From a virus, in the IMG/VR virus record IMGVR_UViG_3300037258_001228, positions 1 to 42,083 of that record: 42,083 bases of DNA, one strand, 5' to 3'. Numbering within the stretch: the stretch's first letter is position 1; the number at the start of each line of letters is the position of its first letter. This document shows positions 1 to 42,083 of the stretch, piece after piece. The translations under genes were made by a program, and so were the position numbers. A model generated the notes under the pieces. It was not told where the DNA came from and made no database searches. It saw only the letters and a program-made list of their open reading frames with translations.

Positions 1-1233
1 ATGGGACGCAAAAACTCAGATCAGAAAGACACTCTCACGCTGGAGCCGTTGGCGGATGGCCGCTTTCGCCTCTTCGGCTTCATCGGGGGCGAGCAGATTC
101 GCAAACAGGGAAAGAACCTGTCCGAGCTGGAGAAGGTGAAGCTGGACCTGGAGCGCAAGGCCACAATGGACCGGATGGCCGACATCGACCGCGCCGTCAG
201 CCCTGCCCACCTTCGTGACGCCGACCGCGCCCGGGACCTCTTGGGGAACGCCCGGATCAGCCTGGCCGAGGCCGTCCGGATCGCGCTCGCGACCGTGGGC
301 ACGGGTGAGCCGGTTCTGGCCTCCAAGGCCGCAGCGGACTACGAGGCCAAGCTCGTGGAGGATAGGCTCTCGACGGTCCACATCCAGAACACACGCCTGC
401 GCCTCGCGGCCTTCCTGAAGGCCTGCGGCGCCCAGATGCTCGGGGAAATCGACACCCTCGCAATCGGCAAGTACGTCCAGCGCCCTAAGGTCGCCGGCTA
501 CACGGCGGTCGGGGACGCGACGGTCATTCGGGCCTTCCTCACGTTCTGCGTGACCCGCAAGTGGCTCCAGGCGTCGCCCTTCGAGGTCGACATGAAGAAG
601 CTCAGGAAGACGGCGAGAAAGGGCCGCGTGCGCCCGCGCGTCATGACCCCGGCTCAGTGCCAAGCCCTCCTGGATGCGGCTATTGCCCACGACGGGGGCA
701 ATCACGTCCCCCATGTGATCCTTGGCCTCTGGGGCGGCATTAGGACCAACGAGGTCGAGCGCCTATCCTCCAACGAGGTCCGGTTCGAGGGCGACCACGC
801 CATCGTGACCATGCCGGAATCCATCACGAAGACGGCCAGCTACCGGGAGGTCGCGATCCCGGCCAACGTCACGCCGCTTCTAAAGGAGTGCATCGAGCGG
901 GGCCACATGGACAAGAACCCTTTGGGGCCGACCTTGATCGCGGGCTGGGCCGACATCCGGGAGAAGGCGGGGCTCATCGCAGTGACCCGGGACAAGCACG
1001 GCAACCGCCAGATCACGGACACAGTCTGGCAGCACAACATCCTCAGGCACACGGGCCTGTCGTTCTACTTCAGGAAGACGGGGGACATTCAGGAAACCGC
1101 CCGTCAGGCCGGGCACTCGGTTGCGGTCGCGTTCGAGCACTACATCACCCTCACCAGGGCCGAGGACGCCCCTAAGTTCTACGCCGTGACGGGGTCCTTG
1201 ACCCACCCCATGCCCGAGGCGAAGGTCGCCTAA
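1..1233 (+). CDS. int: Tyrosine-type site-specific integrase
   Basis: This 410-residue protein would integrate the phage genome into the host chromosome by strand exchange through a covalent DNA-phosphotyrosine. The catalytic half shows Arg I at about R248 (GGIRTNE), a beta-hairpin lysine near K277, Arg II at R349 in NILRHTG, the third-box histidine H372 (QAGHS) and the nucleophile Y381 (FEHYITL). An N-terminal arm/core-binding domain covers about residues 80-200. The usual HxLR histidine position holds Asn346, with His345 beside it; I associate this variant with integrases of Verrucomicrobiota/Planctomycetota. The gene starts at the first base, so its upstream region is not visible unless the genome is circular. 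A strong terminator follows. A pair such as this integrase and a small excisionase-like HTH protein (36109-36375) would be normal for a temperate phage. Confidence 0.95.
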   Translation: MGRKNSDQKDTLTLEPLADGRFRLFGFIGGEQIRKQGKNLSELEKVKLDLERKATMDRMADIDRAVSPAHLRDADRARDLLGNARISLAEAVRIALATVGTGEPVLASKAAADYEAKLVEDRLSTVHIQNTRLRLAAFLKACGAQMLGEIDTLAIGKYVQRPKVAGYTAVGDATVIRAFLTFCVTRKWLQASPFEVDMKKLRKTARKGRVRPRVMTPAQCQALLDAAIAHDGGNHVPHVILGLWGGIRTNEVERLSSNEVRFEGDHAIVTMPESITKTASYREVAIPANVTPLLKECIERGHMDKNPLGPTLIAGWADIREKAGLIAVTRDKHGNRQITDTVWQHNILRHTGLSFYFRKTGDIQETARQAGHSVAVAFEHYITLTRAEDAPKFYAVTGSLTHPMPEAKVA

Positions 1234-1250
1234 CACCCGGCGACGGCCCA

Positions 1251-1267
1251 GCCAGTTGGAGACTGGC
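1251..1267. repeat. Small inverted repeat downstream of integrase
   Basis: GCCAGT-TGGAG-ACTGGC is a perfect 6-bp inverted repeat with a 5-base loop, just after the integrase stop. Its position suits an integrase-binding or attachment-site region, but no attP core can be defined without the host sequence. Confidence 0.4.
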
Positions 1268-1277
1268 AAAACGTATC

Positions 1278-1311
1278 AGCCCCCGGAGCCCATCGGTTCC
1301 GGGGGCTTTTT
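1278..1311 (+). terminator. Rho-independent terminator after the integrase
   Basis: AGCCCCCGGA and TCCGGGGGCT form a perfect 10-bp stem around a 10-base loop, followed by a T run (CTTTTTC). It would end the integrase transcript and any operon reading into it. Confidence 0.92.
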
Positions 1312-1318
1312 CGTGTGT

Positions 1319-1331
1319 GGGTTTTGTGTTG
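1319..1331 (+). promoter_or_regulatory. GGGTTTTGTGTTG element, copy upstream of the 1366 gene
   Basis: This 13-mer recurs exactly on the minus strand at 28809-28821 and nearly exactly at 28158-28170. Here it ends 35 bases before the ATG at 1366, the same distance class as the other copies. Probably an operator or promoter element; the bound factor is unknown. Confidence 0.5.
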
Positions 1332-1365
1332 CACATGTGTGGCTCACAGGTCCAGCCTCCGGTCG

Positions 1366-1608
1366 ATGAAGTCGAAAAACACTCAATCCGTCAGGAAGAC
1401 AAACACGACGCTGCACATGCGCTGTCTCCTCGGGGACAAGAAACGCTGGGAGCACAGCGCACAGGAAGAGCGTCTTCCCCTCACGACCTGGGTCGTCCGG
1501 GTCCTTAACAGAGCCAGCGCAGGAACGAATAATGAGGGGGGGGGGGGGCGTCCATCACGACACAACACCCCGCTCGTTAAAGCCCTCCTAGAGGCCCTTA
1601 ACGAGTAA
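1366..1608 (+). CDS. Small helical DNA-binding-like protein with poly-G tract
   Basis: An 80-residue protein of unknown function. Residues about 16-50 (MRCLLGDKKRW ... LPLTTWVVRVLNRA) match the pattern of small regulators and antitoxins in which a short strand is followed by two helices. The product of 36898 shows the same layout (VRATLKEREAW ... LARWITQHLN), so the two may be distant paralogues. I chose ATG1366 because the longer GTG-start reading (1315) adds a Cys-rich tail overlapping the conserved 13-mer. A run of 13 G at 1536-1548 codes for a Gly stretch; slippage there would change the last third of the protein. It lies between terminators and is probably a separate unit. Confidence 0.6.
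   Translation: MKSKNTQSVRKTNTTLHMRCLLGDKKRWEHSAQEERLPLTTWVVRVLNRASAGTNNEGGGGRPSRHNTPLVKALLEALNE
1536..1548 (+). repeat. Homopolymer run of 13 G inside a gene
   Basis: Thirteen consecutive G lie inside the 1366-1608 gene. Such tracts slip in replication and are also error-prone in sequencing, so the downstream frame should be treated with caution. Confidence 0.95.
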
Positions 1609-1619
1609 CTACGGGGGTA

Positions 1620-1649
1620 TTGACAAACCCATTACACGGGGCCTATATG
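1620..1649 (+). promoter_or_regulatory. Sigma-70-like promoter
   Basis: TTGACA at 1620-1625 and TATATG at 1644-1649 with an 18-base spacer. It fires into a short stretch ending at the terminator at 1696, with no open frame of note between, so it may drive a small RNA. Confidence 0.65.
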
Positions 1650-1655
1650 TCGCCA

Positions 1656-1733
1656 GATTAGAGTTTCGGCGGCTGCATATTGGGGCCCAAGAAACAGCCC
1701 GGCTCGGGGTGCATCCCAGCCGGGCTTTTCGTT
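1656..1733 (+). ncRNA. Candidate small RNA between promoter and terminator
   Basis: A predicted start about 7 bases after TATATG and a terminator ending near 1730 define a transcript of roughly 75 bases. No plausible reading frame is contained in it. The claim rests only on promoter-terminator spacing; the alternative is a promoter reading weakly through to the 1845 gene. Confidence 0.35.
1696..1730 (+). terminator. Rho-independent terminator
   Basis: AGCCCGGCT (1696-1704) pairs with AGCCGGGCT (1718-1726), followed by TTTT and CGTTTTC. Confidence 0.85.
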
Positions 1734-1829
1734 TTCTGGAAAAGTGGATCAAGAAAAATCGACGCCCCGAGGATTTTCCTAAGTGCCTCGCTTGGTCTGA
1801 GAACGGCCAAGTCCGGAAAATGCGTTTGA

Positions 1830-1835
1830 TATAAT
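1830..1835 (+). promoter_or_regulatory. TATAAT -10 hexamer directly ahead of the 1845 gene
   Basis: A perfect TATAAT ends 9 bases before ATG1845, which would give a nearly leaderless transcript. No good -35 is visible about 17 bases upstream, so this may be coincidence. Confidence 0.4.
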
Positions 1836-1844
1836 AGGGGTGAC

Positions 1845-2045
1845 ATGAGCACTACCAGAAGCCTGACCAATCGTTCCGCGCTGCGTGATTACACGCTCGC
1901 GGTTCTCGCCACTGACCGGCCTCACCTCGCAAACAAGTTCACCCGAGTTTCGGGGGACTTCCTGCTTCGAGCTGAGGGGGAGCTTCGCAACTGGGTGACC
2001 GCGCAAATGCGGGCCCTTCCTAGTTGCGGCAAGACGATACGCTAA
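1845..2045 (+). CDS. Small hypothetical protein
   Basis: A 66-residue basic protein (starts MSTTRSLTNRSALRD) that I do not recognise. It is predicted mostly helical and lacks a membrane segment or cysteine motif. Support for a real gene is its ATG behind AGGGG at short spacing, a TATAAT just upstream, and a terminator 18 bases after the stop, so it forms a compact single-gene unit. It converges on the late minus-strand cassette. A regulator is possible but not shown. Confidence 0.55.
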   Translation: MSTTRSLTNRSALRDYTLAVLATDRPHLANKFTRVSGDFLLRAEGELRNWVTAQMRALPSCGKTIR

Positions 2046-2062
2046 GGAGTCAAAGAACAAAG

Positions 2063-2092
2063 AGCCGCCTCCAGGTGCATCCGGGGGCGGCT
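2063..2092. terminator. Bidirectional terminator between convergent genes
   Basis: AGCCGCCTCC (2063-2072) pairs with GGGGGCGGCT (2083-2092) with one wobble. T-rich sequence lies on both sides when read from either strand, so it can end both the 1845 gene and the whole minus-strand late cassette. Confidence 0.85.
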
Positions 2093-2094
2093 TC

Positions 2095-2358
2095 TTATCT
2101 CTGGCGCGCGTCGTTCTGCTCGACAGCCCGCAGGCGAATCTCCTGAGCGTCGAGCTGCTCCTCGTAAAACTCCTGCTTGGCCGTGAGGGTCGCGACCTTG
2201 TTCTCGATCCTCGTGAGCCCATGAGTAACCGAATCCGTCGCATCCTTGGCGATGGTCGTCGAGGACGAGGTGTTGTGGATGATCCCCGCAAGGATGCCGC
2301 CCAGGATCAGGATGTCCTTCAGCGACCAGTTATTGTAGAAGGAGTGATCCTTCTTCAT
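2095..2358 (-). CDS. Small membrane-anchored coiled-coil protein
   Basis: An 87-residue protein with an N-terminal hydrophobic segment (about residues 14-27, ILILGGILAGII) and then a helical, charged coiled-coil tail (about 42-87). It is the last gene of the late cassette, ending at the bidirectional terminator. A membrane anchor plus coiled coil at the distal end of a late operon is the usual place for lysis accessory proteins, so a lysis role is possible (inference). I see no lipoprotein signal and no clear spanin features. ATG2358 was chosen over a longer upstream reading because it follows the preceding stop by 5 bases. Confidence 0.75.
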   Translation of the reverse strand: MKKDHSFYNNWSLKDILILGGILAGIIHNTSSSTTIAKDATDSVTHGLTRIENKVATLTAKQEFYEEQLDAQEIRLRAVEQNDARQR

Positions 2359-2363
2359 GGCAG

Positions 2364-2537
2364 CTAGACCTTCTTGATGTCGGTAGCGACCGTGGTCGCA
2401 GCCGTGCTGACATCGGCCTTGACCGCTGCCACGACCTTGGAGCCATACTTCCACTCAATGACGATGCCGGTGACGATGCCGGCGACGAAGGCAATCGTCC
2501 CTGTCTCGAAGTGGCTGAGTTCCGCGATGATGTTCAT
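2364..2537 (-). CDS. Holin-like small membrane protein
   Basis: A 57-residue protein with one hydrophobic segment (about residues 14-28, IAFVAGIVTGIVIEW) followed by an Ala/Val/Thr-rich amphipathic tail. The start overlaps the stop of the gene upstream as ATGA (2534-2537), which supports both translation and the chosen start. Size, membrane segment and late position fit a class III-like holin or pinholin, but no sequence family is recognised. The next gene starts 5 bases after its stop. Confidence 0.7.
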   Translation of the reverse strand: MNIIAELSHFETGTIAFVAGIVTGIVIEWKYGSKVVAAVKADVSTAATTVATDIKKV

Positions 2538-3394
2538 GATGCTTTTGTTATTTGGGTTGTGGTTACCTGATGCGAACTAAAGACGCTGACTGCCCATCGG
2601 TAGAGCGTGGACAGGAACTTGGACCCAGTGAATTCCTGGGCCAAGGACGGGAGGACAAAATGAACGACGCCGTAGATGATCCCGAGGACGAGGAGGAGCC
2701 TGACGAGGTCGATGGCGTAGGCTTTGAAGCTCCCGGCCTCGGCGTCGCTCTGCGCCTTCTTATCCGCCCATGAAACCACCTCGGCCTGCTTCTCATCGAC
2801 CGCCGCAGACTTGACCTGGACAGTCGCCGTGGCCGTCGCGACCTGCGCCTGCAGGACCGGGACTTGCTTCTCAAGGGCTTCCTTCGCGGATGATGTAGCA
2901 GCCAGCTCCTTGTCCTTGGCCCCGAGCGCAGCCAGGGCCGCGTCCCTCTGGGCCTGTACGGAACTGAGCGCGTTTCCGATCAGGGCCTTCATCTCTGCCT
3001 GATCCGGGGCCGGGAGCTTGCCTATGGCCGCATCGAGACCAGATTCGGCGCGTGCAACCAATTGTTGAGCCAGAACCACCTCAGGAGGCGGTGTGGCCAC
3101 TTGAGCCAGTGCAGCCTGCGCCCCCCAGCTCATTTCCTGCGCATACCGAACCTGCGCCAGCTCTGCATCTCGTTCCCGGCTTTGAGTCGCCGCAAGGCTC
3201 GCCTCGGCCTGCGCCTGTGCCTGACGCGCTGCGGCCAGGTCTTGGTCAGCCTTGGACAACTGCGCTGTTGGGGGCCTCTTCTGCAGGAACGCGGGCAGGT
3301 GCCAACTGGGCACGAGCAGAGCCGCCGCGCCCAGGAGGACGAGGACAAGGATGAGGGCCGAGCCTGACTGCTTGCTTAATACAGCGCGATCCAC
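2534..3394 (-). CDS. Membrane protein with long coiled coil between two membrane segments
   Basis: A 286-residue protein: a first hydrophobic segment at about 11-30 (ALILVLVLLGAAALLV), a long Ala/Gln/Glu-rich coiled coil at about 45-215, and a second membrane segment at about 226-250 (LVRLLLVLGIIYGVVHFVL). The start is GTG, 19 bases inside the preceding fibre-like gene, with no clear ribosome-binding site, so coupling to upstream translation is likely. A coiled coil held to the membrane at both ends could span the periplasm, so a lysis or ejection-channel role is possible. No endolysin signature is present. Confidence 0.75.
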   Translation of the reverse strand: MDRAVLSKQSGSALILVLVLLGAAALLVPSWHLPAFLQKRPPTAQLSKADQDLAAARQAQAQAEASLAATQSRERDAELAQVRYAQEMSWGAQAALAQVATPPPEVVLAQQLVARAESGLDAAIGKLPAPDQAEMKALIGNALSSVQAQRDAALAALGAKDKELAATSSAKEALEKQVPVLQAQVATATATVQVKSAAVDEKQAEVVSWADKKAQSDAEAGSFKAYAIDLVRLLLVLGIIYGVVHFVLPSLAQEFTGSKFLSTLYRWAVSVFSSHQVTTTQITKAS

Positions 3395-4026
3395 GGGTTG
3401 TTGGAGCTGGGGTTGAGGCTCACCGACATCGTGATTGAAGCCGCGAAGGAAGTCGTCGCCCCTGCCCCAGCAAAGAGGTAGGAACTGTTCGTGCCTGGAT
3501 TGTTGACGCCCTGTGCCAGATGGCCGGGCCCCGAACCGATCACGGGCTGCGTGGTCTGCGCGCTGGAGTTGTAGACAAAGCCGAGGTAATAGACGCCGGC
3601 CGTCAGTGCCTTAGGCGCCGTGAACGCCAGCTTCGCGTAGGTGTTCGACGTAGCTGTCCAGCACGTCGAGGACGAATTCGAACTGGCGACCTGCGTGAGG
3701 ACGCCTGAGGCGTAGGAATAGAGCGAGACGCCGTTGAAGTTGTTAGCCGTGTAATTTCCCGCCACACTCTGATACCACTCGATCCCCGTCGCAGTCGAAG
3801 GCGTGGCCAAATAGACCATCGTGTAATTAGCGAAGCCGCTGGTCAGCGCATAGGACGCGCTCATAAGGTTCGGGTTAAGGCCGAGTGTCTGGGCGAGAAG
3901 CGGCGCCCCGATGGCCGACAAACCGGCCAACGTCGCATCCTGCCCGACGATTGCGAAGGTGCCGCTGCTGCTGCCGGTGATGACGGGGATACCGCCGTTG
4001 CCAAGTCCAGGAAATCCGACGCTCAT
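3376..4026 (-). CDS. Receptor-binding or tail-fibre-like protein
   Basis: A 216-residue protein rich in Ser, Thr, Asn, Gly and Ala with alternating beta-strand patterns (VYYLGFVYNSSAQ) and almost no charged residues, as in fibre tips and carbohydrate-binding sandwiches. An N-terminal 40-residue part could attach to the virion. It is separated from the upstream ejection-protein gene by about 190 bases holding a copy of the 18-bp operator, so it may start its own transcript with the small membrane genes that follow. The leader just before ATG4026 is AT-rich and shows no Shine-Dalgarno. Host-receptor binding is inferred from composition and position only. Confidence 0.6.
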   Translation of the reverse strand: MSVGFPGLGNGGIPVITGSSSGTFAIVGQDATLAGLSAIGAPLLAQTLGLNPNLMSASYALTSGFANYTMVYLATPSTATGIEWYQSVAGNYTANNFNGVSLYSYASGVLTQVASSNSSSTCWTATSNTYAKLAFTAPKALTAGVYYLGFVYNSSAQTTQPVIGSGPGHLAQGVNNPGTNSSYLFAGAGATTSFAASITMSVSLNPSSNNPWIALY

Positions 4027-4062
4027 ATAGGTATAGGTTTAGGTGTTGAAAATAGGGTCTGA

Positions 4063-4080
4063 GGCGCCTACTGTGGCGCC
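4063..4080. promoter_or_regulatory. 18-bp operator-like site, distal copy
   Basis: GGCGCC-TACTGT-GGCGCC. The same 18-mer with one change (GGCACC) occurs at 36684-36701 in the divergent control region. Here it sits between the 4081 plus-strand gene and the 4026 minus-strand gene, suggesting both could answer to the phage repressor. Confidence 0.6.
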
Positions 4081-4269
4081 ATGAACGGCATCTCAGGCGC
4101 TGCACTCGTGACTATTGCGCTCGCCCTTGTCTGGCCAGCCCTCTTCAAGGTCTGGCTCGTCGTGGGGGCTGCATTTATCATAATCTTCGGGATCATGGTA
4201 CTTGCGGATCGGCTATGGACCGCCCTGAGCAAGTCCGTTAGCGACCTGTGGGTTCGGTGGACTCGATAG
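4081..4269 (+). CDS. Small two-segment membrane protein, plus strand
   Basis: A 62-residue hydrophobic protein with two likely membrane segments (about 8-25 and 28-45; VWLVVGAAFIIIFGIMVLA). It is the only plus-strand frame inside the late cassette and converges on the end of the 4213-5739 gene, overlapping it by 57 bases. Its ATG directly abuts the operator-like GGCGCC-TACTGT-GGCGCC with no ribosome-binding site, so a leaderless message is possible. A repressor-controlled small membrane protein expressed from a prophage could act in superinfection exclusion or as a holin regulator, but this is a guess. It could also be a non-coding frame. Confidence 0.45.
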   Translation: MNGISGAALVTIALALVWPALFKVWLVVGAAFIIIFGIMVLADRLWTALSKSVSDLWVRWTR

Positions 4270-5739
4270 GTTGAGGGAGAGATACTTTGCCAGGTTGGAC
4301 GCGAAGGTCGGGTTCTGAGAGGGGGGCTGTGCGAGGAGCTTCTGGGCTAATGACGATGCCATCGCGGACCGAGCCCCAGCGTCCGCGAACGGGAGGGCTC
4401 CTCCCGCGATCATCCCGGGAACGCCCGCAGCATCATAGCCCTCCTTCGCGCCGACGATCATCCCCACGGCGTTCAGCTTGTTTGAACCCGGAGGCGTCAC
4501 CTTCGAGGCATCCTTCATCCAGTCGTCAAAGTTATTGTGCGTGCTCGCGATGAGCTGGAGTTCATCCGTGAGGGGCGCGCCGTTCTTCAACGCCTTCCCG
4601 AGGCCTTTTGCGGAGAGTTCGCCGGTCGTCTCATCGAAGTTGTCGTCCACCATCCCGACCTTCGCCTGCTGAATCCGGCCCGCTACATAATCCGTGTAGA
4701 GGCCAGGTGTGCCAGCCTGCTTCGCCGCAGCCGCGAGCTGGCTCTCCTTCTGGTCGGCAAGCGCCTGAGCCGTCCCGGCTTCAATCTTCAGCGCAGGATT
4801 CTTACGGAGCGAGACGCCCGGCTGGCTCGTGTTGTATTTGTAGTCGGCCTGAGCCGCATCATAGCGGAGCTGGCGCACCTCCTGCAGCATCTGCGCGATT
4901 TCCGGGGATGCTGCAGCAAGCTTCTGCATCGGTTGGTTCGCCTGCATCCACGCCTGGTTGATCGTGTCTTGAGTCAAGGGTTGCCCCGGCATCCCAATGG
5001 CACGCGCCCCGAGCGAGTTCGTGATCGTCTGGTTGCGGATGCTGAAATCGGCGTTCGTGTTCGCCTGGCCCCCCGTAGACGCCAACGCCTTGTTGAGGAG
5101 GGACGGGTTGGCCTCGGAAGGCGGGAAGACATAGCCTTCGGACTGCGCTACCGTGCGTAGGCTGTTCTTCGCGCTCGCTGGGGCGGGATCGCCCTTTCCA
5201 AGACTTCCGAGGACCGCTGCCGCTCCAAGCTGCGAGAAGCTCGGATAGTCCTTCCCCTTGCTGTCGATGAGGGTCTGGGCGGTCGTGCCTGTCATCGCTG
5301 CCACAGGCGACGAAATCGGCCCCTTGCCGAGTCCCATAAATCCGGCGCCCACGGCCTGCCCATAGTCCATCTGGTCCTGGAGGCCGAGCTTCGTATTCAA
5401 ATACTGGGATGCGAGATTCCCTCCTGAAGCTCCTACCGCAGGACCGACCGGGCCAGTAACCTCCGAGGTCAGAGCCCCGAATGAGGCTCCAGCCGCTGTT
5501 CCAATAGTGTTGATGCCCTGTGCCGCAGCGGCCCTAGCGAAGGGGCGCGCCATCATCGCCAACCGCTCGGTCGGGGACGCCGCATCCCATCCGGTGGGCT
5601 GACTCTGCGCCCAACGGTCCACAAGAGGAGCGGGCCCAGGAGCTGCTCGCGGAGCCTGAACGGCGTCAGGGACAAACCCCAAGTTGGACGGCTGGGCCGC
5701 GTCCGGGACGAAGCCAAGGTCTGGAACTGGGTCGGCCAT
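4213..5739 (-). CDS. Putative virion ejection/internal protein
   Basis: A 508-residue Ala/Gly/Pro-rich protein. The N-terminus holds two copies of the peptide LGFVPDA (near residues 8 and 20), followed by a Pro-rich linker, Gly/Ala-rich helical stretches (about 70-150) that could insert in a membrane, and a helical middle. It is the third of three ~500-residue proteins in a row, a layout typical of the internal core proteins of short-tailed phages that are ejected before the DNA. Its ATG overlaps the previous stop as TAATG. No lytic transglycosylase motif is visible. The C-terminal end is converged on by the 4081 gene. Confidence 0.65.
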   Translation of the reverse strand: MADPVPDLGFVPDAAQPSNLGFVPDAVQAPRAAPGPAPLVDRWAQSQPTGWDAASPTERLAMMARPFARAAAAQGINTIGTAAGASFGALTSEVTGPVGPAVGASGGNLASQYLNTKLGLQDQMDYGQAVGAGFMGLGKGPISSPVAAMTGTTAQTLIDSKGKDYPSFSQLGAAAVLGSLGKGDPAPASAKNSLRTVAQSEGYVFPPSEANPSLLNKALASTGGQANTNADFSIRNQTITNSLGARAIGMPGQPLTQDTINQAWMQANQPMQKLAAASPEIAQMLQEVRQLRYDAAQADYKYNTSQPGVSLRKNPALKIEAGTAQALADQKESQLAAAAKQAGTPGLYTDYVAGRIQQAKVGMVDDNFDETTGELSAKGLGKALKNGAPLTDELQLIASTHNNFDDWMKDASKVTPPGSNKLNAVGMIVGAKEGYDAAGVPGMIAGGALPFADAGARSAMASSLAQKLLAQPPSQNPTFASNLAKYLSLNLSSPPNPQVANGLAQGGP

Positions 5740-7286
5740 TAGTTCGCGGGCGTGTAGCCCTGCTTAAGAGCTGAGGCTAGGTTCGCCTGGGGAATGGAAC
5801 CCACAACTCCCTGAGGGCTCTTGACCTTGGCCATGCCATTCGCGGCCGGAGCCGCAGCCTGTGCCGAAGCCTGCCCCTGCACGGACAGGCCGGTCTGGAT
5901 GTTCGGAGTCGTGAGCCCAAACATCTTTGTGGCCATAGCCGTGGCCTGCCCGAGGGGCATCGTCTCCCGTAACATCGCCACGGCCTGGTCGATGTTGTTG
6001 CGCCGGTCCGCGAGCGTATAGTTATTCTGGGCCGCAGCCATGATCGACGGGTTATCCATGGTCGAATCCGCGAGCACCTTGGAGGTGTTGTCGTACTCGT
6101 TCTGCAGGATGCGTCCACCCACGGAACCGTTCGGGCCCCTGATCTCGTTCAGGACCGACTGCGTGTTCGCGGCCAGCGCGATCTTGAACGCCGCTGCGGG
6201 GTTCGTCCCGGTGAAGACGCTGAAGAGCTTCGAGTATTTCGGATCGCCCCGAATGGCGTTGAACTGGCTCATGTTTCCGGACGTGTAGGCCGTGGCCGCG
6301 TCCTGGAGGGCCTTGGCGTTCGCGAGCGCGACGGAGCTTGATGCCGCCTTGTTGTAGGCATCGGCGACCTCGCTCTGCCATGCGGGGTCATTCGTGTTGT
6401 AGCCCGCGCCGGCCACGGTGTTGTCCGGAACTGCTGCAGTCCCCGGCGTCACGACGGGCCCCGGGGGCTTCTGGCCGTGGGGAACGGAAATCTCGTTGGG
6501 CCCAGCGGCCATGCTCTGGGACGCCGTCCCCATGCCGGTCACAATCTCGGGCGAGTAAACGTCGGTCTGCGGAGCGCCGTCCTTGTAGTCGAGCCTCTTG
6601 AAGTAGAAGTTGCCCGTGGGCTTGATTGCGTTGGCCTGCGCCTGGTAGGTCGCCGTGCGCTGGGCATTCTTGGCGTCGACCATCTTCTGGAGCATGTCGT
6701 TCGCCTTGTCCGGATCGCCGAGCGTCATCCGCAGCGCCTGCGGGAGCTGGGCCTGAATCTGCGGGTCCGTGATCTGGACGGGGTCCGGGGGCTGCAGGAT
6801 ACCCTGCGTCTTCCCCATGGGCGCGGGCGTTCCCGTGCCTCCGACTGGCTGGGCATAGGCGTTCATGGCCATGGAGCTGGGCGTGCCCCCGGGCCCTCCC
6901 ATGATGCCCTGCAGCCACTGCATCTGCCTCTGAATCTGCGCTGCCCTCGCGGAGTTGAGCGACGCTTCCCCGGTCATGTTCGATGCCTGTGCCGCCTGAA
7001 GAGCCAGGTCCGACTGCGTCTGCTGAATCTTCTGGCTCGCGGTCATCTCGCCCAAGAGCTGGAGCCGGTCCTTCATGTTCGCCTTCCCGGTCATCTGCTT
7101 GTCGAGGAGGCTCTGGGCTGCAGGCGAGAGCTGGGACATGGCCGCAGGGTTCTGCTTTGCGGCCTGCAGGAACGCGTTGATCTGGCCCGTCGCAGTAGCG
7201 TCCTGCTGCTGCAACTGGGAGTAGTTGTTCATCCCCTGAGCGAGGTTCTCCGCGCCCCCGAGAATCAATGATCCGGCGTCAGCCAT
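5739..7286 (-). CDS. Putative virion ejection/internal protein
   Basis: A 515-residue protein rich in Ala, Gln, Met and Asn with long helical stretches (about 20-130, SQLQQQDATATGQINAF) and a Gly/Pro-rich central linker. No enzymatic motif is recognised. Its place between two similar large proteins, downstream of the tail genes, fits an internal virion or DNA-ejection protein. The start follows the preceding stop by 12 bases with no Shine-Dalgarno sequence (upstream CTAAACCCTAACGACC). Confidence 0.65.
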   Translation of the reverse strand: MADAGSLILGGAENLAQGMNNYSQLQQQDATATGQINAFLQAAKQNPAAMSQLSPAAQSLLDKQMTGKANMKDRLQLLGEMTASQKIQQTQSDLALQAAQASNMTGEASLNSARAAQIQRQMQWLQGIMGGPGGTPSSMAMNAYAQPVGGTGTPAPMGKTQGILQPPDPVQITDPQIQAQLPQALRMTLGDPDKANDMLQKMVDAKNAQRTATYQAQANAIKPTGNFYFKRLDYKDGAPQTDVYSPEIVTGMGTASQSMAAGPNEISVPHGQKPPGPVVTPGTAAVPDNTVAGAGYNTNDPAWQSEVADAYNKAASSSVALANAKALQDAATAYTSGNMSQFNAIRGDPKYSKLFSVFTGTNPAAAFKIALAANTQSVLNEIRGPNGSVGGRILQNEYDNTSKVLADSTMDNPSIMAAAQNNYTLADRRNNIDQAVAMLRETMPLGQATAMATKMFGLTTPNIQTGLSVQGQASAQAAAPAANGMAKVKSPQGVVGSIPQANLASALKQGYTPAN

Positions 7287-7298
7287 GGTCGTTAGGGT

Positions 7299-8807
7299 TT
7301 AGTAGTACCAGCCTCCGCCTGCACCTTCCCCGGTATACGGGGTGTTGGTCGACATGCTCGTGGATGGACCATTGAACAAGTTCGAGAGCGAGGTGCCCCA
7401 GCCCTTCATCGCGTTCTGCGCGGAATTGCTTCCGAGGAGGGACATCGCGCTGCCCAGCATCCCCTGGTTCGTCTGGGCGTTGAATGTGTTTGCTCCGGCC
7501 TGCGCCCCATACACGGAGTTGAACGCGCCCGAGGTGAACGGATTGTACATGGTCGAAAGCTGGTTGCCTGCCGTGACGGTGTTTCCGGCCTGAGTGAAAA
7601 GGTTGCTCGCGCTCCCGAGACCTCCGGACTGCTGGAGGAGATACGCAAGCGACGGGTTGCCCGTCGACTGAGCGAGTCCCGCCGCGCCCGAGAGCAGGCT
7701 CTGCTGGTACTGCGCATTCGCCATCTGCGCCTGCTGGTTCGACTGCCCGGCCGACAGCGCCTGCTGCCCCCCGGCCTGGAGCGCGCTGCCCTGGAGCCCG
7801 AGCGACTGAAGGAGTGCGGCAAGGTTCGACTGCTGGCCGGAAAGGTTCGTCGCCTGGTTGGCGAGGTTCGCCCCCTGCGTCAAGCCTGCCTGCGTCGTCG
7901 CGCCCTGGAGCCCCAGGCCCTGGAGCGCGATGTTCGCCTGCTGATTCTGGGTCCCGGCTGCGAGCCCAAGGGTCTGCTGCTGCGCCATAAGGGAGCCCGC
8001 ATTGGCCGCGTTCGTCTCCCGCTGTGTCAAGAGCTGCTGGCCGTAGGTGTCGAGCCCGGTCGCGAGACCTGCGATTGCCGTGGGGTCGTTCGAGCGCCCC
8101 ATGGAATTGTAGTTGCTCATGACCTGGTTCGCCACGGTCGAGCTTTCCTGCGGACTCATCGAGGTCCCGAGGGCCAACTGCTGCTGGGCCGTGCGGTTCA
8201 ACTGGTTCACTGTCGGGTTGTACCCCGCCGAGACGGCGCCCACGGCCTGCGGAGACCAGCCGAGCTGGGCCGCGCCAATCTGCTGAGCGTTCACATTGTT
8301 GCCCGTGATGCTCTGGCCCACCTGCTGGGCATAGGGCTGCGCCCAGCTCCCGGCCCCATTGATCTGGGAGATGGGCGACGGCGAACTCTGAGCCAAGCCC
8401 GTGTACTGCTGCTGCAGCGCCTGGAGCTGGGGGTTCGCACTCTGGAAGGCACTATTCATCTGCGAGCCCATGCCCGCGACCAGGTTCTCGCCTCCAGCCG
8501 CCTGAAACTGGTTTAGGTAGTTCTGCAGGCTCTGCATGTCGGCGCCATAGGTCCCATAGCCGGACATGAGCCCTGAGGCTGCCCCCTGGAGCATCGAGCC
8601 CTGGAGGCCAGTGTACTGGGGCGCATACTGCGCCGTCGTGGAGTACATGCCCGGAGCATACTCCTGCTCCGCGCCCAAGATGTCGCCTGCAGTCTCGCCA
8701 GGGTTCGGGGCCGTCGTCTGCACGCCGTTCGCTCCACCCCCGCTATTGGCCATGGAGCTGATGCCCCCAGCGATACCGACCACTGCTGCTACAGTTCCAA
8801 TGCTCAT
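7299..8807 (-). CDS. Gln/Ala-rich putative ejection protein
   Basis: A 502-residue protein very rich in Gln, Ala, Gly, Ser and Asn with many degenerate LQG/QQ segments. A Gly/Ala-rich hydrophobic N-terminus (about 3-20, IGTVAAVVGIAGGISSMA) may insert in a membrane. Low-complexity Gln-rich proteins of this kind are commonly virion core or tail-tip components in short-tailed phages. The ATG overlaps the stop of the sulfotransferase gene as ATGA (8804-8807), which rules out the longer upstream reading. The C-terminus is Gly/Tyr-rich. Confidence 0.65.
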   Translation of the reverse strand: MSIGTVAAVVGIAGGISSMANSGGGANGVQTTAPNPGETAGDILGAEQEYAPGMYSTTAQYAPQYTGLQGSMLQGAASGLMSGYGTYGADMQSLQNYLNQFQAAGGENLVAGMGSQMNSAFQSANPQLQALQQQYTGLAQSSPSPISQINGAGSWAQPYAQQVGQSITGNNVNAQQIGAAQLGWSPQAVGAVSAGYNPTVNQLNRTAQQQLALGTSMSPQESSTVANQVMSNYNSMGRSNDPTAIAGLATGLDTYGQQLLTQRETNAANAGSLMAQQQTLGLAAGTQNQQANIALQGLGLQGATTQAGLTQGANLANQATNLSGQQSNLAALLQSLGLQGSALQAGGQQALSAGQSNQQAQMANAQYQQSLLSGAAGLAQSTGNPSLAYLLQQSGGLGSASNLFTQAGNTVTAGNQLSTMYNPFTSGAFNSVYGAQAGANTFNAQTNQGMLGSAMSLLGSNSAQNAMKGWGTSLSNLFNGPSTSMSTNTPYTGEGAGGGWYY

Positions 8808-9778
8808 CGTATTAGCCTCTGATGCGCCAACACCTTCTGGGGGATGGCGGTGATCTTCATCTCGTCGTAAATCTTCCAACGCTGGGCGTTGAACGGCAGG
8901 CCCGTCGCGTACTCGGCCAATTCGCGCATGACGGCCTCCTCGTTCAGCTTCTCATAGCTGAAGCTCATGGCATCGGGGCACATGTCCCGCATCGCCTGGA
9001 AAGCGTCGCTGTATTTCGTCCAGCCTTCGTCTCCGTTGTGGGCCTCCAGCCCGTGAGCCTCTAGTTCCGCCTTCAGGGCGCGTCGGGCATCCTTGGGATC
9101 GCGCAGGATGAAGATCACCTTGTGGCCCTTCGGCAGGTCAGCCCGCAGTCCCGCATAGGTCAGGGCCATGAGCGGGCTTGAGTCCCCGACGACCGGCGTC
9201 CTGCTTGCGGAGAGAGCGTTCAGGTAGTCCTGGGGCTTGTCGCACCAGCGGCACAGCTCGTGATGGCAAGTCACGTCCCCGTCCGTCAGGAAGGCCGCGA
9301 GCCACGCCGTGCGGCTCCGGGGCAGACCCACGATGAAGAACGGCGGGTGGTCCCGGCGCATGTCGTCGAACCGCTCCCTCTCGACCAGGGAGTTGATCGT
9401 CGGCATGTACTTGTCGACGCCGGCCTGTCCGTGGAGGAGGAGACAGATCGCATTCGGAATCTGGACATAGGCGTAGTAACTCTCCCGCGAGCCGGGGCCC
9501 GCGTTCTTCCACGCCGTCAAGCACCCCGAGAGGATCGGGATCAGGGCGACCCGGCTCTTGTGGAACCAGTCGTTGAGAATCCAGTCCATCGTGATCGCGG
9601 TCATGGTCCGGTTCGCGCTCTCGCGGTCGATGGGGTCCCCGTCGACGATGTGGTCCCAGAGGAGGGCCGCATCCATGACCTGGACAAACCACCTAAACGC
9701 AGCGGGCTCATTCTTGCAGACATCCTGCATGACCGCGAGGTAGTCGGCGTGTAGCGAGGTAGAGAGGTCCCTGTGCAT
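8804..9778 (-). CDS. Sulfotransferase-like P-loop protein fused to an unknown N-terminal domain
   Basis: A 324-residue protein. The C-terminal half has the 5' phosphosulfate-loop-like motif FIVGLPRSRTAWL (about 148-160) and a 3'-phosphate-binding-like LRDPKDARRA (225-234), the two hallmark motifs of PAPS-dependent sulfotransferases. The N-terminal ~130 residues (DAALLWDHIVDGD at about 36-48) resemble a small helical domain seen in other phage proteins whose function I do not know. The gene sits between tail-fibre-like and ejection-protein genes and overlaps the latter by ATGA, so it is expressed with the virion proteins. It may sulfate a virion protein, or a host surface sugar made with the glycosyltransferases at 20301 and 24662. 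Confidence 0.8.
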   Translation of the reverse strand: MHRDLSTSLHADYLAVMQDVCKNEPAAFRWFVQVMDAALLWDHIVDGDPIDRESANRTMTAITMDWILNDWFHKSRVALIPILSGCLTAWKNAGPGSRESYYAYVQIPNAICLLLHGQAGVDKYMPTINSLVERERFDDMRRDHPPFFIVGLPRSRTAWLAAFLTDGDVTCHHELCRWCDKPQDYLNALSASRTPVVGDSSPLMALTYAGLRADLPKGHKVIFILRDPKDARRALKAELEAHGLEAHNGDEGWTKYSDAFQAMRDMCPDAMSFSYEKLNEEAVMRELAEYATGLPFNAQRWKIYDEMKITAIPQKVLAHQRLIR

Positions 9779-9779
9779 G

Positions 9780-10466
9780 TTACTGGACTGCGATTTTGCG
9801 GACCACGCCGTCGACGGTCGTCACGTTGATGAACCCGGTCGCCGTCACGGCCCCGGTGTTGAAGGTCCCGAACTCCATCGCGCCCCCGAAGTAGTTCGTC
9901 CCTGACTGGGAATAGATTGCGTAGGCATGGGTCGCGCTAGGGGGCGGGTTAATGTAGAGCTGGTAGGCATTGGCGAGAGTCCCGGACACGACCGAGCCCG
10001 GCGCGTAAATCGAAATGCCGCTATAGCTGACGCCCGTCTGGCCGTTCAGGTTGACGGTTCCTTCGCCGAACGTGGACTGGTAGAGGATGTCGGAGGTTGC
10101 CGTGGCGTTCAACGTGCCCCCGAGGGAGACCAGGATCGCCTGCCCTCCGCCCGCAGAGACCGAGCCAGCGAAGACGTTCAGGATGTTCGTCGAGAAGGCC
10201 GACGCCGTTCCTCCGAAGACGGAATAGCCCGTGACGCCCAGGTTCGTGAAGGTCGGCGTCAGCGAAACCGCAATGGAGGTCGCCGTCGCCACGAGGTTGG
10301 AGCCGATGGCCATCTCGCCGAAGAGGACGTTGGTACCGCTCGTCCCATTACCGAGAATCACCATGGCACTGGAGCAATACGCGCTCACCTGCACCATGTT
10401 CGTCAGATAAGAGGCGCTCGCCGTGTCGCCGTTGTTGATCGTGAAGGGGGGCTGGAAGTTCGGCAT
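9780..10466 (-). CDS. Tail-fibre-like structural protein
   Basis: A 228-residue protein rich in Gly, Ala, Ser, Thr and Asn with regular beta-strand spacing and few charges. The C-terminal part (GTNYFGGAMEFGTFNTG ... VRKIAVQ) resembles the ends of phage fibre proteins in which a sequence like YFGG precedes a trimeric tip. It lies between the large neck/tail protein and the sulfotransferase, with 3- and 1-base gaps, so it belongs to the tail operon. A fibre or adhesin role is inferred. Confidence 0.65.
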   Translation of the reverse strand: MPNFQPPFTINNGDTASASYLTNMVQVSAYCSSAMVILGNGTSGTNVLFGEMAIGSNLVATATSIAVSLTPTFTNLGVTGYSVFGGTASAFSTNILNVFAGSVSAGGGQAILVSLGGTLNATATSDILYQSTFGEGTVNLNGQTGVSYSGISIYAPGSVVSGTLANAYQLYINPPPSATHAYAIYSQSGTNYFGGAMEFGTFNTGAVTATGFINVTTVDGVVRKIAVQ

Positions 10467-10469
10467 GGC

Positions 10470-12335
10470 TCAGGTCGTCGCTGTGCTCTTCAGGTCCTTC
10501 ACGAAGGCCCCGATCTGGTAGTTGATGATCTGGCAGCGCCCGCTCGTGTTCTGGTAGACCAGCTCCACGGCATAGCCCCTCTTGTTGATGATCCCAGGCC
10601 GCGTCGTCTGCCCCGATACCCCGGACGTGTTCGTGATGACCGGCAGGTTCTTTGAGTCCTCCGGATTGATCGTGTTCGCGACGCCGGTCAGGGATGAATT
10701 GGCCTCCATCTGGGCAACCGTGATGACGCGGTTGAACCTCTTCAGGCTCGGGCTCCCGAAGTTGAAACGCCGGGTCTGAAACTCCCCGTTGATGAGGTAC
10801 TGGGTCGCGGGCTGCGCCGCCGCCGCGAAGTCATCCATCTCGTTCTGCTCGGCCGCGTAGAGACCGCCCTCGTAGGAAATAAGGTAGAGGGTCGGCGTCC
10901 CCGTCGCATCCAGCATCACCTGCATCTCGTCGCAGTAGAACCCATTCGGGAACGTGTCGTAGCTCTCCCACGCCTGGTTGATGAAATTGTACACCAACAT
11001 CGCATTGTTGCGCGTGGAGCCATTGACCGGGATCGCCAGATAGTAGCGGTTCAGGAAATACTGCGCATAGGCCGCGTTCACGGCCGAGAAGTTGATCGTC
11101 TGGATGAACGGATCGACCGAGGCCGATAGGGGTAGGGAATTGCCCCGCAGGGTCAGTTCGAAGCCCGGCTGGAGCATGTAGACGCCGCGCTCGTTCAGGA
11201 AAAGGACGTTCGAGCCGCAGGTCACAATTGTGTTGCGCGAGCAGCAACCAACAGTGTTCGTGACGAGCTGCGTCGTCATCGCAGCCACGTCCCCGTTGAC
11301 GTAATTCACGAGCCACACGGAGTAGCGCATGAAGACGAGCGTCTCCGTGTCCTGATAGGGCGCGGCCCCAACCAGGTAGTCGTTCGTCCCGATCCCGAAT
11401 CCGAAGACCCCGTTCAACTCATCGTAGAGGAGCGGCTGGTCAACGTCGGACATGATGATCTCATTCCTCGAATACTCCAGGATCGCCCTGTTCTGCTGCA
11501 GGAGCCCCCAGTCGCTCGGGGGCATGTAGATAAAGTTCTGCGAGCTGACCCCGTAGGAATTGAGGACAAACGGCTGCGCGAAGTTTCCGTCCCACACGAG
11601 CGGGGTCTTGAGCCGGTTCATGATGATCGTCCCGGAGGCGACCGAGGTCCCGGCCGCTCCTCCCAAGGTGATCGTGAACCCGGTCGGGCTTGTGACCGTG
11701 ATCTGGAAATCCCCGTCAAATGACGTGGGGTTCGCCCCTGCGATCCGGACGTACATGTTCGACGAGAGCCCGTTCGAGGTCGTTGTGTGAACGGTCGCCG
11801 TCGTGCTGGAGGCCACGGCCGTAATCGAGGCCACGCTGAACGAGGTCCCGAGGTCTCCCCGCAGGAGGAACACCTGGCCCGCGTCCTGGAAAAGGTTCGT
11901 CGAGGAGTCGATGGTCTCGACCAGCTCGTTCGCCGGGTACGCGATTGTGGTCACGCTCCCAGTGTCGGACGCGAAGGTATAGACCTTCGAGGCCGTCGCC
12001 ATGAAGATATACTGGGCGTTGTTGTTGTCCGGGTCCGCGAAGATGGTCGACGCGAAGATGCCATCCGTCGCGATTGCCGTAATGACAGAAGACGTGCCCA
12101 CCGTGAACGGGATGAAGAGGGGAGAGCTGCCGGGCGTGATCGCGTTCGTCTGCTTCGCCTGCCCCCTGCGAACCGTGGGCGCCAGTGTATCGAGGCGCAT
12201 GTTCTGCAGGTACTGCGCATAGCCCGGCGCGACCCGCTCGGGCTGCGTCCTCGCATCCATCCCCACAATCTGCTCGTCCCCCATCGTGGCGATGGGCGAG
12301 TCAGGCGGGAAGGAATCGTTGTAGCGGTTGTCCAT
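10470..12335 (-). CDS. Large neck/tail protein, beta-propeller-like
   Basis: A 621-residue structural protein. The N-terminus (DARTQPERVAPGYAQYLQNMRLDTLAPTVRRGQ) is typical of short-tailed phage tail-hub or DNA-stabilisation proteins, and the remainder shows repeated beta-blade patterns (VWLVNYVNGD, LYLISYEGGLYAAEQ). Size and place after the stopper-like protein fit the tail tubular B/gp10-type role. No long tape-measure or tail-tube genes are present nearby, supporting a podovirus-like tail. The start codon abuts the preceding stop by one base and has no Shine-Dalgarno. Confidence 0.75.
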   Translation of the reverse strand: MDNRYNDSFPPDSPIATMGDEQIVGMDARTQPERVAPGYAQYLQNMRLDTLAPTVRRGQAKQTNAITPGSSPLFIPFTVGTSSVITAIATDGIFASTIFADPDNNNAQYIFMATASKVYTFASDTGSVTTIAYPANELVETIDSSTNLFQDAGQVFLLRGDLGTSFSVASITAVASSTTATVHTTTSNGLSSNMYVRIAGANPTSFDGDFQITVTSPTGFTITLGGAAGTSVASGTIIMNRLKTPLVWDGNFAQPFVLNSYGVSSQNFIYMPPSDWGLLQQNRAILEYSRNEIIMSDVDQPLLYDELNGVFGFGIGTNDYLVGAAPYQDTETLVFMRYSVWLVNYVNGDVAAMTTQLVTNTVGCCSRNTIVTCGSNVLFLNERGVYMLQPGFELTLRGNSLPLSASVDPFIQTINFSAVNAAYAQYFLNRYYLAIPVNGSTRNNAMLVYNFINQAWESYDTFPNGFYCDEMQVMLDATGTPTLYLISYEGGLYAAEQNEMDDFAAAAQPATQYLINGEFQTRRFNFGSPSLKRFNRVITVAQMEANSSLTGVANTINPEDSKNLPVITNTSGVSGQTTRPGIINKRGYAVELVYQNTSGRCQIINYQIGAFVKDLKSTATT

Positions 12336-12336
12336 G

Positions 12337-12678
12337 CTACGGGTTCGTCGTCAGAACAGCCAAGGTGTACGTCGAGGACCCGACTTGGACCTGTAGGCCC
12401 GTGGTCGTCGACGCGAGGAGCCCGGTCCCGGTCCTGGCCGGCCCATGTTTCCACGCTGCCGCTCCTGACACGCTGCCTCCGTCCGTGATGGAGCCGGAAA
12501 AGACCGGATTCGCCCCGAGGGCGATGTCGCTCCTATACTCCGCAGGGTTGTCCGTGATCGTGAGGAAGTCGGAGGCCAGGTTCACAATCTGGCGCAGCAT
12601 GAGCGCGCTCCCGTTCTGCTGGAGAACCAGCGGCCCGTAATTGCTCTGTGTGGCGAGCTGTAGCTCGGTAACGGGCAT
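12337..12678 (-). CDS. Small structural protein
   Basis: A 113-residue protein of unknown family with an N-terminal part PVTELQLATQSNYGPLVLQQ and a beta-rich, Gly/Ser/Thr-rich rest. It lies 3 bases after the 12682 gene and 1 base before the large neck/tail gene, so it is co-translated with virion proteins. It could be a connector adaptor or a fibre attachment piece. Confidence 0.65.
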   Translation of the reverse strand: MPVTELQLATQSNYGPLVLQQNGSALMLRQIVNLASDFLTITDNPAEYRSDIALGANPVFSGSITDGGSVSGAAAWKHGPARTGTGLLASTTTGLQVQVGSSTYTLAVLTTNP

Positions 12679-12681
12679 GGG

Positions 12682-13035
12682 TTAGACGCAGAACTGGCTC
12701 AGGTAGATATTGGCCGTGGCCGATGTCTGGAGCGCGAACTTGGCCGCGAGGAGGGTCGCGATCTGCCAGGTATAGTTGCTGCCAGAGGCCAGAATGTGGC
12801 CCGAGGTCCCATAGAGCGGCGTCGAGCCGTCGAAGGTGACGACCACATTCGCGTTCTGGATGTCGATGAAGGCCAGCTCCGCAGGCGCAGAGGAAAAGGT
12901 GCCGAGATTCGCTAGGACAAAGCCGGTCGCAGAAGAGCTGCTCGAAACAGCGAGCATGAATCCGGCCGAGACCGAGGAGGTCCCCGCCGTGATGTGGGGC
13001 CGGGGATAGAGCGGGTTAACAATCGTGAACGCCAT
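12682..13035 (-). CDS. Small structural protein
   Basis: A 117-residue beta-rich protein, low in charge (VSAGFMLAVSSSSSATGFVLANL), unknown family. It sits directly downstream of the 13037 neck protein (one base apart). Composition resembles head-decoration or minor tail proteins. Confidence 0.65.
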   Translation of the reverse strand: MAFTIVNPLYPRPHITAGTSSVSAGFMLAVSSSSSATGFVLANLGTFSSAPAELAFIDIQNANVVVTFDGSTPLYGTSGHILASGSNYTWQIATLLAAKFALQTSATANIYLSQFCV

Positions 13036-13036
13036 A

Positions 13037-14377
13037 TTAGTTGATGTTTGCGGAGCCTGCGGGGATGAGGTTCTGGCCGACGTAGCCCATGCCCCGATTC
13101 TGGCTCGTCAGATGCGTGTAAACCTTCCACGGCTGGATGTCCCCCTGCTGGCGCTCCAGCCGGTCGAACTCGTTGTCGAGGTACATCTGGGCCGTCTGCT
13201 GCATCGCCTGCGCCTTCGCGGCCTGCCCCTCCGTGAGGAGCCAGTCGGCATAGGAGGAATAGACGATGTACTCGAAAAAAACATACGGGATCGCGAGAAC
13301 GGACCAGAGCGTCGGGTTCGTGTCCGGGTTCTGGCCCGGGGTCGTCGCAGCCGTCGACTTGTAGTAGTTCGAGTTCCCAGTGGCCGCGCTCGTGTAATAG
13401 ACCTTCGTCCCTGAGGCGTAGGCTGAGAGCGCGCTATAGGTCGACCCGGTGAACGTCTCCCGCCTGTAACGATACGAGAGATAGTAGTAGCCGACGCTCG
13501 TCGGGCCGATCAATTCGACCCCGTTCGGAGTCAGCATGAAGTTCGTCCTGTGCGGAACCTGGGGCGCGCCCGGGTCGGAGGTCCAGACTTCATAGACGAC
13601 ATCGAAGCTGCTCTCCCCAGTCTGCTCCCACGGGATCACATAGGATGCGGGGACAATATTCTGTGTCTGGGAAACCGTGTTCCCCCAGAGGTACATCCCG
13701 GAGCCCGCAGTCCCTGCGTAGTTGAGGGTCGAGCCATCGGGCGACAGGTAGATGAAGAGGGTCCCGATGCCCGGTGTCGCCGAGGCGATAGTCGTCAGCG
13801 TCAGGGACCACATGCAGTAGCCGTTCCCCAACTGGGTAATGTTCGCGACGGGGAGGGTGCCTCCGCCCGTTACAGCGACGGTGCCCACGGTCGGCGTCGG
13901 CTGCGCGAAGTTGTAGAACGCAGAGTAGGTGCAGACGCTGTCCGCGACGGAGATGAAGAGGTTGGTCCGTGGTGCAGGCCTTGCGTATCCGCTCACTGTA
14001 TATGGCACATTCGGCAGGAGGGAGACGCTCTGGTTGATGTGATGGAACCCCGTCGCGGAAGTCTCAAAGAGGGACGAGGCCGTCAGCCGGTTATCGAGTG
14101 GGTTGTTCATCGCCTGCGCCGCCGCCGCCACGTTGACAAGCGAGGACCAGTAGGCCGACTGCGTCAGGTCGTTCGGGTAGGTGATGAGATTCGTCGGAAA
14201 ACGCACCTCGCCCTTCGGGGTGAGGTCCGTCCAATTCCCACGCTCCCAGATGTCCCTGAGGGCCTTGTTGAAGAAGGTGTTCAGGAACACCGTCTCCGTC
14301 GTCTGCAGGTCGCCCTGGTCGATACCGATCAAGGCCGTGACGTGCTGCAGATAGTCACTGTAGTTGCTGGTCCTCAC
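13037..14377 (-). CDS. Neck/stopper protein with inserted carbohydrate-binding-like domain
   Basis: A 446-residue protein. The N-terminal ~60 residues (FLNTFFNKALRDIWERGNW) and C-terminal ~100 residues (FFEYIVYSSYADWLLTEGQAAKAQAM) are helical and typical of head-completion/tail-adaptor proteins that attach to the portal. Between them (about 80-260) is a beta-sandwich-like insertion (YTVSGYARP, MWSLTLTT, GTLFIYLSP) with the look of a carbohydrate-binding module. The start is GTG overlapping the previous stop (GTGA, 14374-14377). An adhesive domain inserted in an adaptor is plausible for short-tailed phages. Confidence 0.7.
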   Translation of the reverse strand: MRTSNYSDYLQHVTALIGIDQGDLQTTETVFLNTFFNKALRDIWERGNWTDLTPKGEVRFPTNLITYPNDLTQSAYWSSLVNVAAAAQAMNNPLDNRLTASSLFETSATGFHHINQSVSLLPNVPYTVSGYARPAPRTNLFISVADSVCTYSAFYNFAQPTPTVGTVAVTGGGTLPVANITQLGNGYCMWSLTLTTIASATPGIGTLFIYLSPDGSTLNYAGTAGSGMYLWGNTVSQTQNIVPASYVIPWEQTGESSFDVVYEVWTSDPGAPQVPHRTNFMLTPNGVELIGPTSVGYYYLSYRYRRETFTGSTYSALSAYASGTKVYYTSAATGNSNYYKSTAATTPGQNPDTNPTLWSVLAIPYVFFEYIVYSSYADWLLTEGQAAKAQAMQQTAQMYLDNEFDRLERQQGDIQPWKVYTHLTSQNRGMGYVGQNLIPAGSANIN

Positions 14378-14715
14378 GGGTACACCTTGACGAAACTCGG
14401 CCGGTACGTCTTCGGAGGCCGATAGCCAGGGGCCCGCAACTTGGGGCTGTCCCGGAGCAACTCACGCACGAAAGTTGGGTCCTCCATGCAGCCGGGGTTC
14501 TCTTGGCGCAGGCGGAAGAACGTCCTCGCGTCGATGGAGCCTATCTTCTGGCCGATGCCGGGGATGTGGACGGAACCCTCGCGCCCCAGCTTCTGTGCGA
14601 TCTTCGTCTGCTCGTCGCGGGCGCGGGCCTTCTCGGCAGGCAGCTCGGCCTGGACCTTGCGGTTCATGGCCTGGCGAAGCTCTTCAACCTCGTCTGGGCT
14701 GTCTGTCGTAATCAT
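14374..14715 (-). CDS. Small capsid-region protein
   Basis: A 113-residue protein with a helical, charged N-terminus (about 8-42, EVEELRQAMNRKV) and a C-terminal part with GRLRQENPGC-like and PKLRAPGYRPPKTYRPS stretches. The gene lies between the minor capsid protein and the neck protein and overlaps the latter by four bases. I do not recognise the family; an adaptor or assembly role is possible. Confidence 0.7.
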   Translation of the reverse strand: MITTDSPDEVEELRQAMNRKVQAELPAEKARARDEQTKIAQKLGREGSVHIPGIGQKIGSIDARTFFRLRQENPGCMEDPTFVRELLRDSPKLRAPGYRPPKTYRPSFVKVYP

Positions 14716-14773
14716 GGAAAGGGAATGGGAGCAGCCGTATGCCCTACGGCTGCTCCCTGCATAATCCCGTGCG

Positions 14774-15268
14774 TTACGCCGTGGCGGTCGGGTCGTACAG
14801 GCCCAGGAGGATCGTCATGAACCCGGTCGTGAAGCTCGACGCGAACCCGCAGGTGCAGGTCAGGACGGCCTGGAACGTGACCGAGGCCACGCCCGTCGAA
14901 GAGGCCGGCGTCGCAACCGTTCCGGGTCCATTCGGGGGCTGGTAGACGCCCGCCGTCAGGATCGAGAACGAGCTGGCGAAGGCGGTCGCCGTCGTGGTTG
15001 TGCCGATGGTGCATCCGAACGAGCTGGCCGCAGCCGAGCCCGCGAATGCGACCGGGATGTCAACGAGCAGCGAGGTCGCGATCCAGGTCGTCGGGGTCGT
15101 CCCCAGCGTGACCGTGATCGTATCGGCGCTGGCGCTCGACCCTGCGGCCTGGAAGACCGTATACGGAATCTGATAGCGGGCCGTGAAGGCTCCGCCTCCC
15201 GTGCTGCGTTCCGGCAGGATGAGGGGCGAGATGTTCGCCCCGGCAAGTGCAACAGTGTAGTTAGCCAT
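14774..15268 (-). CDS. Putative head decoration or minor capsid protein
   Basis: A 164-residue protein low in charge and rich in Thr, Ala, Ser and Gly with beta-strand spacing. It follows the major capsid protein gene by 18 bases, the usual place for a decoration or head-fibre protein. GGAG lies about 10 bases ahead of the ATG, one of the few visible Shine-Dalgarno sequences in the late cassette. A hairpin-like inverted sequence (GGGCATACGGCTGCTCCC on the minus strand) lies after its stop, near 14730-14755. Confidence 0.65.
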   Translation of the reverse strand: MANYTVALAGANISPLILPERSTGGGAFTARYQIPYTVFQAAGSSASADTITVTLGTTPTTWIATSLLVDIPVAFAGSAAASSFGCTIGTTTTATAFASSFSILTAGVYQPPNGPGTVATPASSTGVASVTFQAVLTCTCGFASSFTTGFMTILLGLYDPTATA

Positions 15269-15286
15269 GGTAGTGGTTCTCCGGTG

Positions 15287-16315
15287 TTATGAGCTGGCGT
15301 AGAACTTCCCGAGGCCCTTCGGGTTCTTCACCATGAGCGTGAGGACCGTCTTGATGAGGCCTCGCCTGCCGGCGCCCTGGTCGGGCAGCTCCTGGTTGTT
15401 GAGCCCGATCATGTAGCCGATCCCGACGAGGTCGGGGTCGATCACGTAGCCACGCGCACGGGACTGGTTCGAGTGAGGGAAGCTCGTGCCCACGGTGCCA
15501 GAGGCACCCTGAGACTGGGAGAGCAGGCCGTTGAACAGGTCCGGTACGATGGTGACCGTGTGGAAGTCGCCGTTGTAGAGGTCGACATGGAGGTCAATCT
15601 CGTGCTGCTCCGCAGCTTGGACGACCTGGTACGTCTGGGTTGTCCCAGAAGCTCCGGTCACCCGCTGGAAGAGCGAGATGTACTTCTTCAGGTTCGAGCC
15701 CGCCGTGAGCGTGTAGGCGCGCTTGCCGCCGTTCTGCTCGTAGATGGACTGAAAGACCGTGTTGAAGTTCGTCTCCGTCAGGGACGCCGTCGCCGTGTTG
15801 TTCAGCGAGTTGGTCGGGGTGACGTAGGCCGTGGGGACGGCGTGAACCGTCTGCGTGCCGCCGATCCACATGCCGAGGCCCCTGAACAGGTACGGGACGC
15901 TGCCGTTGTCGGCCTGCATCTCGTTGTCGGAGCCGATAGCGGCCTCGATGTCGCGCTTGATCTCGCGCAGCTTCTTCATCTTGGCGTTGGCAACCTCGTT
16001 CGAGATGCCCGCCACGTCCGCTGCCTCGACGATGTCCGACACGGCCCACTTCCTCCAGAACTTCTGGACGTAGTTGCCGATGCGGGCGCGGTTCTCGGCC
16101 GCGTTGTCGAAGGTGGAGGCGTCAACGCCCTCCAGGACGCCCGAGAAGTTCGGGGGGAACAGGTTGTCGACCTGCCACTCCTGGTAATAGGAGGTCGGGC
16201 GGGGCGACTTGTTGAACATCGAGAGCTTAGGGGTATCCTCAGGCTCCAGAATGGTAAGGAAGTCCGTGAGGTCTTCCCTGATGCCGGCTATATTATAGGT
16301 CGTTGATTCTGCCAA
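15287..16315 (-). CDS. Major capsid protein, DUF5309/SU10 type
   Basis: This 342-residue protein would form the icosahedral shell (HK97-like fold). The N-terminus YNIAGIREDLTDFLTILEP with TPKLSMF, then the YYQEWQVDNL motif, an N-terminal arm with repeated basic helices (YVQKFWRKWAVSDIVEAADVAG) and KREIEAAIGS-type helix match the DUF5309 capsid family. The start is TTG at 16315 with no Shine-Dalgarno; the first in-frame ATG would remove about 32 conserved residues. This is unusual for the most abundant virion protein. It sits 3 bases after the scaffold-like gene. Confidence 0.9.
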   Translation of the reverse strand: MAESTTYNIAGIREDLTDFLTILEPEDTPKLSMFNKSPRPTSYYQEWQVDNLFPPNFSGVLEGVDASTFDNAAENRARIGNYVQKFWRKWAVSDIVEAADVAGISNEVANAKMKKLREIKRDIEAAIGSDNEMQADNGSVPYLFRGLGMWIGGTQTVHAVPTAYVTPTNSLNNTATASLTETNFNTVFQSIYEQNGGKRAYTLTAGSNLKKYISLFQRVTGASGTTQTYQVVQAAEQHEIDLHVDLYNGDFHTVTIVPDLFNGLLSQSQGASGTVGTSFPHSNQSRARGYVIDPDLVGIGYMIGLNNQELPDQGAGRRGLIKTVLTLMVKNPKGLGKFYASS

Positions 16316-16318
16316 AAG

Positions 16319-17416
16319 TTAACGTGTTGTGCGTGATGTTTCCTGCTTCAGGAAGTACGCCTCCACGTCCCTGCCGGTGACTCCTTTCTTTCCCTTCAGC
16401 TTCTCAAGATCAGCCTGTAGCTCCTTGACGGCCTTCGTGTCTCCGGGCTCGCGTGAGGGCGCGAATCCGGCCCCGCTTGCTGTCTGCGATCCGGGGGCCT
16501 TGGGCTTGGGTGCCACGACGGGTTCGGCCTTCTTTCCGTTGGCGCGCATCCGTCGCTGCACATCGAGGAGACCCTGCACCTGCACGGCTGCCATGAATGA
16601 GGCATTAGGCCTCTTCGCGACATCCGGGTCCCCTAGAATCTGCATGTAGGTCTGATAGCCTTCGCTTGTGCGATCCTGCATCCAGCCCTCGGACCCAAAG
16701 GTCTCGGCGGTCTGCCGGTCGAACTGGGCCTTCTGGTGGATGAACTCCTTGCGCTTCGGGATGTCGCGCGAGACGAACCTTTCGGCGTTGCGCACAGCAT
16801 TCCTCAGGGCCTGCTTGTCGTAGACCTTGTCGCCCAGGCGAGCCTCGTTGACCTCGGCGTCAAGTTGGGCCTGCGCCCAGTCCTTGACCTCCAAGGCCTC
16901 GTCGACGCGCTTCTGCAGGTCCGCTGGGTCCATGACATCATGGAGCGGATCGTCGGGTCGTGACTCGACCCGGGGCGCCTTGGGGGCAGTCGCCGCTGCG
17001 GGAGGGATCGCGTTCGCGAGAGCCTTCAGGCGGGAATTTTCCGCCTCAAGAGCCTTTCGCTTGTCGACCTCCTTCTTGATCCGCTCGGCTATGCGGTCCT
17101 TCAAATCTTGAGAGAGAGTGGAAAGAGCTTCGTCGGGCGCCTCGACCTCGGGCTCGGGCTTCGCAGCCTTCGCCTCCGGCTCTATCGCCTTGTCCTGCGG
17201 GGAGGCGGGTGCCTCTTCCGAAGTCGCGGTAGTGGGCGTTTCCTCTGCCAGCTTGGGGGCTGGCGTCGGCTCGGCGTGTTCCGCGCTTTTTGCCGCCTGG
17301 GCCGAAGCTGCTTCCCGTTTAAGAAGCATCTGTACAGCCTGCGGGCCTTTCACGCCTACGCTTTTTTCAACCGTTTTGGAGGGTTCGGAGGTAACCCCAG
17401 TTTCAGTGCTCATCAT
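16319..17416 (-). CDS. Putative head scaffolding protein
   Basis: A 365-residue, highly charged helical protein. It has a Pro/Ala/Glu-rich disordered N-terminal third, a coiled coil at about 98-135 (DRIAERIKKEVDKRKALEA), helical middle and a basic C-terminal part (KELQADLEKLKGKKGV). Composition and the place directly upstream of the major capsid gene fit an assembly scaffold. No protease motif is visible. Start could be ATG17416 or ATG17413; a GTG four codons further up is less likely. Confidence 0.75.
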   Translation of the reverse strand: MMSTETGVTSEPSKTVEKSVGVKGPQAVQMLLKREAASAQAAKSAEHAEPTPAPKLAEETPTTATSEEAPASPQDKAIEPEAKAAKPEPEVEAPDEALSTLSQDLKDRIAERIKKEVDKRKALEAENSRLKALANAIPPAAATAPKAPRVESRPDDPLHDVMDPADLQKRVDEALEVKDWAQAQLDAEVNEARLGDKVYDKQALRNAVRNAERFVSRDIPKRKEFIHQKAQFDRQTAETFGSEGWMQDRTSEGYQTYMQILGDPDVAKRPNASFMAAVQVQGLLDVQRRMRANGKKAEPVVAPKPKAPGSQTASGAGFAPSREPGDTKAVKELQADLEKLKGKKGVTGRDVEAYFLKQETSRTTR

Positions 17417-17505
17417 GGTGTAACGCACCAGGGACGTTAGAACTACAACGGCTTTTCCGGGGGCCGAGGAGACCCGTTGCCCCGTAGTTGGGGCGGCGAT
17501 ACATG

Positions 17506-17745
17506 TTAGTCAAGGGATTTGGATGAAAAATCTGCGACCATGTCCTTAATGTCCGTGTAGCAACGGATTTCGCCCAAAGATGCGGCGACGCGTCCGAGGT
17601 TTTCCACTACGTCGTTGCGGCAGGCATCGCGCAGGGCGGCTTCGCGCATCCGCTCAATCTCCTCCATGAACCGCAGGAAGGGTTCATGGGTCGCCAGGAT
17701 GCGGATGCTCTCCCGCAGGGCGCTGCGACGTTCGTCGAGGCTCAT
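17506..17745 (-). CDS. Small helical protein between portal and capsid blocks
   Basis: A 79-residue helical protein (ESIRILATHEPFLRFMEEIERMREAALRDACRNDVV is its core pattern, about 12-47) of unknown family. GTGGGAAC lies just before the ATG and a GGCAGGG/CCCTGCC hairpin precedes it. Isolated by gaps of 89 bases downstream and 136 upstream, it could form the first gene of the capsid transcript. Confidence 0.65.
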   Translation of the reverse strand: MSLDERRSALRESIRILATHEPFLRFMEEIERMREAALRDACRNDVVENLGRVAASLGEIRCYTDIKDMVADFSSKSLD

Positions 17746-17762
17746 GATGTTCCCACGGGCAG

Positions 17763-17779
17763 GGTTGCCCTGCCGAGAG
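17763..17779. repeat. Small GC-rich inverted repeat ahead of the 17745 gene
   Basis: GGCAGGG and CCCTGCC around a short TTG loop (near 17760-17779, read on the plus strand as GGGCAGGGTTGCCCTGCC). It could be a leader hairpin or weak terminator for the portal transcript; there is no T run. Confidence 0.4.
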
Positions 17780-17881
17780 GCCCGTGTGACGGCGTGCCCG
17801 TCCCCTTGGCCGCGTCGGAATGCCTTAAATTCAGTTGCCGACTACGGTACGTGGCCGCGCAACGGCCTAGCCGTGGAAAGG

Positions 17882-18178
17882 TCATGAACCCACCTCCTCA
17901 TCGGTCCCATCCCAGAGGAACTCCGAGACGGGCAGATGATCCCCGCAGCCCATGCAGAACGTGGCCCCGTAGAACTTCGGGTCCCGGGCGTAGGTCTCGC
18001 AGAGCGCGAGCCCCATCGTCGTCACCGTGCCGCAGGTCTTGTGGATGTACTTGCGACGCACAGGGCGCACGAAGCCCTTGGCCCGTTCTTCCTCGGAAAG
18101 GACGAGGTACTTCTCGTTCTGCCCGTCCGGCCGCGTCTTATGCAGGTCCGGGTCCTTGGGGTCTGTCGTCAGGCTCAT
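17882..18178 (-). CDS. Small zinc-ribbon-like phage protein
   Basis: A 98-residue protein with four cysteines in the order C49, C60, C75 and C78 (TCGTVTTMG, CETYARDPKFYG, FCMGCGDHLP) that could bind one zinc ion. The segment RDPKFYGATFCMGCGDHLP is a pattern I know from unnamed proteins near phage portals. The ATG overlaps the portal stop as ATGA. It may assist packaging or head assembly, but its role is unknown. Confidence 0.75.
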   Translation of the reverse strand: MSLTTDPKDPDLHKTRPDGQNEKYLVLSEEERAKGFVRPVRRKYIHKTCGTVTTMGLALCETYARDPKFYGATFCMGCGDHLPVSEFLWDGTDEEVGS

Positions 18179-20304
18179 GCTCCGAAGCGGCCGATCTTGG
18201 CGTTGTTCTGCTGGGTCGCCTGGAACTGGAGCTGCTTGGCATACTTCTGGACGCGCTCCTGGAGGGAGGGGTCGCCCATCATCCTCTGCTGCACGTCGGG
18301 CGACTGCATCCACTTCTGGATGACCTGCATCCCCAACTGCGGGGGTGTGCCCAACTTGATGTCCTTGTCGATGCCGGCGTACATCTGCGTCAGGTCTCCC
18401 TGGACCTGGGCCTGCACCTGCTGGGCGCCCGTGTCTGCCGGCAGGACCACCTGCTCGGCGATGGCCGGGTCAATCGACTGGATCAGGAGCGGGATCAGCT
18501 TCGAGGTGTCGATCTGGCCGTTCGAGTCGAAGGAAGCCTTGATCTTCGCGATGGCCTCGAACTTCTGAATCTGGGTCTCCTGGTCGAGGCTCTGAACGTC
18601 GAAGGAGAGCATGACCTGGTAGTCCTCCTGCGGGTCGCCCTTCTCCATGACCTGCATGGGGGCCTTGGCGAGGCCGGTCACGCGGAAGAGCTGCTTCGCG
18701 TCCCCGTACTGCTGCCAGAGCTTCCAGACCATCCGATAGACCTGGGTCCAGCACTGGAGGTACTTGTCGATTTCATACTGGCCGATGGAGGCCGCGAGGG
18801 ACGGGTCGTCGACGCCTGGGTTGATGACGCCCTCATACTCGTTGAAGGTCCGGACGAGGATGCTCTCGGATTCCTCCGTATTGGAGTCGCCCATCGGGTG
18901 ATCCGCATGGTGATACTCGCCCGGACGCCTCTCCGGGACGCGCGCCCCGGGACCCCAGCGTGTCGGGGGCCTGCCCAAGGGGTACATGATCGGCGGCATG
19001 ATCGCGATGGAGGCCGCGTCGATGCGGGAATCCCGATGCGCCTTGATCTGGTCCTGCCAGCTCTTGCCTGGCTCCGGGACGCCGCGCGTATCATGGAACT
19101 TGCGCGAGAGGAACTCCCTCGGGAACTTCACGAAGGGGTACATGCCGTGCTGGTAGCCGAGGAGTCCGAACTTGGCATAGCCCTTACCGGGCGAGTCCTG
19201 CGTGATGAACGGGTTGAAGATCGTCAGATAGATGCCCGGGACCCCGTCCTCGTCGGACAGGCGCTGATAGCTGTACACGACGCCGACCAGGTCCGTGTAC
19301 ATGATCTTCCTGTCGATATAAACGAAGGACCGGCTGATCGGCTGCAGGGTCGAGTCCGGGACGGTCGTAATCATCTTGCCCCGGCACTTCTTGATCGCCT
19401 CCTCGACCCAGTCGGCGTCCCAGTCCTCAGTCCGCACGAAGCTGCGGAGCTGCTCGGCCGAGAAATACTCGACGCGGAAGATGTAGGGCGCCGTCTCGAT
19501 GTCCGTCGCCCAGGACGGGACGAAGACATCGCGATCGAGGCAGAAGGCGCGTATCACGGGCCGGCTGATCTCGGGCCCCAGAACCGGGACCGTCGTCTCC
19601 CGGTCCTTCTTCAGCTCGCGGAGCATGGTCTTCGCCTTGCGCCCGGAGACCCCATAGATTTCCTCGAAGACAGCCGCGATCTTGTCCTGGAGGGCCGGAT
19701 GCTTGATCGCCGTGTCCACGTCGAGCTGCGGGAACTTCGCCTTGAAGTCGTCCAGCTTGAGCGTCTTCAGGGTCTTCTCCTGAATCGTCTCCCAGAAGAC
19801 GCCCATGAGGCCGATGCCCTTTTCCAAGATGTAGTTCCCGAGCAGCTCGGCCTCGCGCTCCTGGTGGGGGACTTGGGTCGAGACCAGCCAGCGCAGGAAG
19901 TTGCCCACGACCTCGGCCCGTTCGACATCGGTCCCATTCACGGGAACCGCGACCATGTTCGCCTTCTTGAGCGCCAGGCCATACCGGGCCAGCTTGTAGC
20001 GGATCACGGCGTCGACCATGTAGACCCTCAGGTCGCTGGCCCCATCCCACGGCGTCGGGTCGCTCTTGCCGCTGCCCTCGCGCGAGTGCTTCTTGCCGTC
20101 CGCGCTCTGGCCGTTCCAGATGGCGTAGCGGGTCTCGTAGTTGAGCCGGCACTGGTCGACAAAGGGCTGATTATCCGAGACGGTCATCTCGAAGGCCTGG
20201 AGGACCGTCTGCATGTTGGGGCCGTCCCCCTCGCTCGGGGCCAACTGGAACGCCGGGTCCCGACGCTCTTCGGTTGCTGTTCCTGTTCCGTCGAAGCTGC
20301 TCAT
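18175..20304 (-). CDS. Portal protein
   Basis: A 709-residue protein that would form the ring at the head vertex through which DNA is packaged and ejected. The N-terminal motif TPWDGASDLRV (about 84-94) followed by a helical segment is characteristic of portals of short-tailed and related phages. The central beta-rich part with VPVLGPEISRPVIRAF and the tail region with FNPFITQDSPGKGYAKFGLLG support the call. The C-terminus is Gln/Met-rich and helical (about 600-700), as in portal barrel extensions. It is between the glycosyltransferase and zinc-ribbon genes, with ATGA overlaps on both sides. Confidence 0.85.
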   Translation of the reverse strand: MSSFDGTGTATEERRDPAFQLAPSEGDGPNMQTVLQAFEMTVSDNQPFVDQCRLNYETRYAIWNGQSADGKKHSREGSGKSDPTPWDGASDLRVYMVDAVIRYKLARYGLALKKANMVAVPVNGTDVERAEVVGNFLRWLVSTQVPHQEREAELLGNYILEKGIGLMGVFWETIQEKTLKTLKLDDFKAKFPQLDVDTAIKHPALQDKIAAVFEEIYGVSGRKAKTMLRELKKDRETTVPVLGPEISRPVIRAFCLDRDVFVPSWATDIETAPYIFRVEYFSAEQLRSFVRTEDWDADWVEEAIKKCRGKMITTVPDSTLQPISRSFVYIDRKIMYTDLVGVVYSYQRLSDEDGVPGIYLTIFNPFITQDSPGKGYAKFGLLGYQHGMYPFVKFPREFLSRKFHDTRGVPEPGKSWQDQIKAHRDSRIDAASIAIMPPIMYPLGRPPTRWGPGARVPERRPGEYHHADHPMGDSNTEESESILVRTFNEYEGVINPGVDDPSLAASIGQYEIDKYLQCWTQVYRMVWKLWQQYGDAKQLFRVTGLAKAPMQVMEKGDPQEDYQVMLSFDVQSLDQETQIQKFEAIAKIKASFDSNGQIDTSKLIPLLIQSIDPAIAEQVVLPADTGAQQVQAQVQGDLTQMYAGIDKDIKLGTPPQLGMQVIQKWMQSPDVQQRMMGDPSLQERVQKYAKQLQFQATQQNNAKIGRFGA

Positions 20305-21059
20305 ATTGCGATCTTGTCACGCACGGTAACGGGAGCCTGTGTGGGCGCCTCCTGTCCGGGGGGCTGTTCGGGATACCCTCGGCCACCATCCCAGTGCATG
20401 ACATAGAAACCCGTGTCCGCGTAGATGGGGAAGCCCGCCTCCCGGCACCTCTTGCAGAAATAGAAGTCCTCCGTGAGGAAGGTCGGCTTGTCGAAGACCT
20501 CGTCCGTCACGATTCCCTCGGAGAAGAAATCCCACTTGGTCTCGCCCCTGTGCTCCGCCCAGTCCTCGATGTGCGCGATCTCGGGGTGTTCGCGCCTGAT
20601 CTTCTCAAACACCTCGCGCCGCACGAGGAGGAACCCGGTCCCGACTGCGGCCATTTCCTGCAGGCGCGTCTCGGGGTCCGGGCGCTTGCCCTCGATGGCG
20701 CGGCAGGACCAATCCAGTCCTGGCTTCTTGTGGCAATAGGGACCCCAGACCACGGGCTTGTTGTGCGAGATGAGGCGCTCGACGTGGCCCGGGTCGAAGG
20801 AGATGTCCGTGTCGAGCGACAGGTACAGGTCCGCGTCGCACTTCGTTAGGAACTGGTACGCCAGGCTGTTCCTGGCCTTGTGTATCCCGCCCTGCGATAC
20901 ATTGGAAATCGTGACCCGGAACTTCCCGCAGTTCACCAGCGCGATCATGCTCATCATGAAGCGCGTGTGGACCCGGTTGTCGTGCGAAGTCATCGCGACA
21001 AACAGGTGAGGAGGGAGCGGGGCCGTGGGCGTATGGCCGTTGCGTGAGAGGTCGATCAT
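20301..21059 (-). CDS. GT-A fold glycosyltransferase (family 2-like)
   Basis: A 252-residue protein. HLFVAMTSHDNRV (about 19-30) starts the nucleotide-binding fold; DADLYLSLDTDISFD (about 76-90) holds the DxD metal-binding motif at 83-85; VGTGFLLVRREVFEKI (139-154) and TEDFYFCKRCREAG (196-209) match acceptor-side motifs, including the ED catalytic pair. It would transfer a sugar from a nucleotide sugar to a host polysaccharide, a virion protein or DNA. It is placed between terminase and portal with an ATGA overlap to the portal gene, so it is expressed with virion genes. The ATG at 21059 directly follows the terminase stop. Confidence 0.85.
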   Translation of the reverse strand: MIDLSRNGHTPTAPLPPHLFVAMTSHDNRVHTRFMMSMIALVNCGKFRVTISNVSQGGIHKARNSLAYQFLTKCDADLYLSLDTDISFDPGHVERLISHNKPVVWGPYCHKKPGLDWSCRAIEGKRPDPETRLQEMAAVGTGFLLVRREVFEKIRREHPEIAHIEDWAEHRGETKWDFFSEGIVTDEVFDKPTFLTEDFYFCKRCREAGFPIYADTGFYVMHWDGGRGYPEQPPGQEAPTQAPVTVRDKIAI

Positions 21060-21061
21060 GT

Positions 21062-22699
21062 TCAGTAGGAAAAGGTCTTGCCGGGCGCCGTCATGGCCGA
21101 GGGCTCGATGAAGTCGGCGCCGGTCTCCAGGAGGTAGCGGACCACGTCGATGCCGTCCTTCCAGACCTCGGTCCGCGTGCAGCCCGTGAAATTCTTGAAG
21201 CACTCGATGAGCTGCTCGCAATTGGACGAGACGTAGAGCTGCGGATGATTCATGACCCCGACTGGCTTCGACTCGTCATAGCCCAAGCGGTCGGAGATGA
21301 GGGAAATCCCGTGCTCCACGTCGAGGCCTGGGGCCGCGATCAGGATCATCCCGGCGTCCTGCATCTCGGAAATGATAGAGGTCGCCGACTCGCGGCCGGG
21401 CACAGTCGAGGCCCCGAGGCGCGGGTCAATGACGCGCTCAAAGACATCAACGCCGTCAGAAGCCTCCAATTCCTTAATGGTGTCGACGTAGTCGTAGATG
21501 CCGAAGCCATTCGGGCGCATTGCGGGCCCAGGTGAGCCATCCAGTTTCTCGCTCGGCTCGCCCCAGGCGCCGGCTCCGATGTCCGGCCAGTCGCGGTAAA
21601 TGTAAATCGTCCCATCGCGTGCGACCGCAGCCCAGATCATGAACCACGGCTTGCGGCCGGACGGGTCGATGACGTGGTAGAAGGTGAAGTTCGAGGTGGG
21701 CTCGGGCTCGTCCTTCTTCTTCCAGGGCAAATCGTCGTCCTTCACGATGTGGACCTTGTCCGAGAACTTCGGGAACTTGGTCGTCGAACTGCGCGTCGGA
21801 ATCCCATGGGCCACAGCCAGCACCTCGGCCTCGGGGCGCCCGCGCATCCGCTCGATGGTCTCAGGCGGGATGAAGGGGTTGTCCTGGGTCCAGAAGTAGT
21901 AGATACGCGTCTGCTTGCGGGTCAGACTCTCCTGGGCGACGGGAATCTCCCTGCCCAGGAGGCCTGAATAACGACGCCTAAGGGTCTTAGTACGGCCCAG
22001 CACATCGGCTATTAGGGCGCTCCAGCCTTGGATCGTCGTAAATGAGAGGAGCACCCGGCCGCGCACGTCGAAGGTCCGCGTCAGGAGGCGCTCAAACATC
22101 TTCTGGGGCATCTCCTCGTCGCCCCAGATGGCATGAGCCAGGAACCCCTCCACGACCTGGGCGTCCTGCCGGTACTGCGAGTAGTTACCGAAGACCAGCT
22201 CCGCGCCCCGGGCGCAACCGGGCTTGGGCGGCAGGATCAGCTTGTTGCCGACAAAACCGTTCCGCTGCGTGTAGGTCGTCGAGAATGTCCCGCTCCTCTT
22301 GCCCGACAGGTCCCTATACTTCTTGGGGAGGCATTCCCAGATGAAGCTCTGCTGATCCGTGACGCTCCGGGCCTCCGAGATGTGATAGGCCCGCAGCTTG
22401 CACTCCGGGATCGTCTCCAGGAGGAAGACGAGGAGCCGGGCGACGAAGGTCGACTTGCTGGAACGGTTACCACCCAAGATGACGTGCGTGTGGTAGTTCT
22501 TCCACTCAGCCATGACCTCGCGCCATGAATCGAGGACCCAGCCGAAGGCCACGGGATCGTCAGCGGCCATGCGCTCGATCCGCTCGCGGTTCTCGAAGTC
22601 GCGCGAAAGCTCCCCTGCATCGAGGGAGTAGTCCTTAGTGTCGTACCCGGGCCACGGGATGCCAAAATCAACGGGTACTCGGTCGGCGTAGTGGATCAA
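21062..22699 (-). CDS. terL: Terminase large subunit
   Basis: A 545-residue DNA-packaging ATPase and nuclease. Walker A is GGNRSSKST (76-84); Walker B is AIWGDEE (190-196), ending in acidic residues; the coupling SFTTIQGWSAL region follows. The C-terminal nuclease shows VIDPSG near 345 and VIDPRLGAS near 435 with acidic metal ligands. The start is TTG at 22699, preceded by GAGG at short distance; the first ATG (residue 44) would cut into the ATPase. It would act with a small terminase, possibly the 22706 product, and the portal. Confidence 0.95.
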   Translation of the reverse strand: MIHYADRVPVDFGIPWPGYDTKDYSLDAGELSRDFENRERIERMAADDPVAFGWVLDSWREVMAEWKNYHTHVILGGNRSSKSTFVARLLVFLLETIPECKLRAYHISEARSVTDQQSFIWECLPKKYRDLSGKRSGTFSTTYTQRNGFVGNKLILPPKPGCARGAELVFGNYSQYRQDAQVVEGFLAHAIWGDEEMPQKMFERLLTRTFDVRGRVLLSFTTIQGWSALIADVLGRTKTLRRRYSGLLGREIPVAQESLTRKQTRIYYFWTQDNPFIPPETIERMRGRPEAEVLAVAHGIPTRSSTTKFPKFSDKVHIVKDDDLPWKKKDEPEPTSNFTFYHVIDPSGRKPWFMIWAAVARDGTIYIYRDWPDIGAGAWGEPSEKLDGSPGPAMRPNGFGIYDYVDTIKELEASDGVDVFERVIDPRLGASTVPGRESATSIISEMQDAGMILIAAPGLDVEHGISLISDRLGYDESKPVGVMNHPQLYVSSNCEQLIECFKNFTGCTRTEVWKDGIDVVRYLLETGADFIEPSAMTAPGKTFSY

Positions 22700-22705
22700 C
22701 CAGCC

Positions 22706-23092
22706 TCACTTTTGGACCTCTTTCTGTTTTGAACCCTGGAGGGTCTGGAGCATCTCCTCCCTCGTGACCTCGCGCTTCTCTGGCGCCTCCGCCCCGGCAA
22801 TCTTGCGAGCCGCAATCTCCGCATCGAGCACTTCGACGCAGGTCATGACCTCCTGCGGCTTCATCTCCGGGAGCCGGCGCACCATCTGGCGCACGGCCCG
22901 GTTGCGGGCTACCTCCAGCTCATGGAGGGCGATGGGCCGGTCATCCTGACGCAGTTCGGACAGTCGGTCTGACTTGGCCAGCATGATCGGGTCCTGCACC
23001 CCGTTCTGGCGCCGACGCAGGAACGCCGGGGCCAGCATCCGCTGATGCTGCTCGTCCGTCAGGTCGGCAGGAAGTGTGGGGACTTCCTCCAC
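22706..23092 (-). CDS. Putative small terminase or packaging accessory protein
   Basis: A 128-residue charged helical protein. It lies directly upstream of the large terminase (6-base gap), the usual place of the small subunit, but no HTH or oligomerisation motif is clear. DEQHQRMLAPAFLRRRQNGVQDP and a long helix with E/R pairs are visible. The start is GTG immediately after the stop of the 23093 gene. Small terminase is inferred from position; a hypothetical protein is the safe call. Confidence 0.55.
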   Translation of the reverse strand: MEEVPTLPADLTDEQHQRMLAPAFLRRRQNGVQDPIMLAKSDRLSELRQDDRPIALHELEVARNRAVRQMVRRLPEMKPQEVMTCVEVLDAEIAARKIAGAEAPEKREVTREEMLQTLQGSKQKEVQK

Positions 23093-23338
23093 TTACTGGA
23101 AGTGCTCGGAGCCTTCGCCCTTTCCAGGGCCACGGCTGGAGCCGGCATCGCTACCCTTGCCGCGACCGCCTTTGCCCTCGACCCCGGAGCTGCCCTCGCG
23201 GACCGGGTAATGCTCGCCCACGCCGACATCACCTGCTGAGGGGATTTCACAGTGTGTGCCGCAGGAGCGAACCTCGGCACTTGAGTTGTGGCGGCGTTCG
23301 ATGCCCGCCACGTAAGCCATTGCTGATTTTGTATTCAT
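23093..23338 (-). CDS. Small Gly/Ser/Lys-rich protein
   Basis: An 81-residue protein with a low-complexity C-terminal half (GVEGKGGRGKGSDAGSSRGP) and an N-terminal part with two cysteines (SCGTHCEIPSAG). I do not recognise it. The ATG overlaps the stop of the Tat-signal gene by four bases (ATGA at 23335-23338). Tail flexibility suggests a protein or nucleic-acid-binding adaptor. Confidence 0.55.
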   Translation of the reverse strand: MNTKSAMAYVAGIERRHNSSAEVRSCGTHCEIPSAGDVGVGEHYPVREGSSGVEGKGGRGKGSDAGSSRGPGKGEGSEHFQ

Positions 23339-23721
23339 GGAAGAGTGTCGTCTATCCACTTGATGAGGACGGGCGACTGGAAGCGGGGCCGGAAACCGTT
23401 GTCGTGAATCCCGAGCCCGCCGTTCTGCTCGAACCCGCAGGAGCAGGGGTTGGTTGTGCAGAAAGCATTCCCAGGCCTGATGCTCACGGCCTTCCATTTC
23501 GGAAGCTTCGCCTCGTGCGGAGGCTTGCCGATCATGAATTCGACAAGGTCCGTGAAATCCTCTCGGAAACCGTGAATGCCAATATCGTGATCTCCCTCAA
23601 GGTCGGGTGCCCGGATGTTTTCCCCTGGCTCTGGCGTCGGGAACGCCAAGACATTCTTGGAAATGACCGGAGCTGCCAATGCTCCGAGCCCGAGGAATCG
23701 CAGGAAGCCGCGCCTAGTCAT
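23335..23721 (-). CDS. Small protein with twin-arginine export signal
   Basis: A 128-residue protein starting MTRRGFLRFLGLGALAAPV, a textbook twin-arginine signal (RRGFL) with hydrophobic core and an Ala-x-Pro-like end, then residues about 25-128 with four cysteines, including FCTTNPCSCGF, that could bind metal or form disulfides. Folded export would place it in the host periplasm. It is in a chain of small genes upstream of the terminase. No family is recognised. A second Tat-signal gene lies at 26935. Confidence 0.8.
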   Translation of the reverse strand: MTRRGFLRFLGLGALAAPVISKNVLAFPTPEPGENIRAPDLEGDHDIGIHGFREDFTDLVEFMIGKPPHEAKLPKWKAVSIRPGNAFCTTNPCSCGFEQNGGLGIHDNGFRPRFQSPVLIKWIDDTLP

Positions 23722-23905
23722 GGCTCATGCCAGGGTAATTGGCATAGACGCCCGGCTCACGGCGCGGCTTCCCTGTAGTCTGTCCGTACTCCGAAATCTT
23801 CGCCAGGCGGTTCTTCGGGTGCATCCTGTCGACGCCCGTGTAGTGATGATCCTGTGACGGCATCTTCTTCGGGTCGGCCATGCGAGCCTTGAGCGACAGC
23901 TTCAT
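23714..23905 (-). CDS. Small hydrophilic protein
   Basis: A 63-residue hydrophilic protein (SQDHHYTGVDRMHPKNRLAK) with no recognised family. Start could be ATG23905 or ATG23881. Its end overlaps the following Tat-signal gene by 8 bases. Confidence 0.55.
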   Translation of the reverse strand: MKLSLKARMADPKKMPSQDHHYTGVDRMHPKNRLAKISEYGQTTGKPRREPGVYANYPGMSHD

Positions 23906-23950
23906 CGAGTACGCGTGGGAATTGTGTCCAGAAAAGACCTACGTCAAGAA

Positions 23951-24202
23951 CTAGCTGATCGCTTTCCACTCGGAAACGAGCCGGTCGTAGTTCTGCTTCG
24001 CCTCCTTCTCCTCGCGGACCTGTTCGTCGCCGATGATGATGGCGAACTCCTCCCGGACGCTGGCCATCTTGAGGTTGATCGCGACCCCGGTCATGCGCCA
24101 GACGACGGACGCGATCCACGCGCCCTGGCGCTTCTCCAGTTGGCTAATCATCGAAATGTCCGACAGGTCGATGTGGATTCCGTTGAAGGTAGTCTTGCTC
24201 AT
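23951..24202 (-). CDS. Small hypothetical protein
   Basis: An 83-residue mainly helical protein (KTTFNGIHIDLSDISMISQL ... AKQNYDRLVSEW). A longer start at 24244 exists inside the upstream gene, but ATG24202 follows that gene's stop by 4 bases and is favoured. Unknown role. Confidence 0.6.
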   Translation of the reverse strand: MSKTTFNGIHIDLSDISMISQLEKRQGAWIASVVWRMTGVAINLKMASVREEFAIIIGDEQVREEKEAKQNYDRLVSEWKAIS

Positions 24203-24206
24203 AGAT

Positions 24207-24665
24207 TTAACGGCGCCATACACGCCAGCCTCCCTGTCGTTCATCTGGGTTTTTCTCGATGGGGAAGGTCTGGCCAATGAGCCGGCCCCGGGTTGCGCCC
24301 GCAAGCTGCTGCTCCCGCAGGCTCATCCAGGCCAAGACCTCGCGCCTCTTGTGCTCAGGCAGGTCGAAATCGTCCTCTAGGACCATGACCTTCTGTAGCT
24401 CGTTGCCCAATTCCCGCTTCACCCGGGCCCATTTAACCCCTTCTGGGACCGGATCGCGCACGGGTTTAAATTCCGGGTAACGATAGGCGTCGGGGCTCGA
24501 CTGGATCGGAACCGGCTCCGGGACTGAGACCGGCTTCCATCCCGGGGCCCCGACGAAGGCCTGGATCATCCCGTGCCTCTTCATATAGGCCACGGCCTCG
24601 TCCGGGAGGCCCTTGTTCATGAGCTGCACGACGTACCTCTCGCGGCCTGGACGTGCGTTCCTCAT
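24207..24665 (-). CDS. Hypothetical protein
   Basis: A 152-residue protein with a Pro-rich middle (VPEPVPIQSSPDAYRYPEF) between helical ends. ATG overlaps the previous stop as ATGA (24662-24665). Unknown; it sits between the glycosyltransferase-like gene and the small helical gene. Confidence 0.65.
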   Translation of the reverse strand: MRNARPGRERYVVQLMNKGLPDEAVAYMKRHGMIQAFVGAPGWKPVSVPEPVPIQSSPDAYRYPEFKPVRDPVPEGVKWARVKRELGNELQKVMVLEDDFDLPEHKRREVLAWMSLREQQLAGATRGRLIGQTFPIEKNPDERQGGWRVWRR

Positions 24666-25366
24666 CCGCTCCTCACGTAGTCGATGATGTCCGGGGTCTG
24701 GGGGTCGGGCCCGATCACGGTCCCGTCCTTCCTCACGGTCGTGAACCAGGCCGAGAGCGTCGCCGTGGACAGCATGTGCCCACGCTCCATGGATTCCAGT
24801 ATGAGGGTCTCGGGGTGGAGCGGGGCGCCGGCCTTCAGCATCTCAGGCACGCGCTGGAAGGTCGTGAAGTAGACCGGGGCCGCGCTCTCGCCCAGGACCG
24901 CAACGCGGTCATTGATGCCGCCCCAGCGACTCCACCAGGGCGTGAAACAGAAGATTGGATTCACCCTCTTAGGCCACTTGAACCAGTGGAAGTGCAGGTC
25001 CGGGCGAATGCGCAGGAACATGTCGAAGCGAACGCCCTTCGGCGCCTCCTTCAGGAAGAACTCCCAGCCACGATTCAGGGCCCAGAGCTGCTTCAGGATG
25101 CCCATCGGATGCGCGCTCGGAGGATACGCTCCGAAATCGAGGCCCGAAGGGGGAAGCTCCAGGGTCGGCTGCTCGACCTTCTCGATGAAGACCCTCTCCT
25201 TCGGCATACGCCGAAGAAGAAGATCCATTTTCGAGGCGTCGGCATCATCCGCGACCGAAACGAAAAAGTACGGGTCCACGGCCTTCCTGTAGACAATCCA
25301 GAACTGGTTGTCCCATACGCGCTCGAAGCTGCGGGCCTGTCCCGAGATGATTATTGCCGTGGCCAT
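24662..25366 (-). CDS. Glycosyltransferase-like protein (surface polysaccharide type)
   Basis: A 234-residue protein. It starts MATAIIISGQARSFERVWD, and has FLRIRPDLHFHWFKWP at about 117-132 and WGGINDRVAVLG at about 148-159. This order (GQ/GLxRSF, RxRPDL, NDxxAxG) is that of a family of glycosyltransferase-like proteins in capsule and O-antigen loci. It would work with the 20301 glycosyltransferase and the radical SAM gene two positions downstream. The start overlaps the preceding 25351 gene by 16 bases. Confidence 0.75.
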   Translation of the reverse strand: MATAIIISGQARSFERVWDNQFWIVYRKAVDPYFFVSVADDADASKMDLLLRRMPKERVFIEKVEQPTLELPPSGLDFGAYPPSAHPMGILKQLWALNRGWEFFLKEAPKGVRFDMFLRIRPDLHFHWFKWPKRVNPIFCFTPWWSRWGGINDRVAVLGESAAPVYFTTFQRVPEMLKAGAPLHPETLILESMERGHMLSTATLSAWFTTVRKDGTVIGPDPQTPDIIDYVRSG

Positions 25367-25548
25367 AGAGTCCCGTTCGTGAACTCGCGCACCTTCTTCT
25401 TCACCTTCGCCGACACGTAGGGGAGGGGAATGACGACGACCGGCCTCCAGAGCGGGTCCCTCTTGCCATAGGTCTCGTAGATTACCTGCGGCTCTATATC
25501 CATGGTCTTCGTCCAGCCGAAGCGCGGCCGATTGTCGGGGGTCTTCAT
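25351..25548 (-). CDS. Small hypothetical protein
   Basis: A 65-residue protein (PRFGWTKTMDIEPQVIYETYG). ATG25548 overlaps the stop of the 27-residue gene upstream as ATGA. Unknown family. Confidence 0.6.
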   Translation of the reverse strand: MKTPDNRPRFGWTKTMDIEPQVIYETYGKRDPLWRPVVVIPLPYVSAKVKKKVREFTNGTLWPRQ

Positions 25549-25628
25549 GGGTTGCGGGCGAGGACGAGGAGGCCGAACGGGTCGATCAGGAACTCCTCGA
25601 TGCGCCATTCGCGGTCGGCGTCGCTCAT
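25545..25628 (-). CDS. 27-residue microprotein
   Basis: A very short gene coding MSDADREWRIEEFLIDPFG and eight more residues. Its ATG overlaps the radical SAM gene's stop as ATGA (25625-25628), and its own TGA overlaps the next ATG as ATGA (25545-25548). That double coupling argues for translation. Its role may be to carry ribosomes between neighbours or to act as a small peptide. Confidence 0.65.
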   Translation of the reverse strand: MSDADREWRIEEFLIDPFGLLVLARNP

Positions 25629-26938
25629 ACGGCCATGTGCTCGCGCTTCATCTGCCCATCCGGGTTTGCGACATAGGAAGCGTCTTTGATCGCATTTGGA
25701 TACGCCTTCAGGGCCTCCCCCTGCTTCATGTTCGCGAGTGGGGTCCCCTCAATCTCGGCCGTGCCTGAGAGCTGGTAGGAATCGAGCGGCAACTTGCGGA
25801 TGAAGGCCATGGTCTGGGCCCGCTGCGCATCGGTTTCGCCAGGGAGCCCGACCGTGAATGTCCCGTGGACCGTCATGCCCAGCTCCTTCAGGTAGTGGAC
25901 CGTGGCCTCGCCCTCCGCCAAGTCGAGGCGCTTGTTGATGATCTTGTCGATGACCTCCTGTGAGCCTGACTCGAATCCGACCTTCACCCCGAAGCAGCCC
26001 GAGTCCTTCATCTCCTTCCAGACCTCGCGGGTCGAGGTGTCTGCCCGGCACATGGCCGACCAGGGCAGCTTCACCTCGCGCATGACCTCACACATTTCCA
26101 GCGTGTGCTTGTTGACCAGGTTGAACGTGTCATCGTCGAAATAAATGCTCCGGTACTTGTAGCGGCCGATCATCTCATCCAGGTACGCCTTCATATGCTC
26201 CTTGGAGTAGACCCGGACACTCCTCTTGCCTGAGCCCGTGGGATCGTTCCCGGTCATGACCGCAGGCCAGACACAGAAGCAGCACCTATACGGGCATCCG
26301 CGCGAGGCCCAGAGCTGGAGGTGAGGCCAGACCTGGCCCCGGGGGTTCGTGTCACAGTAATGGGTCGCCGTGATGTCGTCCATCATCGGGATCGGGGCAG
26401 AATTCATCTCCTCGACCGTCAGGAGGTCGTTCTCGACGAGACCCCTGGCGCCGTTCACGACCTTGACCGAGCCTTTCTCGTACTCGCCCTTGATGTAGGC
26501 ATCGGCTAATTCCTCGGCCGCGTGGCCGGCGATGGGCCCGGTCAGAATGACCTTGGTACGCGGACTGCTTGTTCGGATGCGCGCGAGCAACTTCTTGTCG
26601 TGCCCCCAGGCGCTGGTCGCGGACTCGATGAAGATGAAGTCCGGCATGAGCCACGCCAGATAGTCGAAGAATGTCGCATAGCTCTCGCCCCTCGTAATCG
26701 AGTCCCGGAAAATGACCTGGGCCTCAGGGACCGCCTTCTGGACGTAGCTCGCGGCATAGCCCATGAAGAACGGGAACGGGTAATAGGCCCCGAACCGGAA
26801 ATGGTCCGGCAGGTACGCGGCCTTCTCCGTGAACGGCCACCGTGAGCCCGCGCGCCGGCCCTGACGGAGCATATAGGACCCATCCGGGGCCTTCTCCTCA
26901 GACGACCACCAGGGCGGGTTCGAGAAGAGGATTTTCAT
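25625..26938 (-). CDS. B12-binding-type radical SAM protein
   Basis: A 437-residue protein. The N-terminal half (KILFSNPPWWSSEEKAPDG, about 2-20, then a Rossmann-like region with FIFIESATSAWG and KVILTGPIAGHAA at about 101-140) matches the cobalamin-binding domain found in radical SAM methylases. The radical SAM core starts at SRGCPYRCCFC, whose C215, C219 and C222 would hold the 4Fe-4S cluster (C-x3-C-x2-C), followed by YFDDDTFN and VGFESGS, typical core strands. ATG26938 was chosen because it overlaps the preceding stop by four bases. It may methylate a sugar, lipid or protein. Confidence 0.9.
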   Translation of the reverse strand: MKILFSNPPWWSSEEKAPDGSYMLRQGRRAGSRWPFTEKAAYLPDHFRFGAYYPFPFFMGYAASYVQKAVPEAQVIFRDSITRGESYATFFDYLAWLMPDFIFIESATSAWGHDKKLLARIRTSSPRTKVILTGPIAGHAAEELADAYIKGEYEKGSVKVVNGARGLVENDLLTVEEMNSAPIPMMDDITATHYCDTNPRGQVWPHLQLWASRGCPYRCCFCVWPAVMTGNDPTGSGKRSVRVYSKEHMKAYLDEMIGRYKYRSIYFDDDTFNLVNKHTLEMCEVMREVKLPWSAMCRADTSTREVWKEMKDSGCFGVKVGFESGSQEVIDKIINKRLDLAEGEATVHYLKELGMTVHGTFTVGLPGETDAQRAQTMAFIRKLPLDSYQLSGTAEIEGTPLANMKQGEALKAYPNAIKDASYVANPDGQMKREHMAV

Positions 26939-27288
26939 GCGCGGCGCTTCTTCACGGGCCTCAACTTCTTCTTCATCGCCTTCCACTCGGCGCCGGAAAC
27001 GCCTACGCGCTGAACCGGCTTCCCGAACTCGTCGCGTTTGACGCCGTGCATCCTCTTCGCGCTCACCTTGAAATAGTCCTCCATCTCCTGTGCCGAGATG
27101 CTATCGTCCCGGTTGTTGCTAGCCTGGCGATAGATTCCCGCGTAGGCCGGGGGTGTCTGCCCAAGAACGACAGTGATCGTGTCCTTCGCGGCCGGAGGCG
27201 GCATTGGAGCCGGCTCCGCCTTGTCCTCGGGAATGAACTTCACGAGGCCGAGGCCAAAGAACGACTTCATAAAGCCGCGACGGTTCAA
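26935..27288 (-). CDS. Second small protein with twin-arginine signal
   Basis: A 117-residue protein beginning MNRRGFMKSFFGLGLVKF, another RRGF twin-arginine-like signal, though its hydrophobic core is short. The mature part has VVLGQTPPAYAGIYRQASNNR and ends in a basic tail (KKLRPVKKRRA). The start is TTG at 27288, overlapping the previous stop (TTGA). Two such proteins in one phage suggest folded export to the periplasm matters in this virus. Confidence 0.75.
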   Translation of the reverse strand: MNRRGFMKSFFGLGLVKFIPEDKAEPAPMPPPAAKDTITVVLGQTPPAYAGIYRQASNNRDDSISAQEMEDYFKVSAKRMHGVKRDEFGKPVQRVGVSGAEWKAMKKKLRPVKKRRA

Positions 27289-27515
27289 GCGTTGGGCCTC
27301 GGCTGGGGATCAGGGGCGCCGTCGTGATACAGGAGCGACTCGTTCAAGGGCGCACTCTCCGATGCACGTCGGTCCTCGCGGACGAGGCTGCGCAGGTACA
27401 TCCCGATCCCCCGGCGCCCATATAGGTCCCGGGCCCGGCCGACGCACCAGTCGTAGTCCTCCCGCTCAAAAGCCACGGACACCTTGGTCATCGGCTGCGC
27501 GTGTTCCGTATCCAT
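27285..27515 (-). CDS. Small protein, possibly DNA-binding
   Basis: A 76-residue protein with VSVAFEREDYDWCVGRARDL and RGIGMYLRSLVRED, a pattern of strand then two helices that could be ribbon-helix-helix-like. Start at ATG27515; an internal ATG (27491) is possible. Overlaps the Tat-signal gene by four bases. Confidence 0.55.
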   Translation of the reverse strand: MDTEHAQPMTKVSVAFEREDYDWCVGRARDLYGRRGIGMYLRSLVREDRRASESAPLNESLLYHDGAPDPQPRPNA

Positions 27516-27592
27516 GCGCGCAGGACACAAGAATCCTGACGCACCCCGCAACCTCTTTCTGCGGAATGAAGCTATTTGGAAGTTACCGGGAG

Positions 27593-28126
27593 CTACATCT
27601 CCCCGTTACCGACCACGGGGCCAGAAGTTCCCCGTGGAACATTCAGGCTCACGAGTCGGGAAATCTCAGCGTCACGTAGGGCAATGACTGCGCGTACCCC
27701 GACCAATTCCTTGGCCATCCGATCATCACACATAGCGATGTCGTCGGCCAGCAAACACCCCGGGAACCCATGGGGGCATTTCCCGATGGAATCCACTCCA
27801 CAGTAGTGGCATGGCATGACCTTAGCCGCGATCCCGCGAAGGATGTCGTTTTCATCATGCAGGCGCTTGTTCTCCTGCATGTTCATGAGCGCGATCCGGG
27901 CCTCGACCGCGACCTGAGCCTTCAGCTCCTCGATCCGCGCCATCATCTTCCAGACTTTGTGGCTCTTAATCATGCGCTCGCGGTCCTCGGCGATGGCTCC
28001 GCTGCGGAACGCTGCGATCATTCCAGCTACTGCGGTGATGTCCTGGGTCTTTCCTGGATAGCTGACGCCCAAGAGAATGTCCCGCGCCAGCTTAGAGTCT
28101 CCTTCAAGCACCTCGAATATGCTCAT
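27593..28126 (-). CDS. Coiled-coil protein with cysteine-rich segment
   Basis: A 177-residue protein with a long helix (about 45-100, KMMARIEELKAQVAVEARI) and a Cys/His cluster C106, C109, C117, H119, C124 (PCHYCGVDSIGKCPHG), suggesting zinc binding. It is preceded at 32 bases by the GTTTTGTGTTG element, with a dyad. Unknown role. Confidence 0.65.
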   Translation of the reverse strand: MSIFEVLEGDSKLARDILLGVSYPGKTQDITAVAGMIAAFRSGAIAEDRERMIKSHKVWKMMARIEELKAQVAVEARIALMNMQENKRLHDENDILRGIAAKVMPCHYCGVDSIGKCPHGFPGCLLADDIAMCDDRMAKELVGVRAVIALRDAEISRLVSLNVPRGTSGPVVGNGEM

Positions 28127-28143
28127 TTCCCTTACCTACACCC

Positions 28144-28170
28144 TGTGTTGCCCCTTACAACACAAAACCC
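28144..28170. promoter_or_regulatory. GGTTTTGTGTTG element with dyad, ahead of the 28126 gene
   Basis: On the minus strand GGTTTTGTGTTG (28170-28158) continues into CAACACA, so TGTGTTG (28144-28150 on the plus strand) and CAACACA (28158-28164) form a perfect 7-bp inverted repeat around a 7-base spacer. It lies 32 bases ahead of ATG28126. It could be an operator or a leader hairpin. Confidence 0.55.
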
Positions 28171-28174
28171 CAGC

Positions 28175-28774
28175 CTAATTCCACTCCAGGACCGTCATGA
28201 AATTCAGGTGCCCGATAACGAGGCTGATCGGGAAGTGGTACAACTTCCTCAGGCGCACGGTCGCTCCCGGCCGCAGGCCGCACTCCCCAAAGAGCTTCAT
28301 CCACTCGTCCCGGGACAGGTACTTGTGCGGGCAGGCCACGCCGTGCTTCGTGTTGCCGACATAGTCCATCCCCCGCAGGAGGGTCCACGCCATGGGCCCG
28401 TTCCGGGGATGGTCCTTTAGGAGCACGCGCCCGGAGCCGACCCGCGCGGCCTCAGACAGGAGCCGCTTCTGGTCGAGGGAATGATGAACCACATCAACCA
28501 GCATCGAGACATCAAAGGTATTGTCAGCGAAAGGCAGCTTCAGGCCGTCAAACGCCGTGACAGGAATCCTGCAGCCCGGTCTCGACTGGACCTCGGCGCC
28601 CTTGATCGTGATGTCGCTGCGCAACCCCTGTAACTGCTCGGCGAACATCCCGTCCCCGCAGCCCACGTCCAGGACATTCGCACCAAAGGGGATCATCTGC
28701 GCCGCAGCCTCGGCCATCACGCGGACCCTGCGGGTATGCACGTAGTTGCCGTGGAGCTTGTCGACAATGAGCAC
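28175..28774 (-). CDS. Class I SAM-dependent methyltransferase
   Basis: A 199-residue methyltransferase. KLHGNYVHTRRVRV (6-19) leads to motif I VLDVGCGDG (34-42), then PFADNTFDVSMLVDVVHHS (about 83-101) and a last core strand RVLLKDHPRNG. The start GTG28774 keeps the conserved N-terminus; the open frame extends further upstream but loses similarity there. The GGGTTTTGTGTTG element lies 35 bases ahead. Substrate is unknown; a small molecule, sugar or lipid is likely, given the neighbouring enzymes. Confidence 0.85.
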   Translation of the reverse strand: MLIVDKLHGNYVHTRRVRVMAEAAAQMIPFGANVLDVGCGDGMFAEQLQGLRSDITIKGAEVQSRPGCRIPVTAFDGLKLPFADNTFDVSMLVDVVHHSLDQKRLLSEAARVGSGRVLLKDHPRNGPMAWTLLRGMDYVGNTKHGVACPHKYLSRDEWMKLFGECGLRPGATVRLRKLYHFPISLVIGHLNFMTVLEWN

Positions 28775-28795
28775 GGGGGCTGAATCTGAGCCCGT

Positions 28796-28821
28796 GTGCT
28801 GCCTCCAGCAACACAAAACCC
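28796..28821. promoter_or_regulatory. GGGTTTTGTGTTG element with dyad, ahead of the methyltransferase
   Basis: On the minus strand GGGTTTTGTGTTG (28821-28809) is followed by CTGGAGGCAGCACA. TGTGTTGC and GCAGCACA can pair over 8 positions (one G-T) around TGGAG. Same layout as the 28144 copy. Confidence 0.55.
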
Positions 28822-28930
28822 GGGCCCCAGCTTTTGTCTGAGCTTGCGCCACCAGACGCCCCATCGCTGGGGATTCCAGGCCGGGGCCCGGGAACATGAG
28901 CCACGCCATGAGCGCGACCAGTCGCCTGCA

Positions 28931-28972
28931 ATAAAACGAAACCCGGGACCCGCCGCAAGGCGAATCCCGGGT
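28931..28972 (-). terminator. Terminator after the 29008 gene
   Basis: ACCCGGGA (28941-28948) pairs with TCCCGGGT (28965-28972), with an inner CGCC-GCAA-GGCG hairpin. Read on the minus strand it is followed by TTTCGTTTTAT. Confidence 0.7.
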
Positions 28973-29007
28973 CCGGTCCTAATCCGGGGCCTTGGCCCCG
29001 ACTAATT

Positions 29008-29208
29008 TCAGCCTTCATCCACGAAGGTCTTCCTGCCCACCCGCTCACATACCGAGGCGAAGACCCCGTCCAAGAGCCCCGCGATGGTCGGGCAGACCAC
29101 CTTAAGGACGAAGTACAGCCCCACGACCAGGGCCAGAACCAGCCCCAGCGCGAGCTTCTTCCTGCGCACGCGCCGCAGCCCGTGCGACGTGTGTCGCTTG
29201 GTCTTCAT
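29008..29208 (-). CDS. Small single-pass membrane protein
   Basis: A 66-residue protein with a strongly basic N-terminus (KTKRHTSHGLRRVRRKK), one membrane segment (about 20-37, LALGLVLALVVGLYFVLKVV), and a short C-terminal part with two cysteines. Followed by a terminator. Position and topology would fit an inner-membrane accessory or exclusion protein. Confidence 0.65.
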   Translation of the reverse strand: MKTKRHTSHGLRRVRRKKLALGLVLALVVGLYFVLKVVCPTIAGLLDGVFASVCERVGRKTFVDEG

Positions 29209-29340
29209 GGCGTGTGAGGGGGTTCATGGACGGGATAGTGCGGCTCTGGAGCCGCAGTGGAGCCGGGGTAGATGAAGGAGGCCTAAAGCTGCGTCAAGAG
29301 GGAAAGCGCGCCATATACCCGCGCCGGGCAGGGACCTCTC

Positions 29341-29541
29341 TCAGGATTGCAATCTCTCATGCTCCACCCGGAACATCGAATCCCTCCCCGAATAGGCCAG
29401 CTTCAGGTTGAACGCGAACCCGGCTATTTCCTGCATCGTGTCCGAACCCCAATCCTGATCCGCCTGCATCTGGGCAAGCGTCAGTTCCGCGAACCGCACC
29501 AAGGCCTCGCGCCGGACCAGGTCGCGCCTTGTGCGCTTCAT
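29341..29541 (-). CDS. Small helical hypothetical protein
   Basis: A 66-residue helical protein (RREALVRFAELTLAQMQADQD). ATG29541 overlaps the preceding stop by four bases. Unknown family. 132 bases without a gene follow it. Confidence 0.6.
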   Translation of the reverse strand: MKRTRRDLVRREALVRFAELTLAQMQADQDWGSDTMQEIAGFAFNLKLAYSGRDSMFRVEHERLQS

Positions 29542-29825
29542 TCCGGGGGAAATCTCTCGTTGATGCTCCTCGCGGCCTCACGCAGCCCTGCGTCGCATTC
29601 CACCCTGATCGCAGCCCCGGCCTTCTCCAGCTCAGAGGCCAGACTGCCGAGGGTCATCATCTTCATCCCTGCCGGGGTCACGGAGAGGACTAGCTGCCCC
29701 AGCTTGTCTGTCGCCGGCACATAGCTGCCCGTTTCTATGGCCCCAAACGGGACCCCGGAAACAAACACGTCCGTGCGCGAGGGATGAACACAGAGCAGGA
29801 TCGAGACAGATTCCGGATCGGGCAT
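29538..29825 (-). CDS. Small hypothetical protein
   Basis: A 95-residue protein with alternating strands (VSILLCVHPSRTDVFVSGVPFG) and a helical C-terminus. ATG29825 was preferred over a TTG four codons upstream. ATGA overlap to the 29541 gene. Unknown role. Confidence 0.6.
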   Translation of the reverse strand: MPDPESVSILLCVHPSRTDVFVSGVPFGAIETGSYVPATDKLGQLVLSVTPAGMKMMTLGSLASELEKAGAAIRVECDAGLREAARSINERFPPE

Positions 29826-30052
29826 GACCCGGAGCAAATCCGCTTCAGGGTGCTAATGTCAACACAGGGTGAAGCTGCGTCAGGCGCTAATCCTGGGCCT
29901 GATTTGGGCTGGGGTAGGGGGTGGATGAATTACTATACCCGTAGGCGGGAGGGCCAACCCCCTCCCCCACTGGGGCCCGGCCGCGAGCAGAAAGTTTTCA
30001 ACCCTTGGACGGTTTCATAAACCATTCAACTTCAGAGGAGAAACACGGGCCA

Positions 30053-30083
30053 TTGCTCGTTTTGTGGCCCAGGAAACGAGCAA
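30053..30083. repeat. Perfect 10-bp inverted repeat
   Basis: TTGCTCGTTT (30053-30062) and AAACGAGCAA (30074-30083) around an 11-base loop. Strong hairpin in a gap without genes; may be an RNA element or protein-binding site. Confidence 0.75.
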
Positions 30084-30329
30084 GAAACTCTTGACGAGAC
30101 GCGAGGGGGTAAAAATGTGATCGTCGCCGGCAACGTGCCCAAACGGTCCACAGTCTCGCAGCAAGGAATCCCCAAGGCCAGCCCAAGCCCGGGTCCCAGA
30201 CCCGCATCGGAGCGTAGCTCAGGAGCCAGTAAAGGGCAGCTCCAGGGGCCAGCCCAGGTCTAGACTAGGGGATGGTTCAGCTCAGGTCTTGGGCCCTACA
30301 GTGGCCCGGGAAAGGGCCAGGAATAGGGC

Positions 30330-30361
30330 AAAAAAAGCCCGGTCCAATTACGGACCGGGCT
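30330..30361 (-). terminator. Rho-independent terminator for the lower-GC island
   Basis: AGCCCGGTCC (30336-30345) and GGACCGGGCT (30352-30361) form a perfect 10-bp stem around AATTAC. On the minus strand it ends in a run of seven T, after the 30384 gene. Confidence 0.92.
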
Positions 30362-30383
30362 TGGGGATGGGCTAGGGCTCGCG

Positions 30384-30878
30384 TTAGGTCTCTGTCATTG
30401 TGTCGCGATTAGCCCAGTCTTTAACTTCCTCGGCTTCGCTCTCGGGGTCATCGAGCAACGCATCGGCCTGAGCCCATTCGTTAGCTTCGATCGTATCAAA
30501 AACCCATTCGGAGGAGCTGAGATAATCCGCGAGACAGCGAATGGCTTTGGCGAAGTTTCCCCATCTGATGACCTTAGGACCATCCCAAGAATCCACTGGG
30601 GCCATGCCGTGGACAACAAGCCAACCTCCGGAACGGCCTTCGCTGTAGACGTTGTCATAACTGCTCTTTAGATACCGTTTGGCAATATCCGGAGCCTCCT
30701 CCCAGAACTGCTCAATGGCGGATTCCCAAGCGTAGCGGGAGGCCTTCTCTGCAGTCTCGCGACAGCACTTGAACCGTTCCATAACGGATTCAATTGAGAT
30801 GAACCTATGGCATTTGATGTTAATTGCCGGATGTGCGGGGCCACGGTCCGAATGGAAATCAATGTCTGATTTTTTCAT
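30384..30878 (-). CDS. Phage accessory protein, unknown function
   Basis: A 164-residue protein, acidic at the C-terminus (DDPESEAEEVKDWA). The segment YDNVYSEGRSGGWLVVHGM (about 75-93) resembles a conserved pattern of unnamed phage and plasmid proteins. It starts 9 bases after the 50-residue gene's stop and ends at a terminator, so it closes the island's operon. Base composition is lower in GC than the flanking arms, in common with its two upstream neighbours. Confidence 0.7.
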   Translation of the reverse strand: MKKSDIDFHSDRGPAHPAINIKCHRFISIESVMERFKCCRETAEKASRYAWESAIEQFWEEAPDIAKRYLKSSYDNVYSEGRSGGWLVVHGMAPVDSWDGPKVIRWGNFAKAIRCLADYLSSSEWVFDTIEANEWAQADALLDDPESEAEEVKDWANRDTMTET

Positions 30879-30887
30879 GGGGATGGG

Positions 30888-31040
30888 TTAGCTTAGGGGA
30901 AGCCTGCGCTTAATGAGTCGGCGCCGTTCCGAGTCGCGAAGGCAACGAATCCGGAACCGAGTATAGCCAGGGTTAATGATAACAAGGCCGTCTGTCAGTT
31001 CGGCCAAGGCTTCGCGATAGCGGGGGGAATCAAAACTCAT
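30888..31040 (-). CDS. 50-residue small basic protein
   Basis: Codes MSFDSPRYREALAELTDGLV followed by about 30 residues ending in an Arg-rich tail. The ATG overlaps the stop of the 31037 gene as ATGA (31037-31040), and the next gene starts 9 bases after its stop, so it fits the operon. Function unknown. It is too short to be found by size filters. Confidence 0.7.
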   Translation of the reverse strand: MSFDSPRYREALAELTDGLVIINPGYTRFRIRCLRDSERRRLIKRRLPLS

Positions 31041-32296
31041 GATTGAACCTCCGGGTTGACGCTGGCATTCGCTTGGTTCCAGCCCATGGACTGGGCAAAG
31101 GAATCAATTTCACGCCATGAGATGCGATGACATCCGGCAATGATTCCGGATTCATTAACAACATCTAGGCGATAGGGCCCGATAGCGTGCGTCTCGCCAT
31201 TTGTGCGCCAGTGCTCCGCGCGGACTTGAATAGCCTTCGCAAAACGGTAGGTCCGTTCGGCGTCAGCTAGGGGAACACGTACGCCTTGCGAGGTCTCTAG
31301 GTCTGGGCCATTGGCCCGGACTAAGGCGCCGTCGCTGTAATTCCGGATTGAATGCGAGGAACCAATTCCGTTGCGCCAGTCTTGGACCTGTCGGGCTTGG
31401 ACTTGGCTTTGGTTCTCCGGAGTTAGGTCATCAAAGCGGCCGGACCATGCGTCAGTCTCGCGATGAATGAAGCGATGGGCTTCGGCGTTACTGTCGGCGA
31501 TGCGCATCGCAATTTGGCGGTCCATTTCAGCCTGATGCGTTGCGTTGCGTTCGGCGACACGGGCCCGGATTGCTGAGGCAAGCTCAGGGTCTTGGGCCCC
31601 GATGCGCTCCAATAGCCGTGCGTTTCCCTCTGTCGCGAGGTCCGTTATGCGACTGGGCCAATTGACATCGGCGAGGTTCAGCCTTGCTAGGCTGATTTGG
31701 TCCGCGAGCGTCTTGCGTTCCCTGCGCACTGTGGCCGTAGCCAATTTGGCGATGCGACGCTTGCGCAAAAGCCCAAGGTAATCGGGCGCCGTGTCTGTCA
31801 TTGCCTCAGCCTCCGCTATTTGGGAGCGAATCTTGGCGGCCGATAGCTTGAACACTTCGGCAACGCGCAATTCCTGTCGCATAGCCGAGAGCATGTTGGC
31901 CCATTGCTCCGCGCGGATTCGAGCGTAACGGCTAGGCTCCGCATCGCGAATCTTGCGCCAGGATTTGGCGAAGTATCCGCGCAAGGTTGCCGGGGTGTAG
32001 CGCATCGTTTGGCCATAGGAGCCAAGAGAGACCCGAAACACGGGGTTTGCCGAGGGGATTGCGCTTAGGGCCCCGCTTTGATGCTTTGAAGTTGTGGGGG
32101 AGAACGTATGCGTATCCACAACATAAACACGGCCGACAGATGCCGGACCGTCCATTATTTGGGCAATATCCGTCCTATAGGAGCGGAGAATTTTGCCTTG
32201 GAAACCATGGTTTCCGTTTCTGCCAGTACTTGCCCAGTCTTGGGCTTGGTGGGCCCACAGATGCGGGACCTCATCGGGTCTTACTACGTGTCTCAT
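31037..32296 (-). CDS. Large DUF8033-like phage protein
   Basis: A 419-residue protein. The N-terminus (RHVVRPDEVPHLWAHQAQDWA, then NGNHGFQGKILRSYRTDIAQIM) and C-terminus (TNGETHAIGPYRLDVVNESG, then GIIAGCHRISWREIDSFAQ at about 386-404) match a family common in phages and plasmids of diverse bacteria, often found near accessory genes; its biochemical role is not known to me. The middle (about 110-260) is helical and Arg/Ala-rich. Start ATG32296; no Shine-Dalgarno is visible. The upstream 94 bases hold a further TTTTGTGTTG and the promoter for the divergent 32391 gene. Lower GC suggests recent transfer. Confidence 0.75.
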   Translation of the reverse strand: MRHVVRPDEVPHLWAHQAQDWASTGRNGNHGFQGKILRSYRTDIAQIMDGPASVGRVYVVDTHTFSPTTSKHQSGALSAIPSANPVFRVSLGSYGQTMRYTPATLRGYFAKSWRKIRDAEPSRYARIRAEQWANMLSAMRQELRVAEVFKLSAAKIRSQIAEAEAMTDTAPDYLGLLRKRRIAKLATATVRRERKTLADQISLARLNLADVNWPSRITDLATEGNARLLERIGAQDPELASAIRARVAERNATHQAEMDRQIAMRIADSNAEAHRFIHRETDAWSGRFDDLTPENQSQVQARQVQDWRNGIGSSHSIRNYSDGALVRANGPDLETSQGVRVPLADAERTYRFAKAIQVRAEHWRTNGETHAIGPYRLDVVNESGIIAGCHRISWREIDSFAQSMGWNQANASVNPEVQS

Positions 32297-32371
32297 TTGT
32301 TTTTGAGTGTCGCATTGGCCGGAATTAGCCGTTGCGAACGATTCAGAAACTACGCTATTTCAGAGGGAAAA

Positions 32372-32381
32372 CAACACAAAA
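32372..32381. promoter_or_regulatory. TTTTGTGTTG element between divergent genes
   Basis: The minus strand of 32372-32381 reads TTTTGTGTTG. It lies 75 bases from ATG32296 and 10 bases before GTG32391, so the spacing differs from the other copies; it may serve either gene. Confidence 0.4.
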
Positions 32382-32390
32382 GGAGCACAA

Positions 32391-32873
32391 GTGCGCCATA
32401 TGAAAATACCTAACAAATGGGCCATGAAATATAACGCCAAATACCGCGCGGAGCATGAGGGAGAAGCCAGGGAAAAGCTCCTGAAGTTGCGCGCGTTCCA
32501 TCGCTCCAAGCTGAGGGTTTTACAGCGTGCCATTATACGGCGCTTTGCGGAGGTGACCGGTCCATCACTAGGCCTGCCAGGATGGATTCTAATCGGCTAT
32601 CCGAGTGCAATACAGGTTCGAACGTGGCTTGGTTCGAACATGGCCCGCAAGCTTGGGGTCCAAGAATACCTCCCGACTCTCTTTTTGCCTCTGATTAGCT
32701 TCGAACGTGCCCACTCCTGTTTGTGGCTTCATTTGATGCCTACTTCGAACGTGCGCCGCACTGAGCGCACAGTGGCAAGCGCGCTTCGAACAATGGGCCA
32801 TGAGGCAATCGAGGTTCGAACAATAGCGGAGGCAGAGGCCGCTATCATCAACTACATGCGCGGTCCGGACTAG
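32391..32873 (+). CDS. Basic protein encoded across TTCGAAC repeats
   Basis: A 160-residue basic protein. GTG32391 follows AAAGGAG at ideal spacing (5 bases), better than the in-frame ATG32400. Residues about 25-55 are a basic helix (KLLKLRAFHRSKLRVLQRAI); the C-terminal ~40 residues (VRRTERTVASALRTMGHEAIEVRTIAE) could form a small domain. Six TTCGAAC heptamers occur within its last 260 bases in different reading frames. The strand differs from all neighbours, and it converges on the 32870 gene (4-base overlap). Function unknown; a DNA-binding or replication role is possible. Confidence 0.65.
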   Translation: MRHMKIPNKWAMKYNAKYRAEHEGEAREKLLKLRAFHRSKLRVLQRAIIRRFAEVTGPSLGLPGWILIGYPSAIQVRTWLGSNMARKLGVQEYLPTLFLPLISFERAHSCLWLHLMPTSNVRRTERTVASALRTMGHEAIEVRTIAEAEAAIINYMRGPD

Positions 32874-33312
32874 ATGCTATAGCTCGAACGTAGGGCGTCA
32901 TTTATGAGACGCGAAACCATGGGCCCGGCTACTTTCAAGATGCGCCCGCGCGCTTCGGATTCGGGAGCCGCATAGCCGTAGGCCGTTCCATAGGCCTCCA
33001 GGAGCTGCGCCGCGATGCGAGTCCCTATCTCGGATTCGAACACTGCGGCTCGAACATGAGGCTCAGGCTGCGGCATCGCCTCGAACAATGCTCACGATCT
33101 GGTACTTGAGAATAGCCAGCTCGGATTCCGAGTTCGAACGCGCCTCGCGAACCATGAAGAGCATCTTGGCCGGGGTCTCATTGATGTCGTGGACCTTGAA
33201 GTCGAACACGCCGTCCTCGATTGTATCCCCGATTCGAACATAGCGTGCGCACATCCGCTGGCGCCCAGGAGGGGGGTCAAGGGGGAGTGGGTCGTGGCGC
33301 GGGACCTCGAAC
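32617..33312. repeat. Array of TCGAAC heptamers
   Basis: About fourteen sites of the form (T/C/G)TCGAAC(A/G) lie here in one orientation: at 32617, 32633, 32700, 32744, 32785, 32815, 32883, 33035, 33049, 33080, 33133, 33201, 33233 and 33306. The rest of the window has only about seven TCGAAC. They occur in several reading frames and inside three genes on both strands, so the DNA itself, rather than the proteins, seems conserved. Candidate iteron-type origin or distributed protein-binding sites. Confidence 0.75.
32870..33076 (-). CDS. Small hypothetical protein
   Basis: A 68-residue protein (QPEPHVRAAVFESEIGTRIA) of unknown role. ATG33076 is preceded by GAGG; a TTG at 33088 would add four residues. 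The gene contains four of the TCGAAC sites. The overlaps are 14 bases with the 33063 gene and 4 with the convergent 32391 gene. Confidence 0.6.
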   Translation of the reverse strand: MPQPEPHVRAAVFESEIGTRIAAQLLEAYGTAYGYAAPESEARGRILKVAGPMVSRLINDALRSSYSI

Positions 33313-33500
33313 GTGATCCTGCCTGCGCCTTCGCCGTCCAGGAGAAGCGTGGCCGGGTCATGCTCGCCTCCGACGTAGCAGGATTTGACTCCGTGGCCTC
33401 TGATCCGATGACAAGCCGTATAGATGGCCTCGCCTGCACTCCAGGCGTCGATGTCGAGCAGGACGCCCGTGTCCATGGTGACGTGATAGGTCTGCTTCAT
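33063..33500 (-). CDS. Hypothetical protein
   Basis: A 145-residue protein with strands and a short Pro-rich loop (DPLPLDPPPGRQR). The final 35 residues are helical (SESELAILKYQIVSIV). Overlaps the previous stop by four bases. No family recognised. It carries five TCGAAC sites. Confidence 0.65.
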   Translation of the reverse strand: MKQTYHVTMDTGVLLDIDAWSAGEAIYTACHRIRGHGVKSCYVGGEHDPATLLLDGEGAGRITFEVPRHDPLPLDPPPGRQRMCARYVRIGDTIEDGVFDFKVHDINETPAKMLFMVREARSNSESELAILKYQIVSIVRGDAAA

Positions 33501-34033
33501 CCCAGGGCGATGGCGTTGATTTTTTCCTTCAGGCCCTTTCTCTGGGCCATGAGGTCATTGTAACGTTCCATCGGGGCGCCGGGTTGGGGCACGACCTTCA
33601 TGGACGAGCCTGCGGGAAAGAGTATGTCATTCAGCGCGTCCTCGACCTGCTTCACCTGGGTCTGCAGCGCGAAGAGGGAAGCCGAGCCCTGGCGCGTCCT
33701 CTGATCGCTGCCCGTTTTCTGGCGCCTATCCCAGAGACGGCAGGCCGCGCGCCAGTCCTTCATGCGGCTCTTGGAGCTGCCCACGATCCAGCCGACCATG
33801 TCGTAGTGATCGAGGAAGTCCTGCGGGTTCACGCGACTGCCCAGCTCCTGGAAATATTGCGTCACCTGCGCCAAGGTCGGAGGAATGCCGTTGACCGCGT
33901 CCGGCTTCACGCGGATGAACGCATCATAGCTGCCGGCGATGATGAGTTCAGGCTCGACGTTGCCCAGCTCCACGAGCTGAGGATACTTGCCGCAGAGCGC
34001 GGCCCAGCAACGGGAGCTGAAATTAGGAGGCAT
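33497..34033 (-). CDS. Replication-associated protein (DnaT/loader-like motif)
   Basis: A 178-residue protein. The segment VNPQDFLDHYDMVGWIVG followed by SRMKDWRAACRLWDRR (about 75-110) is the F-x-x-x-Y-x-x-x-G-W...MxDWRAAxRxW pattern found at the C-terminus of phage replication initiators and helicase loaders. The remainder is helical. It lies next to the nuclease and other early genes, so loading of the host replicative helicase is a reasonable inference. Confidence 0.65.
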   Translation of the reverse strand: MPPNFSSRCWAALCGKYPQLVELGNVEPELIIAGSYDAFIRVKPDAVNGIPPTLAQVTQYFQELGSRVNPQDFLDHYDMVGWIVGSSKSRMKDWRAACRLWDRRQKTGSDQRTRQGSASLFALQTQVKQVEDALNDILFPAGSSMKVVPQPGAPMERYNDLMAQRKGLKEKINAIALG

Positions 34034-34109
34034 GGATCACGTCCTTGTACGCTTCGATGAAGAGCGCCTTGGGGTCGTTCTCATTGTAATAGACGCGGTC
34101 ATGTGGCAT
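34023..34109 (-). CDS. 28-residue microprotein
   Basis: Codes MPHDRVYYNENDPKALFIEA and eight more residues. GAAAGGACG sits right before the ATG, one of the best Shine-Dalgarno sequences in the window. It starts inside the end of the nuclease gene and its stop overlaps the start of the 34033 gene by 11 bases. The YNENDPKA segment looks like the first residues of phage DNA cytosine methyltransferases, so it may be a remnant of one. Confidence 0.6.
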   Translation of the reverse strand: MPHDRVYYNENDPKALFIEAYKDVIHAS

Positions 34110-34917
34110 CGTCCTTTCTCCCGGGCGTACAGCCCTTGATATAGCTCCAGAGGCCGCAGGCGTGCGCGAAGGCCCGGAAGTGGCCAGCGTCCCTAGGCCA
34201 TTCTTTGGGGCCGCAGAAGGGCATATTCCTGCCGATGACCAGAGAGAAGAGCCGGTGATTGGCCGGCGTCCAGAACTGCAACGCCTCGCACTGGGCGTAG
34301 GCCGCGAGCTGCATCGGCCATTCGTCATAGAACTTGCCCTGAGGGACGCCGTTCTTCGTCTCGGTAATCTCCTGGGTCTTCAAGTCGATGATCGCATATC
34401 CGCCTTCCTTCAGTTCCACGAATGCGTCCAGGCGCCCGGCGTAGTAGTAGGCCGGGTTCGCAACCACCTTCTCGCTGTAGATCGTGCGCGCGACATTGGC
34501 GTCAGCCCAGCGCATGAAGGGCAGGAGGAGGTTCACCTGCTTGGGCAACTCGGGCGCCTTGGCGTTGACCAGGTACTCTGCTGCTAGGTCGTGGATCGCC
34601 GTCCCAGCCGAGGCCGCGTCAGAGACCTGGGCTTCGCTGTCGGCAAGTGCCCGGTGAGCGAAATCGTGATCGGTTTCATCTGGCCTTCGTGGGAGAGTGA
34701 GAGCTGCAAGGATGCCTTGTTCGACCTGCCAGTTGACGAGACCGGGCTTTCCCAAAACCGACAATACGTTGGTGACTGAACGCAGAGCACCCACCTTAGT
34801 GGCGTCCGTGATCCGCGCAGGCCGAAGACCCTTACCGTCAGCCCGGGGAACGTCGTAGAAGGGAGTTCCATCGGGCATGTACCAGTGCGTGGCGCGCTCT
34901 TTGCGGGCGATGAGCAT
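34099..34917 (-). CDS. PD-(D/E)XK nuclease, RecB/Cas4-like
   Basis: A 272-residue nuclease. GTAIHDLAAEYL (105-116, with H109), YSEKVV with E149, GRLDAFVEL with D163, and YAIIDLKTQE with D178 and K180 give the metal-binding and catalytic pattern, followed by QLAAYA (203-208). This family processes DNA ends in recombination or replication. ATG34917 was chosen; the long upstream extension overlaps the preceding gene. It is in the early gene block. Confidence 0.9.
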   Translation of the reverse strand: MLIARKERATHWYMPDGTPFYDVPRADGKGLRPARITDATKVGALRSVTNVLSVLGKPGLVNWQVEQGILAALTLPRRPDETDHDFAHRALADSEAQVSDAASAGTAIHDLAAEYLVNAKAPELPKQVNLLLPFMRWADANVARTIYSEKVVANPAYYYAGRLDAFVELKEGGYAIIDLKTQEITETKNGVPQGKFYDEWPMQLAAYAQCEALQFWTPANHRLFSLVIGRNMPFCGPKEWPRDAGHFRAFAHACGLWSYIKGCTPGRKDDAT

Positions 34918-34921
34918 GACT

Positions 34922-35146
34922 TCACCAGAATTTGGCTGAGAAGTGAAGGACGATGCAGGTCCCGGCGACGACGTAGGCCACGAAGAAGACAAGGAGGGCC
35001 CAGCACGCCGGGCTCAGGCCCGTGTCCTCTGCGCGCTCCTCTTCATGTTCGCGACAATCCTGATAGCCGTAGTCGGCCGTGTAGCCCGAGCTGCAGCTCG
35101 TGGTTATGCCCGCGATGGGCGCGGGGGTCTTTTTGCGTGCGCTCAT
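34922..35146 (-). CDS. Small C-terminally anchored membrane protein
   Basis: A 74-residue protein with a hydrophilic N-terminus (several Cys, GYTADYGYQDC) and a membrane segment at about 48-67 (ALLVFFVAYVVAGTCIVLHF). Preceded by the 35149 stop at 2 bases. Unknown function. Confidence 0.6.
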   Translation of the reverse strand: MSARKKTPAPIAGITTSCSSGYTADYGYQDCREHEEERAEDTGLSPACWALLVFFVAYVVAGTCIVLHFSAKFW

Positions 35147-35148
35147 GG

Positions 35149-35628
35149 TCAGAAGCTCGCGATGGTGACCACCGTCATGACGAGGTCCCTAATCTTGATC
35201 GGCTCCAGGAACACGTCCTTGCCGGCCCGCTCCGAGGCCTTCTTGTCGCGCAGCGTCTTCCTGAACGTATTGTGGTCGTCCAGGAGCTGCTTCACGGGGA
35301 TGCCGAAGTACAGCTCCTGATCCGTGAGGTCGGTCAGCTCCTCTTTGCCTGTATGGAGGACAGACTTTTCAAGCGGGACGTTCTCGTCCTTGTCGGCGAT
35401 GTAGACGCGGATGATTCTGCGGGTTGTTGCGGGCATAGTTGATTCAGATTCGTGGGTTGATTCAAATCCTGTGGCGCGCAGGAGGGTCTGAGCCTGCGGG
35501 CTCCAGCTTACCTGCGTGTTGGTGAAGTTCGGGCTTCCGTTGCTGATTGTCTGCTGCGAGAAGTCATTCGAGAGGCTGTAGGTCGCGGCGTTGTACGCGC
35601 TCGCGCACATGACCGGCATGTCAATCAT
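35149..35628 (-). CDS. Early hypothetical protein, possible fusion
   Basis: A 159-residue protein. Residues 65-159 (MPATTRRIIRVYIADKDENV ... DLTDQELYFGI ... ASERAGKDVFLEP) form a conserved ~95-residue unit I have seen as a stand-alone early phage protein. The first 64 residues (Asn/Ser/Thr-rich) look unrelated, so either a fusion or an alternative start at ATG35436 is possible. The start at 35628 overlaps nothing and follows the previous gene's stop closely. Confidence 0.6.
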   Translation of the reverse strand: MIDMPVMCASAYNAATYSLSNDFSQQTISNGSPNFTNTQVSWSPQAQTLLRATGFESTHESESTMPATTRRIIRVYIADKDENVPLEKSVLHTGKEELTDLTDQELYFGIPVKQLLDDHNTFRKTLRDKKASERAGKDVFLEPIKIRDLVMTVVTIASF

Positions 35629-35629
35629 G

Positions 35630-36112
35630 TCAGAAAGGCTCGTCGTCCTCCGCAGCCGAGGCTGCGCCCTCTTCGGGCTTTCCGATGAACGCCCCAATGT
35701 GCTTGGGGTCGTCGGCGTGGCTGCGAACATTCGCGGCCCGCGCAGCGGCTGCAGCGTTGGCGAGCATGGACGCTGCGCCAGGCTGAATCTGAACCTTGGG
35801 CGCCCGCACACGGATTCCCCCGGTCAGCTTCGTGCCAAAGCGCACGTTCGGATCGTCGTAGAGGACCACCTTGTGGCCCTCCCAGTGGTCGTCATCGCGG
35901 TTGCCCGTGATGGAGGCGATGGCCTCGCGGTTCGTATCGTTCCCAACAAGGGGCTTCTCCAGCTCCTTGAAGTAGATGCAACGCTTGATGTCTGCCTTAT
36001 CGCCTTCCTTGGCGACGTTCACGTCCTCGCAGTGGTCGATGGTGACCAGTTGCGGGCGCGCAACGTCCGTGCGCTTCAGATACGAGCTTTTCTTCAGGTC
36101 GTCGATGTTCAT
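35630..36112 (-). CDS. Early replication-associated hypothetical protein
   Basis: A 160-residue protein. KPLVGNDTNREAIASITGNRDD ... WEGHKVVLYDDPNVRFG ... GGIRVRAP (about 53-105) is a widely spread pattern of unnamed phage proteins usually found near single-strand-binding and nuclease genes. The tail is Ala-rich and acidic (EDDEPF end), like the tails of SSB proteins. The ATG overlaps the previous gene's stop by four bases. Confidence 0.75.
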   Translation of the reverse strand: MNIDDLKKSSYLKRTDVARPQLVTIDHCEDVNVAKEGDKADIKRCIYFKELEKPLVGNDTNREAIASITGNRDDDHWEGHKVVLYDDPNVRFGTKLTGGIRVRAPKVQIQPGAASMLANAAAAARAANVRSHADDPKHIGAFIGKPEEGAASAAEDDEPF

Positions 36113-36375
36113 GGATGAGAGAGGCGGGTGTTGAGGGCGTGCTTGGCGATGGCGTTCTCCAGCTCCAGGCGCCGGTACTTGCCCTTGACGTAAGGACGCA
36201 CGCCGAGTTCAGGCAGGAGCCGGTAAAGAGCGGAGATGGACCTGCAACCCGTCAGGTACATGGCCTCCTTGACTGTAACGATGGCAGCGGGAGGGCCCCC
36301 GATCAGCCGGTCCAGCTTCGCCTCGATGCGCTCCAGGCGCACGGCGACGGGTTCAGCTTGGGGGGCCTGCACCAT
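36109..36375 (-). CDS. HTH DNA-binding protein, MerR/excisionase-like
   Basis: An 88-residue protein. VTVKEAMYLTGCRSISALYRLLPELGV (about 33-59) reads as a winged helix-turn-helix seen in small phage DNA-binding proteins and excisionases, after a leucine-rich helix (LERIEAKLDRLIGG). It could be the recombination directionality factor for the integrase or an early regulator. Overlaps the 36112 gene by ATGA. Confidence 0.7.
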   Translation of the reverse strand: MVQAPQAEPVAVRLERIEAKLDRLIGGPPAAIVTVKEAMYLTGCRSISALYRLLPELGVRPYVKGKYRRLELENAIAKHALNTRLSHP

Positions 36376-36377
36376 GA

Positions 36378-36581
36378 CTACTTGAGCCTAGCGTTGACGA
36401 CTCCGCGCTTGTGCGAGACTTCCTTCTCGATGAGGGCCCGCACCATCTTCGTGAAGGTCCAGCCGTAGCGGTCGACTGCGCACTGGGCCCCAGCCCGCTT
36501 CAATTTCCTCGGGAGTCGGATGTTAGTCGGCTCGGGTTTCTCGCGGGCTGGCCGTGGCAACGGCGGGGAGAGAGTGTTCAT
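36378..36581 (-). CDS. Ribbon-helix-helix-like regulator
   Basis: A 67-residue protein with TNIRLPRKLKRAGAQCAV then KMVRALIEKEV (about 20-53), an Arc/MetJ-like strand plus two helices. It is the first gene of the early minus-strand operon, directly ahead of the divergent control region, so it likely binds there. ATG36581 was chosen; a TTGTGT-17-TATATC promoter ends 11 bases upstream, giving a near-leaderless transcript. Confidence 0.65.
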   Translation of the reverse strand: MNTLSPPLPRPAREKPEPTNIRLPRKLKRAGAQCAVDRYGWTFTKMVRALIEKEVSHKRGVVNARLK

Positions 36582-36683
36582 TGGGAGGCGGGATATACCC
36601 CATTGCGGGCAACAACACAATGTGGTGTTTGTGGCACCACGGATGTGCGCGCGACCTTGAACAAGCGAGGAAAAGATTAGTTA

Positions 36684-36701
36684 GGCGCCTACTGTGGCAC
36701 C
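36684..36701. promoter_or_regulatory. 18-bp operator-like site, proximal copy
   Basis: GGCGCC-TACTGT-GGCACC, matching 4063-4080 except for one base. It is the best candidate for the prophage repressor's binding site. Confidence 0.6.
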
Positions 36702-36733
36702 TCGTTTCCGAGCGAGGAGGCCTCGATTATACC

Positions 36734-36762
36734 GGCGCCAGTGTGGCGCCTAGCGCGGCGCC
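36734..36762. repeat. Triple GGCGCC cluster
   Basis: GGCGCC occurs at 36734, 36745 and 36757 with 5- and 6-base spacers, in the same arrangement as the operator sites nearby. Confidence 0.65.
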
Positions 36763-36897
36763 CGATATGGCACATCCTGTGTTGACATTGGCACCACATT
36801 TGCCTTTTTGCTCCTTGCCGCGACATGACGCCCATGCCAAGTTCAGGTTATAGACGCACTTATGCCGACCTCACGACGCTCCACGGGAGCACGAAAG

Positions 36898-37137
36898 ATG
36901 ACCGGAGACCTCTACGTCAGGGCCACGCTCAAGGAGAGAGAGGCCTGGGCTGTGGCCGCGAAGGAGGCCGGGCTCGTCCTGGCGCGCTGGATCACGCAAC
37001 ACCTCAACATGGAGTCCTCTAATGGGAAGGCTAAAGGGGTTCAAGCTCACGCCCGAGAGGCGGATGCAGTCCGCAGAGTATCTTCGCAAAGGCCGCGAGG
37101 CGCAAGAGGCCCGGATCGCCGCGATGACGCCGGCTGA
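36898..37137 (+). CDS. Small regulator-like protein with doubtful 3' end
   Basis: A 79-residue reading. Residues about 5-38 (DLYVRATLKEREAWAVAAKE, then LARWITQHLN) match the small strand-helix-helix pattern also seen in the 1366 gene. GGGAG precedes ATG36898 at good spacing; an ATG at 36862 lacks one. After about residue 45 the frame runs 116 bases into the 37022 gene with an unlikely composition, so the real end may be at the TAATG near 37020 if one base is missing here, or the overlap is real. Confidence 0.6.
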   Translation: MTGDLYVRATLKEREAWAVAAKEAGLVLARWITQHLNMESSNGKAKGVQAHAREADAVRRVSSQRPRGARGPDRRDDAG

Positions 37138-38107
37138 ACGTAACGCCTATTATTCTGAAATCAGCCGCAAGGGCACTCAAAGATTAAAGTCCAACCAAAC
37201 ATCCATCATGGCTGAAGCACAAGTCCTCACCCTCCACGCACCCGTCGAGAACATCTCTGAGGCCGTGGCAGATGCCAACAAGGCCACGCGAACGAATATT
37301 TTCTGGAGCCCTAGCGAGACGAAGACCGTCGCCTACTACACAGCTCAGGCCCTCCTCAAGATGAACGTGGGGATTGTCCCGGAGAAGGGAGACAGGCACG
37401 GGACGCAGCTCATGCTCGACTGCATCCGGCAAGCGCAGGTTGACCACCTACCCCGGGAAAGACGAAGGCTGGCCGTGAATTCGAGGAATGCGTTCAAGGA
37501 AATGTTCTGGGACTTCGTCGAGCGCGAGATGAAGGAGCAGCGAGCCGCCAAGAAAACGGAGAGCGTTACTGGGATCGCGACGCCTCCTCCAGCGGCTTCG
37601 GCTCCAGCTCCTATCCAGCACGCGACTACAGCCCCGGCTATCGCCCACAAAGCCACGCCCTCGGCGTTCGAGGAGATGATCGAAGAGCGCATCCGAGCGA
37701 TTACGACGCCTCTGGAGAATTTCGTCATCGAGGAGATTGCGCGTCTGGAACAGACCATCGACGATTTGAAGCTTCAGTTGGCACGGGGTTCCCATACCTC
37801 GGCGTACATGGCCCCCGAGAAGCCCAAGGCCCCCATCGTGGCCATTTTCGGGTGCCGCAAGGACCAGTTCGACTTCGTGGTTAAAGGCGCGGAGGAGGCC
37901 GGCCTGAAACTCGACCTGCGCCACTACGACCAGGACGCGCAGGGGGTGACCTTGGTCGCGGAGTGGGCTATCCACATGCGCTGGCAGCAACACGCGAACT
38001 GGGAGCGGATGAAGAAACTGGGCCTGCCGCAGGAGCGAATCGCATTCGTGCGTGGCGGGATCACCTCGGTCGTCGACCAGCTAAAGGCATGGTTCAAAAA
38101 TGAGTAA
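37022..38107 (+). CDS. DUF2325-like Rossmann-domain protein, copy 1
   Basis: A 361-residue protein. Residues 1-62 are basic and helical; 85-165 hold ETKTVAYYTAQALLKMN; a Pro/Ala-rich linker (180-220) and a coiled coil (220-260, EEIARLEQTIDDLKLQL) follow. The C-terminal 90 residues (VAIFGCRKDQFDFV ... LDLRHYDQD ... FVRGGITSVVDQLKAWF) resemble a DUF2325-type fold with a G-x-x-x-x-Q start and a final GG turn. The 39723 product shares this order. It may sense a nucleotide or assemble into a complex; the role is unknown. Confidence 0.65.
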   Translation: MGRLKGFKLTPERRMQSAEYLRKGREAQEARIAAMTPAERNAYYSEISRKGTQRLKSNQTSIMAEAQVLTLHAPVENISEAVADANKATRTNIFWSPSETKTVAYYTAQALLKMNVGIVPEKGDRHGTQLMLDCIRQAQVDHLPRERRRLAVNSRNAFKEMFWDFVEREMKEQRAAKKTESVTGIATPPPAASAPAPIQHATTAPAIAHKATPSAFEEMIEERIRAITTPLENFVIEEIARLEQTIDDLKLQLARGSHTSAYMAPEKPKAPIVAIFGCRKDQFDFVVKGAEEAGLKLDLRHYDQDAQGVTLVAEWAIHMRWQQHANWERMKKLGLPQERIAFVRGGITSVVDQLKAWFKNE

Positions 38108-38831
38108 AGGCTCCTCCAAGATGTTCGGGTTCACCCCTGTCGCCACGGGTCTCTCGGGGGAGGAGGTCATGAAGCAGATCGGCATCGATATTGAGGCCGC
38201 TCGCAAGGACGGCGTCGACATCGTGGCGCTCGCCAAGATTTTCGAGGACCCACAGGGCGCCTGCCGATCCCTCGTGAAGGACTTATTCCCCGACACCTCG
38301 AAGAGGAGTGACCCCGCAGCGACCATGTTCCTCTTCGAGGCCTCGCAGAAAATCCATGCGTGGAGGGACGCCAACATTCAGTGCCTCGTCATGGCCTATT
38401 CGGGCCTGAAGAAGTCAGCGGACGGGTTCGCCGCCTATGCTAAGAGGGCGCGCGAACTGACAGGCGAGGCGAAGGACGAACTTCTGGGGCAGGCCAAGGT
38501 CATTGCGGGGCTGCGGAACGATCTGCGCCTCGCCGGGGAACGCGCCGGGGTCTACTCCTCCGAGGACAAGCGCGCCCGGGAAGTGGCCGACGAACACGTC
38601 AAGAGCCTGAAGGCCGAGAAGGAGGGGATCATGCAGACGATGGAGGGCCAGATCACAGTCATTCGCTCGCAGGATGCCCAGATCGCGGGCCTTAAGCGGG
38701 CCCTGCGCGAGGCCGAGAGCCACGGGCAGACGGCGCTGGAGCGTCTCTCTGACAGGTTTCCGGTCCCGACCCCGTTCTTTGGCGCGATCATGGATGAGCT
38801 GCGCACGGCCCTGAAGTTCCTGACGCCATGA
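38100..38831 (+). CDS. Coiled-coil protein
   Basis: A 243-residue protein. The N-terminal 120 residues are helical (VMKQIGIDIEAARKDGVDIV), and about 125-215 form a long coiled coil (EHVKSLKAEKEGIMQTMEGQ). Its start overlaps the stop of the DUF2325-like gene by 8 bases, so it may be a partner of it. No enzyme motif. Confidence 0.65.
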   Translation: MSKGSSKMFGFTPVATGLSGEEVMKQIGIDIEAARKDGVDIVALAKIFEDPQGACRSLVKDLFPDTSKRSDPAATMFLFEASQKIHAWRDANIQCLVMAYSGLKKSADGFAAYAKRARELTGEAKDELLGQAKVIAGLRNDLRLAGERAGVYSSEDKRAREVADEHVKSLKAEKEGIMQTMEGQITVIRSQDAQIAGLKRALREAESHGQTALERLSDRFPVPTPFFGAIMDELRTALKFLTP

Positions 38832-39235
38832 AGGTGAAGCTCCTCGTCCGACTCCTCTGGAAGGAGAAGTGGATTTCGACGTTGGTCCTATCGGCCTGCG
38901 GCATGGCCGTGAACGCATTCACGGGGCTGATCTGGGCCTATTGCTTTGTCGTCTACTCGGTCAGCCTGTCTATGTATTGCCGCTCTATCAGGGCCCAGAG
39001 GGCGCGCCTAAAGGAGTTCCTGGCCGACAAGGTGCAGGTTGATTTCTTGCACAGCGAATGTCTCAAGCTACAGGCTCAGTGCGAGAAGGCCGATACAGCC
39101 TTCGACTTGGAGAAGCTCCATCAAACCATCCAGTGCCTCGGGGTCACTAGTAAGCGATACATCTACGAAGTCGAGAAACTAGAGGCCAAATGGGGGCCAA
39201 TGTTCGATGCGACTAAGGTGCCGAAGAAGGTATGA
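38828..39235 (+). CDS. Two-pass membrane protein with helical tail
   Basis: A 135-residue protein with two membrane segments (about 15-32 and 34-52, STLVLSACGMAVNAFTGLIW) and a coiled-coil cytoplasmic tail (about 53-120). ATGA overlap to the coiled-coil gene. It could be the membrane-bound part of a sensor/effector set encoded by this operon (inference). Confidence 0.65.
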   Translation: MKVKLLVRLLWKEKWISTLVLSACGMAVNAFTGLIWAYCFVVYSVSLSMYCRSIRAQRARLKEFLADKVQVDFLHSECLKLQAQCEKADTAFDLEKLHQTIQCLGVTSKRYIYEVEKLEAKWGPMFDATKVPKKV

Positions 39236-39359
39236 CGCTCCATTTTCAATTTCCTCGCGGGAAGGTCTGCAATGCTAGGTCCGGGGGAGGCTACAGGCGG
39301 GAGAGGTATGCGCCCGAGGGCCACCCGGAGCAGGGTTCCGAACCGCGAGGACCCGTTTA
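39236..39359 (+). other. 124-base gap with GC-rich structure
   Basis: No gene. The GC-rich stretch 39270-39350 has potential to fold (GGGGGAGG, GCCCGAGGGCC) but I could not match it to a known riboswitch or leader. It may hold a promoter or processing site for the genes after it. Confidence 0.4.
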
Positions 39360-39719
39360 ATGGAAACCACCAAAATAGAAAAAGCGAAGCTTCTGGAAAA
39401 GCTTCTCGTCAACCGCAATGCGCATCGCGCCATCTTCCTGAAGGCGCAGGTCGGGTACAGGAAGACTGTGATCCGCCAGCTCGACAAAATGCTAAAGCTC
39501 GCACGCACGGGGAAGCCGATTCGACTTCAAGTCCATATCGCTGTCCCGGCGCCCATAGACCAGACGGGCGATTATGACCGTGTAATCGCGATGCTCCGCT
39601 GGACCCAAGACAAGGTCATTGAACTAGACGCTACCGAGTTCAGCAACTACGTGCTCGATAACTGGCGCTGGTCCGAGCAGTCGACGATGAGCACTAGCTA
39701 TTACTCGAACGTGAAATAA
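39360..39719 (+). CDS. Conserved phage protein of unknown function
   Basis: A 119-residue protein. AKLLEKLLVNRNAHRAIFLKAQVGYRKTVI is its helical start, and DYDRVIAMLRWTQDKVIELDATEFSNYVLDNW its second half, a recognisable family of unnamed phage proteins spanning diverse hosts. The role is unknown. It is the leader of the second DUF2325-like gene (3-base gap). Confidence 0.7.
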   Translation: METTKIEKAKLLEKLLVNRNAHRAIFLKAQVGYRKTVIRQLDKMLKLARTGKPIRLQVHIAVPAPIDQTGDYDRVIAMLRWTQDKVIELDATEFSNYVLDNWRWSEQSTMSTSYYSNVK

Positions 39720-39722
39720 CCC

Positions 39723-40568
39723 ATGCAACGTCGCATCCACTGGACTCCACTCGAATGCGAGGCGCTGGCCCGGGAGACGGCCCTAGGCTTATTCGAGAAC
39801 CATATCAACGCGGTTCCTTCGACGACCGGAAACACGCCGATACTCAAGCCCATCGTCATCGACGCCCAGAAACGGGCGCTGAAGCCGGAGCGCCTAAGGA
39901 TCGACTTCGGCTCCTTAGCGCAGGTTACGGAACGGTACTGGGAGCTGGTCCCACGGGAGCTAAAGAAGCTCCAGCAAAACGGCCACAAGGAGAAGCCGGC
40001 CGAGCCCCCGGCCCCGCCTCTGCCCCCGCCTCCGAGCCCAGAGGAGGTAGTCGCGGGCTGTTCCGATGCCACGCTCCTGGCCGAGATGGGCGCCCGGTTC
40101 TTCCGGGTCTTGGGCCAGAGGCAGGCTATTACGGTCAATATTCCGGGGGTCGATGAACTTCGTGCTGCCATTGCCAACGTGACGGCACAGGCCACAGCCC
40201 TGTCTGATACCGCGAGCCGCCTCACAGCCAAGGTCGGAGAGCTGGAGACGGGCTACATGGTCCTGCGTAAGGACGTATCCCGCCTGAAGCCACCTCCGCC
40301 TGTCGTCTGGTGCCTCGGGGCGACCCATGAGACCCAGATGTTCCTGCAAAGGAAGTCCGAGGAGGCCCACATGGAGGTCGACTTCAGGTTCACGGACAAC
40401 GCCACGGCTCCGCGCGCCTTCAAGGCCGACTACGTCCTCACTTTTGCCCAAGCGAGCCACGACTGGGACGAGTTCATCCGCTCGGCCGTATCCCGGTCCC
40501 ACGTCTGCCACATCGGGGGCAGGCACGACCAGGCCATGGTTCAGCTCAGGATTTGGCTCAAGGAATGA
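39723..40568 (+). CDS. DUF2325-like Rossmann-domain protein, copy 2
   Basis: A 281-residue protein. The N-terminus (WTPLECEALARETALGLFENH) is helical; a Pro-rich linker at about 95-112 (PPAPPLPPPPSP), a coiled coil (about 150-195) and a C-terminal DUF2325-like domain (VVWCLGATHETQMFLQRKSE ... VDFRFTD ... ADYVLTFAQASHDWDEF ... HIGGRHDQAMVQLRIWL) follow. Compared with copy 1 at 37022, the last domain aligns over about 90 residues, including the final GG-turn and LxxWLKE end. Confidence 0.7.
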   Translation: MQRRIHWTPLECEALARETALGLFENHINAVPSTTGNTPILKPIVIDAQKRALKPERLRIDFGSLAQVTERYWELVPRELKKLQQNGHKEKPAEPPAPPLPPPPSPEEVVAGCSDATLLAEMGARFFRVLGQRQAITVNIPGVDELRAAIANVTAQATALSDTASRLTAKVGELETGYMVLRKDVSRLKPPPPVVWCLGATHETQMFLQRKSEEAHMEVDFRFTDNATAPRAFKADYVLTFAQASHDWDEFIRSAVSRSHVCHIGGRHDQAMVQLRIWLKE

Positions 40569-40573
40569 ATTAC

Positions 40574-40645
40574 GCCCTCCTAGTTGAACAGGCTACAACC
40601 CGGCCTCGCAAAGGCCGTAGTCCCGGTTCAAGTCCGGGGGGGGCT
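40574..40645 (+). tRNA. tRNA-Cys (GCA) gene, odd loop and acceptor
   Basis: Arms: acceptor GCCCTCC, D stem GTTG/CAAC, anticodon stem CGGCC/GGCCG with loop TCGCAAA (anticodon GCA), T arm CCCGG-TTCAAGT-CCGGG. Position 33 is C instead of the near-universal U. The 3' acceptor strand is one G short of a full match to GCCCTCC; an 8-G run here could be a sequencing slip (nine would restore a 7-bp stem and put U73, the Cys discriminator, in place). CCA is not encoded. Confidence 0.75.
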
Positions 40646-40649
40646 TCTA

Positions 40650-40725
40650 TGCGGCGTAGTTTAACTGGCCAGAACCCTTCCCTGTGTAGGAAGTAGCCCT
40701 CGTTCGAGCCGAGGCGCCGCAGCCA
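40650..40725 (+). tRNA. tRNA with GTG (His) anticodon and Gln-like acceptor
   Basis: Acceptor TGCGGCG pairs fully with CGCCGCA, then G73 and CCA are encoded. D stem GTTT/GAAC, anticodon stem CTTCC/GGAAG with loop CTGTGTA (anticodon GTG, U33 present, U37 instead of a purine), T arm CCTCG-TTCGAGC-CGAGG. U1-A72 with G73 is the tRNA-Gln type end; His tRNAs normally have G-1 and C73. The gene ends 5 bases before the Xre gene's ATG. Confidence 0.75.
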
Positions 40726-40730
40726 TTTCC

Positions 40731-40958
40731 ATGAAGATCGAATTAGACGTGAACCAGGAGCTGGGAAACCTTCTGAAGGCCATGCGGCTTTCTGCCGGCA
40801 TGAACCAGGATGAGATGTCTCAGAAGCTCGGGGTCACTCGGAGCCACATCTCAAACCTGGAGAAGGCCAAAATAACTAACGTTCTCTTGGCGCATCTAGT
40901 GCGCTGCGGGGAAGCTACCGGTTTCGAGGTGAAGCTGAAGATCACAAGGAAGAAATGA
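40731..40958 (+). CDS. Xre/Cro-type HTH regulator
   Basis: A 75-residue DNA-binding protein. ELGNLLKAMRLSAGMNQDEM then SQKLGVTRSHISNLEKAKI (about 10-48) is a complete HTH_3 fold. The ATG begins 5 bases after the tRNA CCA end, with no ribosome-binding site. It may be the repressor or antirepressor for the GGCGCC operators. ATGA overlap to the SLOG gene suggests a regulator/effector pair. Confidence 0.85.
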   Translation: MKIELDVNQELGNLLKAMRLSAGMNQDEMSQKLGVTRSHISNLEKAKITNVLLAHLVRCGEATGFEVKLKITRKK

Positions 40959-41317
40959 TCGTCGCGATCACAGGAGGCAGGGATTACGAGATTCAGGACG
41001 TGGACATCCTCTGGAGCGCCACGGAGCTGGGCCTCCTCGACGTGCCCAAGGACCAGATTGAATTCATTCACGGGGACTCGAAAGGGGTCGACCGTTACAT
41101 GGGCCGAATCCTTACGGCGAACGGCTTCAAGGTGACCCCGATCCCCGCAGACTGGAAGGCATTTGGGATATGCGCCGGGCCCCTGCGCAATCGGATGCTG
41201 GCCCAGAAGTGCGACCTGTGCCTCGCATTCCCCGGAGGTAAAGGCACGCAGAACATGGTCAACACCTGCAGGGGGCTGGGGAAGGAAGTGCGCGAGAGCC
41301 CGACGCGACTCGGATGA
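40955..41317 (+). CDS. SLOG/DUF2493 (YspA-like) protein
   Basis: A 120-residue protein. MIVAITGGRDYE (start), FIHGDSKGVDRYMG (about 37-50), PIPADWKAFGICAGPLRNR (about 62-80) and LCLAFPGGKGTQNMV (about 88-102) are the complete motif series of the SLOG superfamily, which binds nucleotide-derived ligands or processes nucleotides. The gene overlaps both neighbours as ATGA. SLOG proteins act as sensors in some phage-defence systems, but a housekeeping role is also possible. Confidence 0.9.
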   Translation: MIVAITGGRDYEIQDVDILWSATELGLLDVPKDQIEFIHGDSKGVDRYMGRILTANGFKVTPIPADWKAFGICAGPLRNRMLAQKCDLCLAFPGGKGTQNMVNTCRGLGKEVRESPTRLG

Positions 41318-41751
41318 GCCACTCCATCTTCGACCTGGTCAAAATCTGGGAGCCCCGCGACTGCCGGGGTAGATATATCATCTACGCATTCCGGGCCGTA
41401 CCTGACATCCAGGGCTGGGCCCACGAGGATGGGCACACGCTCCATCTCATCGAGGTCTGGAATGAGGACATGAATATGAATAAAATCTGCCTCTTCATGG
41501 GTCGGACCATACGCCACTATGAACGCGTGGTTGTCGAGGTCGTTCGCGGCGACATCCTGGCCATTTTCCTCGTCCAACTCGGGTTTACCTACTGCTCGGT
41601 TCGCAGCTACAACCCGGATTACGACTGGGTCGGGGCCATGGTCTGGAGCAGGAATATGCCCTCAGGCATCAACGAGGGTTGCGGCAAGGGCGAGGCCCAG
41701 ATGTGGATCAAGAGGTGCAGAACCGTCGCCCGGAAGATGCCCACAAAATGA
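41314..41751 (+). CDS. Unknown protein in accessory operon
   Basis: A 145-residue protein with strands (YIIYAFRAVPDIQGW) and a middle helix with VVVEVVRGDILAIFLVQLGFTY (about 71-92). I do not recognise it. The ATGA overlap with the SLOG gene suggests a linked function; no membrane segment is certain, though residues 74-90 are hydrophobic. Confidence 0.6.
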   Translation: MSHSIFDLVKIWEPRDCRGRYIIYAFRAVPDIQGWAHEDGHTLHLIEVWNEDMNMNKICLFMGRTIRHYERVVVEVVRGDILAIFLVQLGFTYCSVRSYNPDYDWVGAMVWSRNMPSGINEGCGKGEAQMWIKRCRTVARKMPTK

Positions 41752-42083
41752 GTGAATTTCCGGTCTGGGTCGTCTTCTGCGACGGCAAGCTCGACAGGTT
41801 CATGCACGCTTCGGACATGTTCGAGAGGCACAAGCGACTCATCTACTCGGATTCCCCGGAGAGGATCATTGTAACCCTGAAGCCGCGCCTGCGCCTCACC
41901 CGGAGCCGGTTCAATATCTGGACCCGGATATTTAGGGAACACGGGGCTCTCGCGGTCTGGGTCCCGGCTCATCCCGGGTTCTGCTGGAGGGACGAGGCCG
42001 TCCTCACGTTCAGCACCGGGTACATCTGGTGTCTGGCCAGGGATTTTCTCCTGGCCCACGCGTGGCCGAATCCGTGGAAGTGA
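41748..42083 (+). CDS. Unknown protein at the end of the window
   Basis: A 111-residue protein, basic and aromatic-rich (VWVVFCDGKLDRFMHASDMF, then WIR/FREHG, ending HAWPNPWK). Start ATG41748 overlaps the previous stop. Its stop ends the window; joined to base 1 it would be directly followed by the integrase ATG. Function unknown. Confidence 0.65.
   Translation: MSEFPVWVVFCDGKLDRFMHASDMFERHKRLIYSDSPERIIVTLKPRLRLTRSRFNIWTRIFREHGALAVWVPAHPGFCWRDEAVLTFSTGYIWCLARDFLLAHAWPNPWK

Follow-up and report, generated by a model that had tools for sequence, protein, structure and literature searches.

Few phages are known to glycosylate their virions. In mycobacteriophages, as summarised in PMC12619734, glycans occur on capsid and tail-tube subunits (Freeman et al., 2023). 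Pelagimyophages carry cassettes of lipopolysaccharide (LPS) and radical SAM genes in their host-recognition region (PMC7029224), and radical SAM proteins are described in Campylobacter phages (PMC3322345). Thus, both phage virion glycosylation (PMC12619734) and the occurrence of radical SAM genes with LPS genes in phages (PMC7029224) have already been reported. A sugar substrate is on record for AprD4, the radical SAM diol dehydratase of apramycin biosynthesis, which acts on the aminosugar paromamine (PMC5461906). For the gene pair that is the subject of this study, which encodes a radical SAM protein (RSAM) and a glycosyltransferase (GT3), we found no description in the literature searched, which covered few subscription journals.

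We analyzed the whole IMG/VR virus record IMGVR_UViG_3300037258_001228 (42,083 bp; hereafter, the window). Its virion arm lies on the minus strand and contains a terminase large subunit, a portal-type protein, a scaffold region, a major head protein, and tail genes. Since a tyrosine integrase is encoded at the left end, the phage is probably temperate. Near the right end, genes for tRNA-Cys and tRNA-His are adjacent (40573-40725). The preliminary description had placed five enzymes in the virion arm, and all five ORFs do share the minus strand with the head genes. The features discussed below are as follows.

1..1233, plus strand: tyrosine integrase (PF00589; phrog_1, E = 6.5e-18)
8804..9778, minus strand: ST, probable sulfotransferase in the tail arm (PF13469, E = 6e-4, under the cut-off; phrog_10855, E = 7e-8)
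14774..15268, minus strand: 164-aa protein, 28.7% Ser+Thr, directly following the major head protein; relatives have homologues at the corresponding position
15287..16315, minus strand: major head protein (phrog_1328, E = 6e-51)
18175..20304, minus strand: portal-type protein, 709 aa, assigned by position and relatives (119 viral relatives; weak tblastn match to annotated portal proteins)
20301..21059, minus strand: GT2, phage glycosyltransferase of the phrog_1574 family (E = 8e-20; weak match to phrog_34859, 'glycosyltransferase')
21062..22699, minus strand: terminase large subunit, TerL (phrog_2, E = 3.9e-9)
24207..24665, minus strand: 152-aa protein, ATGA overlap with GT3; a homologue (59% identity) adjoins GT3 in the relative L002
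24662..25366, minus strand: GT3, GT-A-fold glycosyltransferase, 234 aa (AF2 and Foldseek); core of the proposed module
25351..25608, minus strand: 85-aa ORF between RSAM and GT3 (ORF call)
25625..26938, minus strand: RSAM, AprD4-like radical SAM protein, 437 aa (PF04055, E = 2.7e-17); core of the proposed module
26935..27288, minus strand: 117-aa protein with no assigned function, Tat-like start (NRRGFMKSFFGLG), ATGA overlap into RSAM
27593..28126, minus strand: 177-aa protein between MT and RSAM, no Pfam or PHROG match
28175..28909, minus strand: MT, class I SAM methyltransferase of the Methyltransf_11 family (PF08241, E = 8.8e-11); the ORF start is uncertain, 28774 being possible

Enzymes of the virion arm

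The enzyme identities first assigned to these ORFs held for RSAM, as a radical SAM protein, and MT, which are both solid by Pfam, for GT2 through phrog_1574, and for GT3 through its AF2 model. The match of ST is weak: its PF13469 score of 20.6 bits lies under the cut-off of 27 for this sulfotransferase family, and its motif GLPRSRTAW appears PAPS-loop-like by eye.

RSAM belongs to the radical SAM superfamily, as its PF04055 score exceeds the cut-off and it carries the cluster motif CxxxCxxC (C215/C219/C222), which is invariant across 13 phage homologues. The best PDB match of the RSAM model (pLDDT 86) is AprD4 (6fd2; TM 0.72), which is also its nearest solved structure by sequence (E = 1e-23, about 19% identity). 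RSAM therefore resembles AprD4-type radical SAM dehydratases in both fold and sequence. The fold also matches the B12 enzymes OxsB and TsrM, and the score against the B12-binding domain PF02310 (E = 0.011) is under the cut-off; the B12-type label first given to RSAM is tentative.

GT3 was unrecognized by Pfam, where its match to DUF7796 is distant (E = 0.01). Its AF2 model (pLDDT 92) matches GT-A transferases, with Foldseek pairing it with BoGT6a, GTA, and GTB (probability 1.00, E about 2e-6, TM about 0.5). The protein has the GT-A fold, and residues of the nucleotide-sugar site are conserved, R121, D123, G150, D153, and R154 being invariant. At the sequence level, GT3 falls outside CAZy family GT6 (13% identity, TM 0.47, no Pfam GT6 match).

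Four ATGA overlaps had been described as linking enzymes to small genes. All four are real (ST with 7299-8807, GT2 with the portal gene, GT3 with 24207-24665, and 26935-27288 with RSAM), but only two of the partners are small. The others are the 709-aa portal-type protein and the 502-aa virion-arm protein encoded by 7299-8807, and MT has no overlap. The small proteins encoded at 26935-27288 and 23335-23721, which flank the RSAM-GT3 region, have Tat-like twin-arginine starts (MNRRGFMKSFFGLG, MTRRGFLRFLGLGALAAP), and neither has a Pfam or PHROG match.

Linkage of RSAM and GT3 in phages and bacteria

An alignment-based scan of IMG/VR identified RSAM homologues in 37 viral contigs (about 50-60% identity), where a single-protein scan gave one viral relative; as the patterns used were phage-derived, the scan may favor phage-like RSAMs. 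Among isolated-phage genomes, tblastn detected essentially no relatives of RSAM, GT3, ST, or MT. In a tree of RSAM proteins, the phage group splits cleanly from the bacterial proteins (support 99/93), and the phage form is therefore not a set of recent acquisitions from hosts. Some relatives contain an intein-like insertion in RSAM exactly at the middle Cys of CxxxCxxC (SRGCPYK^CLAGDTLV...VFYAN(D/N)VLVKN^CCFC, carets marking the junctions). This insertion is longer in L115 (ORF about 2230-4590), with an HNH-like stretch, and mini in L116 (ORF 9986-11743) and L118 (ORF 1200-3098). In L123, RSAM is split at the same site.

When the ORFs of RSAM loci were clustered, the recurring gene near RSAM was GT3. 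Using HMMs on six frames to score gene presence, we detected GT3 in each of the 22 records tested after retrieval with RSAM alone, among them L082 and the L100/L124 record. HMM mapping placed the two genes 2-700 bp apart in nearly all loci; after dereplication, 9 of the 13 lineages had a gap no larger than 700 bp (binomial P about 1e-9, assuming a 5% chance). Gene orders included RSAM-GT3, RSAM-MT-GT3, and MT-GT3-RSAM, with one clade in which the genes are 3-4.5 kb apart; this variation points to selection acting on the pair, not to simple descent. RSAM and GT3 protein distances are also correlated (Mantel r 0.50, p 0.0003, n = 12). Of the accompanying GT3 tree we used the topology and this Mantel test; its group counts, in which L086 and L090 were wrongly scored as without RSAM, were left aside. 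The usual third gene encodes a small Methyltransf_24 enzyme and often lies between RSAM and GT3, while larger phage cassettes also include a nucleotide-sugar epimerase and further glycosyltransferases.

Some cassettes are located between terminase and portal, others adjoin the major head protein, and others separate head from tail genes. The head proteins of these phages belong to phrog_1328 (the window), 1005, 3437, 283, and 617. The exception is the L094/L116 lineage, where the recognized neighbors of the cassette are not head genes. In L084-L093, the tail genes are separated from the major head protein by a large inserted glycan cluster, which encodes two Glycos_transf_2 proteins, Methyltransf_24, RSAM, GT3, and sometimes an epimerase.

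The other enzymes are distributed differently. GT2, which lies between TerL and the portal gene, has homologues at the corresponding position in L002 (64% identity) and L004 (47% identity). Of 25 portal-family relatives whose flank was long enough, 24 carry a GT2-type gene, which puts this lineage at odds with the statement that most phages carry one such enzyme or none. The nearest relatives differ: L002 has GT2 and GT3 without RSAM, and L003 lacks all three. As these genes are variable, decoration would not be needed for assembly. RSAM was detected in none of 17 portal-family records with a profile that did detect it elsewhere; many contigs are partial, and absences apply to the stretches covered. 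We found no ST homologue in L002 or in any of 34 other phage records, and the MT family was likewise missing from all 34. ST and the Methyltransf_11 MT were accordingly rejected as module members, and by their distribution look like lineage-specific extras.

The five enzymes had been proposed to act as one joint system, and in related phages they are not co-conserved as a set. What survives of this proposal is the linkage of RSAM and GT3 across phages, with variable methyltransferase and GT2 partners. Judged from sequence comparison, the five-enzyme set is a conserved RSAM-GT3 pair, a lineage-wide GT2, and two extras, ST and MT.

We identified bacterial RSAM homologues at 77 loci. Their neighbors include GT2s, epimerases, UDP-glucose dehydrogenase, Wzt/ABC-2 transporters, and flippases, and most lie in surface-polysaccharide loci rather than protein-glycosylation loci. 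GT3 is scarce in bacteria (2/388 and 1/398 genomes at E <= 1e-15); copies in Opitutaceae and Chthoniobacter rule out that it is strictly viral. In the Opitutaceae loci L128 and L135, a gap of 33-39 bp separates RSAM from GT3, and the pair lies immediately downstream of flagellin, with FliD close by; flagellin and FliD were identified by BLAST and Pfam. Each locus resembles a flagellin glycosylation island (about 5.9-13 kb) with FliD, one or two flagellins, RSAM, and GT3. GT3 is followed by an FkbM-type methyltransferase in L135 and by HAD phosphatase, NTP transferase, and WavE-type genes in L128. A third Opitutaceae locus, L175, has the RSAM-GT3 pair at a contig end.

Proposed function and alternative explanations

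From the genes, their folds, linkage, and context, we infer that RSAM and GT3 could form the core of a cytoplasmic phage glycan pathway that would be expressed late. RSAM would perform radical chemistry on a sugar, most likely deoxygenation, given its kinship with AprD4, and less likely C-methylation. The small methyltransferases may cap the modified sugar, and GT3, as well as GT2, would transfer sugars. The acceptor would most likely be a virion protein that receives its glycan before the particle is assembled or while it is, much as flagellin is glycosylated before export. The benefit could be an altered particle surface. Speculatively, the Ser/Thr-rich protein encoded at 14774..15268 is a candidate acceptor.

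The module very probably carries out sugar chemistry, because RSAM matches AprD4, GT3 has a GT-A fold, homologues occur in bacterial polysaccharide loci, and phage cassettes contain an epimerase and glycosyltransferases. A cytoplasmic pathway is suggested because the enzymes are predicted to lack transmembrane segments and no multi-pass protein occurs in the window or near RSAM: no ORF in the window has more than two predicted segments, and across 14 phage loci, no protein with at least three was within 4 kb of RSAM. Since there is no multi-pass membrane partner and RSAM-GT3 adjoins flagellin and FliD in L128 and L135, the target may be a protein. That this protein belongs to the virion has, in our estimate, about an even chance, and we hold the whole proposal, a cytoplasmic RSAM-GT3 glycan pathway with a virion protein as its most likely acceptor, with equally balanced confidence. 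More tentatively, an ancient, phage-specific RSAM-glycosyltransferase pair may, across head types, place a radical-modified (deoxygenated or C-methylated) sugar on virions by a flagellin-like cytoplasmic route. The main proposal has observations against it: most bacterial RSAMs are in polysaccharide loci, the L094/L116 cassette lies away from recognized head genes, and the nearest relatives vary in enzyme content.

Alternatively, the enzymes may remodel the host surface. In an infected cell or a lysogen, they would alter the O-antigen of LPS or a different surface polysaccharide and thereby block co-infecting phages. The surface-polysaccharide setting of bacterial RSAM relatives and the probably temperate nature of the phage are consistent with such a role, and the authors who described the pelagimyophage LPS and radical SAM genes interpreted them in this way (PMC7029224). 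However, neither the window nor the surroundings of RSAM in the 14 phage loci contain a flippase, a polymerase, or a membrane protein of the gtr type. The genes belong to the virion arm, which a lysogen presumably keeps silent, and GT3, scarce in bacteria, adjoins flagellin where it is paired with RSAM (L128 and L135). We consider host-surface remodeling unlikely. Of the two targets initially suggested, host surface and virion, the evidence favors a virion protein over host LPS because the enzymes are soluble and lack a membrane partner, their neighbors are head genes, and the pair adjoins flagellin in two bacteria.

It is improbable that the five enzymes are unrelated accessory genes, gathered independently and without joint function. 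The lack of the ST and MT families in the 34 other phage records, the lack of RSAM in the 17 portal-family records, and the differing enzyme content of close relatives all fit this explanation, but for RSAM and GT3 it is already contradicted, because the two genes are linked in phages that differ in head protein and in gene order, as well as in Opitutaceae. Hypermodification of phage bases against restriction is the least probable explanation and very doubtful: although phage glycosyltransferases are known to modify DNA (PMC12619734 and its references), Pfam and PHROG scans, each covering ten other window proteins, recognized neither a base-hydroxylating gene nor a thymidylate-synthase-like one, relatives occur in loci for polysaccharides and flagellin, and the genes sit with the virion arm.

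If a virion protein is indeed the target, many uncultured aquatic and soil phages would make a radical-modified sugar for their particles, which would bear on receptor binding, particle masking, and host defense. RSAM adjoining GT3 would then be a marker for glycosylated virions in metagenomes. The bacterial loci point to testable flagellin sugars in Opitutaceae, and the RSAM family offers new AprD4-like enzymes that may act on sugars.

Comparison with known systems

Like the gtrABC serotype-conversion morons, the window combines a probably temperate phage with predicted glycan chemistry. It differs in having no GtrA/GtrB/GtrC-like multi-pass membrane protein and in the location of its genes in the virion arm. 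Pelagimyophages resemble it in that glycosyltransferase and radical SAM genes occur together in aquatic phages; in these myophages, compared with the window by gene description, the cassette is instead part of a hypervariable host-recognition cluster.

With AprD4 (6fd2), RSAM shares the radical SAM core and an N-terminal Rossmann-like domain, a likeness known from sequence and model. AprD4 differs in serving antibiotic synthesis, together with its reductase partner AprD3.

Glycosyltransferases are phage encoded both in mycobacteriophage virion glycosylation and in the window, where they lie in the virion arm. The summary of the mycobacteriophage system describes no radical SAM component, and its phages and hosts are different ones; the window module is known from its genes. 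Bacterial flagellin glycosylation islands are a further parallel: in L128 and L135, RSAM-GT3 adjoins flagellin and FliD, and the filament subunit would be the acceptor. In the window, the neighbors of the pair are not flagellin but phage head and packaging genes.
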